From: Mya arenaria
Taxonomy: Eukaryota; Mollusca; Bivalvia; Myida; Myidae
DNA length: 64,000 bases
NCBI RefSeq assembly: GCF_026914265.1
Contig: NC_069136.1
Location: 49,708,381 to 49,772,380 of the forward strand
Direction of reading: 5' to 3'
Made by a program: the position numbers and the translations under genes. Under the pieces are notes generated by a model. That model was not told the origin of the DNA. It saw only the letters and a list, made by a program, of their open reading frames with translations, and did not search any database. Of this stretch, positions 1-64,000 are shown one piece after another (position 1 is the stretch's first letter; each line of letters begins with the position of its first letter).

Positions 1-86
1 TCACCTTACGGGTTGTAAATAAGCGTGTTAAGATTGTATAACAAAGACTGATAAAATAGTTATGTTCATACAAAAGGTAACTCTAG

Positions 87-171
87 CTTTGTCACTTTCT
101 TTGAAGTTATGTCTCATCACTGCCAGGAAGAATGGACTGGCATATAGGACACAGGTATGGTACCGCTTGGA
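87..171 (-). pseudogene. Kelch-like copy A, exon 2 (BTB, partial gene at left edge)
   Basis: This 85-bp exon has a good acceptor (TTGAGCAG) just above position 171. It encodes SKRYHTCVLYAS-PFFLAVMRHNF, the front of a BTB fold, and aligns codon for codon with exon 2 of copies B, C and D. Those copies read AAAG|GTAG at the donor; here it reads AAAG|CTAG, so the donor GT has become CT. Reading on gives a short extension and no usable join to the phase-1 exon 3 of the family. Exon 3 of this copy lies outside the window. The exon identity is strong; calling the copy inactive rests on the donor change alone. Confidence 0.7.
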
Positions 172-1204
172 CTGCTCAACAAAGGAAATACAACTTTCAA
201 ATGTAATTATCAATTTTAGGTTGGGTCAATCTTTGTTAAAGTTAAGGCTAATGGGTCCATTCTTTAATTTTCAACATAAGAAATAACATGTAAAATTCTC
301 ATTTACTTTCGAGATATAATACAGATCATAAGGGCTTTTCACTGGGCAAACGTTGGTGGCGAAGGCCAAACATTTTACGTTTGAAGGGTTAAAGTTTTAT
401 TTAGTTTTGACGAACGATCATTTCAATGGGTACAACATTACCCTAACAACATGTTTAGGTGTAACAAGGAGTATAGTCAAATTTATGAACAGACTTTTGG
501 TTAAAAAAGCATTTGCCTTTTTTTGGAAAAGTCTTTCGATAATATGGATCTGTTTTTGTGTCAAGATGTCCAATAAAATACCCAATCAACAATGTCTTAT
601 TGTTTCTTGTTGATATATTTTCAACAAAGAAAATATATTTAATAAAATAGGGAAAATAGTGAATTAAATTTACTTCATGGTAACAAATATTTTGTCAATT
701 AATGAATAAACCAGCACGAAGCCACATGGCATTGTTGACTAAAAAGACTTTAATTATTTTACATAAAAAACATGTTCTTCATGTAGAATTACCTTTTCCA
801 AAAATAAAATGCAAATATTTGAGCCAAAATCTTATATAAATCTTCTTTCGTAAAATTCACTTAACTCTTTATTACACTTTCATACTTTGCGAAGAATGTA
901 CGTATTATGCTTGCTAAATATTGAACCTAGAAACTAATTTAAACAAATTAGTCTAAGACTGTTAAACTTTGTGTATACATGTCATCTTTATCGTTTCCGT
1001 CTAATTATTTACTCGATATTTCAAACTTTGATTTTCAAAGTATGATGAACATAAACGTATTATAATAAATACAACTAAATATACTTTATATCTTTCAATA
1101 TTCAATAGTCCAGAACGTTTTTACAGACATGTTGTACAGTGATTCGTATGGTATTGAAGTTATGAATGTGAAACTAAATTTCCAAATTTTCGCTGCCACC
1201 TTAC

Positions 1205-1315
1205 CCATTGTCCATTTTTAACTGTAAAGTCGCAAAGGTCACTTTGTTCCTCTACCTGTTGCCTTAACAACGCCCTCATCGATATTCGGCTGTTTTTCCC
1301 CTCAACAAAGCACAT
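1205..1315 (-). CDS. Kelch-like copy A, exon 1 (start exon)
   Basis: The exon is 37 codons, from ATG (1315-1313) to TGG before donor GTAAGG. It encodes MCFVEGKNSRISMRALLRQQ and then VEEQSDLCDFTVKNGQW. Exon 1 of B, C and D has the same length, phase and LLxQQ-EQS-CxFxVK pattern. An acceptor TTTTCAG lies two bases before the ATG, and a conserved donor (TCGAAAGTACAG then GT) ends at 1567. This implies a 5' noncoding exon about 250 bp upstream, as in the other copies. No lesion is visible in this exon. Confidence 0.7.
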
Positions 1316-2485
1316 GTCTGAAAATTAAAATGGACGAAATCTAGTTCTTTTAAACTTCCTCAATCTATATACAGGGTAACAAATGAAAAAGAATTATAGA
1401 ATTTACTAAAAAACTCTTAACTTAATATACTCAAACTATATGAATGATATTAAAAAGTTTTATAATGTGACTTCGGTTTCAAAATCGATTCTTGGTTTAT
1501 ATTCAATGAAACAGTTTAGAAAGCTTACCGTGTGTGATGTTGATGGACATTTTCGTCACGAAAAACCTGTACTTTCGATTTGTGTTTTCAAAAAATATAC
1601 CCCGATAAACAGCAACTGCGTATGCGCACACTAATAGTTAGGCAAGAGTTGTGTTCCCTGATATTTCGAGTAACATGTCAAGTAAAACAACATTCTTTTC
1701 ATAGCAAAATATACATGGTTTGCTATTTTCTGAACTTGCAAAATAAACTTATCGGTTGAAGTCAGCTTGCATGCGTTCTGACATACAACTATGGTATCAA
1801 TTCCCCTTTATGCAGGTCAAACCAACTACAATCATCAATGATCATAAAACTATCGGTGCGGTTTAGTTAAATCAAATTGCTGTTGATTTTCCCAATAAAT
1901 TTGCATTTTTTCTGCAATATTAACTAGCTCTAAGCAATTGAATTTCTGTAAATATGTTATAAATGACACTATAAATAAATATATCACTGATATGTATCAA
2001 AACCAAGACAGGGTCATTTAAAATGGAACGTGGAAGTATAATTAAATGGGCATATAAAATACAGCGTTTTAAGTTCAAATCGTACTGTATTAATAATCAG
2101 CCATTTCTTTGTACAAATTATGGTCTAGAAGATATTTTATTGCATCTAATTACATTTTGTCCCTCTGTGTGGGGAGGGGGAGGGAATGTACACTAGCGTT
2201 GATACATTATGGTTTGCCAAACCTGTAGGGCTCAGGATATTCCTGAGATGGAAAATGACCCCCGTCCTAGTATATTTTCCTACAATACCGACACCACCTA
2301 GTCTGTAATATTTTCACTTGTCTGATATCTTTCACTGCCATTAGTCAAAATACATAAAAGTGCCTTAGTTATGGAGGGATAACCAGTCTCAAGTTTAAGT
2401 TATTATTTATCAGCATTTTAGAATACGTGTTTTATTCTTTTCTTAAGTAATACAAAGGATGTTAAACATTTTTTTCTCTTTCCAG

Positions 2486-2606
2486 GTAATAAATTGTTCA
2501 CAAAATAGACACTGTCACTAAAGCAGGTAATGACCAAAGCGAAGAGAAACTGATAAACTTACCATGGATGAAAACAGTGAAAGTGACAGTAGAAATCCTC
2601 TGACAG
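2486..2606 (+). CDS. Candidate first coding exon of an unknown gene
   Basis: A pyrimidine-rich tract and CAG acceptor (TTTTTCTCTTTCCAG) are followed by 78 bases without an in-frame ATG. Then comes ACCATGG and the short peptide MDENSESDSRNPLTG, split by a donor CAG|GTAAAC. The start context is Kozak-like, and both splice signals fit a 5' exon with a short acidic N-terminus. A degraded second copy lies at 3430-3515, so the exon predates a local duplication. No following exon was recognised in the window, so the gene cannot be named. It could also be a relic. Confidence 0.35.
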
Positions 2607-2645
2607 GTAAACAAACATGTATTGCACTTGTTCAAATTTTGTTAT

Positions 2646-3230
2646 TTAAGGAATGAATTTCGGGGTTGATGTCATTATCGGGGTATGAACGCAATTGGGC
2701 TGGTCTAAGTGTGTGGAGTACTCCACGCGTACTTTGTCCAGCCCAATTGCGTTCATATCCCCGATAATGACATCAACCCCGCAATCCATTCCTGATATTT
2801 ACACCAATAGTTCATTGTTTTATTCAAGAAACGTTAAACAAAAATTCATTTCATTTCGGATTACCTTTCAGTAATCATTTTTTACCCATTCTGTAAATAG
2901 GACGATCCGACTGTTACCGGAAACATTGTTTTTTAAATGACGTCACAATAACGCGGGAAAAGATCAATCACTAGAAAACACTTTTAAACGTAAAATTAAA
3001 ACACTTTTGGCAACACAACGTTTAAAATATAATAACTTAGCACTTTCTTAAATGTTGAATTATATTTTACGGGACCTGCTGACACAAAACAAACAAAAGC
3101 AAGATCAATAGTTTTCATGTATTATTGTTATGCGATGAATTGCGATCCGAACATATCCGAAGATGTTGCGTTCATCGATTGATGAACGCAATTGCCGAAA
3201 AGCAGTTCATTTAAGGAATGGAAGTTGAGG
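2646..3230 (+). repeat. Fold-back element family R3, copy 1
   Basis: Positions 2655-2795 form a long imperfect palindrome: the arm around GATGTCATTATCGGGGTATG is repeated inverted, meeting at a central AGTACTCC. The palindrome is followed by about 400 bp that ends in ATGAACGCAATTGCCG, echoing the hairpin arm. ATTTAAGGAATG occurs at both ends. A second copy lies inverted at 48785-49277 and shares both hairpin and body. Two copies in one window with matching ends indicate a non-autonomous mobile element. Its superfamily is unknown. Confidence 0.7.
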
Positions 3231-3429
3231 TGTAAATATATGGTTCTAAAGCCATCTATTAAGTTGTTTCATTAACATATTCTGGTTTTGCTTTGGGGGG
3301 TTTCCATTCTGAATATATGGAGGCCAGTTTTGTTTTTCAGACTTTCAGTTGGTGACCAGTATCTTTCGTATCTTCATATTTCATTCACATGAGCCTCTAT
3401 ATCAACTACATTCGTTAAAAGCATTTTAC

Positions 3430-3515
3430 GACCTAAATTTAATGATAAACCCACCATGGCTGACGACAGTGAACGTGAAAGTGGAAGTCTTAAAAAAACA
3501 TGTATTGCATGTTTG
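3430..3515 (+). pseudogene. Degenerate duplicate of the 2486-2606 exon
   Basis: The sequence CCACCATGGCTGACGACAG and the next 50 bases match the start exon at 2564 (ATGG-TGA--ACAGTGAA-GTGA pattern, then AAACATGTATTGCA). The CAG|GTAAAC donor seen in the first copy is replaced by TTAAAAAA, so this copy cannot splice in the same way. It lies just beyond the R3 element, so the two exon copies flank that insertion. Confidence 0.4.
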
Positions 3516-3539
3516 TGCAAATATTCTAACATGATCCAA

Positions 3540-6500
3540 AAGTCATCTAGTACTAGTAAATTGTTCTTATATTATATGTTCTGATATTTCCGGGGGCTAT
3601 TTCCATACTGAATATAGTGCAGTTGTCAGAGTTTCACGATGTAAAATCATAAAAAAGTAATTTAATTAAATAATTAGCAGCTTAGCGAACTAAAGCTAGA
3701 TATAAAATTGTGTTAGTTGATATAACAGATATCAGTCGATAAATCCACAATGTGCCTTTTGTAGAATATTTACCAAGACTAATGTTGGTCTTGAACTCTA
3801 AATCTTATTTTAAATGCATTTAAAATGAATGCAAATGTATTGTGGTTAACAACAGCAATAACAACAACAACAACAACCTTAACAGCATTGGTGATATCAT
3901 ATCGCTACAGCATGACAAAACACACAGTAAAAAAAATATGAGGGTATCAAGTTTATCAAATATAGTTATAAAATGTAATATTGGAATATCTTGGCGTGGA
4001 CAATAAAAAATCGTTGTTCATACATATAAAGGATTCAACATAAAGATGCACTCTTATTCCCAAATACGATTTATCACAATTAATACAATTGTTTTAATAT
4101 TCCAAAAAAGATGAAAACATGTCGAAAACAATGGTTTTTATAAAGGATACCGACTTTAATTTGAAACAAAGGTGCAGAAAACATGGTATTACTACCTTAT
4201 GAGACAATAGCATATCACAGTAAATCATTTAGCATTCACTAATCATTTGATATTTTTGCATTTTTAGCTATTAAATACACGGTTACAATCTTGTTATCAG
4301 TAATCATTATTTTTCATAAATGCATTATTTAGTAGGTAGTTAAAGGTATATCACTCCAAATTATGGTTGTTTTACATGTGTATGTATTGATTTTGGAAAA
4401 GAGTGTCACTTTAACAGTACATCCAGATATTCAACTACTATGTTGCAATATGAAACGTGTAAGTACTTGAAATATTGATGACTGCAAGATGGTGGTACAG
4501 GATGTACAGGTGAAAATATTCCGTATGTTTTTTTAATATATCATTACAAATATCTTGGTGAGAAAGTTCATGTTTAACGTTTGACAGTTGTAATAAATAA
4601 CAAACAATGTTCTCAATTTCTGAGTTGCAAGTTTTGATCAAAGATGCGTTGAATTTTTTTTAATGAAAGTGTACGAGGTTCTAGAGTAGTACAGTTTCAT
4701 GAATGGAACGATTTGCAAGAGGCTGAATATGTTTGAATTATTAATATTTAACAAAATCAGCACAATGATAAGATATTAAACAATGAGGTGAGAGAATGCT
4801 ACTGATGTTCAATACTTAAAAATATGAATTAATGGTGTCTGTGTTTAAAGTTTCATTAAAGTCTAGTCAGCATTTCCAAGCATGAAAGAACAATTATATA
4901 AATAGTTCAAACCCTTAGAAGTACAGCACTTTAGTAACAGTTTTCACAACCATTATAGAGACAGGTTCCCCTGTATTAAAACTAACATATTGATTCTTTA
5001 TGCAATTAGGTGCCTGTGTGACGAATTGGCAAATATTTAGTATAATTTAACCAAAGCCTTATCCACGAAAATTCCATCAGTAGGGCTTGTAAGATAAAGT
5101 TTGATTGGAACATTCAAAACTTGTGCATTACAGCAAACAGTAAGTCAATTATGTTACCTTTAGAAAAATCTAGGTGTAAAATAAACATTCGACAAAATTA
5201 GTCGTGATATATTTTAGGTAGTATAGTAATTAATACACCAAAGCTAGTTTTGCACCTTTGAATCATTGTAAACCAGTCCTTTATCATAATCAAGTCAAAA
5301 TCGTTTTTTTCCGGTTGATCAACTAATCATATAATATATAATGCAGGTTACGCCATCCTTATTTTATTTGTTTCCATGGGCCTTACCACCTTTTTTCAAG
5401 TAATAGGTAAAAAAAATATTATTGCGGTAAACTGGAGAACAACATTCCACAATAAAAGTAAAACCACCTACGCTATATGAACAATAAATGTGAGGTGCTT
5501 GTTTGCATTTTGGTGTTTTGGTTAGAACAATGCAAACTACACACTACTTTCCTTTAAAATAGGCTTTTAGACATATTGTTTAAACTAATGATGGCTGATC
5601 TCTAATAACATCTAAAATGTCAATGAATTATTTAGATTATGCTTTTGTTATTGTTTCTTCAGCTATTCAGAGTTCTGTTGTGGATAATTCCCAAATACTG
5701 TTATATAATTGATAAGAAATCCTGAAAGCTAGCAATTGACTAACAGCTTCGCAGTATGGGTCGGATTAAGACAATGCTCAATATTAGCTGTGTGTCGAAA
5801 TCCCTTTTATGTCCTCTTCAATGCTTGATAACTCTTGGACTATGTTAAGTGTAAAAGAAGTAATACTCATACATGCGTTATACATTTTTCATTATTGATA
5901 CTATTTGAATAAAATATCTTACAATTGAATGTTTACTAGCACTACAATCATCTGTGGTACAAATGTTTTTTGTCAATTTGAAGCTTCATAAATTGGGAAA
6001 GAGATTGAACTTTAGTATTGTCAGTATATTTGTTTTGCTGCAAGCTAAATGTCTGTCTGCATGGTTTGAATGTATACCTATAATGTCGGGAAAATCGTAA
6101 CATGGTCCACTCCGGAACGAACAATTCATTTTATATTGTAAACGCCCAAGCGTATTTAAGATTGAAAAAAAACTCATTTTCTGAAACAAATGTGCAAGAT
6201 TGTGCAACTTACCTTTTCTGGCTACAATTTGCCTCGGTATTGAAAGAACTTGCTCATTAAGTTCCTAACATCAAAGTCAATAGTCATAGTCAGAAGGAGT
6301 TGACTTATACGATATAATGTACATTTTTATTGTTCTGATGATTGTTACATCTGAGAGAAAGTCTGGCATTTTTTTTTCTTGAAAAAAAACTGTTGATCTT
6401 TCCAATCATAGTTCTGGCATATAATTCATGACATTTTCACACTAAAATATCACTACCTGTACGAGTTTACAATAAAAGCTAACATGAAATAAAATGACTT

Positions 6501-6670
6501 CATTGAATGTTTTACCCCAGCCAAGGGTCGTATGCTTCTTTTTGACGTACAGTTGTAACTTTTAACAAGCACTAAGCACCTGGGGCAATCCCGAAAGCCT
6601 GTATAGTTTCTTATTTATCACAAACTATTATAATCTGAACGTGCATACCTCAGATTCGTCTGAATACTGA
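3540..6670. other. Spacer without recognisable genes
   Basis: This is AT-rich DNA with a short (AAC)n run near 3850-3877. The only open frames are short ones under 75 codons, without domain features or splice context. Nothing else is recognisable here. Confidence 0.5.
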
Positions 6671-6674
6671 TGTG

Positions 6675-6850
6675 AAAAACTACAGAAACAATCTCAGTAG
6701 CCAAAAGTTTAAACATAAACCCCGTTTTTTTGCACTGGGTAAACGCCAAGACATAGGACACAATAACAAAAAATCACAAACAAGAAACATGGCACAACAG
6801 CACAAAACTCCACAAACAGCACAGTGCATATATACTTTATAAAAATAGGT
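6675..6850 (-). repeat. Interspersed repeat family R1, copy 1
   Basis: It shares the ordered landmarks CTACAGAAAC, TTTAAACATAAACCC, AACGCCAA-ACATA, AAATCACAAAC-A-AAACATGG and CACAAAACTCC with a copy at 14262. The reverse complement recurs at 48535-48760 and, more diverged, at 61325-61515. The 89-codon minus-strand frame across it is coincidental. Confidence 0.6.
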
Positions 6851-8635
6851 ATGTTTAATGTATGTATGTAAGACGAAATTCTTTCGACAAACTTCGATAA
6901 TTTTTGCTGTGTTCCTGATACGCATGTTTACATCCGCGAACCTTTGCATATGTTTGCGGTTTTTAGACGGAGTTTTGCAAGTTTATCATTAACTCAACAA
7001 AAACAATATATGCCTGTAACATCTTTTCATCTTGATTTGATTGCAGGTTTTTTATGGTACTATACTATTTTAACTCTGGCAGTTAGACTTCGTTGGTAGG
7101 CATGTATTTTCAAAATTACTAAAATGATATTAAATGTGTTTACACAATTGATATTTCCAGTGTTGCATATGACTGGTATATAAATCAATCTACACTTTTT
7201 CGCTAGATCTACAATTTATTCTATCAGGTCAATATTATTCACGGTGATATTCATTAAATGTACTTCAAATGGCCTGACCACGTCCATATACAAATACTTA
7301 AACTTTAGGTAGACAGTTTCAAAAGGGGGCTGTCCTCTGCCCTTTTTGTTTACCCGTTCTGCCAAACATGTGCACCCTTTGGCATTCACATAATTTGAAT
7401 GCTTGAAAACATTATTAGATGACAGACAAAAGTATATACACACTTAACACATATTTCGCTGTTAAAGCCTAAACTATTTCAGTTAAAGTAATCCATTCAT
7501 CATAAATGCAACAAATTTCTACTTGTTAAACTTCATTTTAAAGTTACAAAATGTTAAGTTTGAATAATTTTAAAGTTTTCACCGAGAGCTTAGGCATATA
7601 TTTAAGAAACAATTTATTAAAACATAGTAATATGTCGTTTCATTACCCCCCTCCCCCGTTTTATATCGTGTCATGATAGTAGCGTCATTATGGTGTTTTT
7701 CAACAATGTAATCCATGCAAGAAAAGTATATTGGTTGATCAAAATAGATTAAACATAGAAGTAATCTCGATGTTTATACCTGAAATGGCTTACCTTAAAC
7801 ACACTTTTCAACGTATTTGATAAGTTTTTCACAGCATTTCAATCATTAAAATTATGCCAATTTTCTGCACTTACCCTAAACTTTTAAAGTCTTGCAAAAA
7901 CCCTATTTTTTATTATTATTAATATGTATACAACAGCAATATCAATACAAAACACGGTACATCATGTACAAAAGAAAATACAAACATACATGATTTTTTC
8001 AATTATCATATGACTTAATGTTTCATCTATGTTGAATAAGCTTTGTTCTTGTCACGTTTTGCCATGTTAGATATTGAATTGCTAAGCTAAGATTTTAATG
8101 TTTATATTTATATTAAAAAAAACAAAAACAAAAACCCTAATTAAATCTAAAACAAAGTATTTAAGCCAACCAATTCCATTACATACTTTATTTTAAACGA
8201 ATAACAGTTCAAGGTTGAAACATTTTTGTGAAATCAAAACATGCATTACTTAATGTCAAACGTATATATTGTACTTGTATTTGTCATGTTTTGATGAAGT
8301 AATTAAATGTACGTCTTTTCCAGCTTAAAACAATTAATACGAGCTTCTGAGCTGTGAAATAAAATGGACATCAGACATTTGTTTCATTCAACTCATAAGT
8401 GTAACATCCAAGGTTCTTCTTACCATGCCACCTACATAGCCTCTTGTGAAAGGTATTTAAGTGGAATACAAACTTTGTACGAACGACAATGAAAAGCAAC
8501 AGGTTTTCATCCTTGGTCCTAATCCGCAGCCACAAGAGCACGATCATCGATATTGACCGCATCATCAATGTGTTTGCGTCGCAAAAATGACGGAACGCCA
8601 AAATGCACCTACGACCGCCTAGCTAAAATCAATCA
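6851..8635. other. Spacer without recognisable genes
   Basis: The sequence is AT-rich. Two minus-strand frames of about 75 codons (7216-7443 and 8371-8601) have no recognisable domain, no convincing splice sites and no second copy. They are not called as genes. Confidence 0.45.
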
Positions 8636-8663
8636 GGTGGGGTGGGTGGGTGGTGGGTGGGGG
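8636..8663 (+). other. G-run cluster, potential G-quadruplex
   Basis: In 28 bases there are five or more runs of three or more G (GGGG-T-GGG-T-GGG-TGGT-GGG-T-GGGGG) with loops of one to four bases. This meets the usual pattern for an intramolecular G-quadruplex. It stands alone in an AT-rich spacer about 1.9 kb from the 3' end of Kelch-like copy B. Confidence 0.6.
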
Positions 8664-9074
8664 TAATGTTCATTGTTAAAAAAAAAAATCGAATATACCT
8701 TCCCTTTCATTTAAAAAAAATTAAACACGTCGGACAAAACTGTATTACTCATTAAATTGTTGCAATTTTAACAAAATGCTATTTGGAATGTATATTCTAA
8801 GTCATTGTCTTACACTTATTTGTCAAATATGCATGTCTTTTCATTATTTAAAGTAAGATATGCATCCTTAAATATATAATATATTTAAAATGTAAAGCAT
8901 CTTACAAATTCGAGTATCGATTGATCTGTACTCGATCATAAGGGCTCTCGATTGTAAATTCCTTCCACTTTCGAAACTGCTTATCGATATATTAATTTGT
9001 CACAATCACTCTTATCTGTCATACCCGCGTGAGTACCAAAATATCTACCTTACAAATATTGTTTGAGGCTCAAA

Positions 9075-9345
9075 CTACCCGGGACCTCCGTAATGCTCGT
9101 GAGGGGTTCTCGCCGAACCTCGTAAACGGCACGCACTGCAGGACAGACGTTGTCAGCATAATAACTGCCCTGCCAATGCAATTGCTGAATACGTAGCCAC
9201 CTTCCTCTGAAACGCTCAATGGAACCCTCGCCTAGACGGAAGTCGTTAAGGCTATCCTAACCGCCGCTCCCGCAATGTTTCGCAGATCGCGGTCCCTACT
9301 CGTGGATTATCAAGGCCTGGAAGTCGCCCCGTTGCTGCCGTCTTG
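9075..9345 (+). pseudogene. GC-rich island, possible decayed coding fragment
   Basis: This block is markedly richer in G+C than its surroundings. The plus frame reads TTRDLRNAREGFSPNLVNG and onward for about 90 codons with only two stops. Composition and near-open frame suggest a fragment of an inserted coding sequence such as a retroelement. No family could be recognised. Confidence 0.25.
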
Positions 9346-9599
9346 AAGTTCCTGATATTGTACTACATGGTTTCCGTTGACATCTCACAATTAACTTCCA
9401 ATTACGATGTTGACGTAACAGACAAAACCGGATCACAATAACGACATTTGCACTTAGGTTTCGCAAACCACGAATATTATCAAACTTCTAAACATGTATT
9501 GACACAAGATTCCCGAAAGTATAATATTAAACAAAACTGTAAATATAAAGCCTATTTAGTGCCATATAACCCGAGATGAGAGCTACTCAGGAATCAAAT

Positions 9600-9995
9600 A
9601 AAGCCTTTTTTGACTTGCATGTTGCCAATTTAGAGCAAAACAATGTCAAGTTATGTTTTCCCTGGTTCATAAAATGACCCTTTTTGACTTGAACTGTGCA
9701 AAAAGTCCAGCGAAGCCCTCCCCCGGTTTACAGCTTCATCAAGTGTACAATTAATCCAGGTGTAGTTTCAGAGGAGCACGCCAAGAGCTATAATATTCAT
9801 TTGTGATTGCCATATCCACCAATGACCAATTAAGACATGTATACTATTTGACACTGCCAATGCCAAACAAGTCAATAGTAATACTTCATTCATGCCAACC
9901 AAGAAATCATTGACCAATTGCAAATAAATGTGGCCAATACATGTAACAGCCAACCCCAAGGTGTCCCTTCCAGAAACTCCAGTGTGCATTAAGTC
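9600..9995. repeat. Dispersed or duplicated segment R2, copy 1
   Basis: It shares a series of blocks in the same orientation with 34740-35210: AAGTGTACAATAAATCCA-type, ATTTGTGAT, CATATCCAC, TGGCCAATAA-type and GTGTCCCT-type landmarks. Both copies lie a little downstream of a type-1 Kelch-like copy (B and D), so it may be part of the duplicated gene unit rather than an independent mobile element. Confidence 0.5.
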
Positions 9996-10506
9996 CCTAA
10001 TATAAAGAGTATTTTATAATATATTTTGTCATTAGAACTATACAATACATTCAACAATGTTTTAAATACATAAATGAAATGAAAAACACACGTATGTCCA
10101 ATGTTTTGCTTTATTTACATCTTTATCATTGAAAACCTACGTTTTGAACTTTTTGGAACACTATCTTCATACGCATATGTTAATATTCACATTATGATAC
10201 GTGTTAAGGCATACAATACACACTAAATTACTTATCAACAGAGAAAACATGTGCAATTTTCAATAGAAAACTCACCTATTGCTACACCACAGATGTATTT
10301 CCAGAACATAATATTTTGCAAAGACTATCCACTAGTTGCCCACATATTATGCCCAAGTGTCACAAATGATGACAAAATACTGTCCGTTTTAATTATAACT
10401 ACGTTTTTACATAAGTGTTTTATCAAATATGCAAGGCGATAATCGTCATATCAATTATTCACCGTATTTACATAAATGTGCACTGAGCACACCGTAGTAT
10501 CTCTAG

Positions 10507-12246
10507 TTAGTCATAACCATGATAAATATCATCATAGCTATCATAATGGTATCCAATATCGACATTATCGTCAAAATCATCATGGATCCAGTCGCGACGT
10601 TTTCTTGATAAAGCGTACATACTGTTGTTTTGCCTTTCTCTAATTGTATTTTCGTCTCTGATCCGTGTACAATGCGGACACCTCAAATTGCATTTCAGTT
10701 GTAAGCGAGGGATCGCTATTTCCAGAATATTGCAAATGATTGATTTATCTACAGATTCATCTGGGAGAGGAATATGTTTCCATTCTATCTGTTTCGCACT
10801 GACCTTGTCCAGTTGATCCAATGTGTATTCCAAATGCTTGCTGACTATGGAGTGGTCGCCGTATTTATTTGTTGTATGAAAACGAATCCATTTATTCCCA
10901 ACAACTCTGACAGTACAAGCATCCTTTCTTTCCTTTCGAAAAGCTCGTAAAACTGAAACTGGCCTTTTAACGCGAGAATTTGTCCCTGGTACTATCACAC
11001 GGGTCTTCCTTAGACCTAAAATAGCGAATCCATCTTTAAAGGGAGTGACTTCATCATTGTAATCGAGATTGATATCGATATTTTCCATTTTGCATGACTG
11101 TTTGTCATAAATACAGAAAAAAATGGGGAATCTGGAGAAAAGGGCCACTAATTTGACTTCATTTACAACAAGTTTTACTTCAAACCCTACATTTAATGAA
11201 ATAATTTGCGTCAAAACTGTTTCCTCACTACACTCGCTTATTGCCCCCTAAGCAGAGTATCGGCCTCTGTGTTGGGTATGTTCCCTTTCTATTTACGATT
11301 TCATAATGTGTTATAGGACCTCTTGACACCGCCATTTGATGAAATCGTTGTTCCAGCTTACCTTGCATTGTTTCGTTTTCCGTTATTGTCGCTTGATCGT
11401 ATGAGACCGCGTAACATATTTTATCTGCTTTGTAAATACTTTTAAATGTTCCTTTTTGTGTGAAGTAACAAAACTTACTGAAGTGCAAGAAAACTTGTCG
11501 AGTACTGAAAAATCATGAAGACGAATTACACATTCTTTAAATGTCTTCTGCACCAGGCAAAGAATGGTTTCACCGGGAGCTAATGCAAACATTTTTGTGA
11601 ACTGATAGTGAGGGTTTCCTTCAAGTTTATACCATCTGTCCCTACCGTAGTCGAAAACCCAGAAATCACCATCTATATTTGGCTGGTTAGTGATACATAC
11701 ATTTAGATTTTTTTTTCAAATGAGGTGTGTAGGTTTTCAAAGTATTTGTTCTCTTTTGCCTTTTCCAACACACTAGCAGTTACTTGCGGTAGTTCTATGC
11801 TTGCAACGTCTTTGTCTAGTTGGGTTTCCTCTGTTCAGGTGAGTGCTCTACCCACCTTATGATGAATTCAAACTTCACATCTGCAGTAACATATGACAAG
11901 GTTTTATCTGAAAACATATGTTCAAGCGTGTCATCAGTGATTGTTAGTAAATGATTCCCACCAAATAATTCTGGCAAATGTTATCCGATGTACTTTGTCA
12001 ATGCAGGAATTTCAAAATCAAAAATAATGCTGAGATGGAGTAGATTTTCTACGTTTTCTTCATCCACTGTGGTCTCATTGTTGATCCAGTTTACTAAGAA
12101 CGCCTTCAACTTCGGTATCAATAAAAACTCGGCCAAATGCATCACGGCGGAAACATTGTCTATGGTCAAGTAGGGAAATTGCCCGTACAAGAACATCATT
12201 GCCATGTCGATGGATTCTGGAGAGCCTAGTTTCAACTCGAGAAAGC
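10507..12246 (-). pseudogene. Kelch-like copy B, exon 3 (disrupted)
   Basis: The exon follows acceptor TTTTCAG at 12247-12249. It encodes the BTB remainder (LELKLGSPESIDMAMMFLYG), the start of BACK, then Kelch-type propeller sequence and a tail with RCPHC. In the same frame as intact copy E, the reading stops where E has a Gln codon (CAA to TAA, near 11980). One base is then missing at the QRKPK-LD equivalent, and there is another shift at the G-run near 11255. The last frame (10507-11214) is open and carries MENIDINLDYNDEVTPFKDG, two CxxC cysteines (CPHC) and an Asp/Tyr/His-rich end. In an intact relative this would be a BTB-BACK-Kelch substrate adaptor for a CUL3 ubiquitin ligase. This copy cannot make that protein. 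Confidence 0.85.
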
Positions 12247-12746
12247 CTGAAAAGCAAATTATTGTACATGACCTTTAAGTAAGACACCATTTTATGTTTT
12301 ATTCACCAGATACTGGGCGTGCACTTTTAAGGTTAAATTCATACGCTACATTGTTCTATAAACAAATATCAAATAATAAAAAAATTGAAGCGTTGAAGTG
12401 ATGATTATTTAATAAAGGTAGCCTTTCAAAATGACAAATATTAAACAAACAAACATATATTATGTGTGTGACTTAAAATTTGTCCCTCATTCAGATTGTT
12501 ATGAAAATAAGTTTGAAATCGTGCGAGAAAACAAAGGTAACAAACACCGAGCCTTCGAATAGCCTGATTATATTCTGTCTTAATTCCAGTTGTATTGAAT
12601 TTCATTCAAATTTAGAGTAATATTCTAAATTGACGCACCAAAATCAGACTTTGCAAACAAAGTGTATATACGTTGCAGACATTCACTGTTTTCTTGATTA
12701 TTATACTAGTATGAATCTGTAAACATTGATAGAAATGTAAGTCTAC

Positions 12747-12831
12747 CTTTTGTTTTTTCATCGAAGTTATTTCTCATCACTGCCTGGACGAAAGGACTGA
12801 CACACACGACACAGTCATGGTAACGCTTGTT
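12747..12831 (-). pseudogene. Kelch-like copy B, exon 2
   Basis: This is an 85-bp exon between acceptor TTAACAG and donor AAAAG|GTAGAC. It encodes NKRYHDCVVCVSPFVQAVMR and NNFDEKTK, ending in phase 1. HDCVVCVSPFVQAVM corresponds to the H-D-V-x-L core and second helix of a BTB domain. No lesion lies in this exon. Confidence 0.75.
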
Positions 12832-13408
12832 CTGTTAAAATGGAATCAAGCCATCACTGGTGATTATCAGTAAAAACGTATAGGAGAGAACAATGTGCAT
12901 TTGAGATCATTGTTGGATATATTTAATTTGAAGTGTCTTTTATTTCTGAATTTGACATGGTTGAAATTAAGCGTAACTGTTTTTATCGTAGCTATCTTAT
13001 GGATTGCTCAATGTTATTTACTTATTTCATAGACTCATAGTACTGATCGGTATCTAACTATGATTATTTTCCAGTTTACATTGTTAAATGGTTTTCCGCC
13101 TGTTTTGCAGTTCATGTCAACAAAATGTCAACATTAACAATATAAATGGTGCATTTTTATGATTACATTTTATACTAGTTAAATTTAAAAGTTAAACGCT
13201 TAATTATTGAGTTGTTATCTTTTCAGTCAAATATCAATTATGTTTTATTGAGTGTGCACCGATCTTATTGTAGCCACGAGTAAATATGTCATCTTTCGGT
13301 GTCAATATCATATACATATTCCAGTATTGATTGAGACCTATTTTAAACGTAAATTTATTAATTTCCTCCAGAGTACTTTTTTTAAATCAAGAATCAATTC
13401 CGCATTAC

Positions 13409-13519
13409 CCAGTTTCCTTGTTTCACTTTGAAGTTACAAATTTCACTTTGTTCCTTCAATTGCTGCCATAGCAACGCTTCGGTTGACACAGATTCATATA
13501 TCTCCTCATCAAAGTCCAT
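13409..13519 (-). pseudogene. Kelch-like copy B, exon 1
   Basis: The exon is 37 codons beginning ATGGACTTTGATGAG (MDFDEEIYESVSTEALLWQQ) and ending KVKQGNW before donor GTAATG. An acceptor (CTTGTAG) sits two bases before the ATG, and a conserved upstream donor at 13742 marks a predicted 5' noncoding exon. Confidence 0.75.
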
Positions 13520-14261
13520 GTCTACAAGGAAAGATATATACAAATTTGTATGCAATGGATCGTTTAATATAGACCTTATAAATATCTCAATAATATTATG
13601 AATGGTTATACTTTAAATACATATACAAATGAATTAGGTTGAACAATCAATTCTTAGTACAAACAACAATAAGCAATCGTATCTTCATAGTGTATTTAAG
13701 GTCGAACACAAAATAAAGATATGTTTCATTCACGGAAATACCTTTACTTTCGATTATTATTTTCAGAAAATAAGTATTAATAAGGACACAATTGTACTTG
13801 TTTTAGTCTCTATGGGTCACATGTATTAAACTAAATACATGAACGCATGACATTGTGCGTCGTCTGCTACCAATCGCATTCTTGTATAAGGGGGTCTTAA
13901 CTAACAAATCTGCAAAATCATGTTCTTTACAACACATGCAACGTTAAGGAATGGTATTCAAAATCGGTCTTTTTTGGATCTTAGAACGGTGTGACTAATC
14001 AGATTAATTGGTATAAATAATGGACCTATTAAGTCAATGATGAATGAAAACAAGATCCACTAAAGTCGTATATTGAATAACATTCAAGATTTTGGAAACA
14101 GTTAAGGCAAAAGTCTTCTAGGATTTAGAGGAATTGAAAGGGAAGAAAAGTAACAACGACCATGAAATACATAATCTATAACAATAGAAATGTGCATACA
14201 GGTGAAGGGTCAAGATTCGACTTCTAAAGTGAAAGTTATACCAGTATATATATGAAGATCT

Positions 14262-14395
14262 ACAGAAACAAGTCAAGTAGTCGAAAGATTAACGTAAACC
14301 CTGTTGAATGGAACAGTGTCAACGCCATAGACATAGAACACGAAAACAAAAGATCACAAACCATAAACATGGAACAAAAACACAAAACTCCTCAA
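14262..14395 (-). repeat. Interspersed repeat family R1, copy 2
   Basis: It begins CTACAGAAACAAGTCAAG and carries the same landmarks as 6675-6850, ending near CACAAAACTCCTC. It lies in the 5' flank of copy B. Confidence 0.6.
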
Positions 14396-15386
14396 AACCT
14401 TGAATATCCTAACATGTTGCGTGTATGAATAAAATCGGTAATTGAAGCACATAACATGAACAGACTATATAAACTGTCTACTAATTTCAATAACTCAATA
14501 GCATCATATACTCGTATTTGGTATTAATCAAATTGTCATTAAGGTTAGGTTGCTGGGTTTAGGTAAACTTTCAAATACATGTTGGAACAATCAATATGAC
14601 CATATAAATATGGCCCAATTATTAGAATAATTCAAAAGATAATTATTTTTTTAAATACGGCATGGCCATAAACATATGTTTTATTTCTTTAAACGCTTGT
14701 GTAACCATTTTCCACACCCGGCATTCAATCATTTGCATTGTATCTCTGCAATGAATTCCAAGCGAAATGTTTGCTGAAATGACTGTACATCTGTTTTCAT
14801 TTGATTTTGGATCATGTCGTTTTCTGACAAATCATGAGTAAACATTAAATGGAAGATGGTAAAACAGATTTGGACATCACTTCACACTAGCTTATAAACA
14901 TTTCTTCATTATTCAATAGGAGTGATATCCATCTAGCTCAATAGCTTATAACTCAAGAATATAAATTACGTTTAAGCCATTCAAACAATAGTTAACACAG
15001 TGACATAACTATTGACTCTTATAAAATGAATACGCCGAACTACAATCAATCAACAACGCAGTCCAAAGGACGGCTATATCCCCCGCCGTTGTTTTTTTTT
15101 AAATATTTTGTTTTTCTCGCAACCTGACTGGTACGTCAAATCTGACAAAAATTGGACACAACCACTGGTCAAGAGTGGGAATATAGGAAATACAAGTTGT
15201 TTGATCGGTAACCTAAATATTCTTGGATATTTTAACATATTATAAAGGGATATTTGTAAGTTATTCATATTGTGTGAAGTGTAGGTAAGATCAATGTCCA
15301 GGTTATTTTTGCTAAAAAAAAGAAGGAAAATGAGTCCATGATTTATAACATCGATGAAATAGCAAGCCCTAAGTATTTTCGATAAA

Positions 15387-15390
<4 letters not shown>

Positions 15391-15468
<78 letters not shown>
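15391..15468. repeat. (AT)n microsatellite
   Basis: About 39 uninterrupted TA dinucleotides lie inside the 15070-16582 element. The 135-codon minus-strand frame with a poly-(Ile-Tyr) stretch here is an artefact of the repeat. Confidence 0.97.
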
Positions 15469-15470
<2 letters not shown>

Positions 15471-15844
15471 GGTGATGTCATAACATTGTTTTACTGCTTT
15501 TGAAGAGAAACACATGTTATAAATATATTATCACATTTGTGTCCATTGTTGTTGTTTTTTAAATATCAACTTGTTGCACATAATGATAATGCTTGGTAGA
15601 GTGCGCTAAGTATCAATCTGTGCAACTTGTTTAACACTTTCATTTAACATTTATGTCTTATCTTCTATTTAGCATTGTCATAATATGGACCCGAAACTTC
15701 ATAATGGATTACTTTCACAAATTGCAATTGGTTCGAGTTCTTGGATCAAATTCAGTTATTGTTGCTGAAAGTACATGAACTGTATAAGGTCAATAAATCC
15801 AGTAAGAATTGACATGACTACACTGCTAAATGTAAAAAGCCCGG

Positions 15845-16475
15845 ACACAAACATGTGTACTATGACCTTTAAATGTCAGATATGACCTTGACCTTTAAGG
15901 TATTGACCAGGGTCAAGATCACTGAACACCTTCTCAATAAGGACAGCATTTGTACCACTTAATATGGTAATCCATCAATGAATAAGTAAGTTATAGCGCG
16001 GACATGAGCATGTGTATTCTGACCTTTAAATGTCTCATGTGACCTGACCTTTGAGGTATGGACCCGGGTTAAGGTCACTGCACATCGTCTCAACGAGTAC
16101 AACATTTGTACTAAATAATAAATTAATCCATCGAAGCATAAGTAAGTTATAGCGCGGACACGAGCATGTGTACTCTGACCTTTAAATGTCTCGTGTGACC
16201 TTGACCTTTGAGGTATGGACCCGGGTCAAGGTCACTGCACATCGTTTCAATAAGGACAACATTTGTACCAAATAATATGGTAATGCATCAATGCATAAGT
16301 AAGTTATAGCGCGGACACGAGCATGTGTACTCTGACCTTTAAATGTCTCATGTGACCTTGACCTTTGAAGTATGGACCCGTGTCATAGTAATTGCACATC
16401 GTCTCAATGAGGACAACATTTGAACTAAGTAAAATGGTAATCTATCAAAGCATATGTAAGTTATAACCCGGACAC
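15845..16475 (+). repeat. Tandem array, about 158-bp unit, four copies
   Basis: The segment TGTGTACTCTGACCTTTAAA recurs near 15853, 16010, 16168 and 16326. It is followed each time by GTGACCTTGACCTTTGAGGT, a GGTCAAGGTCACTGCAC block and AAGTAAGTTATAGCGCGGAC. The first and last units are the most diverged. Each unit contains the palindromic pair GACCCGGGTC. Confidence 0.9.
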
Positions 16476-16584
16476 GAAATGTTACAGCCAGACGGACATA
16501 CGGACGGACAGACAGATAGACAGACGGACGGACGAAGGGCATTCCTATAATCCCCTTCCAACTCCGTGGCGGGGGATTTATTAG

Positions 16585-17050
16585 TAACAGCATGAAAGTA
16601 GCAAAAAAACATTAACGTTAACTCGACTTATAACACAAAATAGTACAAAGAGATACAAATAATAGAATCATACCTCAAGCCTAGATACACTTAAAATATC
16701 AGAATTAACAGATAATTGATGCCTGGGAAAGACTCATATTCCGACTAATATGTTCACACAGTGTTTACACAATACAAATGTTTCATCAGTGTATAAACTG
16801 GCTTACGAGTCTGAACGTACCTTTCGTCAGAGGGTTTATGATCAACTTGGATAGATAAAGTTATATTCATGATAAAAAGGTCATGACTATCGCTTTTACC
16901 CAGTTTACTTAACAATTATTAAACTTTAAAGGGATATAGCAAAAATAATGAACACATAGGTGCACTTGCCCTAAAGAGCTGGTTTCATTACTTTGATTTA
17001 CTTAATCAAAAAAATCAGGCTCCATTGGTTAGCATTAAAAACTATCCTGG
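16585..17050. other. Spacer without recognisable genes
   Basis: AT-rich sequence with no open frame, repeat or structural RNA that could be recognised. Confidence 0.5.
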
Positions 17051-17053
17051 GGA

Positions 17054-17183
17054 CTTTAATTACATTAAATGTCTTTGACAAACATTGTCCATTATGTAGT
17101 GATGGGCTGTTGATTGCCCTTTAATTACATTAAATGTCTTTGACAAACATTGTCCATTATGTAGTGATGGGCCGTTGATTGCC
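17054..17183 (+). repeat. 65-bp tandem duplication across a transposon end
   Basis: Two adjacent 65-bp units (17054-17118 and 17119-17183) differ by about one base. Each holds CTTTAATTACATTAAATGTC, the target sequence CCATTATG and the first 22 bases of the hAT-like element that starts at 17162. Confidence 0.95.
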
Positions 17184-18103
17184 GATAATCGATTATATCT
17201 GCAGACATTCGTAACTCGGTGATCGGCGATCTCATCGTTCCATAATCGAAAAATCGAATCAAAATGTTTAAATCTACTAAATTTCCAACTTTTTATAGCG
17301 CAGTTACTTAGAGCTAAGAGAAGTTGCCGATACTTTGAGTTTTAACAGTACTTTAGTGGGGTTTTTTTGCGTTCAAATCGCTTTATGATGGCAGACAGCG
17401 ACTCTGATTTCAAAATATTTGATTACCCTGGTGATCGGTCGTCCTAGATTCGTATGAAACTATGCTTGATCGACCCTAGCTGTGCTCGCATATTGAAACA
17501 AACGTCAAAATCCGTCGATGTAAACACAGGAAATATATGAAGAATGAAAATATTGCCGTCTATTTCAGAAAATACGTGAGAAAAGGTTTGCTATTTTAAT
17601 TTCCAATAACTTTTTAATAGCTAATGCCATCCAAAACCAATGTGTTATGTCTCTTTTTTCAATTTAATTTTCAAAACTGGATAAAGTCATTGACAAATGA
17701 CGAAACATATGTATTATACAAGATAAGACATGGTTGAACATCGCTTTTGGTTGCCTCGGGCCATTATTCTTCACACTGGGGTAATTATCAACCAAAAGCC
17801 ATGGTCAACCATGTACCATTTTATAAATAACAGTAAATTTAAGACCTCACCTTAAAATGTTCCCTTACTTCATAAACCTTAGAATATTTATATTTAAATT
17901 ATTTTTGTAATTATTCAAGGTGCCAGAAATAATACCTGTTTTTTGACTGAAGCATATGAAATGAAATATACATGAAAACTAAGGTCCTTATTGATATATA
18001 TCAGAAAATGATGCTTTTGTGATAATGTCCGACTACAGCCGATTACTCGATCAGAGTCTCCGATTAATCAATTTTAAAAATCCAAGCCGATTACCCATCA
18101 CTA
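17162..18103. mobile_element. Non-autonomous hAT-like transposon with 8-bp target duplication
   Basis: The left end TAGTGATGGGCCGTTGATT and the right end (reverse complement TAGTGATGGGTAATCGG) form terminal inverted repeats. The element is flanked by the identical 8-mer CCATTATG at 17154-17161 and 18104-18111. An 8-bp target duplication and a T/CAGTG-type terminus are diagnostic of the hAT superfamily. The 942-bp interior has no transposase frame. It contains a strong internal hairpin at 17729-17814 (ACATGGTTGAACATCGC arms). Confidence 0.88.
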
Positions 18104-18111
18104 CCATTATG

Positions 18112-19298
18112 GTATGTGTAATTAATGGCAGGCCCCATTTCGCAGTAATCAAGTGGTACCCGTTATATATAAGTAATGTATGTCTAAAGTTCAGATGAAA
18201 ACACATACATGACTCAAGAGTAACATTAAAATCAAATGTGCCTGCTTAAAAGAATTAAAACACTGAAAGTCCTAAGAAACTGGGGGAGTGGTATAGTGGG
18301 TGACGAGACTGACTTTAATGACACAAAGCATTGAAAGGTAACTGCGAGATGAGTTTAAAATCAAATTGAACATACCATCACTTTGGTGTTAGAATTGTTG
18401 ATGTTTGATATATGCAAGAAAGTGTGTTTCAATGTAAAATTAGTGTGATTGTATAGTTTAAAGATGTTGTAGAGGTGATTGGTCTGTAAATTTTGCAAAC
18501 ACATGATATGAAAACAATAATACAATATGGAAAAAGTTGTTACAACATACATTAACTTTAAAATATTGTATACATTATCCATTTGTACAAATAAACAACC
18601 TTGCTATCCATGTTATTCACTCCTCGATTTGCATAAAATGGATTGTTAGTGCATATCACATGCATCTCGATATCATCTCGTCAATGCTTAATGTCATAAC
18701 AGTCTCGACAACTATACTATTCACCCAGTCTACAACATTTCTTGTGCTTTGATTTTTGGAGAATCTCAGGACAATTATTTGATAAAATGTTTTACTCTTT
18801 GATATCATAATTGTAAACAAAATACCAAAATGTTAATGAAATAATCGAGTCGGAGGCCGGGTTCGAAACGGTGTCGCCAAAATTGCAGACTAGTGTTAAA
18901 TGGAAAAATACGAAAAAAACTGCGAAAAAAAAATAATTGTATACAATGTGGTAGTTCAAATAGTAAGTTTCAATGCATTGTACACATCGATACCAAGTTT
19001 ATGTCAGTTTTCGACAACTTTCTTTTTTTTTTCGCTATTTCATCATACGGAGTACAGCCCCTTTAACGTAACGCACGAATCATGCTTTGCTTTTTCTAAT
19101 AAATAGGCAATTCTGTAATAAAGCCGGTATTTACTTCATTTACAGCTTGTAATAAGATATATATCAGGGTAAATGCCCAATTTTTATTTCAAATAGATAG
19201 CATCACGTTTCGAACATTACAGCCTGTCAATCCTTATAGCTAAAATAGCCGCATGGCAGAACACGGATAACGATACGGTAAATATACTTTCACTAACA
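18112..19298. other. Spacer without recognisable genes
   Basis: AT-rich sequence with short spurious frames only. GGTTCGAAAC at about 18859 looks like a tRNA B box but has no cloverleaf around it. Confidence 0.45.
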
Positions 19299-19376
19299 AA
19301 AATAGCGAATCTATCTGTGAAGGGACTGACTTCATCATTGTATTCGAGATTGATGTCGATATTTTCCATTTTTCAT
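19299..19376 (-). pseudogene. Kelch-like relic (fragment of exon 3)
   Basis: The minus strand reads MENIDINLEYNDEVSPFTDR and then FAIF. This matches the propeller segment of copy B (MENIDINLDYNDEVTPFKDG) and of D almost residue for residue. Homology fades within about 30 codons on either side. The flanks resemble sequence downstream of copies D and E (for example CATTACAGCCTGTCA against CATTACAGTCTGTCA), so this is the remnant of an additional gene copy. Confidence 0.75.
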
Positions 19377-20259
19377 ATTGTCGTCGGAAAATATATAATT
19401 TTAGGAAATATAATTGCTTTGCTCGATAGCACGTTTAGCAAACAACGCTTTTTCGTTAAGCGTTCCTAGAAATACCTCGGCCGTTCAACCATTTCAAGGG
19501 CGGATCAAGGAACTGACGTAAGAGAGGGTGAAACTTAGGGGCACAGACTTTTGGCATTCGCATCTACCTCAGAGTCGGAATTCAATTGCTTTAAAATGTT
19601 GGAAGGAGATTTGGGGGTACTCCCCCTTAACAATTGTCCCAAATGGTGCATTTTGAGTGTGTTTTATTTATTTGTTTGTCCGATATTGACAGCAAAAAGG
19701 AGATTTGGACGATTTTAGGTGCGGAACGCTGCTGCCCCCCTCCCCTGAATCCGCTAGCACTTTTGTTTCTCTGACAATCTCTCTTCAAATCATTTGTATT
19801 TGTACTCTTTACCGCATTCATTACAAACTTACATTTTACTTTTACATCAAAATAGTCGTATTAATTTCGAATTACAATGAATAGAATGTATTTGTTGAAT
19901 ATAGTCACAAGTTGCATGAAGTTCCTCCTCTAAACCTTTTCTTGCTTTGAAAGGACCCCCGCCCCCATTTTCAATAGTTTTGTTCCTATTTCCACGATTC
20001 CACAGGTATCATGATGTTTTTACCATTCAACCACATTTTAATCACCTTGTCAGTTTGATAAGCCATTGGTTTGAACATTCAGCTCAACTCTTGGAAGATC
20101 ACTGGAACACAAAGCCTGTTCTGGCCGGATTGAAGTTTTACGAAGCTTCGTAGAAAAATTTTATACATGTCGTCGGTGCTATGACTGAATAGCTGAGAAT
20201 TACATCAGCAGGCCTAGTATGTTTGTTTGAAGCAATTTGGTCAGTTTATTGATGTTATT

Positions 20260-22720
20260 TGATTTTGTATTTCTCCGTTGGCTCTGTCACTTCAATGACG
20301 AGGCAAGACAACCGTGTTCAACGCAGATAATAATGTAGGTTTGTTCATTTGCCACTAATGGAAAATAATGAGGACTTTAACCCTCCTTCTTTACCGCTTA
20401 AATTTGAACTGGAAACCTGAATACCATTTTTAAAAGGATTACCATGTATTGGTTTTTAAACATTGGCTTTTTCGTGCCAGCTTTTATATAACCAAAATCC
20501 ATTCACGACAAAGGCGTTGCAGCATTAAAGAAGCCCCAACATAGTAGGGTTCGTAAGAACGTTATATTTAAGAAGTGCGTTGGAGCTTTTTCTGGCATAA
20601 TTGAAACATTTATTTTGGGTCTTGAATGCCTATTTTGAAACTAGTACTCTCAAATGAAGAATCAATAAAACAAATATAAATATAACTTTTAACAAAGAAA
20701 GAGAAATGGAAAATGACAATACCGCTATCATTTGAGTCTATTTAAATTAGGACTGATTATCCCATGTTTATAAAATTATATACATGTATATCATTGCACG
20801 CAATCTACATTCATTCAGTCCATGCTAAAATAACACGACAATAATGGGAGAACAACTTAATATTTCATTTCTGACCTTTTAAATGATCTTATTGTCGTCT
20901 TTTAAGTAAAAGCGTAAAATAATTACCAAAGCGCCCAGTAAACACAGTTTATTTTTAATGTTATACTTCTTGAAATATTGCTGTTGTATCGCTTAACAGC
21001 CTTACAAACTCATACAAAAATAACTTCAGTCCAGTGATGTATGAATACAATGTACAATATAGTGACTGTTTTCGCTGATAGATATTATTTTCAAGGGATA
21101 TTTAAGTGGTTTTGATGAATACTTGCTTTTTCGCCGTTTTACAGGTTTGTTCTTTAAAGTTTAATGTTTGTTTTACACCACATTCGAAATGTTTTTGTAA
21201 CACAGAAACCACTGTCACAGTCCATATGCATTATGTAAATTATCATAAAATCAAATTCATATATACATAAATCCAACAGTTAAAATAATGTAAAACAATT
21301 ATGGAAACTACAGGTACACGTCAAGAAGCTTTACATTTAACAAAAATCATGTTCATTAGCACAAGGGTCAAGGCAAAACAAACCCAAAACAAGAGACAAT
21401 TCCTCAACACAAAATACATGAACAACTTACCAACTATCGTCCATGGTTAAGGTTTATGTCACCGCATTCGCACAGTCAGTGAAATTAGGTCAGAATACAC
21501 TGTAGGTTCAAACTAATCATTTAGGTTTGTAAGAAACTAACAGGCTAACGTCAGGGAAAACACATAAATATTTACATAACAATTATGAAAAAACATGAAA
21601 GGTAACGTTTACATAGCATTAACATAACACGTCACGTGATAACTGTTTAACACAAGTAGCACAAGTGTTGCTCGTTCAAAACTTTCTTTCTGAAAGCACT
21701 CCCACAAAAGTGGCCTTCTCCATGTCTTTATATTTGACTGAATATTCTTATTTTTACACTCGCAAAACCCCAATAATCAAGTTTTGACCATTTAACTACA
21801 TTTAAATCACATTGTCAGTACGTTTAGCAATAAGTTAAAACATTCTACTCAACTCTTGGAAGGTCACATGTAGACGAAACTTACACTCGTTTTGACTACC
21901 AAGGCCCGATTGAGGTTTTGCCGAAGAATATAAGCCAACATATATTTTGGTATTTGTCATCGGCGTAATTTTCTAAATGGTTGAGGAGATCGTATTCCGG
22001 CCCAGTGTGATTGTTTAAAGCAAGTTGATGTGATTTGTGTTGTTTTTCTTCGACGGTTCTATCTCTTACATTTTATACAAGTTTGTGTAACATAATATTT
22101 TGATAATAATACAATAATACCTGTTTTATGTATGATCTCTGAGATCCAGAGTGGTTTAATCGATGCTTCTTTAAAACGTGTTGGATAGACTTCGTGTTTA
22201 CAGTCTGCATCAGAACCATGTCATTTATGGTGCAAAATGTATCAAAGTTAATTAATAATTGCCGGCGTTGATCATTTAACAACTAATATAACGTCATACA
22301 AACTAATAACAAAAAATATTGACCGGCTTAAAACCAACAGAACATGTATGGGACATACTCAAAACGCGTCCCTCTCCATACACAGAAAGACAAAGGAATA
22401 CCTAGTACAGACACGTATTGAGAATCGTGCAAGAATCCACATTCACAAATCAGTTGGTTTAGCACATTCAGAACTAGATGCCGAAATGAAAGCTCGTGGT
22501 GGATATCCTCGGTATTTACATATGCTCGTGTTTGTTTACACTGTATTCATTCAATTCGTGCAGTGATCTTCACATTTTAATGGCTTGAATGTTATTTATT
22601 GTTACTTGCTATTTAATATTATACACTTGTTTAGTAGTGTAATGTTTCAAACAGTATGAACTGATATCCTTTTCATTTTGTGGCTTATTTGTTTTTTTAG
22701 GAATGACATCCGATTAGTCA
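20260..22720. repeat. Duplicated spacer segment, copy 1
   Basis: It aligns along its length and in the same order with 28840-31010. Shared landmarks include GTAGGTTTGTTCA, CACTAATGGAAAA, TTAGGACTGATTATCCCATG, the CACAGTCAGTGAAATT block, and TATGGGACA(T/C)ACTCAAAA near the end. It lies directly downstream of copy C. Confidence 0.75.
22325..22560 (+). pseudogene. Tc1/mariner-type transposase fragment
   Basis: The plus frame starting near 22325 reads GLKPTEHVWDILKTRPSPYT. This matches the C-terminal L-N-P-x-E-x-x-W-D-x-L-K motif of Tc1-like DDE transposases, where the E is the third catalytic acid. The frame is broken by several stops downstream. A related fragment lies at 30590-30770. Confidence 0.6.
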
Positions 22721-24533
22721 TAAATGTTATAATAATCATCATCCCTATCGAACACGTTTCTTAGGTAATTGTAATCATCGTCGTGATCATAGCAATCATC
22801 ATTGTAATCATAGTTATCATCGTAATCATAGTTATAATCGTCATGGTCGTTCCAGTCGCTAGGTACACCTAGCTGGGTGTATCTACGAGCGTTTACAGTG
22901 AATAAATTGGCTCTACACTCTTCGGCTTTGATTCGATCACAGTGTGGACACTTCACATTGCATTTCAGCTTGTACCGTGGAATCTCTATTTCTTGAATAT
23001 TTCGAATGATAGAATCATCTACATTGTCGTCGGGGAGAGGAATCTGCTTCCATTTTGCATCGTTCGCACTTACCTTTCCCAATTCATCCGATGTATACTC
23101 CATCAGCTTGAAGAAATCAGAGCGTTCGTGAGATCTCCTTTTTATTCGATAACGAACCCATTTGTTCCTAACAACAACAAGAGTACTTAAATCAGTTTTT
23201 TCATACGGGTAGGTTTCATAAACTGAAAATATTCTTTCATTTCGAAGACCTGTTTGTGATTGTATAAAACGAATTTTCTTTTGGTCACAGATAACGAAAC
23301 CATCTTTAAATGGACTCACTTCATCATGGCATTTAAGCTCTATATCGAGAATTTTCATTTTGCAGGAATGTTGGTCGTATATGCAAAAAAACTTCTGAAC
23401 TTTGGAAAAAAGCGCTATTAATTTGGCATCATTTACAACAAGTCTTACTTCAAAATCTATATTCATTGACAGAAGTGGCGTTAAAATTGTTTCGTTACTA
23501 CTTCCGCTGATTACCCCCCAAAAGGATCGTCGGTCTTTGAGTCAGCATTCTAGAAGCATTAGTCATATTTGTAGGACTTCTTGACGTCGACATTCGATGG
23601 GTTCGTTGTGCCTTATGACTAAGGCCTTGTACTCTTTCCTTTTTCTTTATTAGGACCGGATATTTTGAGACTACATAACAGACTTTGTCGGATATGTAAA
23701 TATTAACAAGTTTCCCTATTTTTTGATCATGTGAAGTGATAAGACTTACTAAATTGTAAGTTAACTCGTCAAGATCTAAACAATCATGAAGGCGAATAAA
23801 ACATTTCTCTGATATCTTCTCCACCACGCAAAGAGTGGATTTCGCGTAGGTGAATGTAAAGGCTCTTTCTAAGTGATTGCAAGTGCTTTTAATCCTAAAC
23901 CATCTTTCCTGGGCTAGGTCAAAAACCCAGAAAAACCATGATCAAGGTCGTTCTGAGTGATCAATACATTTTGCATTTTTGCCACAGTTTCAGTTTCCGT
24001 CTCATATAGATTTTGTAAGTCTTCAAAGTGTTTATCCCCTTTTGCTTTTTCAATCAAACCAACAGTTACTTCCGAGAGTTCTATGCCTGCAATTATTTTG
24101 TCTAGCTTTGGTTTCCTCTGTTCAGGGGAGTGCTCTACCCACCTAATCATAAATTCAAACCTGACATCTGCGTTAACATATGACAATGTTGCATCTGAGA
24201 ACATGTTTTCAAGCGTGTCAGCCGTGATTGTCAGTAACTGATTGCCGCCTAACAATTCTGGCAAATGTTGCCTGATGTATTTTGTCAATGCAAGCATTTT
24301 AAAATCAAAGATACTGCTGAGATGGAGTAGATTTTCTATGTTTTCTTCATCCATCTTGGTATCCTTTCTGATCCAGTTTACACAGAACGCCTTCAGATTT
24401 GGTATCAACAAAAATTCGGCCAGGTGCATCACGGCGGATACATTGTCTATGGTCAACATGGGAAATTGCCCGTAGAAGAACATCATTACCATGTCGATGG
24501 ACTCTGGAGAGCCTAGTTTCAATTCTACAAAAC
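22714..24533 (-). pseudogene. Kelch-like copy C, exon 3 (two frameshifts)
   Basis: After acceptor TTTTTTCAG it encodes the rest of BTB (VELKLGSPESIDMVMMFFYG), a complete BACK domain, and LQNLYETETETVAKMQNVLI. Reading breaks near 23930 at a GGTTTTTC run, where E reads HFWVFDLAKERW. It continues in a second frame (FWVFDLAQERWFRIKS to LGGNQRK) and breaks again at a run of six G near 23515, where E has five. The third frame (22714-23466) is open and ends with KCNVKCPHC and an unusual tail of about 45 residues made largely of Asp, Tyr and Asn. Repairing two short indels would restore one frame, so this is either a young pseudogene or contains sequencing errors at homopolymers. Confidence 0.85.
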
Positions 24534-24958
24534 CTGAAAAAAGTTGTCGTATATGACCTTATAAGTGACACACAATTTAAGTAAACTAATAGTTTTCTAT
24601 ACCAGATACTGGGACTGTCCTTTTAGGCTTATATGCTCACGTCATTCATGTTTTATTTCATAATCAGTACACTAGTTTGGTATTTAAAAAGGAAACTAAA
24701 TTATTCAAAACTTTGAAGCGTTCAGTTATTTATAATTAAATAAATTAGGCAATTTATAAAACTGAAACATTTTAATGGCCTGATTTTCAAATAGTCATTT
24801 TTAAGTTAAGTTCGCCATTTATAATGTAAGACGAAAACAGATTCAGTTGTGTGACTTTTTTCCTTTAATGTGTCCCTTTTTCATATAAATTTAAAAAAAA
24901 ATTATTCCTGATCATAATCTGAATGAATCTGATAACAGTTATGCGAATGTTAGCCTAC

Positions 24959-25043
24959 CTTTGGCTTTTTCATTGAAGTTATTCCTCATCATTGCCTGGA
25001 TGAATGGACTGACACACAAAACACAGTCATGGTAACGCTTGGT
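24959..25043 (-). CDS. Kelch-like copy C, exon 2
   Basis: This 85-bp exon, between TTTAAACAG and AAAG|GTAGGC, encodes TKRYHDCVLCVSPFIQAMMR and NNFNEKAK. Frame and splice sites are intact. Confidence 0.75.
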
Positions 25044-25917
25044 CTGTTTAAATGTAATTGAAGCCATTAGTTGTAATAAGCAGTAAGAACGTATGCACGT
25101 TGCATGCGCATTTTAAGATCACATATGGAAAATATTCAACTTTAGGCGTTTTCCATATGTAAGTTTGAGATGGTTGTATTTTAAGTACGACTGTTTACTT
25201 ACATTATAGCCATCTTATGATTGGCTCAATAATAGTAACGTAGTTCATACATTCACAATACTGCTCGGTATCTAACTACGATCGTTATTCAAGTTTACTT
25301 GATACATTCTTTACCGCATGTTTTGCCGTTTAATTCAATATGGCAGAGACAAAATGTTTTCTTAAACAAAATAAACCGTTCACTTTTCCGATTATGCTTT
25401 ATGTAAGTTGATCTTCAGGCAAAAAGAACAGGTGAAACGACGAATTACTTGTTCCAGTGCAATGTCAATTGTGTTTAACTAGTATGCGCCTACGCATATA
25501 GTGTAGCCTTGAATGAATGTCAACTGTCGGTGTCCACGAAACAAATGTTTTCAAACATTAAGTCTTATTTCAAAACTGAAATTTAGTAAGGCCCAAAACA
25601 GTTCTTTATTTCTTGGGTAGTTTGGTAAGCATAACATTACCTATCTTTAAATAATCGGGATTCTGTACCCAACCGACCTAAATCAGGGTATATTACTAAT
25701 GAACAAAATTTTGAATATATAATGATCAAATTTTTACATTTTCACTCCAAAAATGCACATTTTTAGAAAATAACGAAAAAAAAACACTACGGCAAAAAAA
25801 GTGGAGGAAAAAAGGAACGGTCGGGTAAATGGTAACAAACACCAAATAATAACGCCAAAATGTTCTTCAGTACAAATTCAAAATTCATGAATTCGACGAA
25901 GGTCAATTCCACCTTAC

Positions 25918-26028
25918 CCAGAGTCCTTGTTTCACTGTGAAGTTGCAATAGTTACTTTGTTCTTTCACTTGCTGCCGTAGCAGCTCCCCTATGGCCACTG
26001 GCCTATATATCATCTCATTAAAGTCCAT
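25918..26028 (-). CDS. Kelch-like copy C, exon 1
   Basis: The exon is 37 codons, MDFNEMIYRPVAIGELLRQQ then VKEQSNYCNFTVKQGLW, before donor GTAAGG. The ATG lies two bases after a TTGTAG acceptor. A conserved donor (CGAAAGTGCAG then GTATTTCC) ending at 26265 marks the predicted 5' noncoding exon. Confidence 0.75.
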
Positions 26029-26439
26029 TTCTACAAGCAAAGATATTTATATAAAGTGAAATATCATTGTTGAATACAATGGATCGTTCAATATAGAATC
26101 TACCAATGTCTCAATAAATATTTTCAATGATTATAGTTTAAAGTTTAACCATGGAAGAACAATCAGTTAATAGTATATACAAAAATAAAGCAATCGTACC
26201 TTGGTGTATGTAGCGTGTTAATGGTCGAAAACAAAATAAAGATATGTTTAATTCACGGAAATACCTGCACTTTCGATTTACTATTTGTTTTCGTTATCTC
26301 CCATGACTCTATCATCTATGCGTCTGGTGTATTGATCAAAATACATGAAAGTGTGACGTCATTGTACTTCGTATGCTTGTTCAAGAGGATCTGCAAAAAC
26401 ATGTTCTATACAACACGATGCAAGTGTGAAGCGTAAAGA

Positions 26440-27400
26440 GTAAAGGGCAGTTATTCAATATAGGTCTTATTTTGAACAAAGAACGCTCTAACTAATCGAG
26501 TCAATGATGGATGAACATAAGATTAAATTCAGGAGTTAAAAGATTGTATCCATTTTTCGTAATTTACTAAAAGATTTGGGTTTTTTTAGTAAATATGTTA
26601 ACATTTGACCAATTTATATCTAAAAAAAATACAATAGTAATTTACCCCGATATAGGAGAGGTTTGGTACAAATTTCAGGTTCTCAAAAATAGCAATGTCT
26701 ACCTACCTACCATATTTGTTTTAGATATAAGTGGAAACAAAGAATTCTATGTTTTTGATATCGTATTTGAAGAAATAAATTAAGTATAAGAAATACAAAT
26801 TAGGATATATGTGTACATTTGAAGGACTAAGACTCGACTTCTAACTCGAATGTTATAGATATACTAAGTATATGTCCATACCTTTTGCAGCATGGAAATC
26901 GACCAGTTTATATAAATAGTCACTGACAAAATGGTTATATTTGTATATGCTTTTATTAATTCTGCTTTATGGTGATCAGGATAGCTTAACTTTGAAATTA
27001 ATGTTTGAATTATGAATTTGACCAGATAAGAATGGTTTCAATCATTAAGATAATTTAAAAAAACAAAACATGTCTTGTTCATACGCTGTATAAATTGTAT
27101 TTCTTTGAAATAGTTTGTGAACCTTTTCCACAATCCTGTAATGCTTAACACGCTCAAATGTCGGAATCGATTAGTTTACTTATTAATAAATAACCGTGCA
27201 TCGGTATTTATTTAATTATTGATCAAGTCGATCTTTGACAAATCATTACTTCGCAATCAATGGAACATTGTAAAATAAGTTTGGATATCTTTTGACACTT
27301 TTCTCACAGTTTTCAATGAGTTTTCAGGAGATTTTAGCCTCTAGCTCAATAGCAAATAACTGAATAATGATAATTGAGTTTATGTAATGCAAACAATAAT
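26440..27400. other. 5' flank of copy C, no gene seen
   Basis: AT-rich flank. Positions 26600-26780 align with 44265-44400 upstream of copy D (TTAACATTTGACC against TTAAAATTTGACC, ATTAGTGGAAACAAA-type block), so the duplicated unit extends well upstream of the start exon. The 62-codon plus frame here is not supported as a gene. Confidence 0.5.
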
Positions 27401-27404
27401 CACC

Positions 27405-27785
27405 TAATTAAGACTTTTTTTATCCTAATTAAGACTTATGATCTTCAAATAAGGACTTAGTATATAAGGGGAATGTTCATTCAAAAGTATTATGAACTGT
27501 GACAATAGCTACGTTTCCATAAACTTGTAATTCTGACATATTGTAGTAAATCCGAACTATTGTAGATACGAAAAAGTATCTCCAAGAAAGGACTTTGTAT
27601 CCCCAAATTATGACTAAGTATATCCTTATTAGGATTTATTATCTTTTAATAAGGACTTATTATCTCCTAATTAGGACTAAGAATATCCTGACAAGGAGTT
27701 TCTATTCATAAGGACCAACTATATCCTAATTATGACTTCACGTCTCCACATTAGAACTATGTATCTCTTAGTCAGGGGATAATTC
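27405..27785. repeat. Degenerate minisatellite, 20-24-bp self-complementary unit
   Basis: A loosely repeated unit of the form TATCCTAATTAGGACTAAG recurs about a dozen times, with an interruption at 27475-27575. CCTAATTAGG within the unit is palindromic, so single strands of the array could fold back. Confidence 0.75.
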
Positions 27786-28311
27786 ATCCAAAAATAGTAG
27801 AGACTGGTGCACAAGGCCGCTTTCATCTACCCCAAAGTTGGTTTTAGTATGATGTTGAAACTATGATATAGGAATAATATTGAGTCTCTTTAACTCCGAC
27901 ATCGCTGTTTGTAAACAAGTCCAGACCAGTAGATCAATGCCGAGTATGTTTGTAGGTGTATCCTTTATCGTTACGTTTAAATTTATTCAATTGAGTGAGT
28001 GAATCAGTGCATTATGGTAGCCCAGGTAATATTTACGATGTTATAAGGTAGACAACTGTTGACCTTACATTTGTGTTTTTTATTTGTTGATTGCTTCCCT
28101 TTAGGCCATTTCATGCGAAGTATTATGGAGACATGTTTTTAATTTTCAATGGGAAGGTGTCAATGGATCAATTTTATTTATTTCAGACAAAAAAATTCTT
28201 AATGATAACAACTCTCAATCAATTTCACCTTATTTTGTGTCCAAGAACCGTGTTGATTGCGCGTAAAAACTTTCAAAACGGAATAATCATAACTGTTCAA
28301 ACGAGAAATTG

Positions 28312-28328
28312 AAATAAGTAAGAAAGTA

Positions 28329-28362
<34 letters not shown>

Positions 28363-28415
28363 TAAGTAAGTAAGTAGGTAAGTAAGTAAGTAAGAAAGTA
28401 AGTATGTAAGTAAGT
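28312..28415. repeat. Tetranucleotide microsatellite (AAGT/AAGC)n
   Basis: About 25 tandem tetramers: AAGT blocks flank a central AAGC block, with a few AAGA, AGGT and ATGT variants. The open minus frame across it is a repeat artefact. Confidence 0.97.
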
Positions 28416-30528
28416 TGTATAATAGGACAGAAAATCTCAAAATATAAAGAAGGTAACACCCGGCTCTATGGGCCTATAAGTCACCAGTTAGGAAATAAAA
28501 CAGAGATGTATTACTTATGAAATTCATATATTCTAACAATTGATAATGTTGAAATGAGATATTAGACTGTTACTTGTCTAAAATGTAATTTGAACGAGAA
28601 GTAAGTGCCTTGCATCCTGCCCTTCGGAAGGGTATGCACTTTGACTTACCGGCATTAGTAAGCACACGCATCTTTTGGATGTGGTGTTCAGTTTAAACGT
28701 ATTGTAATACATGTTGATTTCTTACAACAGATAAATACATTTTAAAGAATATGATGGCAAACTATGCTGTAAGAGGAAGCGCTTTATTAATTTGTTAGTT
28801 ACTCTTGATAACTGCAAGATTCAATTTGAATGACCATGAAGTGTTAATGAAAAGGCAAGGCAACCGTGTATAACGAGAATAATATTGCCTATGTAGGTTT
28901 GTTCAATTGTCACTAATGGAAAAATAATGCGGAATTTACACCTCCTTCTTTGCCAACCGGAACACCGCTTAAAATTAGACTGGTAACCTGAATACCAGTT
29001 TTAAAACGATAAACATGTATTTGATTGGCTTTTTCGGGCCAGCTTTTATATATAACCCAAAACCATTTATGACAAATGCGTTGCAACATTAAAGAAGCCC
29101 CGACATAGTTGGGTTCGTAAGATTGTCATATTTAAGGATGTGCGTTGGAGCTTTTTTGGCATAATTGAAACATAATATATTGGGTCTTGAATGCCTACTT
29201 TTGAATCTATTACTCTCAAATGAAGAATTAATATTTCTTTTTATAAATAGAACCATAATCAAAGAAAAAGAAATAGAAAATGACAATACCGCTATCAATT
29301 GAGTTTATTTAAATTAGGATTGATTATCCCATGTTTATATATTCATGTATATCATTGCACGCATGATTTATCATAAAAGCTTATTCATATGTTACAAAAT
29401 AAATCCAATTGGTAAAACAATGAAATACAAGTATAAAAACTTCTGGGAGACGTCAAGTAACATTCACAAAGATCTTGATTATTACCACACGAGAGAAAAT
29501 GCGCCTTATTTTAACACCCATTAAACAACTAACGAGCTTTCATCCTTGGTTAAGATTTCGGTAACCGCCTTCGCACAGTCAGTGAAATTTACGTCAGTGT
29601 TAATTGTATGTTGATATGTTCAAACAAATCCTATGAGTTTACAAGAAAGTAACAAGCTAACTAACATCAGGGGATAAACAGCTTATATCTTAAGCATTTA
29701 AGTAACATTTACACATTACATTCACATAACATTCACAAATGTTTACTCATTACATAGCAGTTATGAAAACCCCATGAAAGTCAACAGTTGCATAACAATG
29801 ACATAACACTTGACGTGACAACGGTGACTTCATTTATTTAACACAAGTAACACTTTTGTTGCTCGTTAAAAACCTTATTCCGCTCTGAAAGCATTTCCCC
29901 AAACGTGGCTTTCTCCATGTCTTTACATTTAAATGAATTATCCCTCCTTAAGGCGGTGCAAGTATTCTTATTTTCACGCTCGCCAAAACTTAAGAATTAA
30001 GTTGACACCATTCAACTACATTTTAATCACCTTGTCAGTATGATTATCAATAGGTTTAAACTATTAAACATTCCACTCAATTATTGGAAGCTCAATGGTG
30101 TACGAAACCTACACTCGTATTAACAACTAAGACCCGTTTGAGGTTTTGCCGAACCACCGTAGACAACATGTATTACGGTAGTTGTCATCGAAGTAATGTC
30201 TGGATGGTTGAAAATATCATGTTCCAGTCCAATGTGATTGTTTGAAGCAAATTGGTCAATAACTTGAAGTGATTTGTTGTTTTATTTCTTCATCGGTTCT
30301 ATCACTTTCATATGACACAAGTGTGTTTAACTTAAAATTTAAACATGTCCTGTTTAATCAATGCTCTCTTGAGTTCCAGAGTCTGATACTGGTTTTATCG
30401 CCGTTTCTTTATTACTTCCTGGATATACTGAGTTATTGTCGTCTGCAATAGGACCATGGCATGCATGGTGCAAAATGAATCAATGTTACCGGCGTTTATC
30501 ATTTAAAAACTTATATAACGTAGTAAAT

Positions 30529-30531
<3 letters not shown>

Positions 30532-30583
<52 letters not shown>
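30532..30583. repeat. (AT)n microsatellite
   Basis: 26 uninterrupted AT dinucleotides. The orthologous position of the paralogous segment (about 22318) has no such tract, so the expansion arose after the duplication. Confidence 0.96.
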
Positions 30584-30585
<2 letters not shown>

Positions 30586-30589
30586 CCCA

Positions 30590-30770
30590 GCTTAAACCAA
30601 ACAGAGCATGTATGGGACACACTCAAAAACCGTCCCTTCCCATACACAGGAAGACACAGGAAGACTTGGTACAGACACTTATTGAGAAATTTGCCAGAAG
30701 CTATGTTCACAGAACAGGTGGCTTAGCATATTGCAGACATGTTATGGACATCCTCGCTATTTAAATATGT
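30590..30770 (+). pseudogene. Tc1/mariner-type transposase fragment, second copy
   Basis: The plus frame reads LNQTEHVWDTLKNRPFPYTG and then GRHRKTWYRHLLRNLPEAMF, the C-terminal catalytic-Glu region of a Tc1-like transposase. It is open to a TAG at 30726. Nothing upstream encodes the DNA-binding or first catalytic parts. Confidence 0.6.
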
Positions 30771-30984
30771 TCGTGTTTGTTCAAACTATAGTGTGTAACA
30801 ATTTTCTAACACAACCGATTTACTCATGTAAATGTTCGATTTGTTAAGTGATTTACACATTTAAATCGCTTGAATGTTAATTATTGTTACTTGCTATTGA
30901 ATATTTTTATAATTATCTATTAGGTTGAATGACGTAGTAATGTTGTAAATATTATAAAATGATATCCCTTTTCTTTTGTTGCCT

Positions 30985-31115
30985 ATCTCATTTTAGGAAT
31001 AACGTCTGATAAATCCTGATCCCCAAAGCTTTCGAGCACGTTTCCTTTGTTATTGTAATCATCATGGCAAAAATCAATCCAACTGCTACCCCTCTTTCTT
31101 GTAGAGACATCCGCG
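30985..31115 (-). pseudogene. Kelch-like relic (3' tail only)
   Basis: The minus strand reads STRKRGSSWIDFCHDDYNN and then KGNVLESFGD. This resembles the extreme C-terminus of copy B (SRKRRDWIHDDFDDN) and of C (HDDDYNYLRNVFDRDDD). The 3' flank matches the flank of copy C. The rest of the gene is absent, and the inverted-repeat structure at 31323-34602 begins just beyond, so the gene body was lost or replaced here. Confidence 0.6.
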
Positions 31116-31322
31116 CCATTTTGTGTCTTCCATATAAGCACAGGGGTTTACTGTCTATTTAGCCACATGCGATTTCCTCGTGCATTGGTTTTGGCCATTT
31201 TTCACACTGATGCATTTAATTGTCCAACTTATTTTAAAAGTAATAGCGTTTTATATTGGTATCATTATGTTTATTTTGTGTTCCAAATTTGGTGGAGAAA
31301 TAAACATAATAATGAAGATTTA

Positions 31323-31808
31323 CACCGGGGATGAGCAAAAAAGTCACGTGACCACAAATGCAAACGCCAGTAGTATTTTGGCTCGATTGATCGTTAATCA
31401 AGGAAAGTTTCTTATCGATATTTTTGTTATACGCGAGAGTTCGTTCAAATGACATAGCGCAAAAAAGAATGCATTGTTTTGTCTTTCGATCGGTGTATTG
31501 GTCACCATTCATGTCTGCATAGTTTCCGAGAACACTTCGATACAAATTGTGTCCATGAATGCAAACGCACGTAGGTAGTGTTAAAATGTCACATATTTTG
31601 ATAAATTGCCACAATTTTTCAATTGTTTTGACTTTCAGTTGTTCAATAATTGCTTTTATTTGTTTTATGAATATTTTGTGCGATGCAATTTGTACAAACA
31701 AATGCATTTTCTGAAGTATTTAAATTTGGCAAACGCACGTTGGCATTTTCATAAGGCAAACGTACGTAGTCTACCTAAAATGACAAACGCACGTAGGCAT
31801 CTTATATA
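31323..31808. repeat. Long inverted repeat, left arm
   Basis: It begins CACCGGGGATGAGC and runs to GGCATCTTATA. The arm is nearly identical to the reverse complement of 34143-34602 (about 2-3% difference in the best part). The motif CAAACG(C/T)ACGTAGG occurs four times near its inner end. Both arms keep an open frame of about 120 codons containing CVCIHGHN and GVCICGHVTF. No target duplication was found. Confidence 0.85.
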
Positions 31809-32144
31809 ATAATAATAATAATAACTTATCGTATATGTCGAAAGCTTTTAAAACTTTTTATTATTTTCATATCCATAACTATTGCTGTAAGATTTTTGAA
31901 TTTATATTTAATTATTATTATGATCATAATGCTTACGGTCATATGCATAAGGGAAAGTGAAACGCTTTATGTCGTTTTACTTAGCTAGGTAAGCCATCTT
32001 TTAAGATTTTAATAAGCGTTTGTTTGCACGAGACGTATTTTTTATGAACATGCTTTTACAGATGATATTCTTTTAACAAACTGCAATTTGTGTAATATAT
32101 TTTGCGAAGTAAATCAAGTGGAGCTTAATTAATGAATGACAGTG

Positions 32145-32760
32145 TCTGTTTCAGTGATGTCATTTGTTTGCCACGTTTGTGGGAATGCGTTGAAAACGAC
32201 ATGGGGGCTGAAATTGCATGAGCGCCGCTATGACGGTGTAAAAGCATTTACATGCTGTTAGAAACAGTTATACACCACGGAGAGTTTGACGCGTCATATG
32301 TAAGTGTATTCTAGTATTAAAAAATACTTATATTATTCTTGTTTTATTCTATATTATTCTATAATTAAGCAATTATCTACCAGTCACAAGCTCAGGCGTT
32401 TTTTATTATATTGCAATTACAAGTATTTTAATTGCATACTTTTAATGGCATACATGTATTTATACAGGTGCACCACACATGGATCCAATAAGCAGTTTTT
32501 ATGTCCGAAATGCATGCAGGAGGTCACCATACATACGTGCCTGAACAGGCATTGGCGAGGAGAAGATGGCACGACACGTTATACGTGCGAAATGTGTGGG
32601 ATTTCAATGGAGGAGAAATAGACCTGAAGGCTCATATGGACAGCCATACTGGCGAGAAATCATACCAGTGCGCTGAATGTGGGAAATGTTATCGGCATAG
32701 AAGTAGATTGTGCAAGCAAAAGTTATTAAACACACCAAATAAAACATCAAATTTTAGATA
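32145..32760 (+). pseudogene. Decayed C2H2 zinc-finger gene, two exons
   Basis: Exon 1 (about 32154-32299, after TTTCAG) reads CHVCGNALKTTWGLKLHERR, a C-x2-C zinc-finger start. It is interrupted by an in-frame TAG before TESLTRHM, then donor GTAAGT. The second exon starts after TACAG near 32468 and joins in the matching phase to read CTTHGSNKQFLCPKCMQEV, then CEMCGISMEEK. A one-base shift precedes DLKAHMDSHTGEKSYQC-AECGKCYRHRSRL, which contains the classic H-TGEK linker. The compatible splice phase shows this was a real gene. It lies between the two arms of the long inverted repeat. Confidence 0.75.
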
Positions 32761-32787
32761 ATAAGTATCTTTCATGGCCGAGAGTGC

Positions 32788-32880
32788 AAGGTTCATCCCA
32801 ACCCGAACATAGAGTGTATAGCGGAAGCGGGGTTTACCGTGTTTCCGCAAAACACCCTGCGAGAGGGGTGGGATGAACCT
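32788..32880. repeat. Fold-back hairpin element
   Basis: AGGTTCATCCCAACCC on the left pairs with GGGGTGGGATGAACCT on the right. An inner pair GCGGAA/TTCCGC lies at 32821-32848. It probably represents a small MITE that inserted after the zinc-finger gene. Confidence 0.75.
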
Positions 32881-34142
32881 ATCTTACACGAGCGGCGATG
32901 ATCCTGTAAAAACCTGGAAATCTTTTGTGCGTAGTGAATATAATGCGCGTATAGATTTGTAATAATTCGTGTTTGTTATGGATATTCGTGCAGTGATTCA
33001 GATTATGTTTATGTTATGATTAAATATTTATAGTTCTAAAAAGAGGACAGCGTTATTTCTTGAATGGAGCGCGAAAACTTTTCTATTGCTCCATTTGAAG
33101 CGAGAAATAATCAATTTTGAATTTAAAAATTGCCACGAGACAATGTTTCCATGATGCTACAGACGACAGTCGTCTACAAGGGAGGTAATTGTGTGATGAC
33201 GATTGAAAAAAATGAATTCCATACGGGTACTTTTTTATCTTGGTCCTTGCCAAATTTTTAGGTCAACTTATCTGATGTGGAAGAAAGTAGAATCTCAGGC
33301 AGATCATAACAAAAGTTTGTTTATTAATTAATCGTTATGTTATTTGATTACTTATCTTTGATTTTATCTGATTATCTGTGATCGCTTTTATTGTCAATCA
33401 TTTTATTCAATGTATAAAACAAATCTAAGATATACAGTTATAGAATAAATGAAGAACATGTCCATTATAATGTCTTTATTTCTGTAAAACAGCACTTATA
33501 CATATAGTTCAAAGAGTATTTTCAGTGATATAAACATTGTTCCGGGTGGAGCATACATTGTCATTGTATCATCGCAATATCATTTTATGGTTATCATTAT
33601 CACAATATCTGTCATTAACAATTATCATGACAGTATTATCATCACAACACGAAGAATGGTTCATTAAAGATGTTTAAATTATGTTCAAATGAAACGTTTA
33701 TCCCCATGCGATCTGTTACAAGCATCTTAGAATCGTTGCGTCTGGCCCGCTCCCAGCACACACCAATGGTTCCCTTCTGTAATGCATTTCTGTTTATCAA
33801 AACAGTCCCGTACTGTACTGGACTCCGACTCTTTGTATCAAACGTGTGGTTCCTGAAATGTGACATTACAACAGCTGTTCTAAATATTCGAGATAAACAT
33901 TTAACAAGAATTGTTAAGTTAGCTAAGTCTGTATACCACCGGTATGGCCGGATGAGAGTTTGTTCGAGAACTCATATTTCCCGCAACACTCCCGCATAAT
34001 ATCGTGTCAGTGTTTGTTACGTATCATAAATTTATATAACTTTCATTATGATGGATATTTAATAATAAAGCGGATAAATATCTTCAATATCTTGAACACA
34101 TTTTCAGTTTTTAAAGGCTAACGAAATATTCGTATGCTCCTT

Positions 34143-34602
34143 ATTATAAGATGCCTACGTGCGTTTGCCATTTTAGGTAGACTACGTACGTTTGCCAAAT
34201 TTGAAATACTTCAGAAATTGCATTTTTGTACATATTGCATCGCACAAAGTATTCATAAAACAATTAAAAACAATTATTGAACAACTGAAAAACAAACATT
34301 TGAATAAAATGTGGCAATTTATTAAAATATGTGACATTTTAACACTACCTACGTGCGTTTGCATTCATGGGCACAATTTGTATCGAAGTGTTCTCGGAAA
34401 CTATGCAGACATGAATGGTGAACAATACACCGATCGAAAGACAAAACAATGCATTCTTTTTTGTGCTTTGTCATTTGAACGAACTCTCGCGTATAACAAA
34501 AATATCGATAAGAAACTTACCTTGATTGACGATCAATCGAGCCAAAATACTACTGGCGTTTGCATTTGTGGTCACGTGACTTTTTTTGCTCATCCCCGGT
34601 GA
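34143..34602. repeat. Long inverted repeat, right arm
   Basis: This is the inverted counterpart of 31323-31808, ending ...CTCATCCCCGGTG. The plus frame 34192-34602 is open through the arm. It differs from the left-arm frame mainly by conservative changes (I/V, I/L, D/E, S/T), but too few sites differ to prove selection. Confidence 0.85.
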
Positions 34603-34739
34603 AATTACGAACTTAATTATTCCTCTAGCCATTTATTTCAATATTCCCCCCCAAAAAATAATGAACAGTTTAAATTCAGCTTCTCCAGTGATAAGTTATT
34701 ACCAAAGAGCTTGCTTTAAATACAAGATAAAAGAAACCA

Positions 34740-35210
34740 TCTTTTGACTAGCATTTTGACCATTCAGATCGAAACAATGCAAGCTAAGCCTTTTTTTCTT
34801 GTTCAAAAAGTGCCCCCCCCCCCACCTATGGCTATACTTGTTGCCTATTTAATGCAAAAAAAATCAAGCAAAGCCCTTCCCTTGTTTGCAGGTCATTCAA
34901 GTGTACAATAAATCCACATGTGGTTTCAATCAAGAACACCAAGCGACATACTAAAAATTTGTGATGATGGTCATATCCACTAGTGGCCAATAAAGCCTTA
35001 TATACTCTTTAGCAATGCCCATACCAAACAAGTTAATCAAAGTAGCCCATTGCAACCAAAACTCCAGCGGTGTTATACAAATACAAGTAAAGCCCATACA
35101 AGGCAATTCAAGTCAAATTCTATTTTATAAAAAAGGCCACATATACAAAAACATGCATGTAACAAAGTGTCCCTACTATCCACTCAAGTGTCCATTATGT
35201 TCCCAATAGA
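34740..35210. repeat. Dispersed or duplicated segment R2, copy 2
   Basis: It aligns with 9600-9995 in the same orientation. It also contains a run of about ten C near 34812. Confidence 0.5.
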
Positions 35211-35214
35211 AAAG

Positions 35215-37560
35215 ATCATGATATATTTATATGATAAATGGTCTTGTGTTGTATTTAAAAAAAACTTTTAAAACACACATGCATGAAATGTATATTCTTA
35301 AACTATAACAGGATGTTATTATTATAATTACAAAATAAATTCAGCAACGTTTTTTTTATAACATTACTTAATATTTACATTCACACTTCATTCCTTAACG
35401 ATGGTTGTTGTTTATCAATTGCACTTTATTTCTGTATAAAGTGCAATGGCATTTCCCATCGATATCACGTGCGTTTGTTCGATACTTCTGTCCTGTCATT
35501 GGGCGCAATAATACCAAGGGGCGGGGGATATTTACTACGGAACTATTTTTTTAATGAAATCGTAGTACAATTATTGGCAACATGCAAAACTGTAATCTGC
35601 AGTAAAGCAGTTAAAACAAAATAAGCAACGATTATTTGATTGATTTTAATGTAGATAATTTCATGATGGATGGAACAGTTGAAGAAAAGTTTGTGTTTAA
35701 AAATGCTGTTAAATGTCACGAAAATGCAATTTAACAGTTAGTTCAAAATAACCTCTATAATGGGTGCTTGTATGACGTCATGGGTGATGTCATTGAAAAA
35801 GTTTTACATTAAGCTCGATTCGGGCCGCAACATAACTCGGCAGCTGCATTTTGTTTCGACGCCATTTTTTGCAGTGTTCATTCGTTTTGAAAGTGTTGTT
35901 TTTTGAAAAGTGACTGGATTACTGGGATTATTTACACACAATACCTATTGGGTAATCAATTAATTACCTATGCAGTCCTACTTTAACCATTATTTGTTTT
36001 GATAACTAATTTAAGCCTGAAAATTTTGTAAACATGTTCTTGATAAAATGTACAGCATCTTCAGCATCAGAGAAAAAATATTTGAAATTTCTTTGTTCAT
36101 TGCATACGACATAGTGGAATCATGTCCATATAAGTCGTATGTTCTGAATAAAATCGACAGAAATAACTAAAAGTTCGGAGGAGTTAGTCGTTTTAGACAT
36201 AATTTAGTGCTTTTAATAGTCAAAACAACTGCAGAAAAAACTATTTGGTAAACACATCAGCTTGCCAGGAAAAGACAACTCGGCAGAAAATATGTAAGTT
36301 ATATGACTGTTGTGGTTTATTTCCTGTTTTGGTATTTGTATGCAGCTACATTATATATTCTAAAATATGTTTTTGTGCAAAAGTTTGCATCGTTGACCAA
36401 CTTTCGGTCAGAAACCAGGTCGCTCAGCCTTCATTGTTATGATGCGGGCCCTGAAAGCGCATATGTAAAACAAAAAACCGGGCATTAACGGCACGTGAAT
36501 TTACTGAAAACGCCCGGGTTTTTGCGTTTTAATACACCACGATAACGGACCGAAAACACACATTGTATGCAAAAATACGTATTCATAATATTCTTGACCT
36601 TGAAAAGATAGAAAATAAACATATAAATAAGGAACTATTTTATCTGTGCATTCATTGTCGTATACAATTAGGTTACGATAGCTGTTCTAATTTACCCACC
36701 GTTGAGAACAACGAGAGATAGAAAAGAGAAAATGCTCTTGAATAATCAATGTAGGAATGTAAGAAATGTAGATTTAAATGAATGTAAATATAAGTATTAA
36801 AATTCGACATGTTGCATTTTATCGGGGTATGGTATGCAATGGCGCAGTTCAAAATGTTGGTGGAGTCCTTCTTAATAACAGAAAACTATGTGCAACAAAC
36901 ATCGTATGGTAACAAACAATATTTTATGTATAGTATATGCTTTGTTTTGCTTGAAATGTGTACATGTTTAGAACAAAAGACATGATACACTCCATACTGT
37001 AAATGAATAAATAATGTGCTTGTGGGGTTTTTTTTGCTTTAAATATATTTAAGACAATAATTACACAAAAGACATATGTTAAAATTGGCTTACTTAAATG
37101 GAAAACACAAAATTTACGGTAACGTACATCGAGTAACCGATGCACCATGCTTTGTTTTGTCGAAAATCAAACTATTCTGTAATGGAAAATGTATGTACCT
37201 CTTTATCAGCTTGAAATAAGACATATCACGGTAGCATCAAAATACTAGATAGGTAACGACCATTACAGTCTGTCACTCCTAAAAACCCAAACAACCACAT
37301 GGCAGAAAACATAATATATGTTTAATATGTTCTTTTTGAAAACAAATTGTACAACCGTTCCAATAGTTGCCTCCCTTCAAAACATATTACGACCAAATTT
37401 CGCACTACTATATAAAATTCCTACCCCTATTATTTTAGCAGAGGTATAATATATCAAACACAACGAACTACGTAAAGCGATGCTCTTCTCATCAGTAATT
37501 CACAATATTCGCATATTTATGCACAGAACACGAACTGTTAAGCACACTGAAGTACCTCTG
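35215..37560. other. 3' flank of copy D, no gene seen
   Basis: The flank is AT-rich with small hairpins (TTGCACTTTAT/ATAAAGTGCAA at about 35423-35451, AAACCGGGC/GCCCGGGTTT at 36475-36518). Positions 37480-37560 align with the DNA just downstream of copy B (10440-10506). No gene was recognised. Confidence 0.5.
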
Positions 37561-37561
37561 A

Positions 37562-38527
37562 TTAATAGTCAATACTGTGAGTATAATCCCCATTGCTTTC
37601 GTCATGGTAAAAACGACCGGGAAGGCCACAGTTACGACGTTCTCTTGACAAAGCGTTCATAACGTTGTGTTTCTTGTATCTAATTGTATTTTCGTCTTTG
37701 ATCCGTGTACAATGCGGACACCTCAAATTGCATTTCAGTTGTAAGCGAGGGATCGCTATTTCCAGAATATTGCAAATGATTGATTCATCTACTGAGACAT
37801 CGGGGAGAGGAATATGTTTCCATTCTACATATTTAACATTGACCTTGTCCAGTTCATCCATTGTATAGTCCAACTGCTTGCTGTCTATGGAGTGGTCGCC
37901 GTATTTATTTGTTGTACGAAAACGAACCCATTTGTTTGCGACAACTCTGAAAGTACAACCAACCTTCCTTTCCTTTCGAAAAGCTCCACAAACTACAACT
38001 GGCCTTTTAACGCGAGAAATTGTCCCTGAAACAATCAAACGAGTCTTCATTTCACCAAAAATCGCGAATCCGTCTTTAAAGGGACTGACTTCATCATTGT
38101 CATCGAGACTGATATCGATATTTTCCAATGTGCATGACTGTGTGTCGTAAATAATTTGGGGTTTCTTGAAAAAAGGGCTACTAATTTGGCTTCATTTACA
38201 ACAAATTTTACTTTAAAACTAACATTCAACGAAAGAAGTGGCGTCAAAACTGTTTCTTCACTACATTTGCTGATTGTCCCAGTGTTGGCACCTCGAAATC
38301 AAAGATGCTGCTGAGATGGAGTAGCTTTTCTACGCTTTCTTCATCCAACTTGGTATTATTGTTGATCCAGTCTATACAAAACGCCTTCAACTTCGGTATC
38401 AACAAAAACTCGGCAAGGTGCATCACGGCGGATACATTGTCTATGGTCAACTTGGAAAATTGCCCGTATAAGAACATTATTACCATGTCGATGGACTCTG
38501 GAGAGCCTAATTTCATTTCTACAAACC
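37562..38527 (-). pseudogene. Kelch-like copy D, exon 3 (internal deletion, chimeric)
   Basis: The 5' part (VEMKLGSPESIDMVIMFLYG to LLHLSSIFDFEVPTL) matches copy E, including the diagnostic NTKLDEESVEKLL. At about 38285 it jumps directly to sequence equivalent to copy E position 46913. About 720 bp covering most of BACK and the first propeller blades are missing, and the frame is lost. The 3' part (MENIDISLDDNDEVSPFKDG, ISRVKRPV, CRCPHC-type, KDENTIRYKKHN) matches copy B instead. The product cannot form a BTB-BACK-Kelch protein. Confidence 0.85.
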
Positions 38528-39142
38528 CTGAAAAACAAGATGTCGACTATATACTATATAATATGACCTTATAAGTAAGACACAATTTAAGTAAACTAAA
38601 AGTTTTCTATACCGGATACTGGGCGTGTCCTTTTAATGTAATAAGTACATGTCATTCCTGATCAATTTCAACATCAGTACAAATGTATGTACGCTGAGCT
38701 GGTGTTTTAAAAGAAAATCAAATCATTTAGATCCTTGGAGCGTTCAAGAATTGATAATTTAATAATTTAATAAAGTAGGCAATCTATAAAACTGAACCAT
38801 TTTAATAGCCTGATAATAATATATTGATTCTTAAGTAAAGTTAGCAAGATTCAGTTGTGTGACTTTTGTTTTTTCCTTAACGTGTGTCCCTTGTTTAGAT
38901 TGGCCTAAAAATAGTTTTAACAAGTGCGAAAGATAATAAGGTAACAAAAACTGAAACATTTTAATAGGCTGATTATGTTTTATTAGCCGATATATTACAT
39001 TGTACTAAATTTTAACGTTAAATTTGAAATCGAAAACCAAAAAAAGACTTTGCACAGAAAATGTATATACGTCGCAGACATTCACTGTATTTCTGATCAT
39101 AACAGTATGAATCTGATAGCAGTTATGAAAATGTTAGTCTAC

Positions 39143-39225
39143 CTTTGGCTTTTTCATCGAAGTTATTCCTCTTCATGGCCTCGACGAATGGACTGTCACG
39201 CACGACAGTCATGGTAACGCTTGGA
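39143..39225 (-). pseudogene. Kelch-like copy D, exon 2 (2-bp deletion)
   Basis: This exon is 83 bp instead of 85. After SKRYHDC two bases are missing (GACTGTCGTGCGTG against GACTGTGTCGTGTGTG), which creates a TGA. The original frame resumes as SPFVEAMKRNNFDEKAK. Splice sites are intact. Confidence 0.8.
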
Positions 39226-39464
39226 CTGTTTAAAAGTAAATAAATTACCATCACTGGTAATAAGCAGGAAAAAACGTTTGCAAGTTATATATGCATTTAA
39301 AGTCACATATGGAAATTATTTAACTGTAGGCGTCTTTCATTTGAAAATATGACTGTTTACATCGTAGCCATCTTATCATTTCTTCAAAAATATTACCTTA
39401 TTTTTTGGCTCACTGTACTGCTCGGTATCTATCTACGATTGTTATTCAAGTTTACATAAATGTT

Positions 39465-41732
39465 CGCCCTACATTGTCAGCCAATCAGGGGAGCTAGATC
39501 TTTAAAAAAATTCGTTTCTTAGTGAAGAATCGTTACTTATTTCTGAAGACGACTCATCCGGATTAAGTAAATTGCTATAACAGCGCATGCGCATATGAGC
39601 CACTCCTACTGTTTGCATATATGCAAAGGCGCCATTTCAGTGTCAATGATGAATTAAATGACGTCAAAATATCTTGCATTGATTGACAGGTCTATTTGAC
39701 AGGCGCACGGCTTTATTTCAAAGCTGGTGCAATTTGGAAGGGGGCTAACACTAAGCCGGTTAGAATTAATTAAGTAATTTCTTCGTGAATAAGAAACCAC
39801 GATCGATTCGCTGCGCTCCGCTTCCTAAGGTTACTTATTTACGAAGAAAATACTTAGGCCAAAAAAAAAAATAGGTCTGTTTCCGGTCGCCCGACCGACC
39901 CTCTTATTTCCGCGCCGACCCTATACTTTTTATTGGTGTAAAAGTTAACTGCGCGCATATTTAGTACTTTTCGGTACTTTCTTTCCGTTAATTTTCTTAT
40001 CTTTGGTCACAGTGCTCCAGCTAAGCATAATTAGCGTGGCGGGGCGCCACGCTGCCCTTTTATGGCGCCCTGCTGCCTTTTCAAACGCCCCGCTGTGCCC
40101 TTTTCATTGACAGAGCTGCCTTTGATGATAAATAAAACAAATAAATCGCCCATTTGTGTCATCAAAGCGACATTGACCTCGCCGAAATTTTAACACATTG
40201 TAAATCTGTCAATCAGCGAGTATTTGGCCACTGTCCCATTAGTCAAAACATCGCAATTAGCCATAGGGTAATCCCCTAATCCGATAATTGGGCCGTGTCA
40301 TCCAATTACCAAAACATCGCCGGTAGGCGGAGCTATTGAAAGTTAACCAATCAGAATGTACATTGAGAAGAACCTGATAATATGATATACGTTCATTAAA
40401 ATGAGATAGAAAAGGCGACATAATTATGAAAAATCGTGTCAAGCATTGATGAAGTTAAAAAGTAATTGTTATATGTATTGAACAAACAATGCCAGACATT
40501 TTAAACATTGATGTTTTTGAAGCAGACGGTCATAGCCATCTCGGGACATCGGCAAGGTGGCGCTAAGAAAATCAAAAACATGACGTATCACCAAATATTT
40601 AATTGGTTTTCGTGAAATGTTCATGATAAAAAATTGATTTGTAAACACAAAAACATATTTTTTTTTTTGCTTTATGTAGAGTTTTAATACTTACAGTATT
40701 TTTCTCCTGTTTACGATGTCAAAAATATCGGCGAGATCGCCATTTTGTCAGAACAATTTTCCGATTTAATTTCTCAACCTCCCATTATGTATTGGTAAAG
40801 TTTTCATCAAGGACAGTGATTTAAATGTCATTTGGTTCTTAAATGTCAGCATATTATTTAGCCAGAGACAAGTAAATAACAGCATAGCTGAATGTGACAT
40901 TCGTACCCTATCCCGAACGTACCAAAATAAGATTCGTCCCCCTACTATATTGACAGGTCATTTATTAGTCATTTTGATTGTTTCAAATCCTTAGCTGTCT
41001 TGGTTTTTGTTTCATTTTTAGATGCTATTTGGAGATAAACTATGTGACATTGACACATACACTTTTGCTGAGCCAAAAATGATACATTTTTTATGAACAT
41101 TTTATATAGTTATAGCAATCAGTTTGAATGTGAATATAAACTGAGGTGTGTGTTATGGCATAGTTTTTGTATCAGGTGTTACGAAAGTATCACTTCTCCT
41201 TAAAGTCTCCCCACTTCTCCCTAAATTGACTGAAGGGAGAAGTCACTTCTCCCAAAGTTTTCAGGAGAGTTTTAGAATTTTAATATTCTATCAAATATAA
41301 GAATAGCATTATAGCACAAATGTGAAATTGGTAAATATGAAAAATTGACAAATCTGAGGCACTCTTTTTCGACATCTGTCATACAGACAAACATGTTCAA
41401 CAATACATGCATTTATATTCTAGAAAATGTATATCTATACATTATAATTAATACACATTATACAGTTCTTAATAAATGAATGGACTTGTATTTACATTTT
41501 ATGCTTTAGTACCTTTTAAAATTGTCTCATACGCAGTTAATATGGTTATTTTTGAATAAAAGTCAGCCGCCTTCTATTCTAGATCACTTCCCCCCCCCCC
41601 AAAAAAAAAAAAAAAAATAAAAAAAAATGCCTACCTACCTACCCTCTTTTTTTTGGGAAGGAGACCGGAAACGAACCTATTTTTTTTTTTGGCCTTAACA
41701 AACTCTAACCTATACTTGGTATAAGCATGTTA
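39465..41732. mobile_element. Composite insertion in intron 1 of copy D
   Basis: The intron between exons 1 and 2 is 3.4 kb here against 0.87 kb in copy C. Intron homology with C stops near 39465 (after TATTCAAGTTTAC) and resumes near 41732 (GGGACAAAATGTTT). Within it, 39857-41694 is bounded by inverted GGCC-A10-TAGGT ends that lie between TTA trinucleotides. It also contains a GC-rich GGCGGGGCGCCACG patch (40030-40110) and short ACTTCTCCC palindromes near 41195-41255. No transposase frame is visible. Confidence 0.7.
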
Positions 41733-42635
41733 AGCAGTTTAAATCAAATTGGCTGGGACAAAATGTTTACGCAAACAATATAAATCGTTCAGTTTTCTGA
41801 TAGTCAATCTAAACGCAAAAAGTACATGTAAAACGAAGAATTGTTTGTTTCAGTGAAATAACAATTTTGTTTTTGCGAGTGTGCACCGAAAGTCATATAT
41901 TAGTCACGAATGAATGTGTCAACGTTTGGTGTCCACAAAAGATATATTTTCAAACTTTGGAGCTAACTTAAAAAAATGATATTTAGTAAGGCCAGAAACG
42001 ACTTTTTGTTTCCACTAAAATCTGAAAACGAAAATAGAGTAGGAAAGTAGGCAAAACTCTATTTCTTTTTTTGAAAACCGGCATTCTATACCAAACCGAC
42101 CTATGTTAGGGTATATCACGCCTCCAACATAAATGACGCAACGCCATTGGTCCAGAACTGGTCACGCGGTGACCCCATATTTTTCCATATTGGGTCACCA
42201 AATTCATATTGTGTATTGTCCGATTCCCATGAATAAATGAAACATTTAAACGTGCTTCGCTCTCACCCGATATGGCTTCCTTTGCCCCGTATATCCCATA
42301 TCGGGTCACCTACTTACCCCGTAGCTTATAATATCAATTACTTTCATGTAGAATGTTTTTTTTATATAAAATTTCAGCAATTCGACTCAAAAAATGCACA
42401 TTTTAGGTCATTACGAAAACGAAATCCTCACCATGGCAAAAGGGTCGAAAGGAAAAGATAAGGTCGGTCAGGTAAGTTGATAAAAACATTTTAAACGAAA
42501 TCCTCACCACGGCAAAAGGGTCGAGAGGAAAAGATAAGGTCGGTCAGGTAAGTTGACAAAAACATTTTTACGCCTTAATTTCCTTCAGTACAATTTTAAA
42601 ATATATGAATTCAACACAAGTCAAATCGGCCTTAC

Positions 42636-42746
42636 CAATAGTCCTTGTTTCACTGTGAAGTTGCAAACGACACTTTGTTCTTTCAATTGCTGTAGTAGCA
42701 ACTCCCCAGTGGACACTGGCCTATATATTTTCTTATCAAAGTCCAT
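42636..42746 (-). pseudogene. Kelch-like copy D, exon 1
   Basis: The exon is 37 codons, MDFDKKIYRPVSTGELLLQQ then LKEQSVVCNFTVKQGLL, before donor GTAAGG. It is closer to copy C (IYRP-V--GELL) than to B. The acceptor TTGTAG precedes the ATG by two bases. The conserved upstream donor ends at 42989. Confidence 0.75.
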
Positions 42747-43191
42747 GACTACAAGCAAAAATATTTATACAAAGTGAAATATTTTCGTTGTATGCAATAG
42801 ATCGTTCAATATGGAATCTACCAATGGCTCAATAGATATTATCGATTATAGTGTAAATATTTAAAAAAAAATGGTAGAACAATCAGTTAATTAATATAAT
42901 ATACAAAGATAAAGCAATCGTACCTTGGTGTATGTATTGTGTTAATGGTCGCTAACAAAATAAAGTTATGTTTCATTCACTGAAATACCTGTACTTTCGA
43001 TTTACACATTTTCGGAAAATGTATATTCCAATATAAATTATCTAGTTAATTGTGTTATCTCCCATGTCTCTATGTGTCTCAAGTATTGAACAAATTACAT
43101 GAAGGTGTGACGTCATTCTGCTTCGTCTGCTTGTTTAAGAAGATCATGTCTATAAACAAGTCTGCTAAAACACGTTCTATACAACTCGATA

Positions 43192-44020
43192 CTGGTTGAG
43201 AAGCAGTTTCCGACAGTTTTTATACGTTTTTATTGAATTATTTATACGTGTTTAAATACCTACTAAAATTGTTCACATTTTAGATAACTACAGCTCAAGC
43301 TGCTATTGTCGATATATTTTTCTCATGTGTGACGTCACACATAGTGTATCTAATAGGGGCGCAAAGAGGGTACTTACACTGTTCTGATTAGCTTGTGATG
43401 AGAAGCAGTTTCCGACAAATCGAATGCGGGGCGGATTTATGTGCCTATTGTGTGTTTTTATTATCCGTTTATTTGATGTACTAAATATAAGACTTTAATA
43501 AGAGAAATATTATTTAATTTTTCAGGATTTACGAAAAATTTAAACCTTAAAATATACGACAGTCAATTCATACTCGAAATTAGGCAGACACTGAATATCA
43601 ATGATATTTTGATTCATTTCTGATATAAACTTTTGTTTGTATACATTTAAGTGAATGTATGTGTGAAACAAGCATGACACCAGTGTTCACAAATATGTAC
43701 ACACTGATCATCGTTTGTGTAAGTCAATTAAGGAAAACCTTGTAGCTATTCATAGATATGCAAATTAGGTTCACACGCATGCGCATTACGCGGCGCGTGC
43801 CGATCCCCCACGTGCAAGTTTGTGTACAAAATGATAAATAAACATTAAACATTAAATAATAATAAAAGTTACTTACGTGTCTCGGTAAGAATTTCAACTT
43901 TTGATTACCTAGTTACCACATTGTTGAATTACAGTACCTTCTTTATGAAGATCTAAAGAAAGTACGCGAAAAAGCGATTTGTCGGAAACTGCTTGCCGTC
44001 GGAAACTGCTTCTCAACCAG
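43192..44020. mobile_element. TA-flanked inverted-repeat transposon (829 bp)
   Basis: The ends CTGGTTGAGAAGCAGTTTCC and GGAAACTGCTTCTCAACCAG are perfect inverted repeats flanked by TA on both sides. Additional GAAGCAGTTTCCGAC copies lie at about 43400 and, inverted, at about 43979. Copy C has the uninterrupted sequence at the equivalent place (CACGATGCAAGTGTGAAGCG against CTCGATA...TACAGGGGAGAAGCG), which acts as an empty site. A TA duplication suggests the Tc1/mariner group. It has no coding capacity. Confidence 0.88.
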
Positions 44021-44648
44021 TACAGGGGAGAAGCGTTAATGGGTAGTATTCAATGGGAGACGTGTTAATGGGTGTTATTCAATATCGGATTATTTGGATC
44101 TAAAAACGCTGTGACTAATCAAGTCAATGATGAATGAACATAAGATTTCCTAAAGCGTCAAAAATATTTGTTTACACTAACTTGACTGATTCTACTTTTT
44201 GACGTAGTGTGGGTTTTTTTTCGTAATTACTTTAAAGATGTACATTGTTTTTAAGTGAACGTGTTAAAATTTGACCATTTTATACAATGGTGATATACCA
44301 TGATATAGGTTGGTTGGGTACAGATTCCAGGTTCGCAAAACAAAAGTTATGCCTATCTACTATCCTTTTTTGGAGGTATTAGTGGAAACAAACACAAATT
44401 TTGACCTAAATCTCCTAAATTGAATACCATCCAATATTTTGGAAACAGTGAAGGAAACACAAAAAGAGTCTTCGAAAAATTTTATATCGTATTTGCGGAA
44501 ACTTTATGTAAATCTGTATACATGTGAAGGACTAAGGGCTTTTAAAGTGAAAGTTAAACTAAGTATGTGTCCATGCATTGAATACCCCAGCAATTTGCGT
44601 TTATGAATAAAATCGTTTTTTTGCATCACAGAAAGCGACCAGTCTTTA

Positions 44649-44938
44649 TGCACCAGTCAATTGTAACCACGGCCCTCCCAGGTCCGGGGAATAGCGGGGA
44701 CTTTGACTTTCGGTCCAGTCAAGCCCGGCTAATATCCCCGTCCTGTTGGGACGAACAGATGGTAAAATCCTCGCCAAATGCCCCCGTACCCCAGGGACCC
44801 TCGGTAAGGCCCATTCCCCGCTATATTTAAAGCGAAGGCAAAACCACCCCAAAGGTAAAAACACGGCCCATTTTCACTGCTATCCCCGGTATATCCCTGG
44901 ACGTGGGGGGGGGGGCGTGGTTACAATTGACTGATGCA
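44649..44938. mobile_element. MITE with TTA duplication (Harbinger-like)
   Basis: Its 23-base ends, TGCACCAGTCAATTGTAACC... and ...GGTTACAATTGACTGATGCA, are inverted with one mismatch. TTA flanks both sides (44646-44648, 44939-44941), as expected for PIF/Harbinger. The 290-bp body is GC-rich and partly self-complementary. A shortened relative lies at 62786-62905. Confidence 0.85.
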
Positions 44939-45239
44939 TTATAAACGGTCACTCAATAACTGCATCAATTCGCAAATGCTTTTATTCATTTTGCCGTAGG
45001 GTGGTCAGGCTAACCGTAGCTCTACTTTAAAATAAATGTTTGAACTATCAATTAGACCATAGAAGAAGTATCCCATTTATTAGAATATTAAAAAAAAATG
45101 AAATCACAGCACATAACAGTTTTATAACATTTGCACTTAGTATTCACATAACAGTTACACAAAACAGTAACAAAACAGCTGCATAAAATTTATGTAACAT
45201 GTACATAACACTTATGAAAAACACACGAAAAACACATTG

Positions 45240-45480
45240 TGGTGTCCGGTTAGCGCAGTATTTAGCGTACCCGTTTCTCACTTGGGTGACCTGGTTTCGA
45301 TTCCCGGTCTGGGCGCATTTGAGTTTGGTTTGTGGTCACCAAGCCGGATAAGTGGGTTTCCATTGGGTAATCCGTTTTTCCCCACATCACAAGAGTACAC
45401 GCTCGCGTAACATTGTGCCTACGTAAGTTTTAAATATAATGTTGTCATAACTTGTTTCACAATCGTTGTAAAATAAATAA
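45240..45480 (+). repeat. tRNA-derived SINE
   Basis: The head 45241-45317 folds like a tRNA: GTGTCC pairs with GGGCGC, TTAGCGCAGTATTTAGCG resembles an A box, CCCG-loop-TGGG stands for the anticodon arm, and GGTTTCGATTCCCGG is a B box. An unrelated body follows (TTTGGTTTGTGGTCACC ...), and it ends in an A/T-rich tail (TTGTAAAATAAATAAG). The imperfect acceptor and anticodon stems argue against a functional tRNA. Confidence 0.8.
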
Positions 45481-46149
45481 GTTTAACTAAACTAAAAACT
45501 CTTGAAAATTAAGGTCATCACTAGTAATACAAAGGCATATTATTTATCGTGTTGTTATGATTTGTTGTTTTTTCTTTTGTTCCCAACAAATTTTGAGGGT
45601 GATATCACATTCCTAGTGTTCTGTAAACGGCTTTCCAACATACCGTCGTCTGAAGATTTATCATTGTAAGAAATATACTTTCTTTGATCGTTAGCACTTT
45701 AAGCATACTATACGTTCTCGCGTGGGAATCACATTTGTGTTTGTTCGTTAGACGTTCCTTCAAATAACTCCGCCGTTTTAACATTTTAGCATCAGAAGTA
45801 TCCGTATTATTACAGTATTTTCATTGCCGTCCGCTCATACCAAAATACTCTAAATAAAATGACCATGTGTCAACGTTATTAAAGTTCGTACTGGACATAC
45901 TCGGTATCTGTTCGTATGTGTTGAAACTGAATTGTTTAATAGTGTTTGTTATAAAACCCATTCAAACGTAATTGTTCGATTTTTGCTTCAACCATCACTT
46001 GTCCATCGCTTGAATGCTAATTATTCGTACGTGGTGATGCAAACTTCACAATTATTATTATATAGTGAAGTACATGTAGTTTTACTATAAATGTTATGCA
46101 ATTATATCACTTTTATTTTGTGACTTAACTTATTTTGAGGAGTGACATC

Positions 46150-46288
46150 CGATAAATCATAACTGTGTTAATAGTCCTCATCGTACATGTTGCTGTGGTA
46201 ATTGTTGTCATCATCGTGATCGTTTTAATCATTTTCGTAATCAAAGTCATCGTCGTTCAAGTTGCTGATCACTCCTTTCTGGGTGTAT
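46150..46288 (-). pseudogene. Out-of-frame Asp-rich tail of copy E
   Basis: Beyond the stop of copy E, another frame reads TLKYTQKGVISNLNDDDFDY and then DHDDDNNYHSNMYDEDY, with one TAA inside. It matches the Asp/Tyr tail of copy C (RRYTQLGVPSDWNDHDDYNY). A one-base shift at the A-run near 46300 separates it from the main frame. Confidence 0.7.
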
Positions 46289-47877
46289 TTAAGCGTTTTT
46301 TTCAGTTTTAATTAACTCCTCGTCTCTGATCCGTTCACAGTGTGGACACTTAATATTGCATTTAAGTTTGGACCGTGGAATGTCCATTTCTTGAATATTT
46401 CGAACGATAGAATTACCAACATTGTCTTCAGGGAGAGGTATCGGCTTCCATTTTGCGTCGTTCACATTTACCTTTCCCAGTTCATCCGCTGTATACTCCA
46501 ATGGCTCGAAGGCATCAACGCTTTCGGAAACTTTCTTTAATTTCCGAAAACGAACCCATTTATTTCTAACAACTACAAGAATAAATAAATAAATTTTGTC
46601 ATACGGGCAGGATTCATAAACCGAAAATATTCTTTCATTTCGAAGACCTGTTTGTGATTGTATAAAACGGATTTTCTTTCGGTCATAGATAACGAACCCA
46701 TCTTTAAATGGATTGACTTCATCATTGCGTTCGAGATTTAAATCGATGTTTTTTATTTTGCAAGAACGTTGGTCGTAAATGCAAAAAAAATTATGACCTG
46801 TGGAAAAAAGCGCTATTAATTTGGAATCATTCACAACAAGTTGTATATCAAAATCTACACTCACTGATAGAAGTGGCGTTAAAATTGTTTCGTTACTATG
46901 TTCGCAGATTGCCCCCAAAAAGATCGTCGCTATATGACGCATTTTTCTCCAATGCGTCCAACACGACATTTGAGGTGGTCGTTGTGCATTATTACTAAGG
47001 TCTTGTACTTTGTTCACCTTATAGTTTGAGACTGCATAACAGACTTTGTCGGATATGTAAATATTATTTAACTTCCTTACTCTCCTATCATGTGAAGTAA
47101 TACGATTTACAGAAATATTAGGTAACTCGGCAAGTTCTAAACAATCATGAAGGCGAATTACACATTTATCTGATGACTTCTCCACCAGGCAAAGAATGGA
47201 TTCCGCGTAGGTGAATGTTAAGGCTCTATCGAAGTTAATAGGGGTGCCTTTCAACCTAAACCATCTTTCCTTGGCTAGGTCGAAAACCCAGAAATGACCA
47301 AGATCTTTCGGGGTGATCAATACATTTTGCAGTTTTGTCACAGTTTGTGTTTCCGTCTCATATAAAGTTTGTAGGTCTTTTAAGTGTTTATCCCCTTTTG
47401 CTTTTTCAATCAAACCAGCCGCTACTTCCGAGAGCTCTATGCCTGCAATTATTTTGTCTAGCTTCGGTTTCCTCTGTTCTGGAGAGTGCTTTACCCATCT
47501 CATAATGAACTCAAACCTCACATCTGTCAATGTTTCATCTGACAACATTTTTTCAAGTGTGTCAGCCGTGATTGTCAGTAACTGATTCCCACCAAATAGT
47601 TCTGGCAAATGTTGTCTAATATACTTAGTCAGTGTTGGCACCTCGAAATCAAAGATACTGCTGAGATGGAGTAGCTTTTCTACGCTTTCTTCATCCAACT
47701 TGGTCTTATTGTTGATCCAGTCTATACAGAACGCCATCAGATTCGTTATCAACAAAAACTCGGCCAGGGTCATCACGGCAAATACATTGTCCATTGTCAA
47801 TTTGGGAAACTGTCCGTACAAGAACATCATCACCATGTCTATGGATTCTGGAGATCCTTGTTTCAACTCTAGATAAC
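46289..47877 (-). CDS. Kelch-like copy E, exon 3 (BTB end, BACK, Kelch-type region), open
   Basis: This is the only copy with an uninterrupted long exon: 525 codons from the first internal Met, plus a short in-frame lead (YLEL) after acceptor TTTTCAG. Residues 1-70 are the second half of BTB (GSPESIDMVMMFLYGQFPKL). About 65-175 is BACK (LLHLSSIFDFEVPTLTKYIR, RWVKHSPEQRKPKLD). From about 190 the HFWVFDLAKERWFRLKG strand pattern and later VVVRNKWVRF suggest a degenerate Kelch propeller. KCNIKCPHC lies near the end. Relatives are CUL3 adaptor proteins. Exons 1 and 2 were not found upstream: intron homology ends near 48350, where an R1 repeat begins. The N-terminal half of BTB is therefore missing and expression is doubtful. 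Confidence 0.75.
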
Positions 47878-48354
47878 CTGAAAAGCAAGTGGACGAACAT
47901 GCACTTAATTATTCATGAGTGAGATACCATTTGAGTAAATTAAAGGTTGTAAATACCGTATAATGGGCGTGACCTTCTAAGGTTGTAAGTTCATGTCAGT
48001 CTTGATCAATTTTAACTTTAGTACACTACATCGGTCTTTAAAAGAAAACAGAAACATTTAGAACATGAATCGTTCAAGTATTGTTTATTTAATAAAGGTA
48101 GTGATTTGTTATGTAAAACTAAAAAAAACAACAGGTTGATGTTGTGTGACTTTTATTTTCCCTAAAGCCTGTCTTTAGTTCAGATTGTTATGAAAAATAA
48201 ATAGTGCGAAAAAACAAGGAGACGAAAACATAACCTTTTTTTGGTAAAGTTTGCATTTGAAACCGATAGACCAAAATGAGACTTTTTTGCATTAGGTGCC
48301 CTGAATTGTTTCCCTCCGTCTGCAGATAGAGTTGGGATCTCTAATCATAGAAGT

Positions 48355-48762
48355 ACTTGGGTTTACCTATACGTTTATTATTATTATTTGTTTCATTGAT
48401 AAGTGTCCTCAAGTTAATGCATACTTTGATGAGATTTACCTTTTGCGTTTTATCTTTATTAAGGATTGTTGGGATAAAAGTGAGGTTTGTGCACATAAAC
48501 TGGTTTAAACCCTCAGTAAATTTACATTTTACTGACCGTTCCAAGGCGGTACCTAACAATTCTTGATAAACATACCAATTATTTATATATAAATATATAT
48601 AGTATTTATGCACTGTGCTGTTTGTAGAGTTTTGTGCTGTTCTATGTTTCTTGTTTGTGAGTTTGTGTTCTATGTTATTGGCGTTTGCCCATTGCCAGTA
48701 AACCGGGTTTATGTTTAACCTTTTTGCTAATGAGCATGTTTCTGTAGCTTTTTGCATATATA
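48355..48762 (+). repeat. Interspersed repeat family R1, copy 3 (long form)
   Basis: Landmarks TGACCGTTCCAAGGCGGT, TTTTGTGCTGTTCTATGTTT, GGCGTTTGCCCATTGCC and TTTCTGTAGCTTTTTGC match, inverted, the copies at 6675 and 14262. The 138-codon minus frame across it is not supported as a gene. Its left border coincides with the point where copy E loses homology to its paralogues. Confidence 0.7.
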
Positions 48763-48784
48763 TTCAAAATATGCCACTGACGTC

Positions 48785-49277
48785 AATTTTTAAATGAAAA
48801 ATATTGATCTTGCTATTGTTTGTATTGTATGAGAAAGTCCCGTAAAATATAAATCAACATTTTAGAAAGTGTTATTTTTTAAATTTTAAATGTGTACTTG
48901 CCATAACTGTTTGAATTCTACGTTTAAAAGTAATTTCAAGTGGTTGATCTTTTCCCGCGATATTATGACGTCATTTGAAAAAAAAACATGCTTCCGGTTA
49001 CAGTCGGGTCGTTCTATTTACAGAATGGATTGGAAAGAGTAACTAAAAGATTTTCTTAAATGAAATGAAGTATTTTTTTAACAATTATTGAATGAAATAA
49101 TGAACTATTGGTGAAAATATGAGTAATGAATTGCGGGCTTGATGTCATTATCGGGGATATAAACGCAATTGGGCTGGTCAAAGTACGCGTTTGGACTCCA
49201 CACACTTTGACCAGCCCAATTGCGTTCATACCCCAAAAATGACATCAAGCCCGCAAAACATTCCTTAAATGGCTTCT
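48785..49277 (-). repeat. Fold-back element family R3, copy 2
   Basis: This is the inverted counterpart of 2646-3230. It shares GATCTTTTCCCGCGATATTATG-type body sequence, TGACGTCATTT, and the terminal hairpin (GATGTCATTATCGGGG arms, 49140-49255) ending CATTCCTTAAAT. Confidence 0.75.
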
Positions 49278-49279
49278 TT

Positions 49280-52200
49280 TGATATTTTGACATTTATTAT
49301 CCCCAGGATGATAACAAATGCATTAATCGCAATTACAAACATGTAACAAAACCGAAAGTATAATATAATTTGAACGGGCACATCAAAGTAACAAACATTG
49401 CAAATCACCAGATTTAAAAAAAGTTTTTGTGAATAATTAATTTATTAAACTCTATTGCTTTAAATACTATTAATTTTCATAGTTTAACTATTAAGTAGTA
49501 ATAAGTTTCGATTTTATTTCTTTTGAAAGCGAAATTATATTAATTACAAGCAAAGTGAGGTAATAAGACAATTACTATTGACTGATTAAGTCGGCGATTT
49601 TCACAGGACAAAATTGATAACTTTTCATTCCAAAATGCTTTCAACACATTTATTTTAGAAGCATTTCATTCGATAATGCGACTTAAAAGGTGACTTTATA
49701 GGTGTAACTGGAAACTTTCGTTTTGTTGTTTTGATATCATTGCTGTTGGTTGACTGTTTTGATAACCCGCATTCATTTAGTTTAGGTCTCTGAGGGGAAA
49801 GATGACTCTTTTTGTTCCTGTCATTGTTCTGAGAGATAAAAAGGCATTACCATATATGATACTATGAATGTTTGCAAATCATCGATTGACCCATCATACA
49901 ATAAAAAATAACTGGTGGGCAGATTTCATCATAGAAAATTTAACTGTAAACGATTTATACATGTATGCTATCAACTTATGTCAAAAATAAATCAGTATTG
50001 GTATAGATTTTTAAGCAGAAAGATCCAAGTTATAAAAACAGCAGTGTCCATATGATTAAAAATGTTCCATGGCATTACGGAAATGTGGACCGCAGTAAAT
50101 AAATTTGCATATATATACATACATATGTTATTCATACAAGTTTATCTAATGGTCCTGAAGATGCAAACAGCTAAATACACTTTAAATTGGTTTTAAATGT
50201 TGTTTTAAACATGTAATAAGCAATACATGGTATATAAATATATCCCTTAAGTTCAATGAAAACGTATATAATCGGCTTGATCATTAAAAATAAGTCAAAT
50301 GATGTTTTCATAGAGTGTTTATCAGTAAACTCTGTTTGGCAGATCATTTCAAATGTCTTTTCAAAATATGGGGTAAACAAGAATGATTGAATATATTGTA
50401 CTTGGATATAATATTACTAATCCTGAATATTCTTATTTTAAACCTAATATTTGCCACTCTGGGTTATAGCATATAAAAAGCATATTACCAGCGATAGTAG
50501 ACGAGAACATGTCGATATTATGCATATCTTTAAAAATGAATTGTTCATTATATTCTCATACTATAAAAAGTATAAAGTCTCAAACAGATGTTTGAATAGT
50601 TTTGCAGAATATCTTAGCATCATATAATGATTTAGTGCATTTTATGTATTATAACAATTGTTTTAGTATATGTGTTGAATAAAATTTAAAAAAGAAAAAA
50701 GGTCAAAGGATTTAGGAGTCCAAACGACAGCCTATCTATTGTACTTCAACCTATCTCTTTTAAAATCGGAGCTGCAACCTATCATTAAAATCATTGAAAT
50801 ATTCCTTCATAATTGAAGGTATTATATTTAAACAAAACTTAAGTGTTTTATGCGTTTTCCCCAAACTATTCCCTCATTTTCCGCTAAATCCGAGCCCAAA
50901 TGATAACTGAGCCTGTAACCTACCAGTCGGATTTCGTACATATTTGAAACATTGCAAAAGTGATCTCGAAATCAGTAAAAGTTTCAAGGAAACATGGATT
51001 TGCTAATAAACACTAGATAGGTGGGCATATGATAGACTATGTTTTAAATTCAATAAATTATTATAACTATATGTATTCGCTTCATTTTCGTTTCGAATCA
51101 TTTCTTCTGGTGACTCTGTTAACTTTTATAACCAAAGAATGGATAATATAGAGAATGTTGATGGTAGCGTGTAACCCTTACCAATATAATGTAACGAGAT
51201 CTACTAGTTTCTTCACTTGTGATTTTCTTTTTGTCAAATTTACTTTAGGTTTGTATCTGTCATTGCAAACTGTAAAAACACAAAACTGTGTTGTTTTAAG
51301 CGTAATAACAGAATGTTTTAATACGAGAGAAGATGTAGAACCAAAACCAAGGTGACATTCGATTGGAAGGTATACTACAATGACCTAAGTTAGATGATAT
51401 TAAGGGAGGAAACATTACAAGTTGAAAATGAAGTCAAGGATTTTTTAACAAAATTTTAAAAAGCATTTTAAGTTTTATCCTTAGTAAGGTATTTCAACAT
51501 GTGATTAACTTAGGACATAATGTTGAGTGTTTAGATCCGTGAAGGGGACGGTTCATTTAGTGTCTAGTCAGGGGTTGACACTAAACGACTGACGTCTGAA
51601 GTGATTCTTGGTAGTCCATATAAAACGCCACTTCAGAGTCTTTTATGATTTTTGTTTTGGCAACTCTATGTTAAAGGGAACATAATGAATGTCCAAATGT
51701 AAAAAAAATTCACTTATTGCACAGGACCCGGGGTGTCCGGAAACAGTTTACAGTCATTTTGTAACCAAGCCATTTTTACACTCCAGTTTTTGGTCACTTC
51801 GTATTTTCATTTTGGAATTGACTTAAATTCATCCCTTGAGCATTTCGACCCAAAGTCATTTCTTAACCAAAGATAACTTTTTTTTCCAATCTCTCCAAAT
51901 TTTGGAATGATTTATGTAAAATAGTTTTAAATGATTTGAAAATTAATTTAAGACACCAATGCATTACAAAATGGTCTTAAAAAGATAAACAGATGTACAT
52001 GTTTGAAACATATTTTGAAAGTCAAAGTTATAAAAATTTCTTCATAATCTACTGTTGATAACTATGTACCTATCTGACAGATCAAATTACTAACAGTATA
52101 GTTATTTCGTACCCTTTGCAGGCTCAGTTAGCACATTATTATGCTCTCTGATTTTGGGGGCGTGGGAATTTGCTAAAGTGAGTCCAAAGCTCTTAAAATA

Positions 52201-52760
52201 TGGCCTGAAATCCAGGGCCAGCCTCTTATGACTTATAATCAAGTGTGTAGTCTGATGCACTCCTAAAAAAACTGTGAGAATACTTACCTGCAAGTTTTTA
52301 GTTTCTTTATCTGTCTTATTTAAATATAACTTGTAACCCTTTTAATAATGAAAACGGGAAAAACAGTCAGTGGTACCAATTATAATTATTTATTTTTGGT
52401 CTGACATGGCTTGGGACTAGTATAACACTAGAAATTAAGAATAAAATAATTTCAAAATTACATATTATTAGCCTTTTGTAAATTTATTTCGGGTATAATG
52501 CCAAAGTCTTCACACAAACATAATTATAATATGATGTAGCAGTTGATAATGCAGATAATACAACTGGAAATATCCCCAGCAACAACCTTAGATATTGAGA
52601 TAATACTCGAAAGCTTTATCGCATGTAAATAATTTAAATCTTGAAGGTTGCAAGTGATGTAACTGTGTTGTGCCATGTTTTAAAGGACAACTTTCAGTAA
52701 ATATCATGCATGTTATATAATGGTTACACCCAGTCTTCTTATTCTTGTTCCAGTATTAAG
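49280..52760. other. Spacer without recognisable genes
   Basis: AT-rich sequence. The expected exons 1 and 2 of copy E are not here. A short inverted pair TTAGTGTC/GACACTAA lies at about 51557-51585. No other structure was recognised. Confidence 0.5.
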
Positions 52761-52768
52761 GAAGTGTA

Positions 52769-53118
52769 AAGCTGCACTCTCACAGATTTACTGTTTTTAC
52801 CACTTTTTTTGTCTTGGAATGAGCAAATTTTTGCATAAATATCGGCAAACCAGTGATTAAAGACAGCTGACAAAAGGTCAGATTGCAGATTTTCATATTT
52901 CGGTTCGAAAATTAATGTTTTATGGCTAAAAGCGTTTACTAACGGTTTTAAAAAAATGCATAAAACAGCTATTTTTGAACTTAAATATAAAAGTCTGCAA
53001 TCTATTTTTGTCAGTAGTCTTGTATGACTGGTTTACATACATTTAATAAAAAATTTGCTCGTTCCAAGACAAAAAATAAAAAAAAGTCAAACTTTCAATC
53101 TGTGAGAGTGCAGCTTTG
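52769..53118. mobile_element. Fold-back MITE, AGCTGCACTCTCACAG family, copy 1
   Basis: AAAGCTGCACTCTCACAGAT on the left pairs with CTGTGAGAGTGCAGCTTT on the right. Long subterminal complementarity around GAATGAGCAAATTTTTGC extends the fold. A second member lies at 59235-59589. The flanks here (GTAA/TTGA) are diverged. Confidence 0.85.
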
Positions 53119-53365
53119 ATGTATAGACGAAAACAATGAAAAAATCTCAAACAGGTACAAATTTATTTATAACACTATACTTCAATACTTGTTTTTTCCT
53201 CATCATTGCATTGATCCTTAAAGGTGTTTACCTACTAAAAATCTTAAAAATACTGAACAATCTCAGCCAGTCAGGAATTACCTTTTTTGTAATAAATACT
53301 TTATAGCTGCTTTGTTCTTAATTTACTTTGTTAATATGAACACAAATAAAACTTTCCATTTTTAG

Positions 53366-54679
53366 CTCGACTATTCGAAGAATAGGTGGGCTATACTACT
53401 TGCCCCAGCGTCGGTGTCGGCGTCCGGTTAAAGTTTTAGGGCAAGTTGGGATTTTCACTTATAAGTCCAATACCCTTCATTCAATTGACTTAATACTTCA
53501 CACAGTTGTTCAGGGCCATCACATGATGAGGTTAGTTAACTCCATATTATTCTTTACACAGATTATGGCCCCTGATTGACTATTGAACTTAGGTTAAAGT
53601 TTTAGGGCAGGTAGGGATATTTATTAATAACTTCTTTACCCTTTGTTCAAAAGACTTAATACTTCACACAGTTGTTCAGGACCATCACACAATAAGGTTA
53701 CATAACTCCATATTATCCTTAATACAAGTTATGGCCCCTGATGGACTTAAGTTAAAGTTTTAGGGCAGGTTAAAGTTTTAGGGCAAGTTGGGATTTTCAC
53801 TTAAAAGTCCAATACCCTTCATTCAGTTGACTTAATACTTCACACAGTTGTTCAGGGCCATCACATGGTGAGATAAGATAACTCCATATTATTCTTTACA
53901 CAGATTATGGCCCCTGATTGACTATGGAACTTAGGTTAAAGTTTAAGGGCAGGTTAGGTTTTATTAATAACTTCAATACCCTTTGTTCAATTGACTTAAT
54001 ACTTCACACAGTTGTTCAGGACCATCACACAATAAGGTTGCATAACTCCGTATTATTTTTAATACAAGTTATGGCCCCTGATTGACTTCGGTTAAAGTTT
54101 TAGGGCAAGTTGGGATTTTCACTTAAAACTCCAATACCATTCATTGAATTGACTTAATACTTCACACAGTTGTTCAGAGCCATCACATACTGAGGTTAGA
54201 TAACTCCATATTATCTTTTATACAAATTATGGACCCTGATTGACTATGGAACTTAGGTTAAAGTTTTAGGGCAGGTTGGGATATTTATTTAATAACTTCT
54301 TTACCCTTCATTCAATTGACTTAATACTTCACACAAGTGTTCAGGACCATCACCCAATGAGGTTACATAACTCCATATCCTTAATACAAGTTATGGCCCC
54401 TGATTGACTTGAGGTTAAAGTTTTAGGCAAGTAAAAGTTAAGGGCAAGTTGGGATTTTAATAAAAAAAACTTCTATACCTTTCATTCAATGCACTTAATA
54501 AAATTCAAAATTACTTATGACCATCTTACAACAAGAAACATAACTCCATTTTAACCCTTAATACAAATTATGTCCCTTAAATATTTTTTATTTTTTTTTA
54601 AATTTCTTTTGACATTTTTACATTCTTAACCATATTTTTACCAAGGGAAAACTAGGAGGGCTATACTATATGGCCCTTG

Positions 54680-54680
<1 letters not shown>
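53366..54680 (+). repeat. Element with dimeric tandem repeat (157 + 166 bp)
   Basis: The head AGCTCGACTATTCGAAGAAT plus GTGGGCTATACTACTTGCCC precedes an array whose GTTAAAGTTTTAGGGCA starts at 53427, 53593, 53751/53767, 53935, 54091, 54257 and 54414. Spacings alternate near 166 and 157, giving a dimer of about 324 bp. One half reads GCAAGTTGGGATTTTCACTT and the other GCAGGTNGGGATATTTATT. The end AGGAGGGCTATACTATATGG echoes the head. A T-run of about 31 bases follows at 54685. Confidence 0.88.
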
Positions 54681-54717
<37 letters not shown>

Positions 54718-54998
54718 ATTTTTATTTCTTTTGAAAGGCATATTTATATATTCTTTACCACATTTTCATAATGGGAAATCAAGTTATTTTAATGACTTGC
54801 GTCATTTTTCGGGTGGTGGGAGGGCAGCATCAAAGTCACCTTATGTATTGAATAATTTTAGTTAGGTTTGACATAAATAGACCAAACGTGGTAATATTAC
54901 ATTGTTATTGTATTCACTTCTAAGTCAAAGCGGCGAAGTCGAGAGCGCTGTCTTACGACAGCTCTTGTTCTTTTTCAGAATGAGCCATTCCAATCAAG

Positions 54999-56261
54999 AT
55001 GGGAAAGTCAATGTCAAGAACAGTTTACATTGAGTCTGAGAACAATGCTCAACTTTTTACAGCTATTGAGAAAGGGCAGTTACATGTTGTGAAGAGAATT
55101 GTGAAGATTAGTGACAGCACAGTACTGTATACGGCTAGACAAAAAGGAAAATCTTTACTCCACTGTGCGGTGCTGAATGGTCAGATAGAGGCTTTGAAGT
55201 ATCTGCTAGATGCAGGTCTGGATGCTAACACAAAAGATGACTTTGGTGATGCCGCCTTGCTTGAAGTCGCCCACTGCAGCAGCTGGATAGATCTAAAAGT
55301 TGTTGAGGCAATCATAAAGCTCCTTATTGGAGCCAAGGCAGACATAAATGCAACTAGCAATATTGGAAGGACATGCTTACTGAAGTGCATAGTGGAATAC
55401 AGACTTGCCACAGCCGAAAAGTTGTTAACGTTTAGAGCCAATCCAAACCTTTGTGACACAGATGGGCTTTACCCGATTCATGTATGTGCAACTTACAAAC
55501 TTTTGCCGCTGTTGAAGAAACTTGTAGCCTTTAAGGCTAATATCGACGCTCAGGATATCAAAGGAAGAACCGCACTTTACCTGTCTGTTAATGCGGGTCA
55601 CCAGGAAATCCCAACAGAGCTTATCAAATATGGCTGCAACGTTAACCTTGGTTCCAGCTTTGGTTATCCGCTGTCCGCCGCAATCACAAAGTGCCGACCT
55701 GATATGGTCAAATTATTGTTGGAGCACGGGGCAAATGTGCAAATAAAACTGAATGAACAGCGACAGGTGTTTCTGAAAGGCTATGACTGCTTGAACTTGG
55801 CCCTTATTGTCCTACATATACACTCAGCCATAGCTGACATGACACATTACACGGAGGAACCAAGAATTGAGAATTTGAAAGCAGCCATAAGAATTCTTGA
55901 TCTTATCATCCAAAGTATGGGAAAACCCGTTGTTTTTAACAAAAACATATTCTTTCGTTCACGGAAGCCTGACTTATCCAGTGACATTACATTGCTTCCG
56001 ATAGATAGACAACTGAAGGCAATTTATCAGCGCCTTGTGTTTGTATACGAGATGACTAAAGCGTATGGCAAACCTGCACTGGAAGGCATGCCCCCACTCA
56101 ATCCATCTATTGACAAGCGGTCACTTCAAAACATCTGTCGTATGAAGATGAGGCAGTATTTGCTGGAATCTGGGTCTAATGTGCTGTGTAGTATTGAACG
56201 CGTTGATTGTCCACAAACAGTCAAAGACGTTCTACTTCTGAAAGACATTTCTTGGTGCTGA
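54999..56261 (+). CDS. Ankyrin-repeat and SOCS-box protein (ASB-like)
   Basis: This is one uninterrupted exon of 420 codons. About seven ankyrin repeats occupy residues 14-251; clear ones include GKSLLHCAVLNGQIEALKYL, GRTCLLKCIVEYRLATAEKL, GLYPIHVCATYKLLPLLKKL, GRTALYLSVNAGHQEIPTEL and CRPDMVKLLLEHGANV. The C-terminal SLQNICRMKMRQYLL ... VKDVLLL fits a SOCS box, which in ASB proteins binds Elongin B/C and CUL5 to ubiquitinate the ankyrin-bound substrate. A strong acceptor (TTGTTCTTTTTCAG) ends at 54978, so a noncoding upstream exon is likely. An out-of-frame ATG at 54980 lies between it and the chosen start. Substrate and exact subfamily are unknown. AATAAA occurs at about 56815. Confidence 0.88.
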   Translation: MGKSMSRTVYIESENNAQLFTAIEKGQLHVVKRIVKISDSTVLYTARQKGKSLLHCAVLNGQIEALKYLLDAGLDANTKDDFGDAALLEVAHCSSWIDLKVVEAIIKLLIGAKADINATSNIGRTCLLKCIVEYRLATAEKLLTFRANPNLCDTDGLYPIHVCATYKLLPLLKKLVAFKANIDAQDIKGRTALYLSVNAGHQEIPTELIKYGCNVNLGSSFGYPLSAAITKCRPDMVKLLLEHGANVQIKLNEQRQVFLKGYDCLNLALIVLHIHSAIADMTHYTEEPRIENLKAAIRILDLIIQSMGKPVVFNKNIFFRSRKPDLSSDITLLPIDRQLKAIYQRLVFVYEMTKAYGKPALEGMPPLNPSIDKRSLQNICRMKMRQYLLESGSNVLCSIERVDCPQTVKDVLLLKDISWC

Positions 56262-56269
56262 AATGTTGG

Positions 56270-57385
56270 ATTCTAGGATCTGTATCCAAAGTGCAGCGGC
56301 AATAGATTTGTTAAGTCTAGTTTTCGAATGTATTGAACTGAAGCAATGTCACAGCAATACAAATTAAAAGTGTTGGCTGTAAAATGATGACAAACTTGGA
56401 AAACAGCATTATTATTATTATCATATCATCATTTGCAGCATGATAATATTGTTTACATTCCAGTTTTCATTCAACTTTCATTTAAATTCTTCACAGTTCT
56501 CTCTTGAATCTGAAGTGTGAACCAAAAAGGCAATTTCAGGGAAAATGTTTCACCCTTCTTTGATATAATTTTATGAGAGTGTGAATCCAAAAGCATCTAA
56601 ATATGAGTTCACGAGGGGCCATATGGGATTTAGTGAGTGCCCTGGGCCCATATTTAACAGTCTCATTTCAGATTCTAGACACAGACTCCTCTTTATAATA
56701 GGATAAAAAATTATCTTTATTCCATTCTTTTAGAAGATGTAAAACAGTCAAATAGTTATATATGTAGTTCAGCAAAGTTTCCATCAGTGCTTTACTAGGT
56801 GGAAAGTTACAATGAAATAAAGACTTGTACATATGTATGTATCTTTGAGCACATACTTCAAAGTTATCATTGTTTTTACTTGTATCTGAATACACGGATT
56901 ACCTGGATGCAGGAAAATGGAGTCCCTGTCTCAGGTTCAGGTCTTGTCAGTCTTGAGTTTTTGACTCAGGCTCAGAAACCCAAATTCTTAAATGTTTCAA
57001 AATATCTATAATGTGACTAATTTTTACAAAAGATGTCTACCTGATTCATGATACCATTTCTGTGACTCTCAGATTCAGCAATTTTTACCATCTTTGCTCC
57101 TGTGACATTTTACAACAAAATTAAGATCTTGCTTTGCGGAGTCCGAGTCTTAAGTTCAGACTCAAGACGTCATGACTCCCATTTTGAACTTGCTCTGCAT
57201 TCCTGCATCCAAAAAAATAATTGGTCACATTATTTTGGCACCCCAAAAAACGTGAGACCCTAGGGTAAGCCCTGGTTTAAATTAAGTACCTTAGACATGT
57301 ACATGTAAATGTGTGTATGTTGGTTGGAATTTGTGTTTGTTTGTTTTTTTCAGTTTTCTCCAGTTTAATTTTACTTTGTGGAGTT
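56270..57385. other. Probable 3' UTR and spacer after the ASB-like gene
   Basis: There are no coding features. A short ATTATTATTATCAT run lies near 56409, and an AATAAA at about 56815 could serve as the polyadenylation signal. The two 70-75-codon frames have no domain or splice support. Confidence 0.4.
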
Positions 57386-57389
57386 ATCT

Positions 57390-57880
57390 ATCTAAATGCT
57401 AGTCTATACCTTTTTGCCTAAATGCTAGTCTATACTTGTTTGCCTAAATTCAAGTCTAAGTGTGTTTGCCTAAATGCTAGTCTATGCAGTTTACCTAAAT
57501 ACAAGTTTGTGTGTTTGCCTTAATGCTAGTCTATGCAGTTTGCCTAAATACAAGTTTGTGTGTTTGCCTAAATGCTAGTCTATGCTGTTTGCCAAAATGC
57601 AAGTCAATGCGATTTGCCTAGATTCAAGTTTAAGTGTGTTTGCCTAAATGCTAGTCTATATGTGTTTGCCCAAATGCAATTTTATGTGTGTTTGCTTAAA
57701 TGCAAGTCAGTATGCGGTTTGCTTAAATGCAAGTCTATTCAGTTTGCCTAAATGCAAGTTTGTGTGTTTGCCTAAGGGCTAGTCTATTACGTATTTGCCT
57801 AAATGCAAGTTTATGTGTGTTTGGCTAAATGCTCATCTAAGTGGTTTGCCTAAATGCATGTCTATGCATGTTTGCCTCTA
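57390..57880. repeat. Minisatellite, 27-33-bp unit
   Basis: About 17 imperfect copies of TTTGCCTAAATGCTAGTCTA plus a variable T/G tail. Two interleaved variants, ATGCTAGTCTATG and ATGCAAGTTTGTG, recur. Confidence 0.93.
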
Positions 57881-58998
57881 TGAATCAGTAATTGTCATAT
57901 GTTCATACTACAATCATCAGTAACTGTTATTGTTAGTGTTTATATTTGCCATATACTAAACGATTAAATCAGGATTTGGCAACTCTGCTGTAGACTTTAA
58001 AGTTGCACTCTTATTCAAAATCAGTACATACACATGTATAACAAACACAAATTTTGAGTGATCAACCTTAAACTACTTACTAAATTATGCATTTACGGAA
58101 TATATTGATTACTGATCACAAGATTGTAACCGTCTATTTAATAGCTGAAAACGCAAAAATATTAAATGATTGGTGAACGCTAAAAGATGTACTGTGATTT
58201 ACTATCGTCTCATAAGGTAGAAATACTGTGTTAACTGCAGCTTTCTTTCAAATTAAACTCGGTATCCTTTATAAGAACTATTATTTATGACATTTGTTCA
58301 TCCATTTAGCTACCTAATTGTTTTGAAAAGCAAAAAAATATAACTTTCTTAGTGTTGGCTTGAATGTATTTAACCAAATAATGACTACCGGTAATGACTT
58401 CGGTGATCTTTTTCATTGGATACTTTTCAAATGACAAAATCAGGGTCTGTGCTAAAAATTACATTAGAAGAGACATGAGAATGAACACTATGGTATTTGT
58501 AAGTTGTTGAATTTTCTTTTTTTATGAATCATGAATTCTGTTTTGTTTTTGTTAATGAAACTGTTTTAACAATATTTCTGTGGAACTGGTAATTTGTTAT
58601 TTGATGGAAGTTATTGTGTTTTTTTCATCTTGTGAAACTGTAACATATTCAGACACATGTTGAACTACCATTTTTGATCTCGGTTAATATTTCATAATTT
58701 GCCTCACAATTGCTTCACAAAATGCCACATACTATATGTGTATTACACATATATGACTTCAGTGAGATCTTTGCTTTAAATCTTCCTTAACATACTAAAT
58801 GTTTACACATTTTAAATGTTTTTCAGTTTTTCATTTCTGCCGGTTTATTCTGGCCCAGTGAAGTCTTATTTTGTATAGAAAACATGTTGAGGTATCGTCA
58901 TAGCCTTTGTGTCATGGTTGTTGCATTTTGTCGGAATATAGGTCTACGAGCTAGTGTCATAATTTATGTATATCTGACCTGAAATAAATGTTCTTGCA

Positions 58999-59125
58999 TC
59001 TTGTAGCTCTTGTGCAAAAGCTTCATAACTCGAAATCTTGTATCTCTTGTGTGCAAAAGCTTCATAACTCAAAATCTTGTATGTCTTGTGTGCAAAAGCT
59101 TCATAACTCAGTCTATTCAAATTTC
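58999..59125. repeat. 39-bp tandem repeat, three copies
   Basis: TGTGCAAAAGCTTCATAACT starts at 59011, 59050 and 59089. The unit length is a multiple of three, so the plus frame stays open as VQKLHNSKSC repeats. There is no start context, splice support or domain, so it is treated as a repeat. Confidence 0.9.
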
Positions 59126-59234
59126 AAAGAAAACATGATAGGCACATGTTTATCAAGGGCCTATAATCATCTTAAATAATTGATGAGTAGTGCCCCTTGC
59201 TGGACTGAATAAAACAACCTAAAATACTTGTTAA

Positions 59235-59589
59235 AGCTGCACAATTACAGATTGACCATTTTGACACTTGTATTATTTTTTGTCTGGGAATGAGAGAATT
59301 TTTGCATTAATGTCTGGGAACTAGTGAAATAAGACTGCTGACAAGATTAGATCGCACTTTTTCATATTTACGTTAGAAAATTGATGTTTTATGGCTAAAA
59401 GCGTTCCTTTAACATTTGAAGAAAAGTATGAGTTTTTCGGCCGAGTTTTCTAAACCATTGAGATCTGTTCTTTAGTAAGTAACTTGTATCTTATTTGACT
59501 GAATTGTAGGCATTAATTAATGCCAAAATCAGGTGATTCTGAGACAAAAAAAAATAAGTCAATTGTTTTCAATTTGTGAGAGTGCAGCT
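59235..59589. mobile_element. Fold-back MITE copy 2 with TTAA duplication
   Basis: AGCTGCAC...GTGCAGCT ends match the element at 52769. Here both flanks are TTAA (59231-59234, 59590-59593), the target of piggyBac-type transposases. The interior shares GGGAATGAG-GAATTTTTGCAT and TTTATGGCTAAAAGCGTT with copy 1. Confidence 0.85.
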
Positions 59590-59689
59590 TTAAAGCCAAT
59601 CTATCACTGGTAGAGACATGTACCATGTAAAGGACTTGACCATCTGACCGACCTTTGGAAACCTTCTTCTTCAAAATGAAGTACATGTA

Positions 59690-59866
59690 CAGTCAAAACT
59701 CACTATATCGAAGTCATTGGGACCTCTAAAATACTTTGAGATAACAAATATTCTACTGAATATAACTGAAATATATAAAGTGTATTATTAAATTGAAAAA
59801 AATGAAAAAAGTTCGACATAACCAGAAAATCAAGATAACAGAGTTCCATTTAGCGAGATTCGACTG
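59690..59866. mobile_element. pogo/Tigger-like MITE with TA duplication
   Basis: The left end CAGTCAAAACTCACTATATC and the right end (reverse complement CAGTCGAATCTCGCTAAATG) are inverted. TA lies on both sides (59688-59689, 59867-59868). CAGT-ended inverted repeats with a TA target are typical of the pogo branch of Tc1/mariner. At 177 bp it is purely non-autonomous. Confidence 0.85.
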
Positions 59867-59869
59867 TAT

Positions 59870-61320
59870 ATATTTACATTTGTTTAGTCGATTGTATAAA
59901 GAAAATATAATGTTCCAGATGAGCCTTTAAGCCTTATAGCTGTTGTTAAGATTTATATAATTATTATAGGTGAGAATTTTCTGGGAAGTTCTGAGACTGT
60001 GTTTATGGAATGTAAAAAGTACTTCAATACTTTAGTCACAAAATTTCACAAAATGAAAGGCTAAGCTTTTGTAGATTTTTCTTGAATATTTGCAATGCAT
60101 AAGTTAATGATGATGTAGAACAAAAAGTTTAGTCTCAAAACTTTAGGGACAATCCTTACAAGTGGTGTTGAATTGTTAAAGGTAGTTTATTATTCATAAA
60201 AATCAGGCTAGGGCTGGGTAGAATTTGGGGTTCAACTCTGAATTTAGTAGTTTCATTGGATTTGAATTATGTAACAATTATCATGTGTTACCAAAGACTT
60301 AATTCCTGGAAGTGCATATAAATAGTTATGTGTTCAGAAAAAAATATGTTTGTTCTTAGAATTTGTTCATTAAATCATTCTATTTTGACATTTCCTTGTT
60401 GTTGTTTTTGACAATTGTAATCAATCGATTAAATTTACTTAAACATTTTCATACTTAAAAGGAGAAAATAATCGAGGTGATGAAATATGAGGCAACTTAA
60501 GTATATTCTAAAAAAAACTAATAGCAGTTCAATGGGATAGTGTGATTGTTACTTTGATATTTTTATATATTGGAGAAAAAAACCCACAAAGGTTTAATGG
60601 GTGTATACTAGTGATCACATTTTTAGCTCAGGGGGTTGTACTAAGTTGATAAACCCATAATAACATTTTAATTAATCTGTATATCAAATGAGAATCACTC
60701 ATACGCAGGATGCTGAAATCTTTTTCTAAAGTGAGAAATTATGTTGATGTTTCTGATATCATGAAAAAAGATATCCTCATTATATAGTATTGGCTTAATC
60801 ATTTACGCATGAATTTGATTGTCAATAGGAACTTGTTTAAACTTTCTTATCAAAACTTCAAAACTTGTATTCTGTTTCGGAGAGTGACATGGATTTCAGT
60901 GCATGGAATAATTTTGCTATTTATTTGCAAATATTCCTGTATTTCCTCCGTCTTTACGGTAAATATTTTCATTTTTCTTAGGAAAGGGTTGATGAATAGA
61001 TATATTAAAGATATTCACATGAAAAAATCTGACTTGATTTCCTTATTGTTGAGATATCAATAAGCGCTTGAAATTCTCTAATGAAATATGAAAATTAATG
61101 AAACAAATGCCTCTTTTATTTTGATAGTCAGCAAAAGTTTTTTTATATGTGGTCAGTGATGTGCAAGAAGCACACCTGTAACAAAGCCCAAGAACAATGA
61201 CTGAATTATCGCCCCTGATCGTCTGAAGTCATGAAACTTTGTGCACATGGTGATAAATGTTGTGAAAAGTGTGAAGTCAAGCACTCCTAAATAGGTTTTA
61301 CTCTCGGTTATATTATGTGT
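59870..61320. other. Spacer without recognisable genes
   Basis: AT-rich. An 84-codon plus frame (60809-61063) rich in Phe, Ile and Leu has no supporting signal. The start exon of the downstream receptor gene was not recognised here. Confidence 0.45.
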
Positions 61321-61324
61321 ACAC

Positions 61325-61515
61325 TAACCGTTCCAAGGCAGTTGTAAAACCCCAAAAGACTATTAAACAACAGTATTTTAATATTTCATCTTGTCTGTTT
61401 GCCTGGCCCTGTTGTGTGTCTTGTTGCCTGTCTGTTGGCTTTTGATCTGACATGCCTTTAAACAAGCTCATAGTTAAATGTTTGAATGCTGGGCTTGTCC
61501 CTGTAGTTTCCATTG
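61325..61515 (+). repeat. Interspersed repeat family R1, copy 4
   Basis: It begins ACCGTTCCAAGGCAGTTG and ends TTGTCCCTGTAGTTTCCA, the same ends as the copy at 48535-48760 but with a diverged middle. It lies just before the first visible exon of the EGF-type gene. Confidence 0.6.
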
Positions 61516-61552
61516 TATTTCATAAATACTAAAATGTCTCTGTCCTGTACAG

Positions 61553-62567
61553 TCGAGGGTCATGTCTGCCCCAGGTGCTTCTGTTGTGCAAATGGCTCTG
61601 ACTGCAGGGAGACTGATGGCCTTTGTTACGGGAACTGCATGCAAGGGTATTTTGGATCCTTCTGTAACCAACATTGCGGCTACAACTGCTTAGAATGTGA
61701 CAAATACAGTGGTTGTACACTCTGTAAAGAGGGTCACCATGGCGACACATGTGACTTGTGCAAGGAGGGATATTATCCAATGGGGAAAGAGTGTCTCAAA
61801 TGCCCTGGAAATTGTATCACATGTCTTTCCTTCGAGAAGTGTCATTCATGCATGGATGGAATGTTTGGGAACTCCTGTCAATATAACTGCAGCGCATGCA
61901 TAAATGGTGACTGTGATGTTAAATCCCCATCTTGCCAGTGTCATTTAAAGTTTAGTGGTACATTATGTGACACATGTTCCTCGGGTTTCTATGGCGACAA
62001 ATGTGAAAATAACTGCTCGTTTGGCTGTCTTAACACATGTGATTCTAAAACAGGGGAGTGCCTTTGTAATCAGCATTTCTCTGGCAAAAAATGTGACGAG
62101 TGTGCTTCAGGGTACTTTGGAATCTCATGCGGGTCTAAGTGCCTGAAAAGCTGTGCAACGTGTTTGGAAAGTAACACGTGCACAACATGCCTTCCAGGTC
62201 GTTATGGAGATGCATGTCAAATGAGCTGCTCATTTGGCTGTGTTAATAACACATGCACAGCTGACGGGATGTGCGCATGCAAACAAAATTTTACTGGTGA
62301 AAACTGTGACACATGTATTTCCGGACATTATGGACTGTCCTGCAACTTGTCATGCTCTGCCTATTGCATAAACTGCTCCTCATTGCAAGAATGCCACTCA
62401 TGTGAAACCGGGTTCTTTGTGAAAAATGGAACATGTCTCAAAGTGAACGTTCCCGATGCAAAACCATTGAGTGAGGAAGGCCATTCTGTGAATGTAATTG
62501 TTATCTGCAGTTTGGTTGCCATCTTCGTCATCAGCATCATCGTTGGCCTCACATTCTTCTGTGTCAA
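61553..62567 (+). CDS. Multi-EGF single-pass membrane receptor, exon (MEGF/SREC-like)
   Basis: The exon runs from acceptor CCTGTACAG to donor AA|GTGAGT, phase-compatible with the exon at 63880. It encodes about 338 residues. The ectodomain is a series of laminin-type EGF modules rich in cysteine, with repeated CxxGxYGxxCxxxC and GxCxCxxxFxGxxCD patterns (for example GKKCDECASGYFGISC and GENCDTCISGHYGLSC). After a short stalk, a hydrophobic segment (VIVICSLVAIFVISIIVGLT) spans the membrane, followed by FFCVK. The signal peptide must be on an upstream exon. An in-frame ATG at 61534 lies in the pyrimidine-rich acceptor region and is unlikely to be the start. The architecture resembles MEGF10/11 and class F scavenger receptors, which bind particles or apoptotic cells. 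The exact orthologue is not determined. Confidence 0.82.
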
Positions 62568-62785
62568 GTGAGTATAAGGAATTTACACATTTAAATATAT
62601 GTATGTATATGTTTTGAAGAACACATGTGGATTGTCTACAGTTTTAAAAGAATAGACAATTTTGATGTCTGCATGGTTAAAACATTGAATGCTGAAACAT
62701 TGTACAACATCATAATAAAGGTCACACATTTGTTGTGGAAGTTGTAACAAGCCTTTTTATATCATTTTGAATGTACATTTTATTT

Positions 62786-62905
62786 GTAACCACGCACCCC
62801 CCCCCCCTCCCCAGGTCCGGGGAAAAGCGGGTACTTTGACTTTCGGTCCAGCCAACCCCATCCAAGGGACCCTTGGGGGGGGGATTGTTACAATTGACTG
62901 GTGCA
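62786..62905. mobile_element. Truncated relative of the 44649 MITE
   Basis: TTGTAACCACGC, the CCAGGTCCGGGGAA and CTTTGACTTTCGGTCCAG body blocks and the right end TTACAATTGACTGGTGCA match 44649-44938. The middle about 150 bp is missing and the left tip is degraded. It lies in the intron after the transmembrane exon of the EGF-type gene. Confidence 0.8.
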
Positions 62906-62909
62906 TAAG

Positions 62910-63879
62910 CCTCTCATACTACTCAGTTGACCTGCGTATAAGTTATCATTAACTAATACTGTTTGTTGTGTGTTGTTTTTCAACATTTATTGTTTAATTT
63001 CAATAAAAAATTGAAAACTACAAACTGAAAATATTGACAGTTGCCATTTATGCCATTTCTCAAAATGCAGCTGCCAAAATTTAGATATTTCACCAAAATT
63101 AGTTCCTTTGGCATGTTTTTTAAATAATCAGACCATCACATGGGAATAATTGGGATACTGGGTAAAAGTCATCGACACCTTTGTAATCTGACCATTGTAA
63201 GATTACCTGGAACTAATCTGGATTGTGGCAGTATGTGAAAATATTCCACTCTCGTAATACTTTTTTTTTCACAAAAAATATGTTTTTCTTTAAAAAACAA
63301 CAACATAACAGGCTGATTTTTCAGAACTTTTTTCAAGTTAAAAACACTTAACTATTTTATTATGTGCTGATATTTTTAAATAAAACAACAATACAACACA
63401 GCTGTAATATATTTGTCTCAAAATGTGAAAAAGTGCTGCAGATCACAAATGTGTCAATGAAACTTCCAGAGTAGTTAAGATTTGAAGGTTAACAATGATA
63501 ACGTTAATTACGTTGATAACTTTAAAGGCCTAGTTTAAAGAATGTTTGGCATGACAAACCCCTGCTGTTCATCTCCTGCTAATTGTACTGTTGTCACAGT
63601 AGGGCCAATATCCTGTTTATTTGTTTATTGCCTCAGGGCCATTTAGGGTCCATTTCTATAATAAAACCTCCAAAACTGCACAGCAGAATATTCAAATTGG
63701 AGATCTGATAAGACTATTTGGCAATTAGATTAAGATCAATACACAAGGTCATGTACAATACACGGTTTTGGGGGGAGGGGAGTCTCTTATAGGAGGGTTA
63801 AACTAGGCCTTTAACAAAATTCTGAACAATCGGCCCAACATGTTTGTGTGATTTTTTATATATTATTTCCTTTCTCTAG
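62910..63879. other. Intron of the EGF-type receptor gene
   Basis: Intronic sequence between the donor at 62568 and the acceptor TTTCTCTAG at 63871-63879. It is AT-rich with poly-T runs, and no further exon or element was recognised. Confidence 0.6.
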
Positions 63880-63974
63880 GCAACGAGGGAAGATCTACCT
63901 TCACCCTGCTGGTCCTCCACGTGGCATCAAAATAGATGACATCATCAGTATCTACAACATCAGCAGTGATGTTG
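63880..63974 (+). CDS. EGF-type receptor, cytoplasmic exon
   Basis: After TTTCTCTAG the exon completes the split Lys codon of the previous exon and reads KQRGKIYLHPAGPPRGIKID and then DIISIYNISSDVG before donor GTATGT. The basic KQRGK directly after the membrane segment fits a stop-transfer signal. The tail continues beyond the window. Confidence 0.75.
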
Positions 63975-64000
63975 GTATGTATTTGTTCCATTACCTATAA

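Follow-up and report, generated by a model that had tools for sequence, protein, structure and literature searches.

The 64,000-nucleotide stretch of the Mya arenaria genome analyzed here (the window) carries five copies of one gene, A to E, all on the minus strand and all damaged, each differently. Is this a dying cluster, a set of loci kept for some purpose other than coding, or part of something larger? The first-pass annotation, made from the window, had described a five-copy array damaged in every member. Our analysis of the chromosome uncovered a larger array, with A-E at one end of it and the window edge cutting through it. The array spans ~188 kb and comprises at least 13 loci (80 of the 88 candidates were scored), to which a 78-bp fragment can be added (Table 1). 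Three of the 13 loci have three open exons separated by GT-AG introns, and the other 10, including A-E, are damaged; the open copies of the full array include L016-L018. For L019, L023, and L039, exons 1 and 2 were sought within ~1.5 kb upstream of each match. The array cannot be a product of chance because the copies are ~80-86% identical to one another across stretches of 600-1100 bp (E-values as low as 0). Damage to every member holds inside the window but not array-wide, and the proposed search for an intact parent copy led to intact copies elsewhere in the array. Finding all five window loci damaged is unsurprising in itself since, with 10 of 13 loci damaged, the chance that five named ones all are is 252/1287, or ~0.2 by our own arithmetic.

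Table 1. Array features in the window (window positions, forward-strand numbering)
Feature	Coordinates	Strand	Evidence or remark
A exon 2	87..171	-	donor GT replaced by CT at 86-85
A exon 1, open, donor GTAAGG	1205..1315	-	tblastn, alignment, motif positions
B exon 3, mosaic	10507..12246	-	stop TAA and four frameshifts
B exon 2	12747..12831	-	tblastn, motif positions
B exon 1	13409..13519	-	tblastn, alignment, motif positions
78-bp fragment, C-terminal region of a B/D-type copy	19299..19376	-	91% identity to B
C exon 3	22714..24533	-	BTB-BACK part open (214-aa frame), single-base frameshifts ~23934, ~23515
C exon 2, open, splice sites intact	24959..25043	-	tblastn, motif positions
C exon 1, open, splice site intact	25918..26028	-	tblastn, alignment, motif positions
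D exon 3, 5' part C/E-like, 3' part B-like	37562..38527	-	alignment, trees, mosaic test
D exon 2, 2-bp loss within 39216-39201	39143..39225	-	alignment, motif positions
D exon 1	42636..42746	-	tblastn, alignment, motif positions
E exon 3	46289..47877	-	open to stop at 46289-46291, then detached tail
Dispersed repeat, ~479 bp, just beyond what is left of intron 2 in E	48286..48764	.	sequence search

The gene model has three exons. The BTB domain is encoded by exons 1 and 2 together with the beginning of exon 3, whose remainder codes for BACK and for a rapidly changing C-terminal region of ~390 aa with a C-x3-C-x2-C stretch and an acidic tail at its end. In a scan of exon 3 (the first half of BTB lies in exons 1 and 2), the C-terminal half of PF00651 (BTB) was found at E up to 1 in all nine open exon 3s; L018 and L016 exceeded the curated cut-off, and L026, L027, L030, and E fell below it. 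PF07707 (BACK) was likewise found in 9/9, above cut-off in the members for which tables are shown. Profile searches matched KLHL11 (3i3n, E 6.8e-11) and gigaxonin (3hve, E 2e-8) over BTB-BACK, with no PDB Kelch match beyond position 173 at E up to 1, and no Pfam Kelch model matched any of the nine open exon 3s at the same limit. No Kelch repeat was thus detected, and the label "Kelch-like" is unproven for these genes. The AlphaFold model of E (mean pLDDT 41, pTM 0.25) is too poor to judge the fold, and a beta-rich fold is possible. From their sequence, the open copies would be functional adaptors, presumably serving Cullin-3 ubiquitin ligases, with Cullin-3 binding predicted from BTB-BACK.

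Lesions were called by frameshift-tolerant alignment against open relatives. Seven of seven open control members showed 0 frameshifts and 0 stops over whole exons, and the same procedure gave the lesions in A, B, C, D, E, F, H, L019, and L039. The reported change of the exon 2 donor in A from GT to CT was confirmed: a pattern search over 16 sources caught 12 exon 2s (it missed those of L026, L027, L030, and H), 11 with GT and A as the sole exception. Exon 3 of A lies beyond the window, at -969 to -2592 relative to its start, and contains three more frameshifts. Another GT is present 15 nt downstream of the exon 2 donor site of A, in the same phase; its use as a cryptic donor rescuing exon 2 would be immaterial given the frameshifts in exon 3. 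The stop and indels described for B were also recovered, as an in-frame TAA at 11983 and frameshifts near 11818, 11705 (a 19-bp loss), 11478, and 11251. B and C have in common a +1 change at one short G run; it is absent from the 17 other aligned members that span the run, D not being among them. Seen from the window alone, exon 3 of B and C might have contained an intron, with a GTAAGT and a TTAG in matching phase in B; this was rejected, as the stretch is open coding sequence in L016, L017, and G.

Two homopolymer-type frameshifts had been described in C, and both were found, as single-base changes at short T and G runs. The lesions of C, F, and L028 each affect a single base within or beside a short homopolymer run, a kind that long-read assemblies can leave. 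The Mya arenaria assembly is described as built from PacBio reads polished with 10x reads, in a paper that also names six tissues for RNA-seq (PMC10663159). C, and F outside the window, could then be intact genes whose frameshifts are residual assembly errors. Both C lesions are indeed +/-1 changes in a copy that is otherwise open, with intact exons 1 and 2 and splice sites; the only lesion of F is at a T run and that of L028 at an A run, against the 98.4%-identical L020. We nevertheless regard this explanation as unlikely, as the seven other open members are free of lesions over whole exons, two unrelated long frames in the window (54984-56261 and 61507-62571) are open, and B carries the +1 at the same G run as C. 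Moreover, the copies differ by 10-20%, and short reads should therefore polish them. In near-identical pairs, gap openings per mismatch were 2/28, 5/54, 16/88, and 16/42.

C could also encode a shortened protein ending just after BACK, a natural BTB-BACK-only product without the C-terminal region. On paper, splicing is correct and the frame stays open through exons 1 and 2 and the BTB-BACK part of exon 3, the first frameshift comes after BACK and ahead of the C-terminal region, and changes on the C branch by codon position are strongly biased in BTB-BACK (9, 6, 24) and unbiased beyond it (17, 21, 16). However, the open gene L016 is also without codon bias in its C-terminal part (ratio 0.97), and the C-terminal part of C is still free of internal stops, a sign that the truncation is recent. 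A shortened product is very unlikely.

The 2-bp exon deletion and the ~720-bp loss noted for D were located in exon 2 and exon 3, the latter at 38282/38281, where D lacks 715 bp compared with E and 769 bp compared with C; another loss, of 7 bp after 38153, had escaped the first-pass annotation. For E, the absence of exons 1 and 2 and the detached tail were borne out: neither exon was found, part of intron 2 remains, and a frameshift at ~46291 cuts off the tail. Homology between E and D ends at ~48240, beside the dispersed repeat. C and E had been presented as adjoining copies with complementary damage, and on paper exons 1 and 2 of C and exon 3 of E could make up one gene. D, with its own exons 1 and 2, lies between them, however, and E is upstream of C in transcription, so that exons 1 and 2 of C cannot precede exon 3 of E. 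Cis-splicing thus cannot join them; only trans-splicing or a rearranged order could, and the chance of such a gene is close to nil.

B is a mosaic whose exon 3 after about base 500 belongs to a different lineage from the part before (p 4.6e-8), D is a second mosaic (p 6e-7) whose ~715-bp loss coincides with its joint, and the trees of the two exon 3 parts disagree. The controls were not all flat in this test (E p 0.02, L017 p 0.06, C p 0.07, L016 p 0.85). In the right half of B, sites are split 81:77 between the C/L017 type and the G type, placing it in a lineage near G rather than making it a copy of G. One might go further and see a diversity-making system, in which exchange would keep BTB-BACK alike, the C-terminal adaptor domain would diverge fast, and the broken B, C, and D would donate C-terminal sequence to open copies; we hold this to be quite improbable.

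Codon patterns bear on the age of the losses. The excess of third- over first/second-position changes on terminal branches in BTB-BACK is 3.5x for C, 2.9x for E, 2.3 or 6.4 for D depending on the choice of sister, and 2.0 or 2.5 for B, against 3.1 and 1.8 for the open L016 and L017. As the broken branches resemble open genes, the deaths look recent, and most of the separate history of B, C, D, and E looks protein-gene-like at this level. The C-terminal part cannot date the deaths, since L016 is equally unbiased there; a reading of the flat codon positions between C and E as neutrality or diversifying selection was dropped for the same reason. In their C-terminal part the copies differ by almost no indels; in the introns, 74 gap openings were counted per 581 mismatches (pooled pairwise rows, with copies shared between rows). 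In the pairs computed, w was <1 for a and c and >1 for b and the linker, the latter in short stretches with wide intervals, and positive selection did not emerge. The suggestion that the damaged copies persist as non-protein loci, giving rise for instance to antisense or regulatory RNA, could appeal to five window copies that are all damaged and yet stay similar over long stretches. That similarity follows codon structure in BTB-BACK, where the third-position excess of B, C, D, and E matches that of open genes, and the introns diverge freely with many indels; open copies are, in addition, present in the array. Retention of this kind is hence most improbable.

Taken together, birth-and-death turnover with exchange between copies is, in our judgment, very probably the correct reading. 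Open and broken members stand in tandem (3 and 10 of 13), and the trees and mosaic tests point to different ages and to exchange. The description as a dying cluster fits the window end, where A-E are all damaged in different ways, but not the whole array. New copies would arise by duplication and exchange, the latter also making mosaics such as B and D; some would stay open, and others would later be inactivated by point lesions, by a deletion at a mosaic joint, or by losing their 5' exons next to a dispersed repeat. The broken copies probably make no working protein. A single array with open, freshly broken, and mosaic copies could make the rates of duplication, exchange, and loss measurable in a bivalve ubiquitin-adaptor-like family, and it cautions that an array cut by a window edge can appear entirely dead. 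The unrecognized C-terminal region is a more interesting point than the turnover. A literature search on bivalve Kelch/BTB tandem expansion, covering few subscription journals, found no paper on the Mya arenaria array.

The F-box and MATH-BTB genes of nematodes and plants are birth-and-death families of ubiquitin-ligase adaptors. The clam array is like them in its tandem arrangement, its open and broken copies, and its pairing of a conserved adaptor domain (BTB) with a target part that changes faster. It differs in that its C-terminal region is neither MATH nor an F-box partner domain, its BTB-BACK part has diverged less than its C-terminal part, and its copies exchange parts. With the KLHL adaptors of Cullin-3 such as KLHL11 and gigaxonin, the genes share BTB followed by BACK in the same order; they differ from the BTB-BACK-Kelch arrangement in showing no Pfam Kelch repeat in any of the nine members scanned. 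The damaged copies resemble unprocessed (duplicated) pseudogenes in retaining introns (along with all three exons in B, C, and D, and as a portion of intron 2 in E), in their several kinds of lesion, and in having open paralogues as neighbors. Unlike ordinary unprocessed pseudogenes, several of the array copies are mosaic, and the large loss in D sits at a mosaic joint.

The first-pass annotation had placed five Kelch-like gene copies (A-E), all differently damaged, at 87-47877; all five are present there, on the minus strand. The end of exon 1 is in phase 0 and that of exon 2 in phase 1.

Exons of copies A-E in window positions, from alignments
Copy	Exon 1	Exon 2	Exon 3	Strand
A	1315-1205	171-87		minus
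B	13519-13409	12831-12747	12246-10507	minus
C	26028-25918	25043-24959	24533-22714	minus
D	42746-42636	39225-39143	38527-37562	minus
E			47877-46289	minus

Lesions were called by frameshift-tolerant alignment against open relatives (uninterrupted reading frame), and neither frameshifts nor stops were called in the seven open controls (L016, L017, G, L020, L026, L029 and L030). In exon 3 of B, a stop (TAA at 11983) is accompanied by frameshifts near 11818, 11705, 11478 and 11251; exon 3 of C has frameshifts near 23934 and 23515, that of A three frameshifts, and that of E a single one at ~46291, close to its end. Compared with E, exon 3 of D misses 715 bases at 38282/38281, and a further 7 bases are missing after 38153. 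The exon-2 donor of A is CT, against GT in the 11 other exon 2s caught by the search pattern. B and C have in common a +1 at one short G run, absent in 17 other aligned members; the flanks of C around this site resemble E, so parallel change is as likely as inheritance.

The window occupies C15:49708381-49772380, and its edge conceals half of the story. Copy A crosses the lower edge, and in the 60 kb fetched around the window its exon 3 was found below that edge, as were further copies F, G and H; no copy was found in the 20 kb above the upper edge. Searching the genome (1,216,080,610 bases, 18 contigs) with E exon 3 gave at least 68 matches among the 80 of 88 candidates scored. Grouped by place, these define an array of at least 13 loci at C15:49568758-49756288 (~188 kb), with family matches outside it on C15 near 26.03 Mb, C4 near 63.01 Mb, C8 near 69.84-69.88 Mb, and C2. 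Three of the 13 array loci are open: in the models of L016, L017 and L018 (copy G), GT-AG introns join three open exons. The models of 637, 624 and 626 residues take the donor that follows Trp in exon 1 and the first acceptor of exon 2, and alternative sites exist. L016 lies on the strand opposite to L017 and L018. The ten damaged loci are A-E, F with a single frameshift, H, L019 and L039 with several each, and L023, for which the exon 3 start was not found.

The single-base lesions of C, F and L028, all located at short runs, could be residual assembly errors. Gap openings per mismatch in near-identical duplicate pairs were 2/28, 5/54, 16/88 and 16/42. A published Mya arenaria reference is described as 1.22 Gb in 17 phased scaffolds, with PacBio, Hi-C and 10x-polished data (PMC10663159). 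Three family pairs (L020/L028, L021/L035 and L030/L031) are 96-99% identical; their members sit on different chromosomes (C15, C4) or on C2 with 2.7 Mb between them, and may represent recent duplication or uncollapsed haplotypes.

In intron 2 of E, homology to D stops near 48240, and beyond this point a ~479 bp repeat begins at 48286, with at least 39 other places listed at 93-95% identity (40 scored of 9164 first-look candidates). Exons 1-2 of E were not found between ~48286 and 20 kb past the window, and we infer that the arrival of the repeat caused their loss.

Copies B and D are mosaics. The BTB-BACK tree places D with E (0.90), near C, while the tree of the last part joins B and D (1.00), nearest to G (0.91), and C with E (0.99). 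By sliding identity, exon 3 of B resembles C/L017 up to around base 430-500 and lies closer to G beyond it, and D changes from C/E-like to B-like precisely where its large loss lies. Site tests gave 57:7 left and 81:77 right for B (p 4.6e-8) and 14:2 left and 33:110 right for D (p 6e-7), with control p values of 0.07 (C), 0.02 (E), 0.85 (L016) and 0.06 (L017). Because the likeness of D switches at the large loss, a simple deletion is probably a poorer reading of the internal loss than an unequal-exchange joint or a loss that occurred at one.

Codon-position changes (positions 1, 2, 3) were counted by parsimony against open relatives. In the BTB-BACK part they were 9, 6, 24 for C; 17, 10, 37 for E; 21, 17, 35 for B (sister C); and 12, 2, 15 for D (sister B), with 16, 7, 35 and 22, 14, 29 for the open genes L016 and L017. 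This pattern, together with pairwise w of 0.15-0.39 among B-E in the same part, suggests that the broken copies behaved as protein genes for most of the time since they separated. The C-terminal part is no guide to the time of death, since the open gene L016 also has no codon bias there (45, 23, 30). Introns and flanks showed 74 gap openings per 581 mismatches (pooled by hand, pairwise rows sharing copies). At that rate, the 127 private changes of C and 184 of E would roughly predict ~16 and ~23 indels under neutrality throughout, against two and one frameshifts observed, a shortfall that would agree with recent death.

The window holds other elements. An inverted pair (2644-3121 and 48791-49270, ~480 bp, 84% identity) lies near A and upstream of E. 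Between C and D, an inverted repeat (31318-31740 and 34184-34605, ~425 bp, 94% identity) flanks ~2.4 kb and looks like a foldback-type insertion. Tandem arrays occupy 53425-54552 (~166 bp unit), 15838-16515 (~157 bp) and 57366-57890 (~25 bp). There are two plus-strand open frames. The one at 54984-56261 (425 aa) has ankyrin repeats and matches a SOCS box below threshold; the one at 61507-62571 (354 aa) carries EGF/laminin-type repeats, ends in a hydrophobic stretch and looks MEGF-like.

AlphaFold gave a poor model of E. In the A5 alignment, the C-terminal part of open members conserves a KC-x3-CPHC stretch, after which comes an acidic Tyr-rich tail, neither with a Pfam match. Each of the nine open exon 3s matched BACK in Pfam and, at E-values up to 1, BTB over its second half, and Kelch models matched none. 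In the PDB, the family profile aligned to KLHL11, KLHL3, gigaxonin and others over their BTB-BACK part only. The genes are therefore named BTB-BACK genes here, with a KLHL-like layout and a C-terminal region without recognised match.
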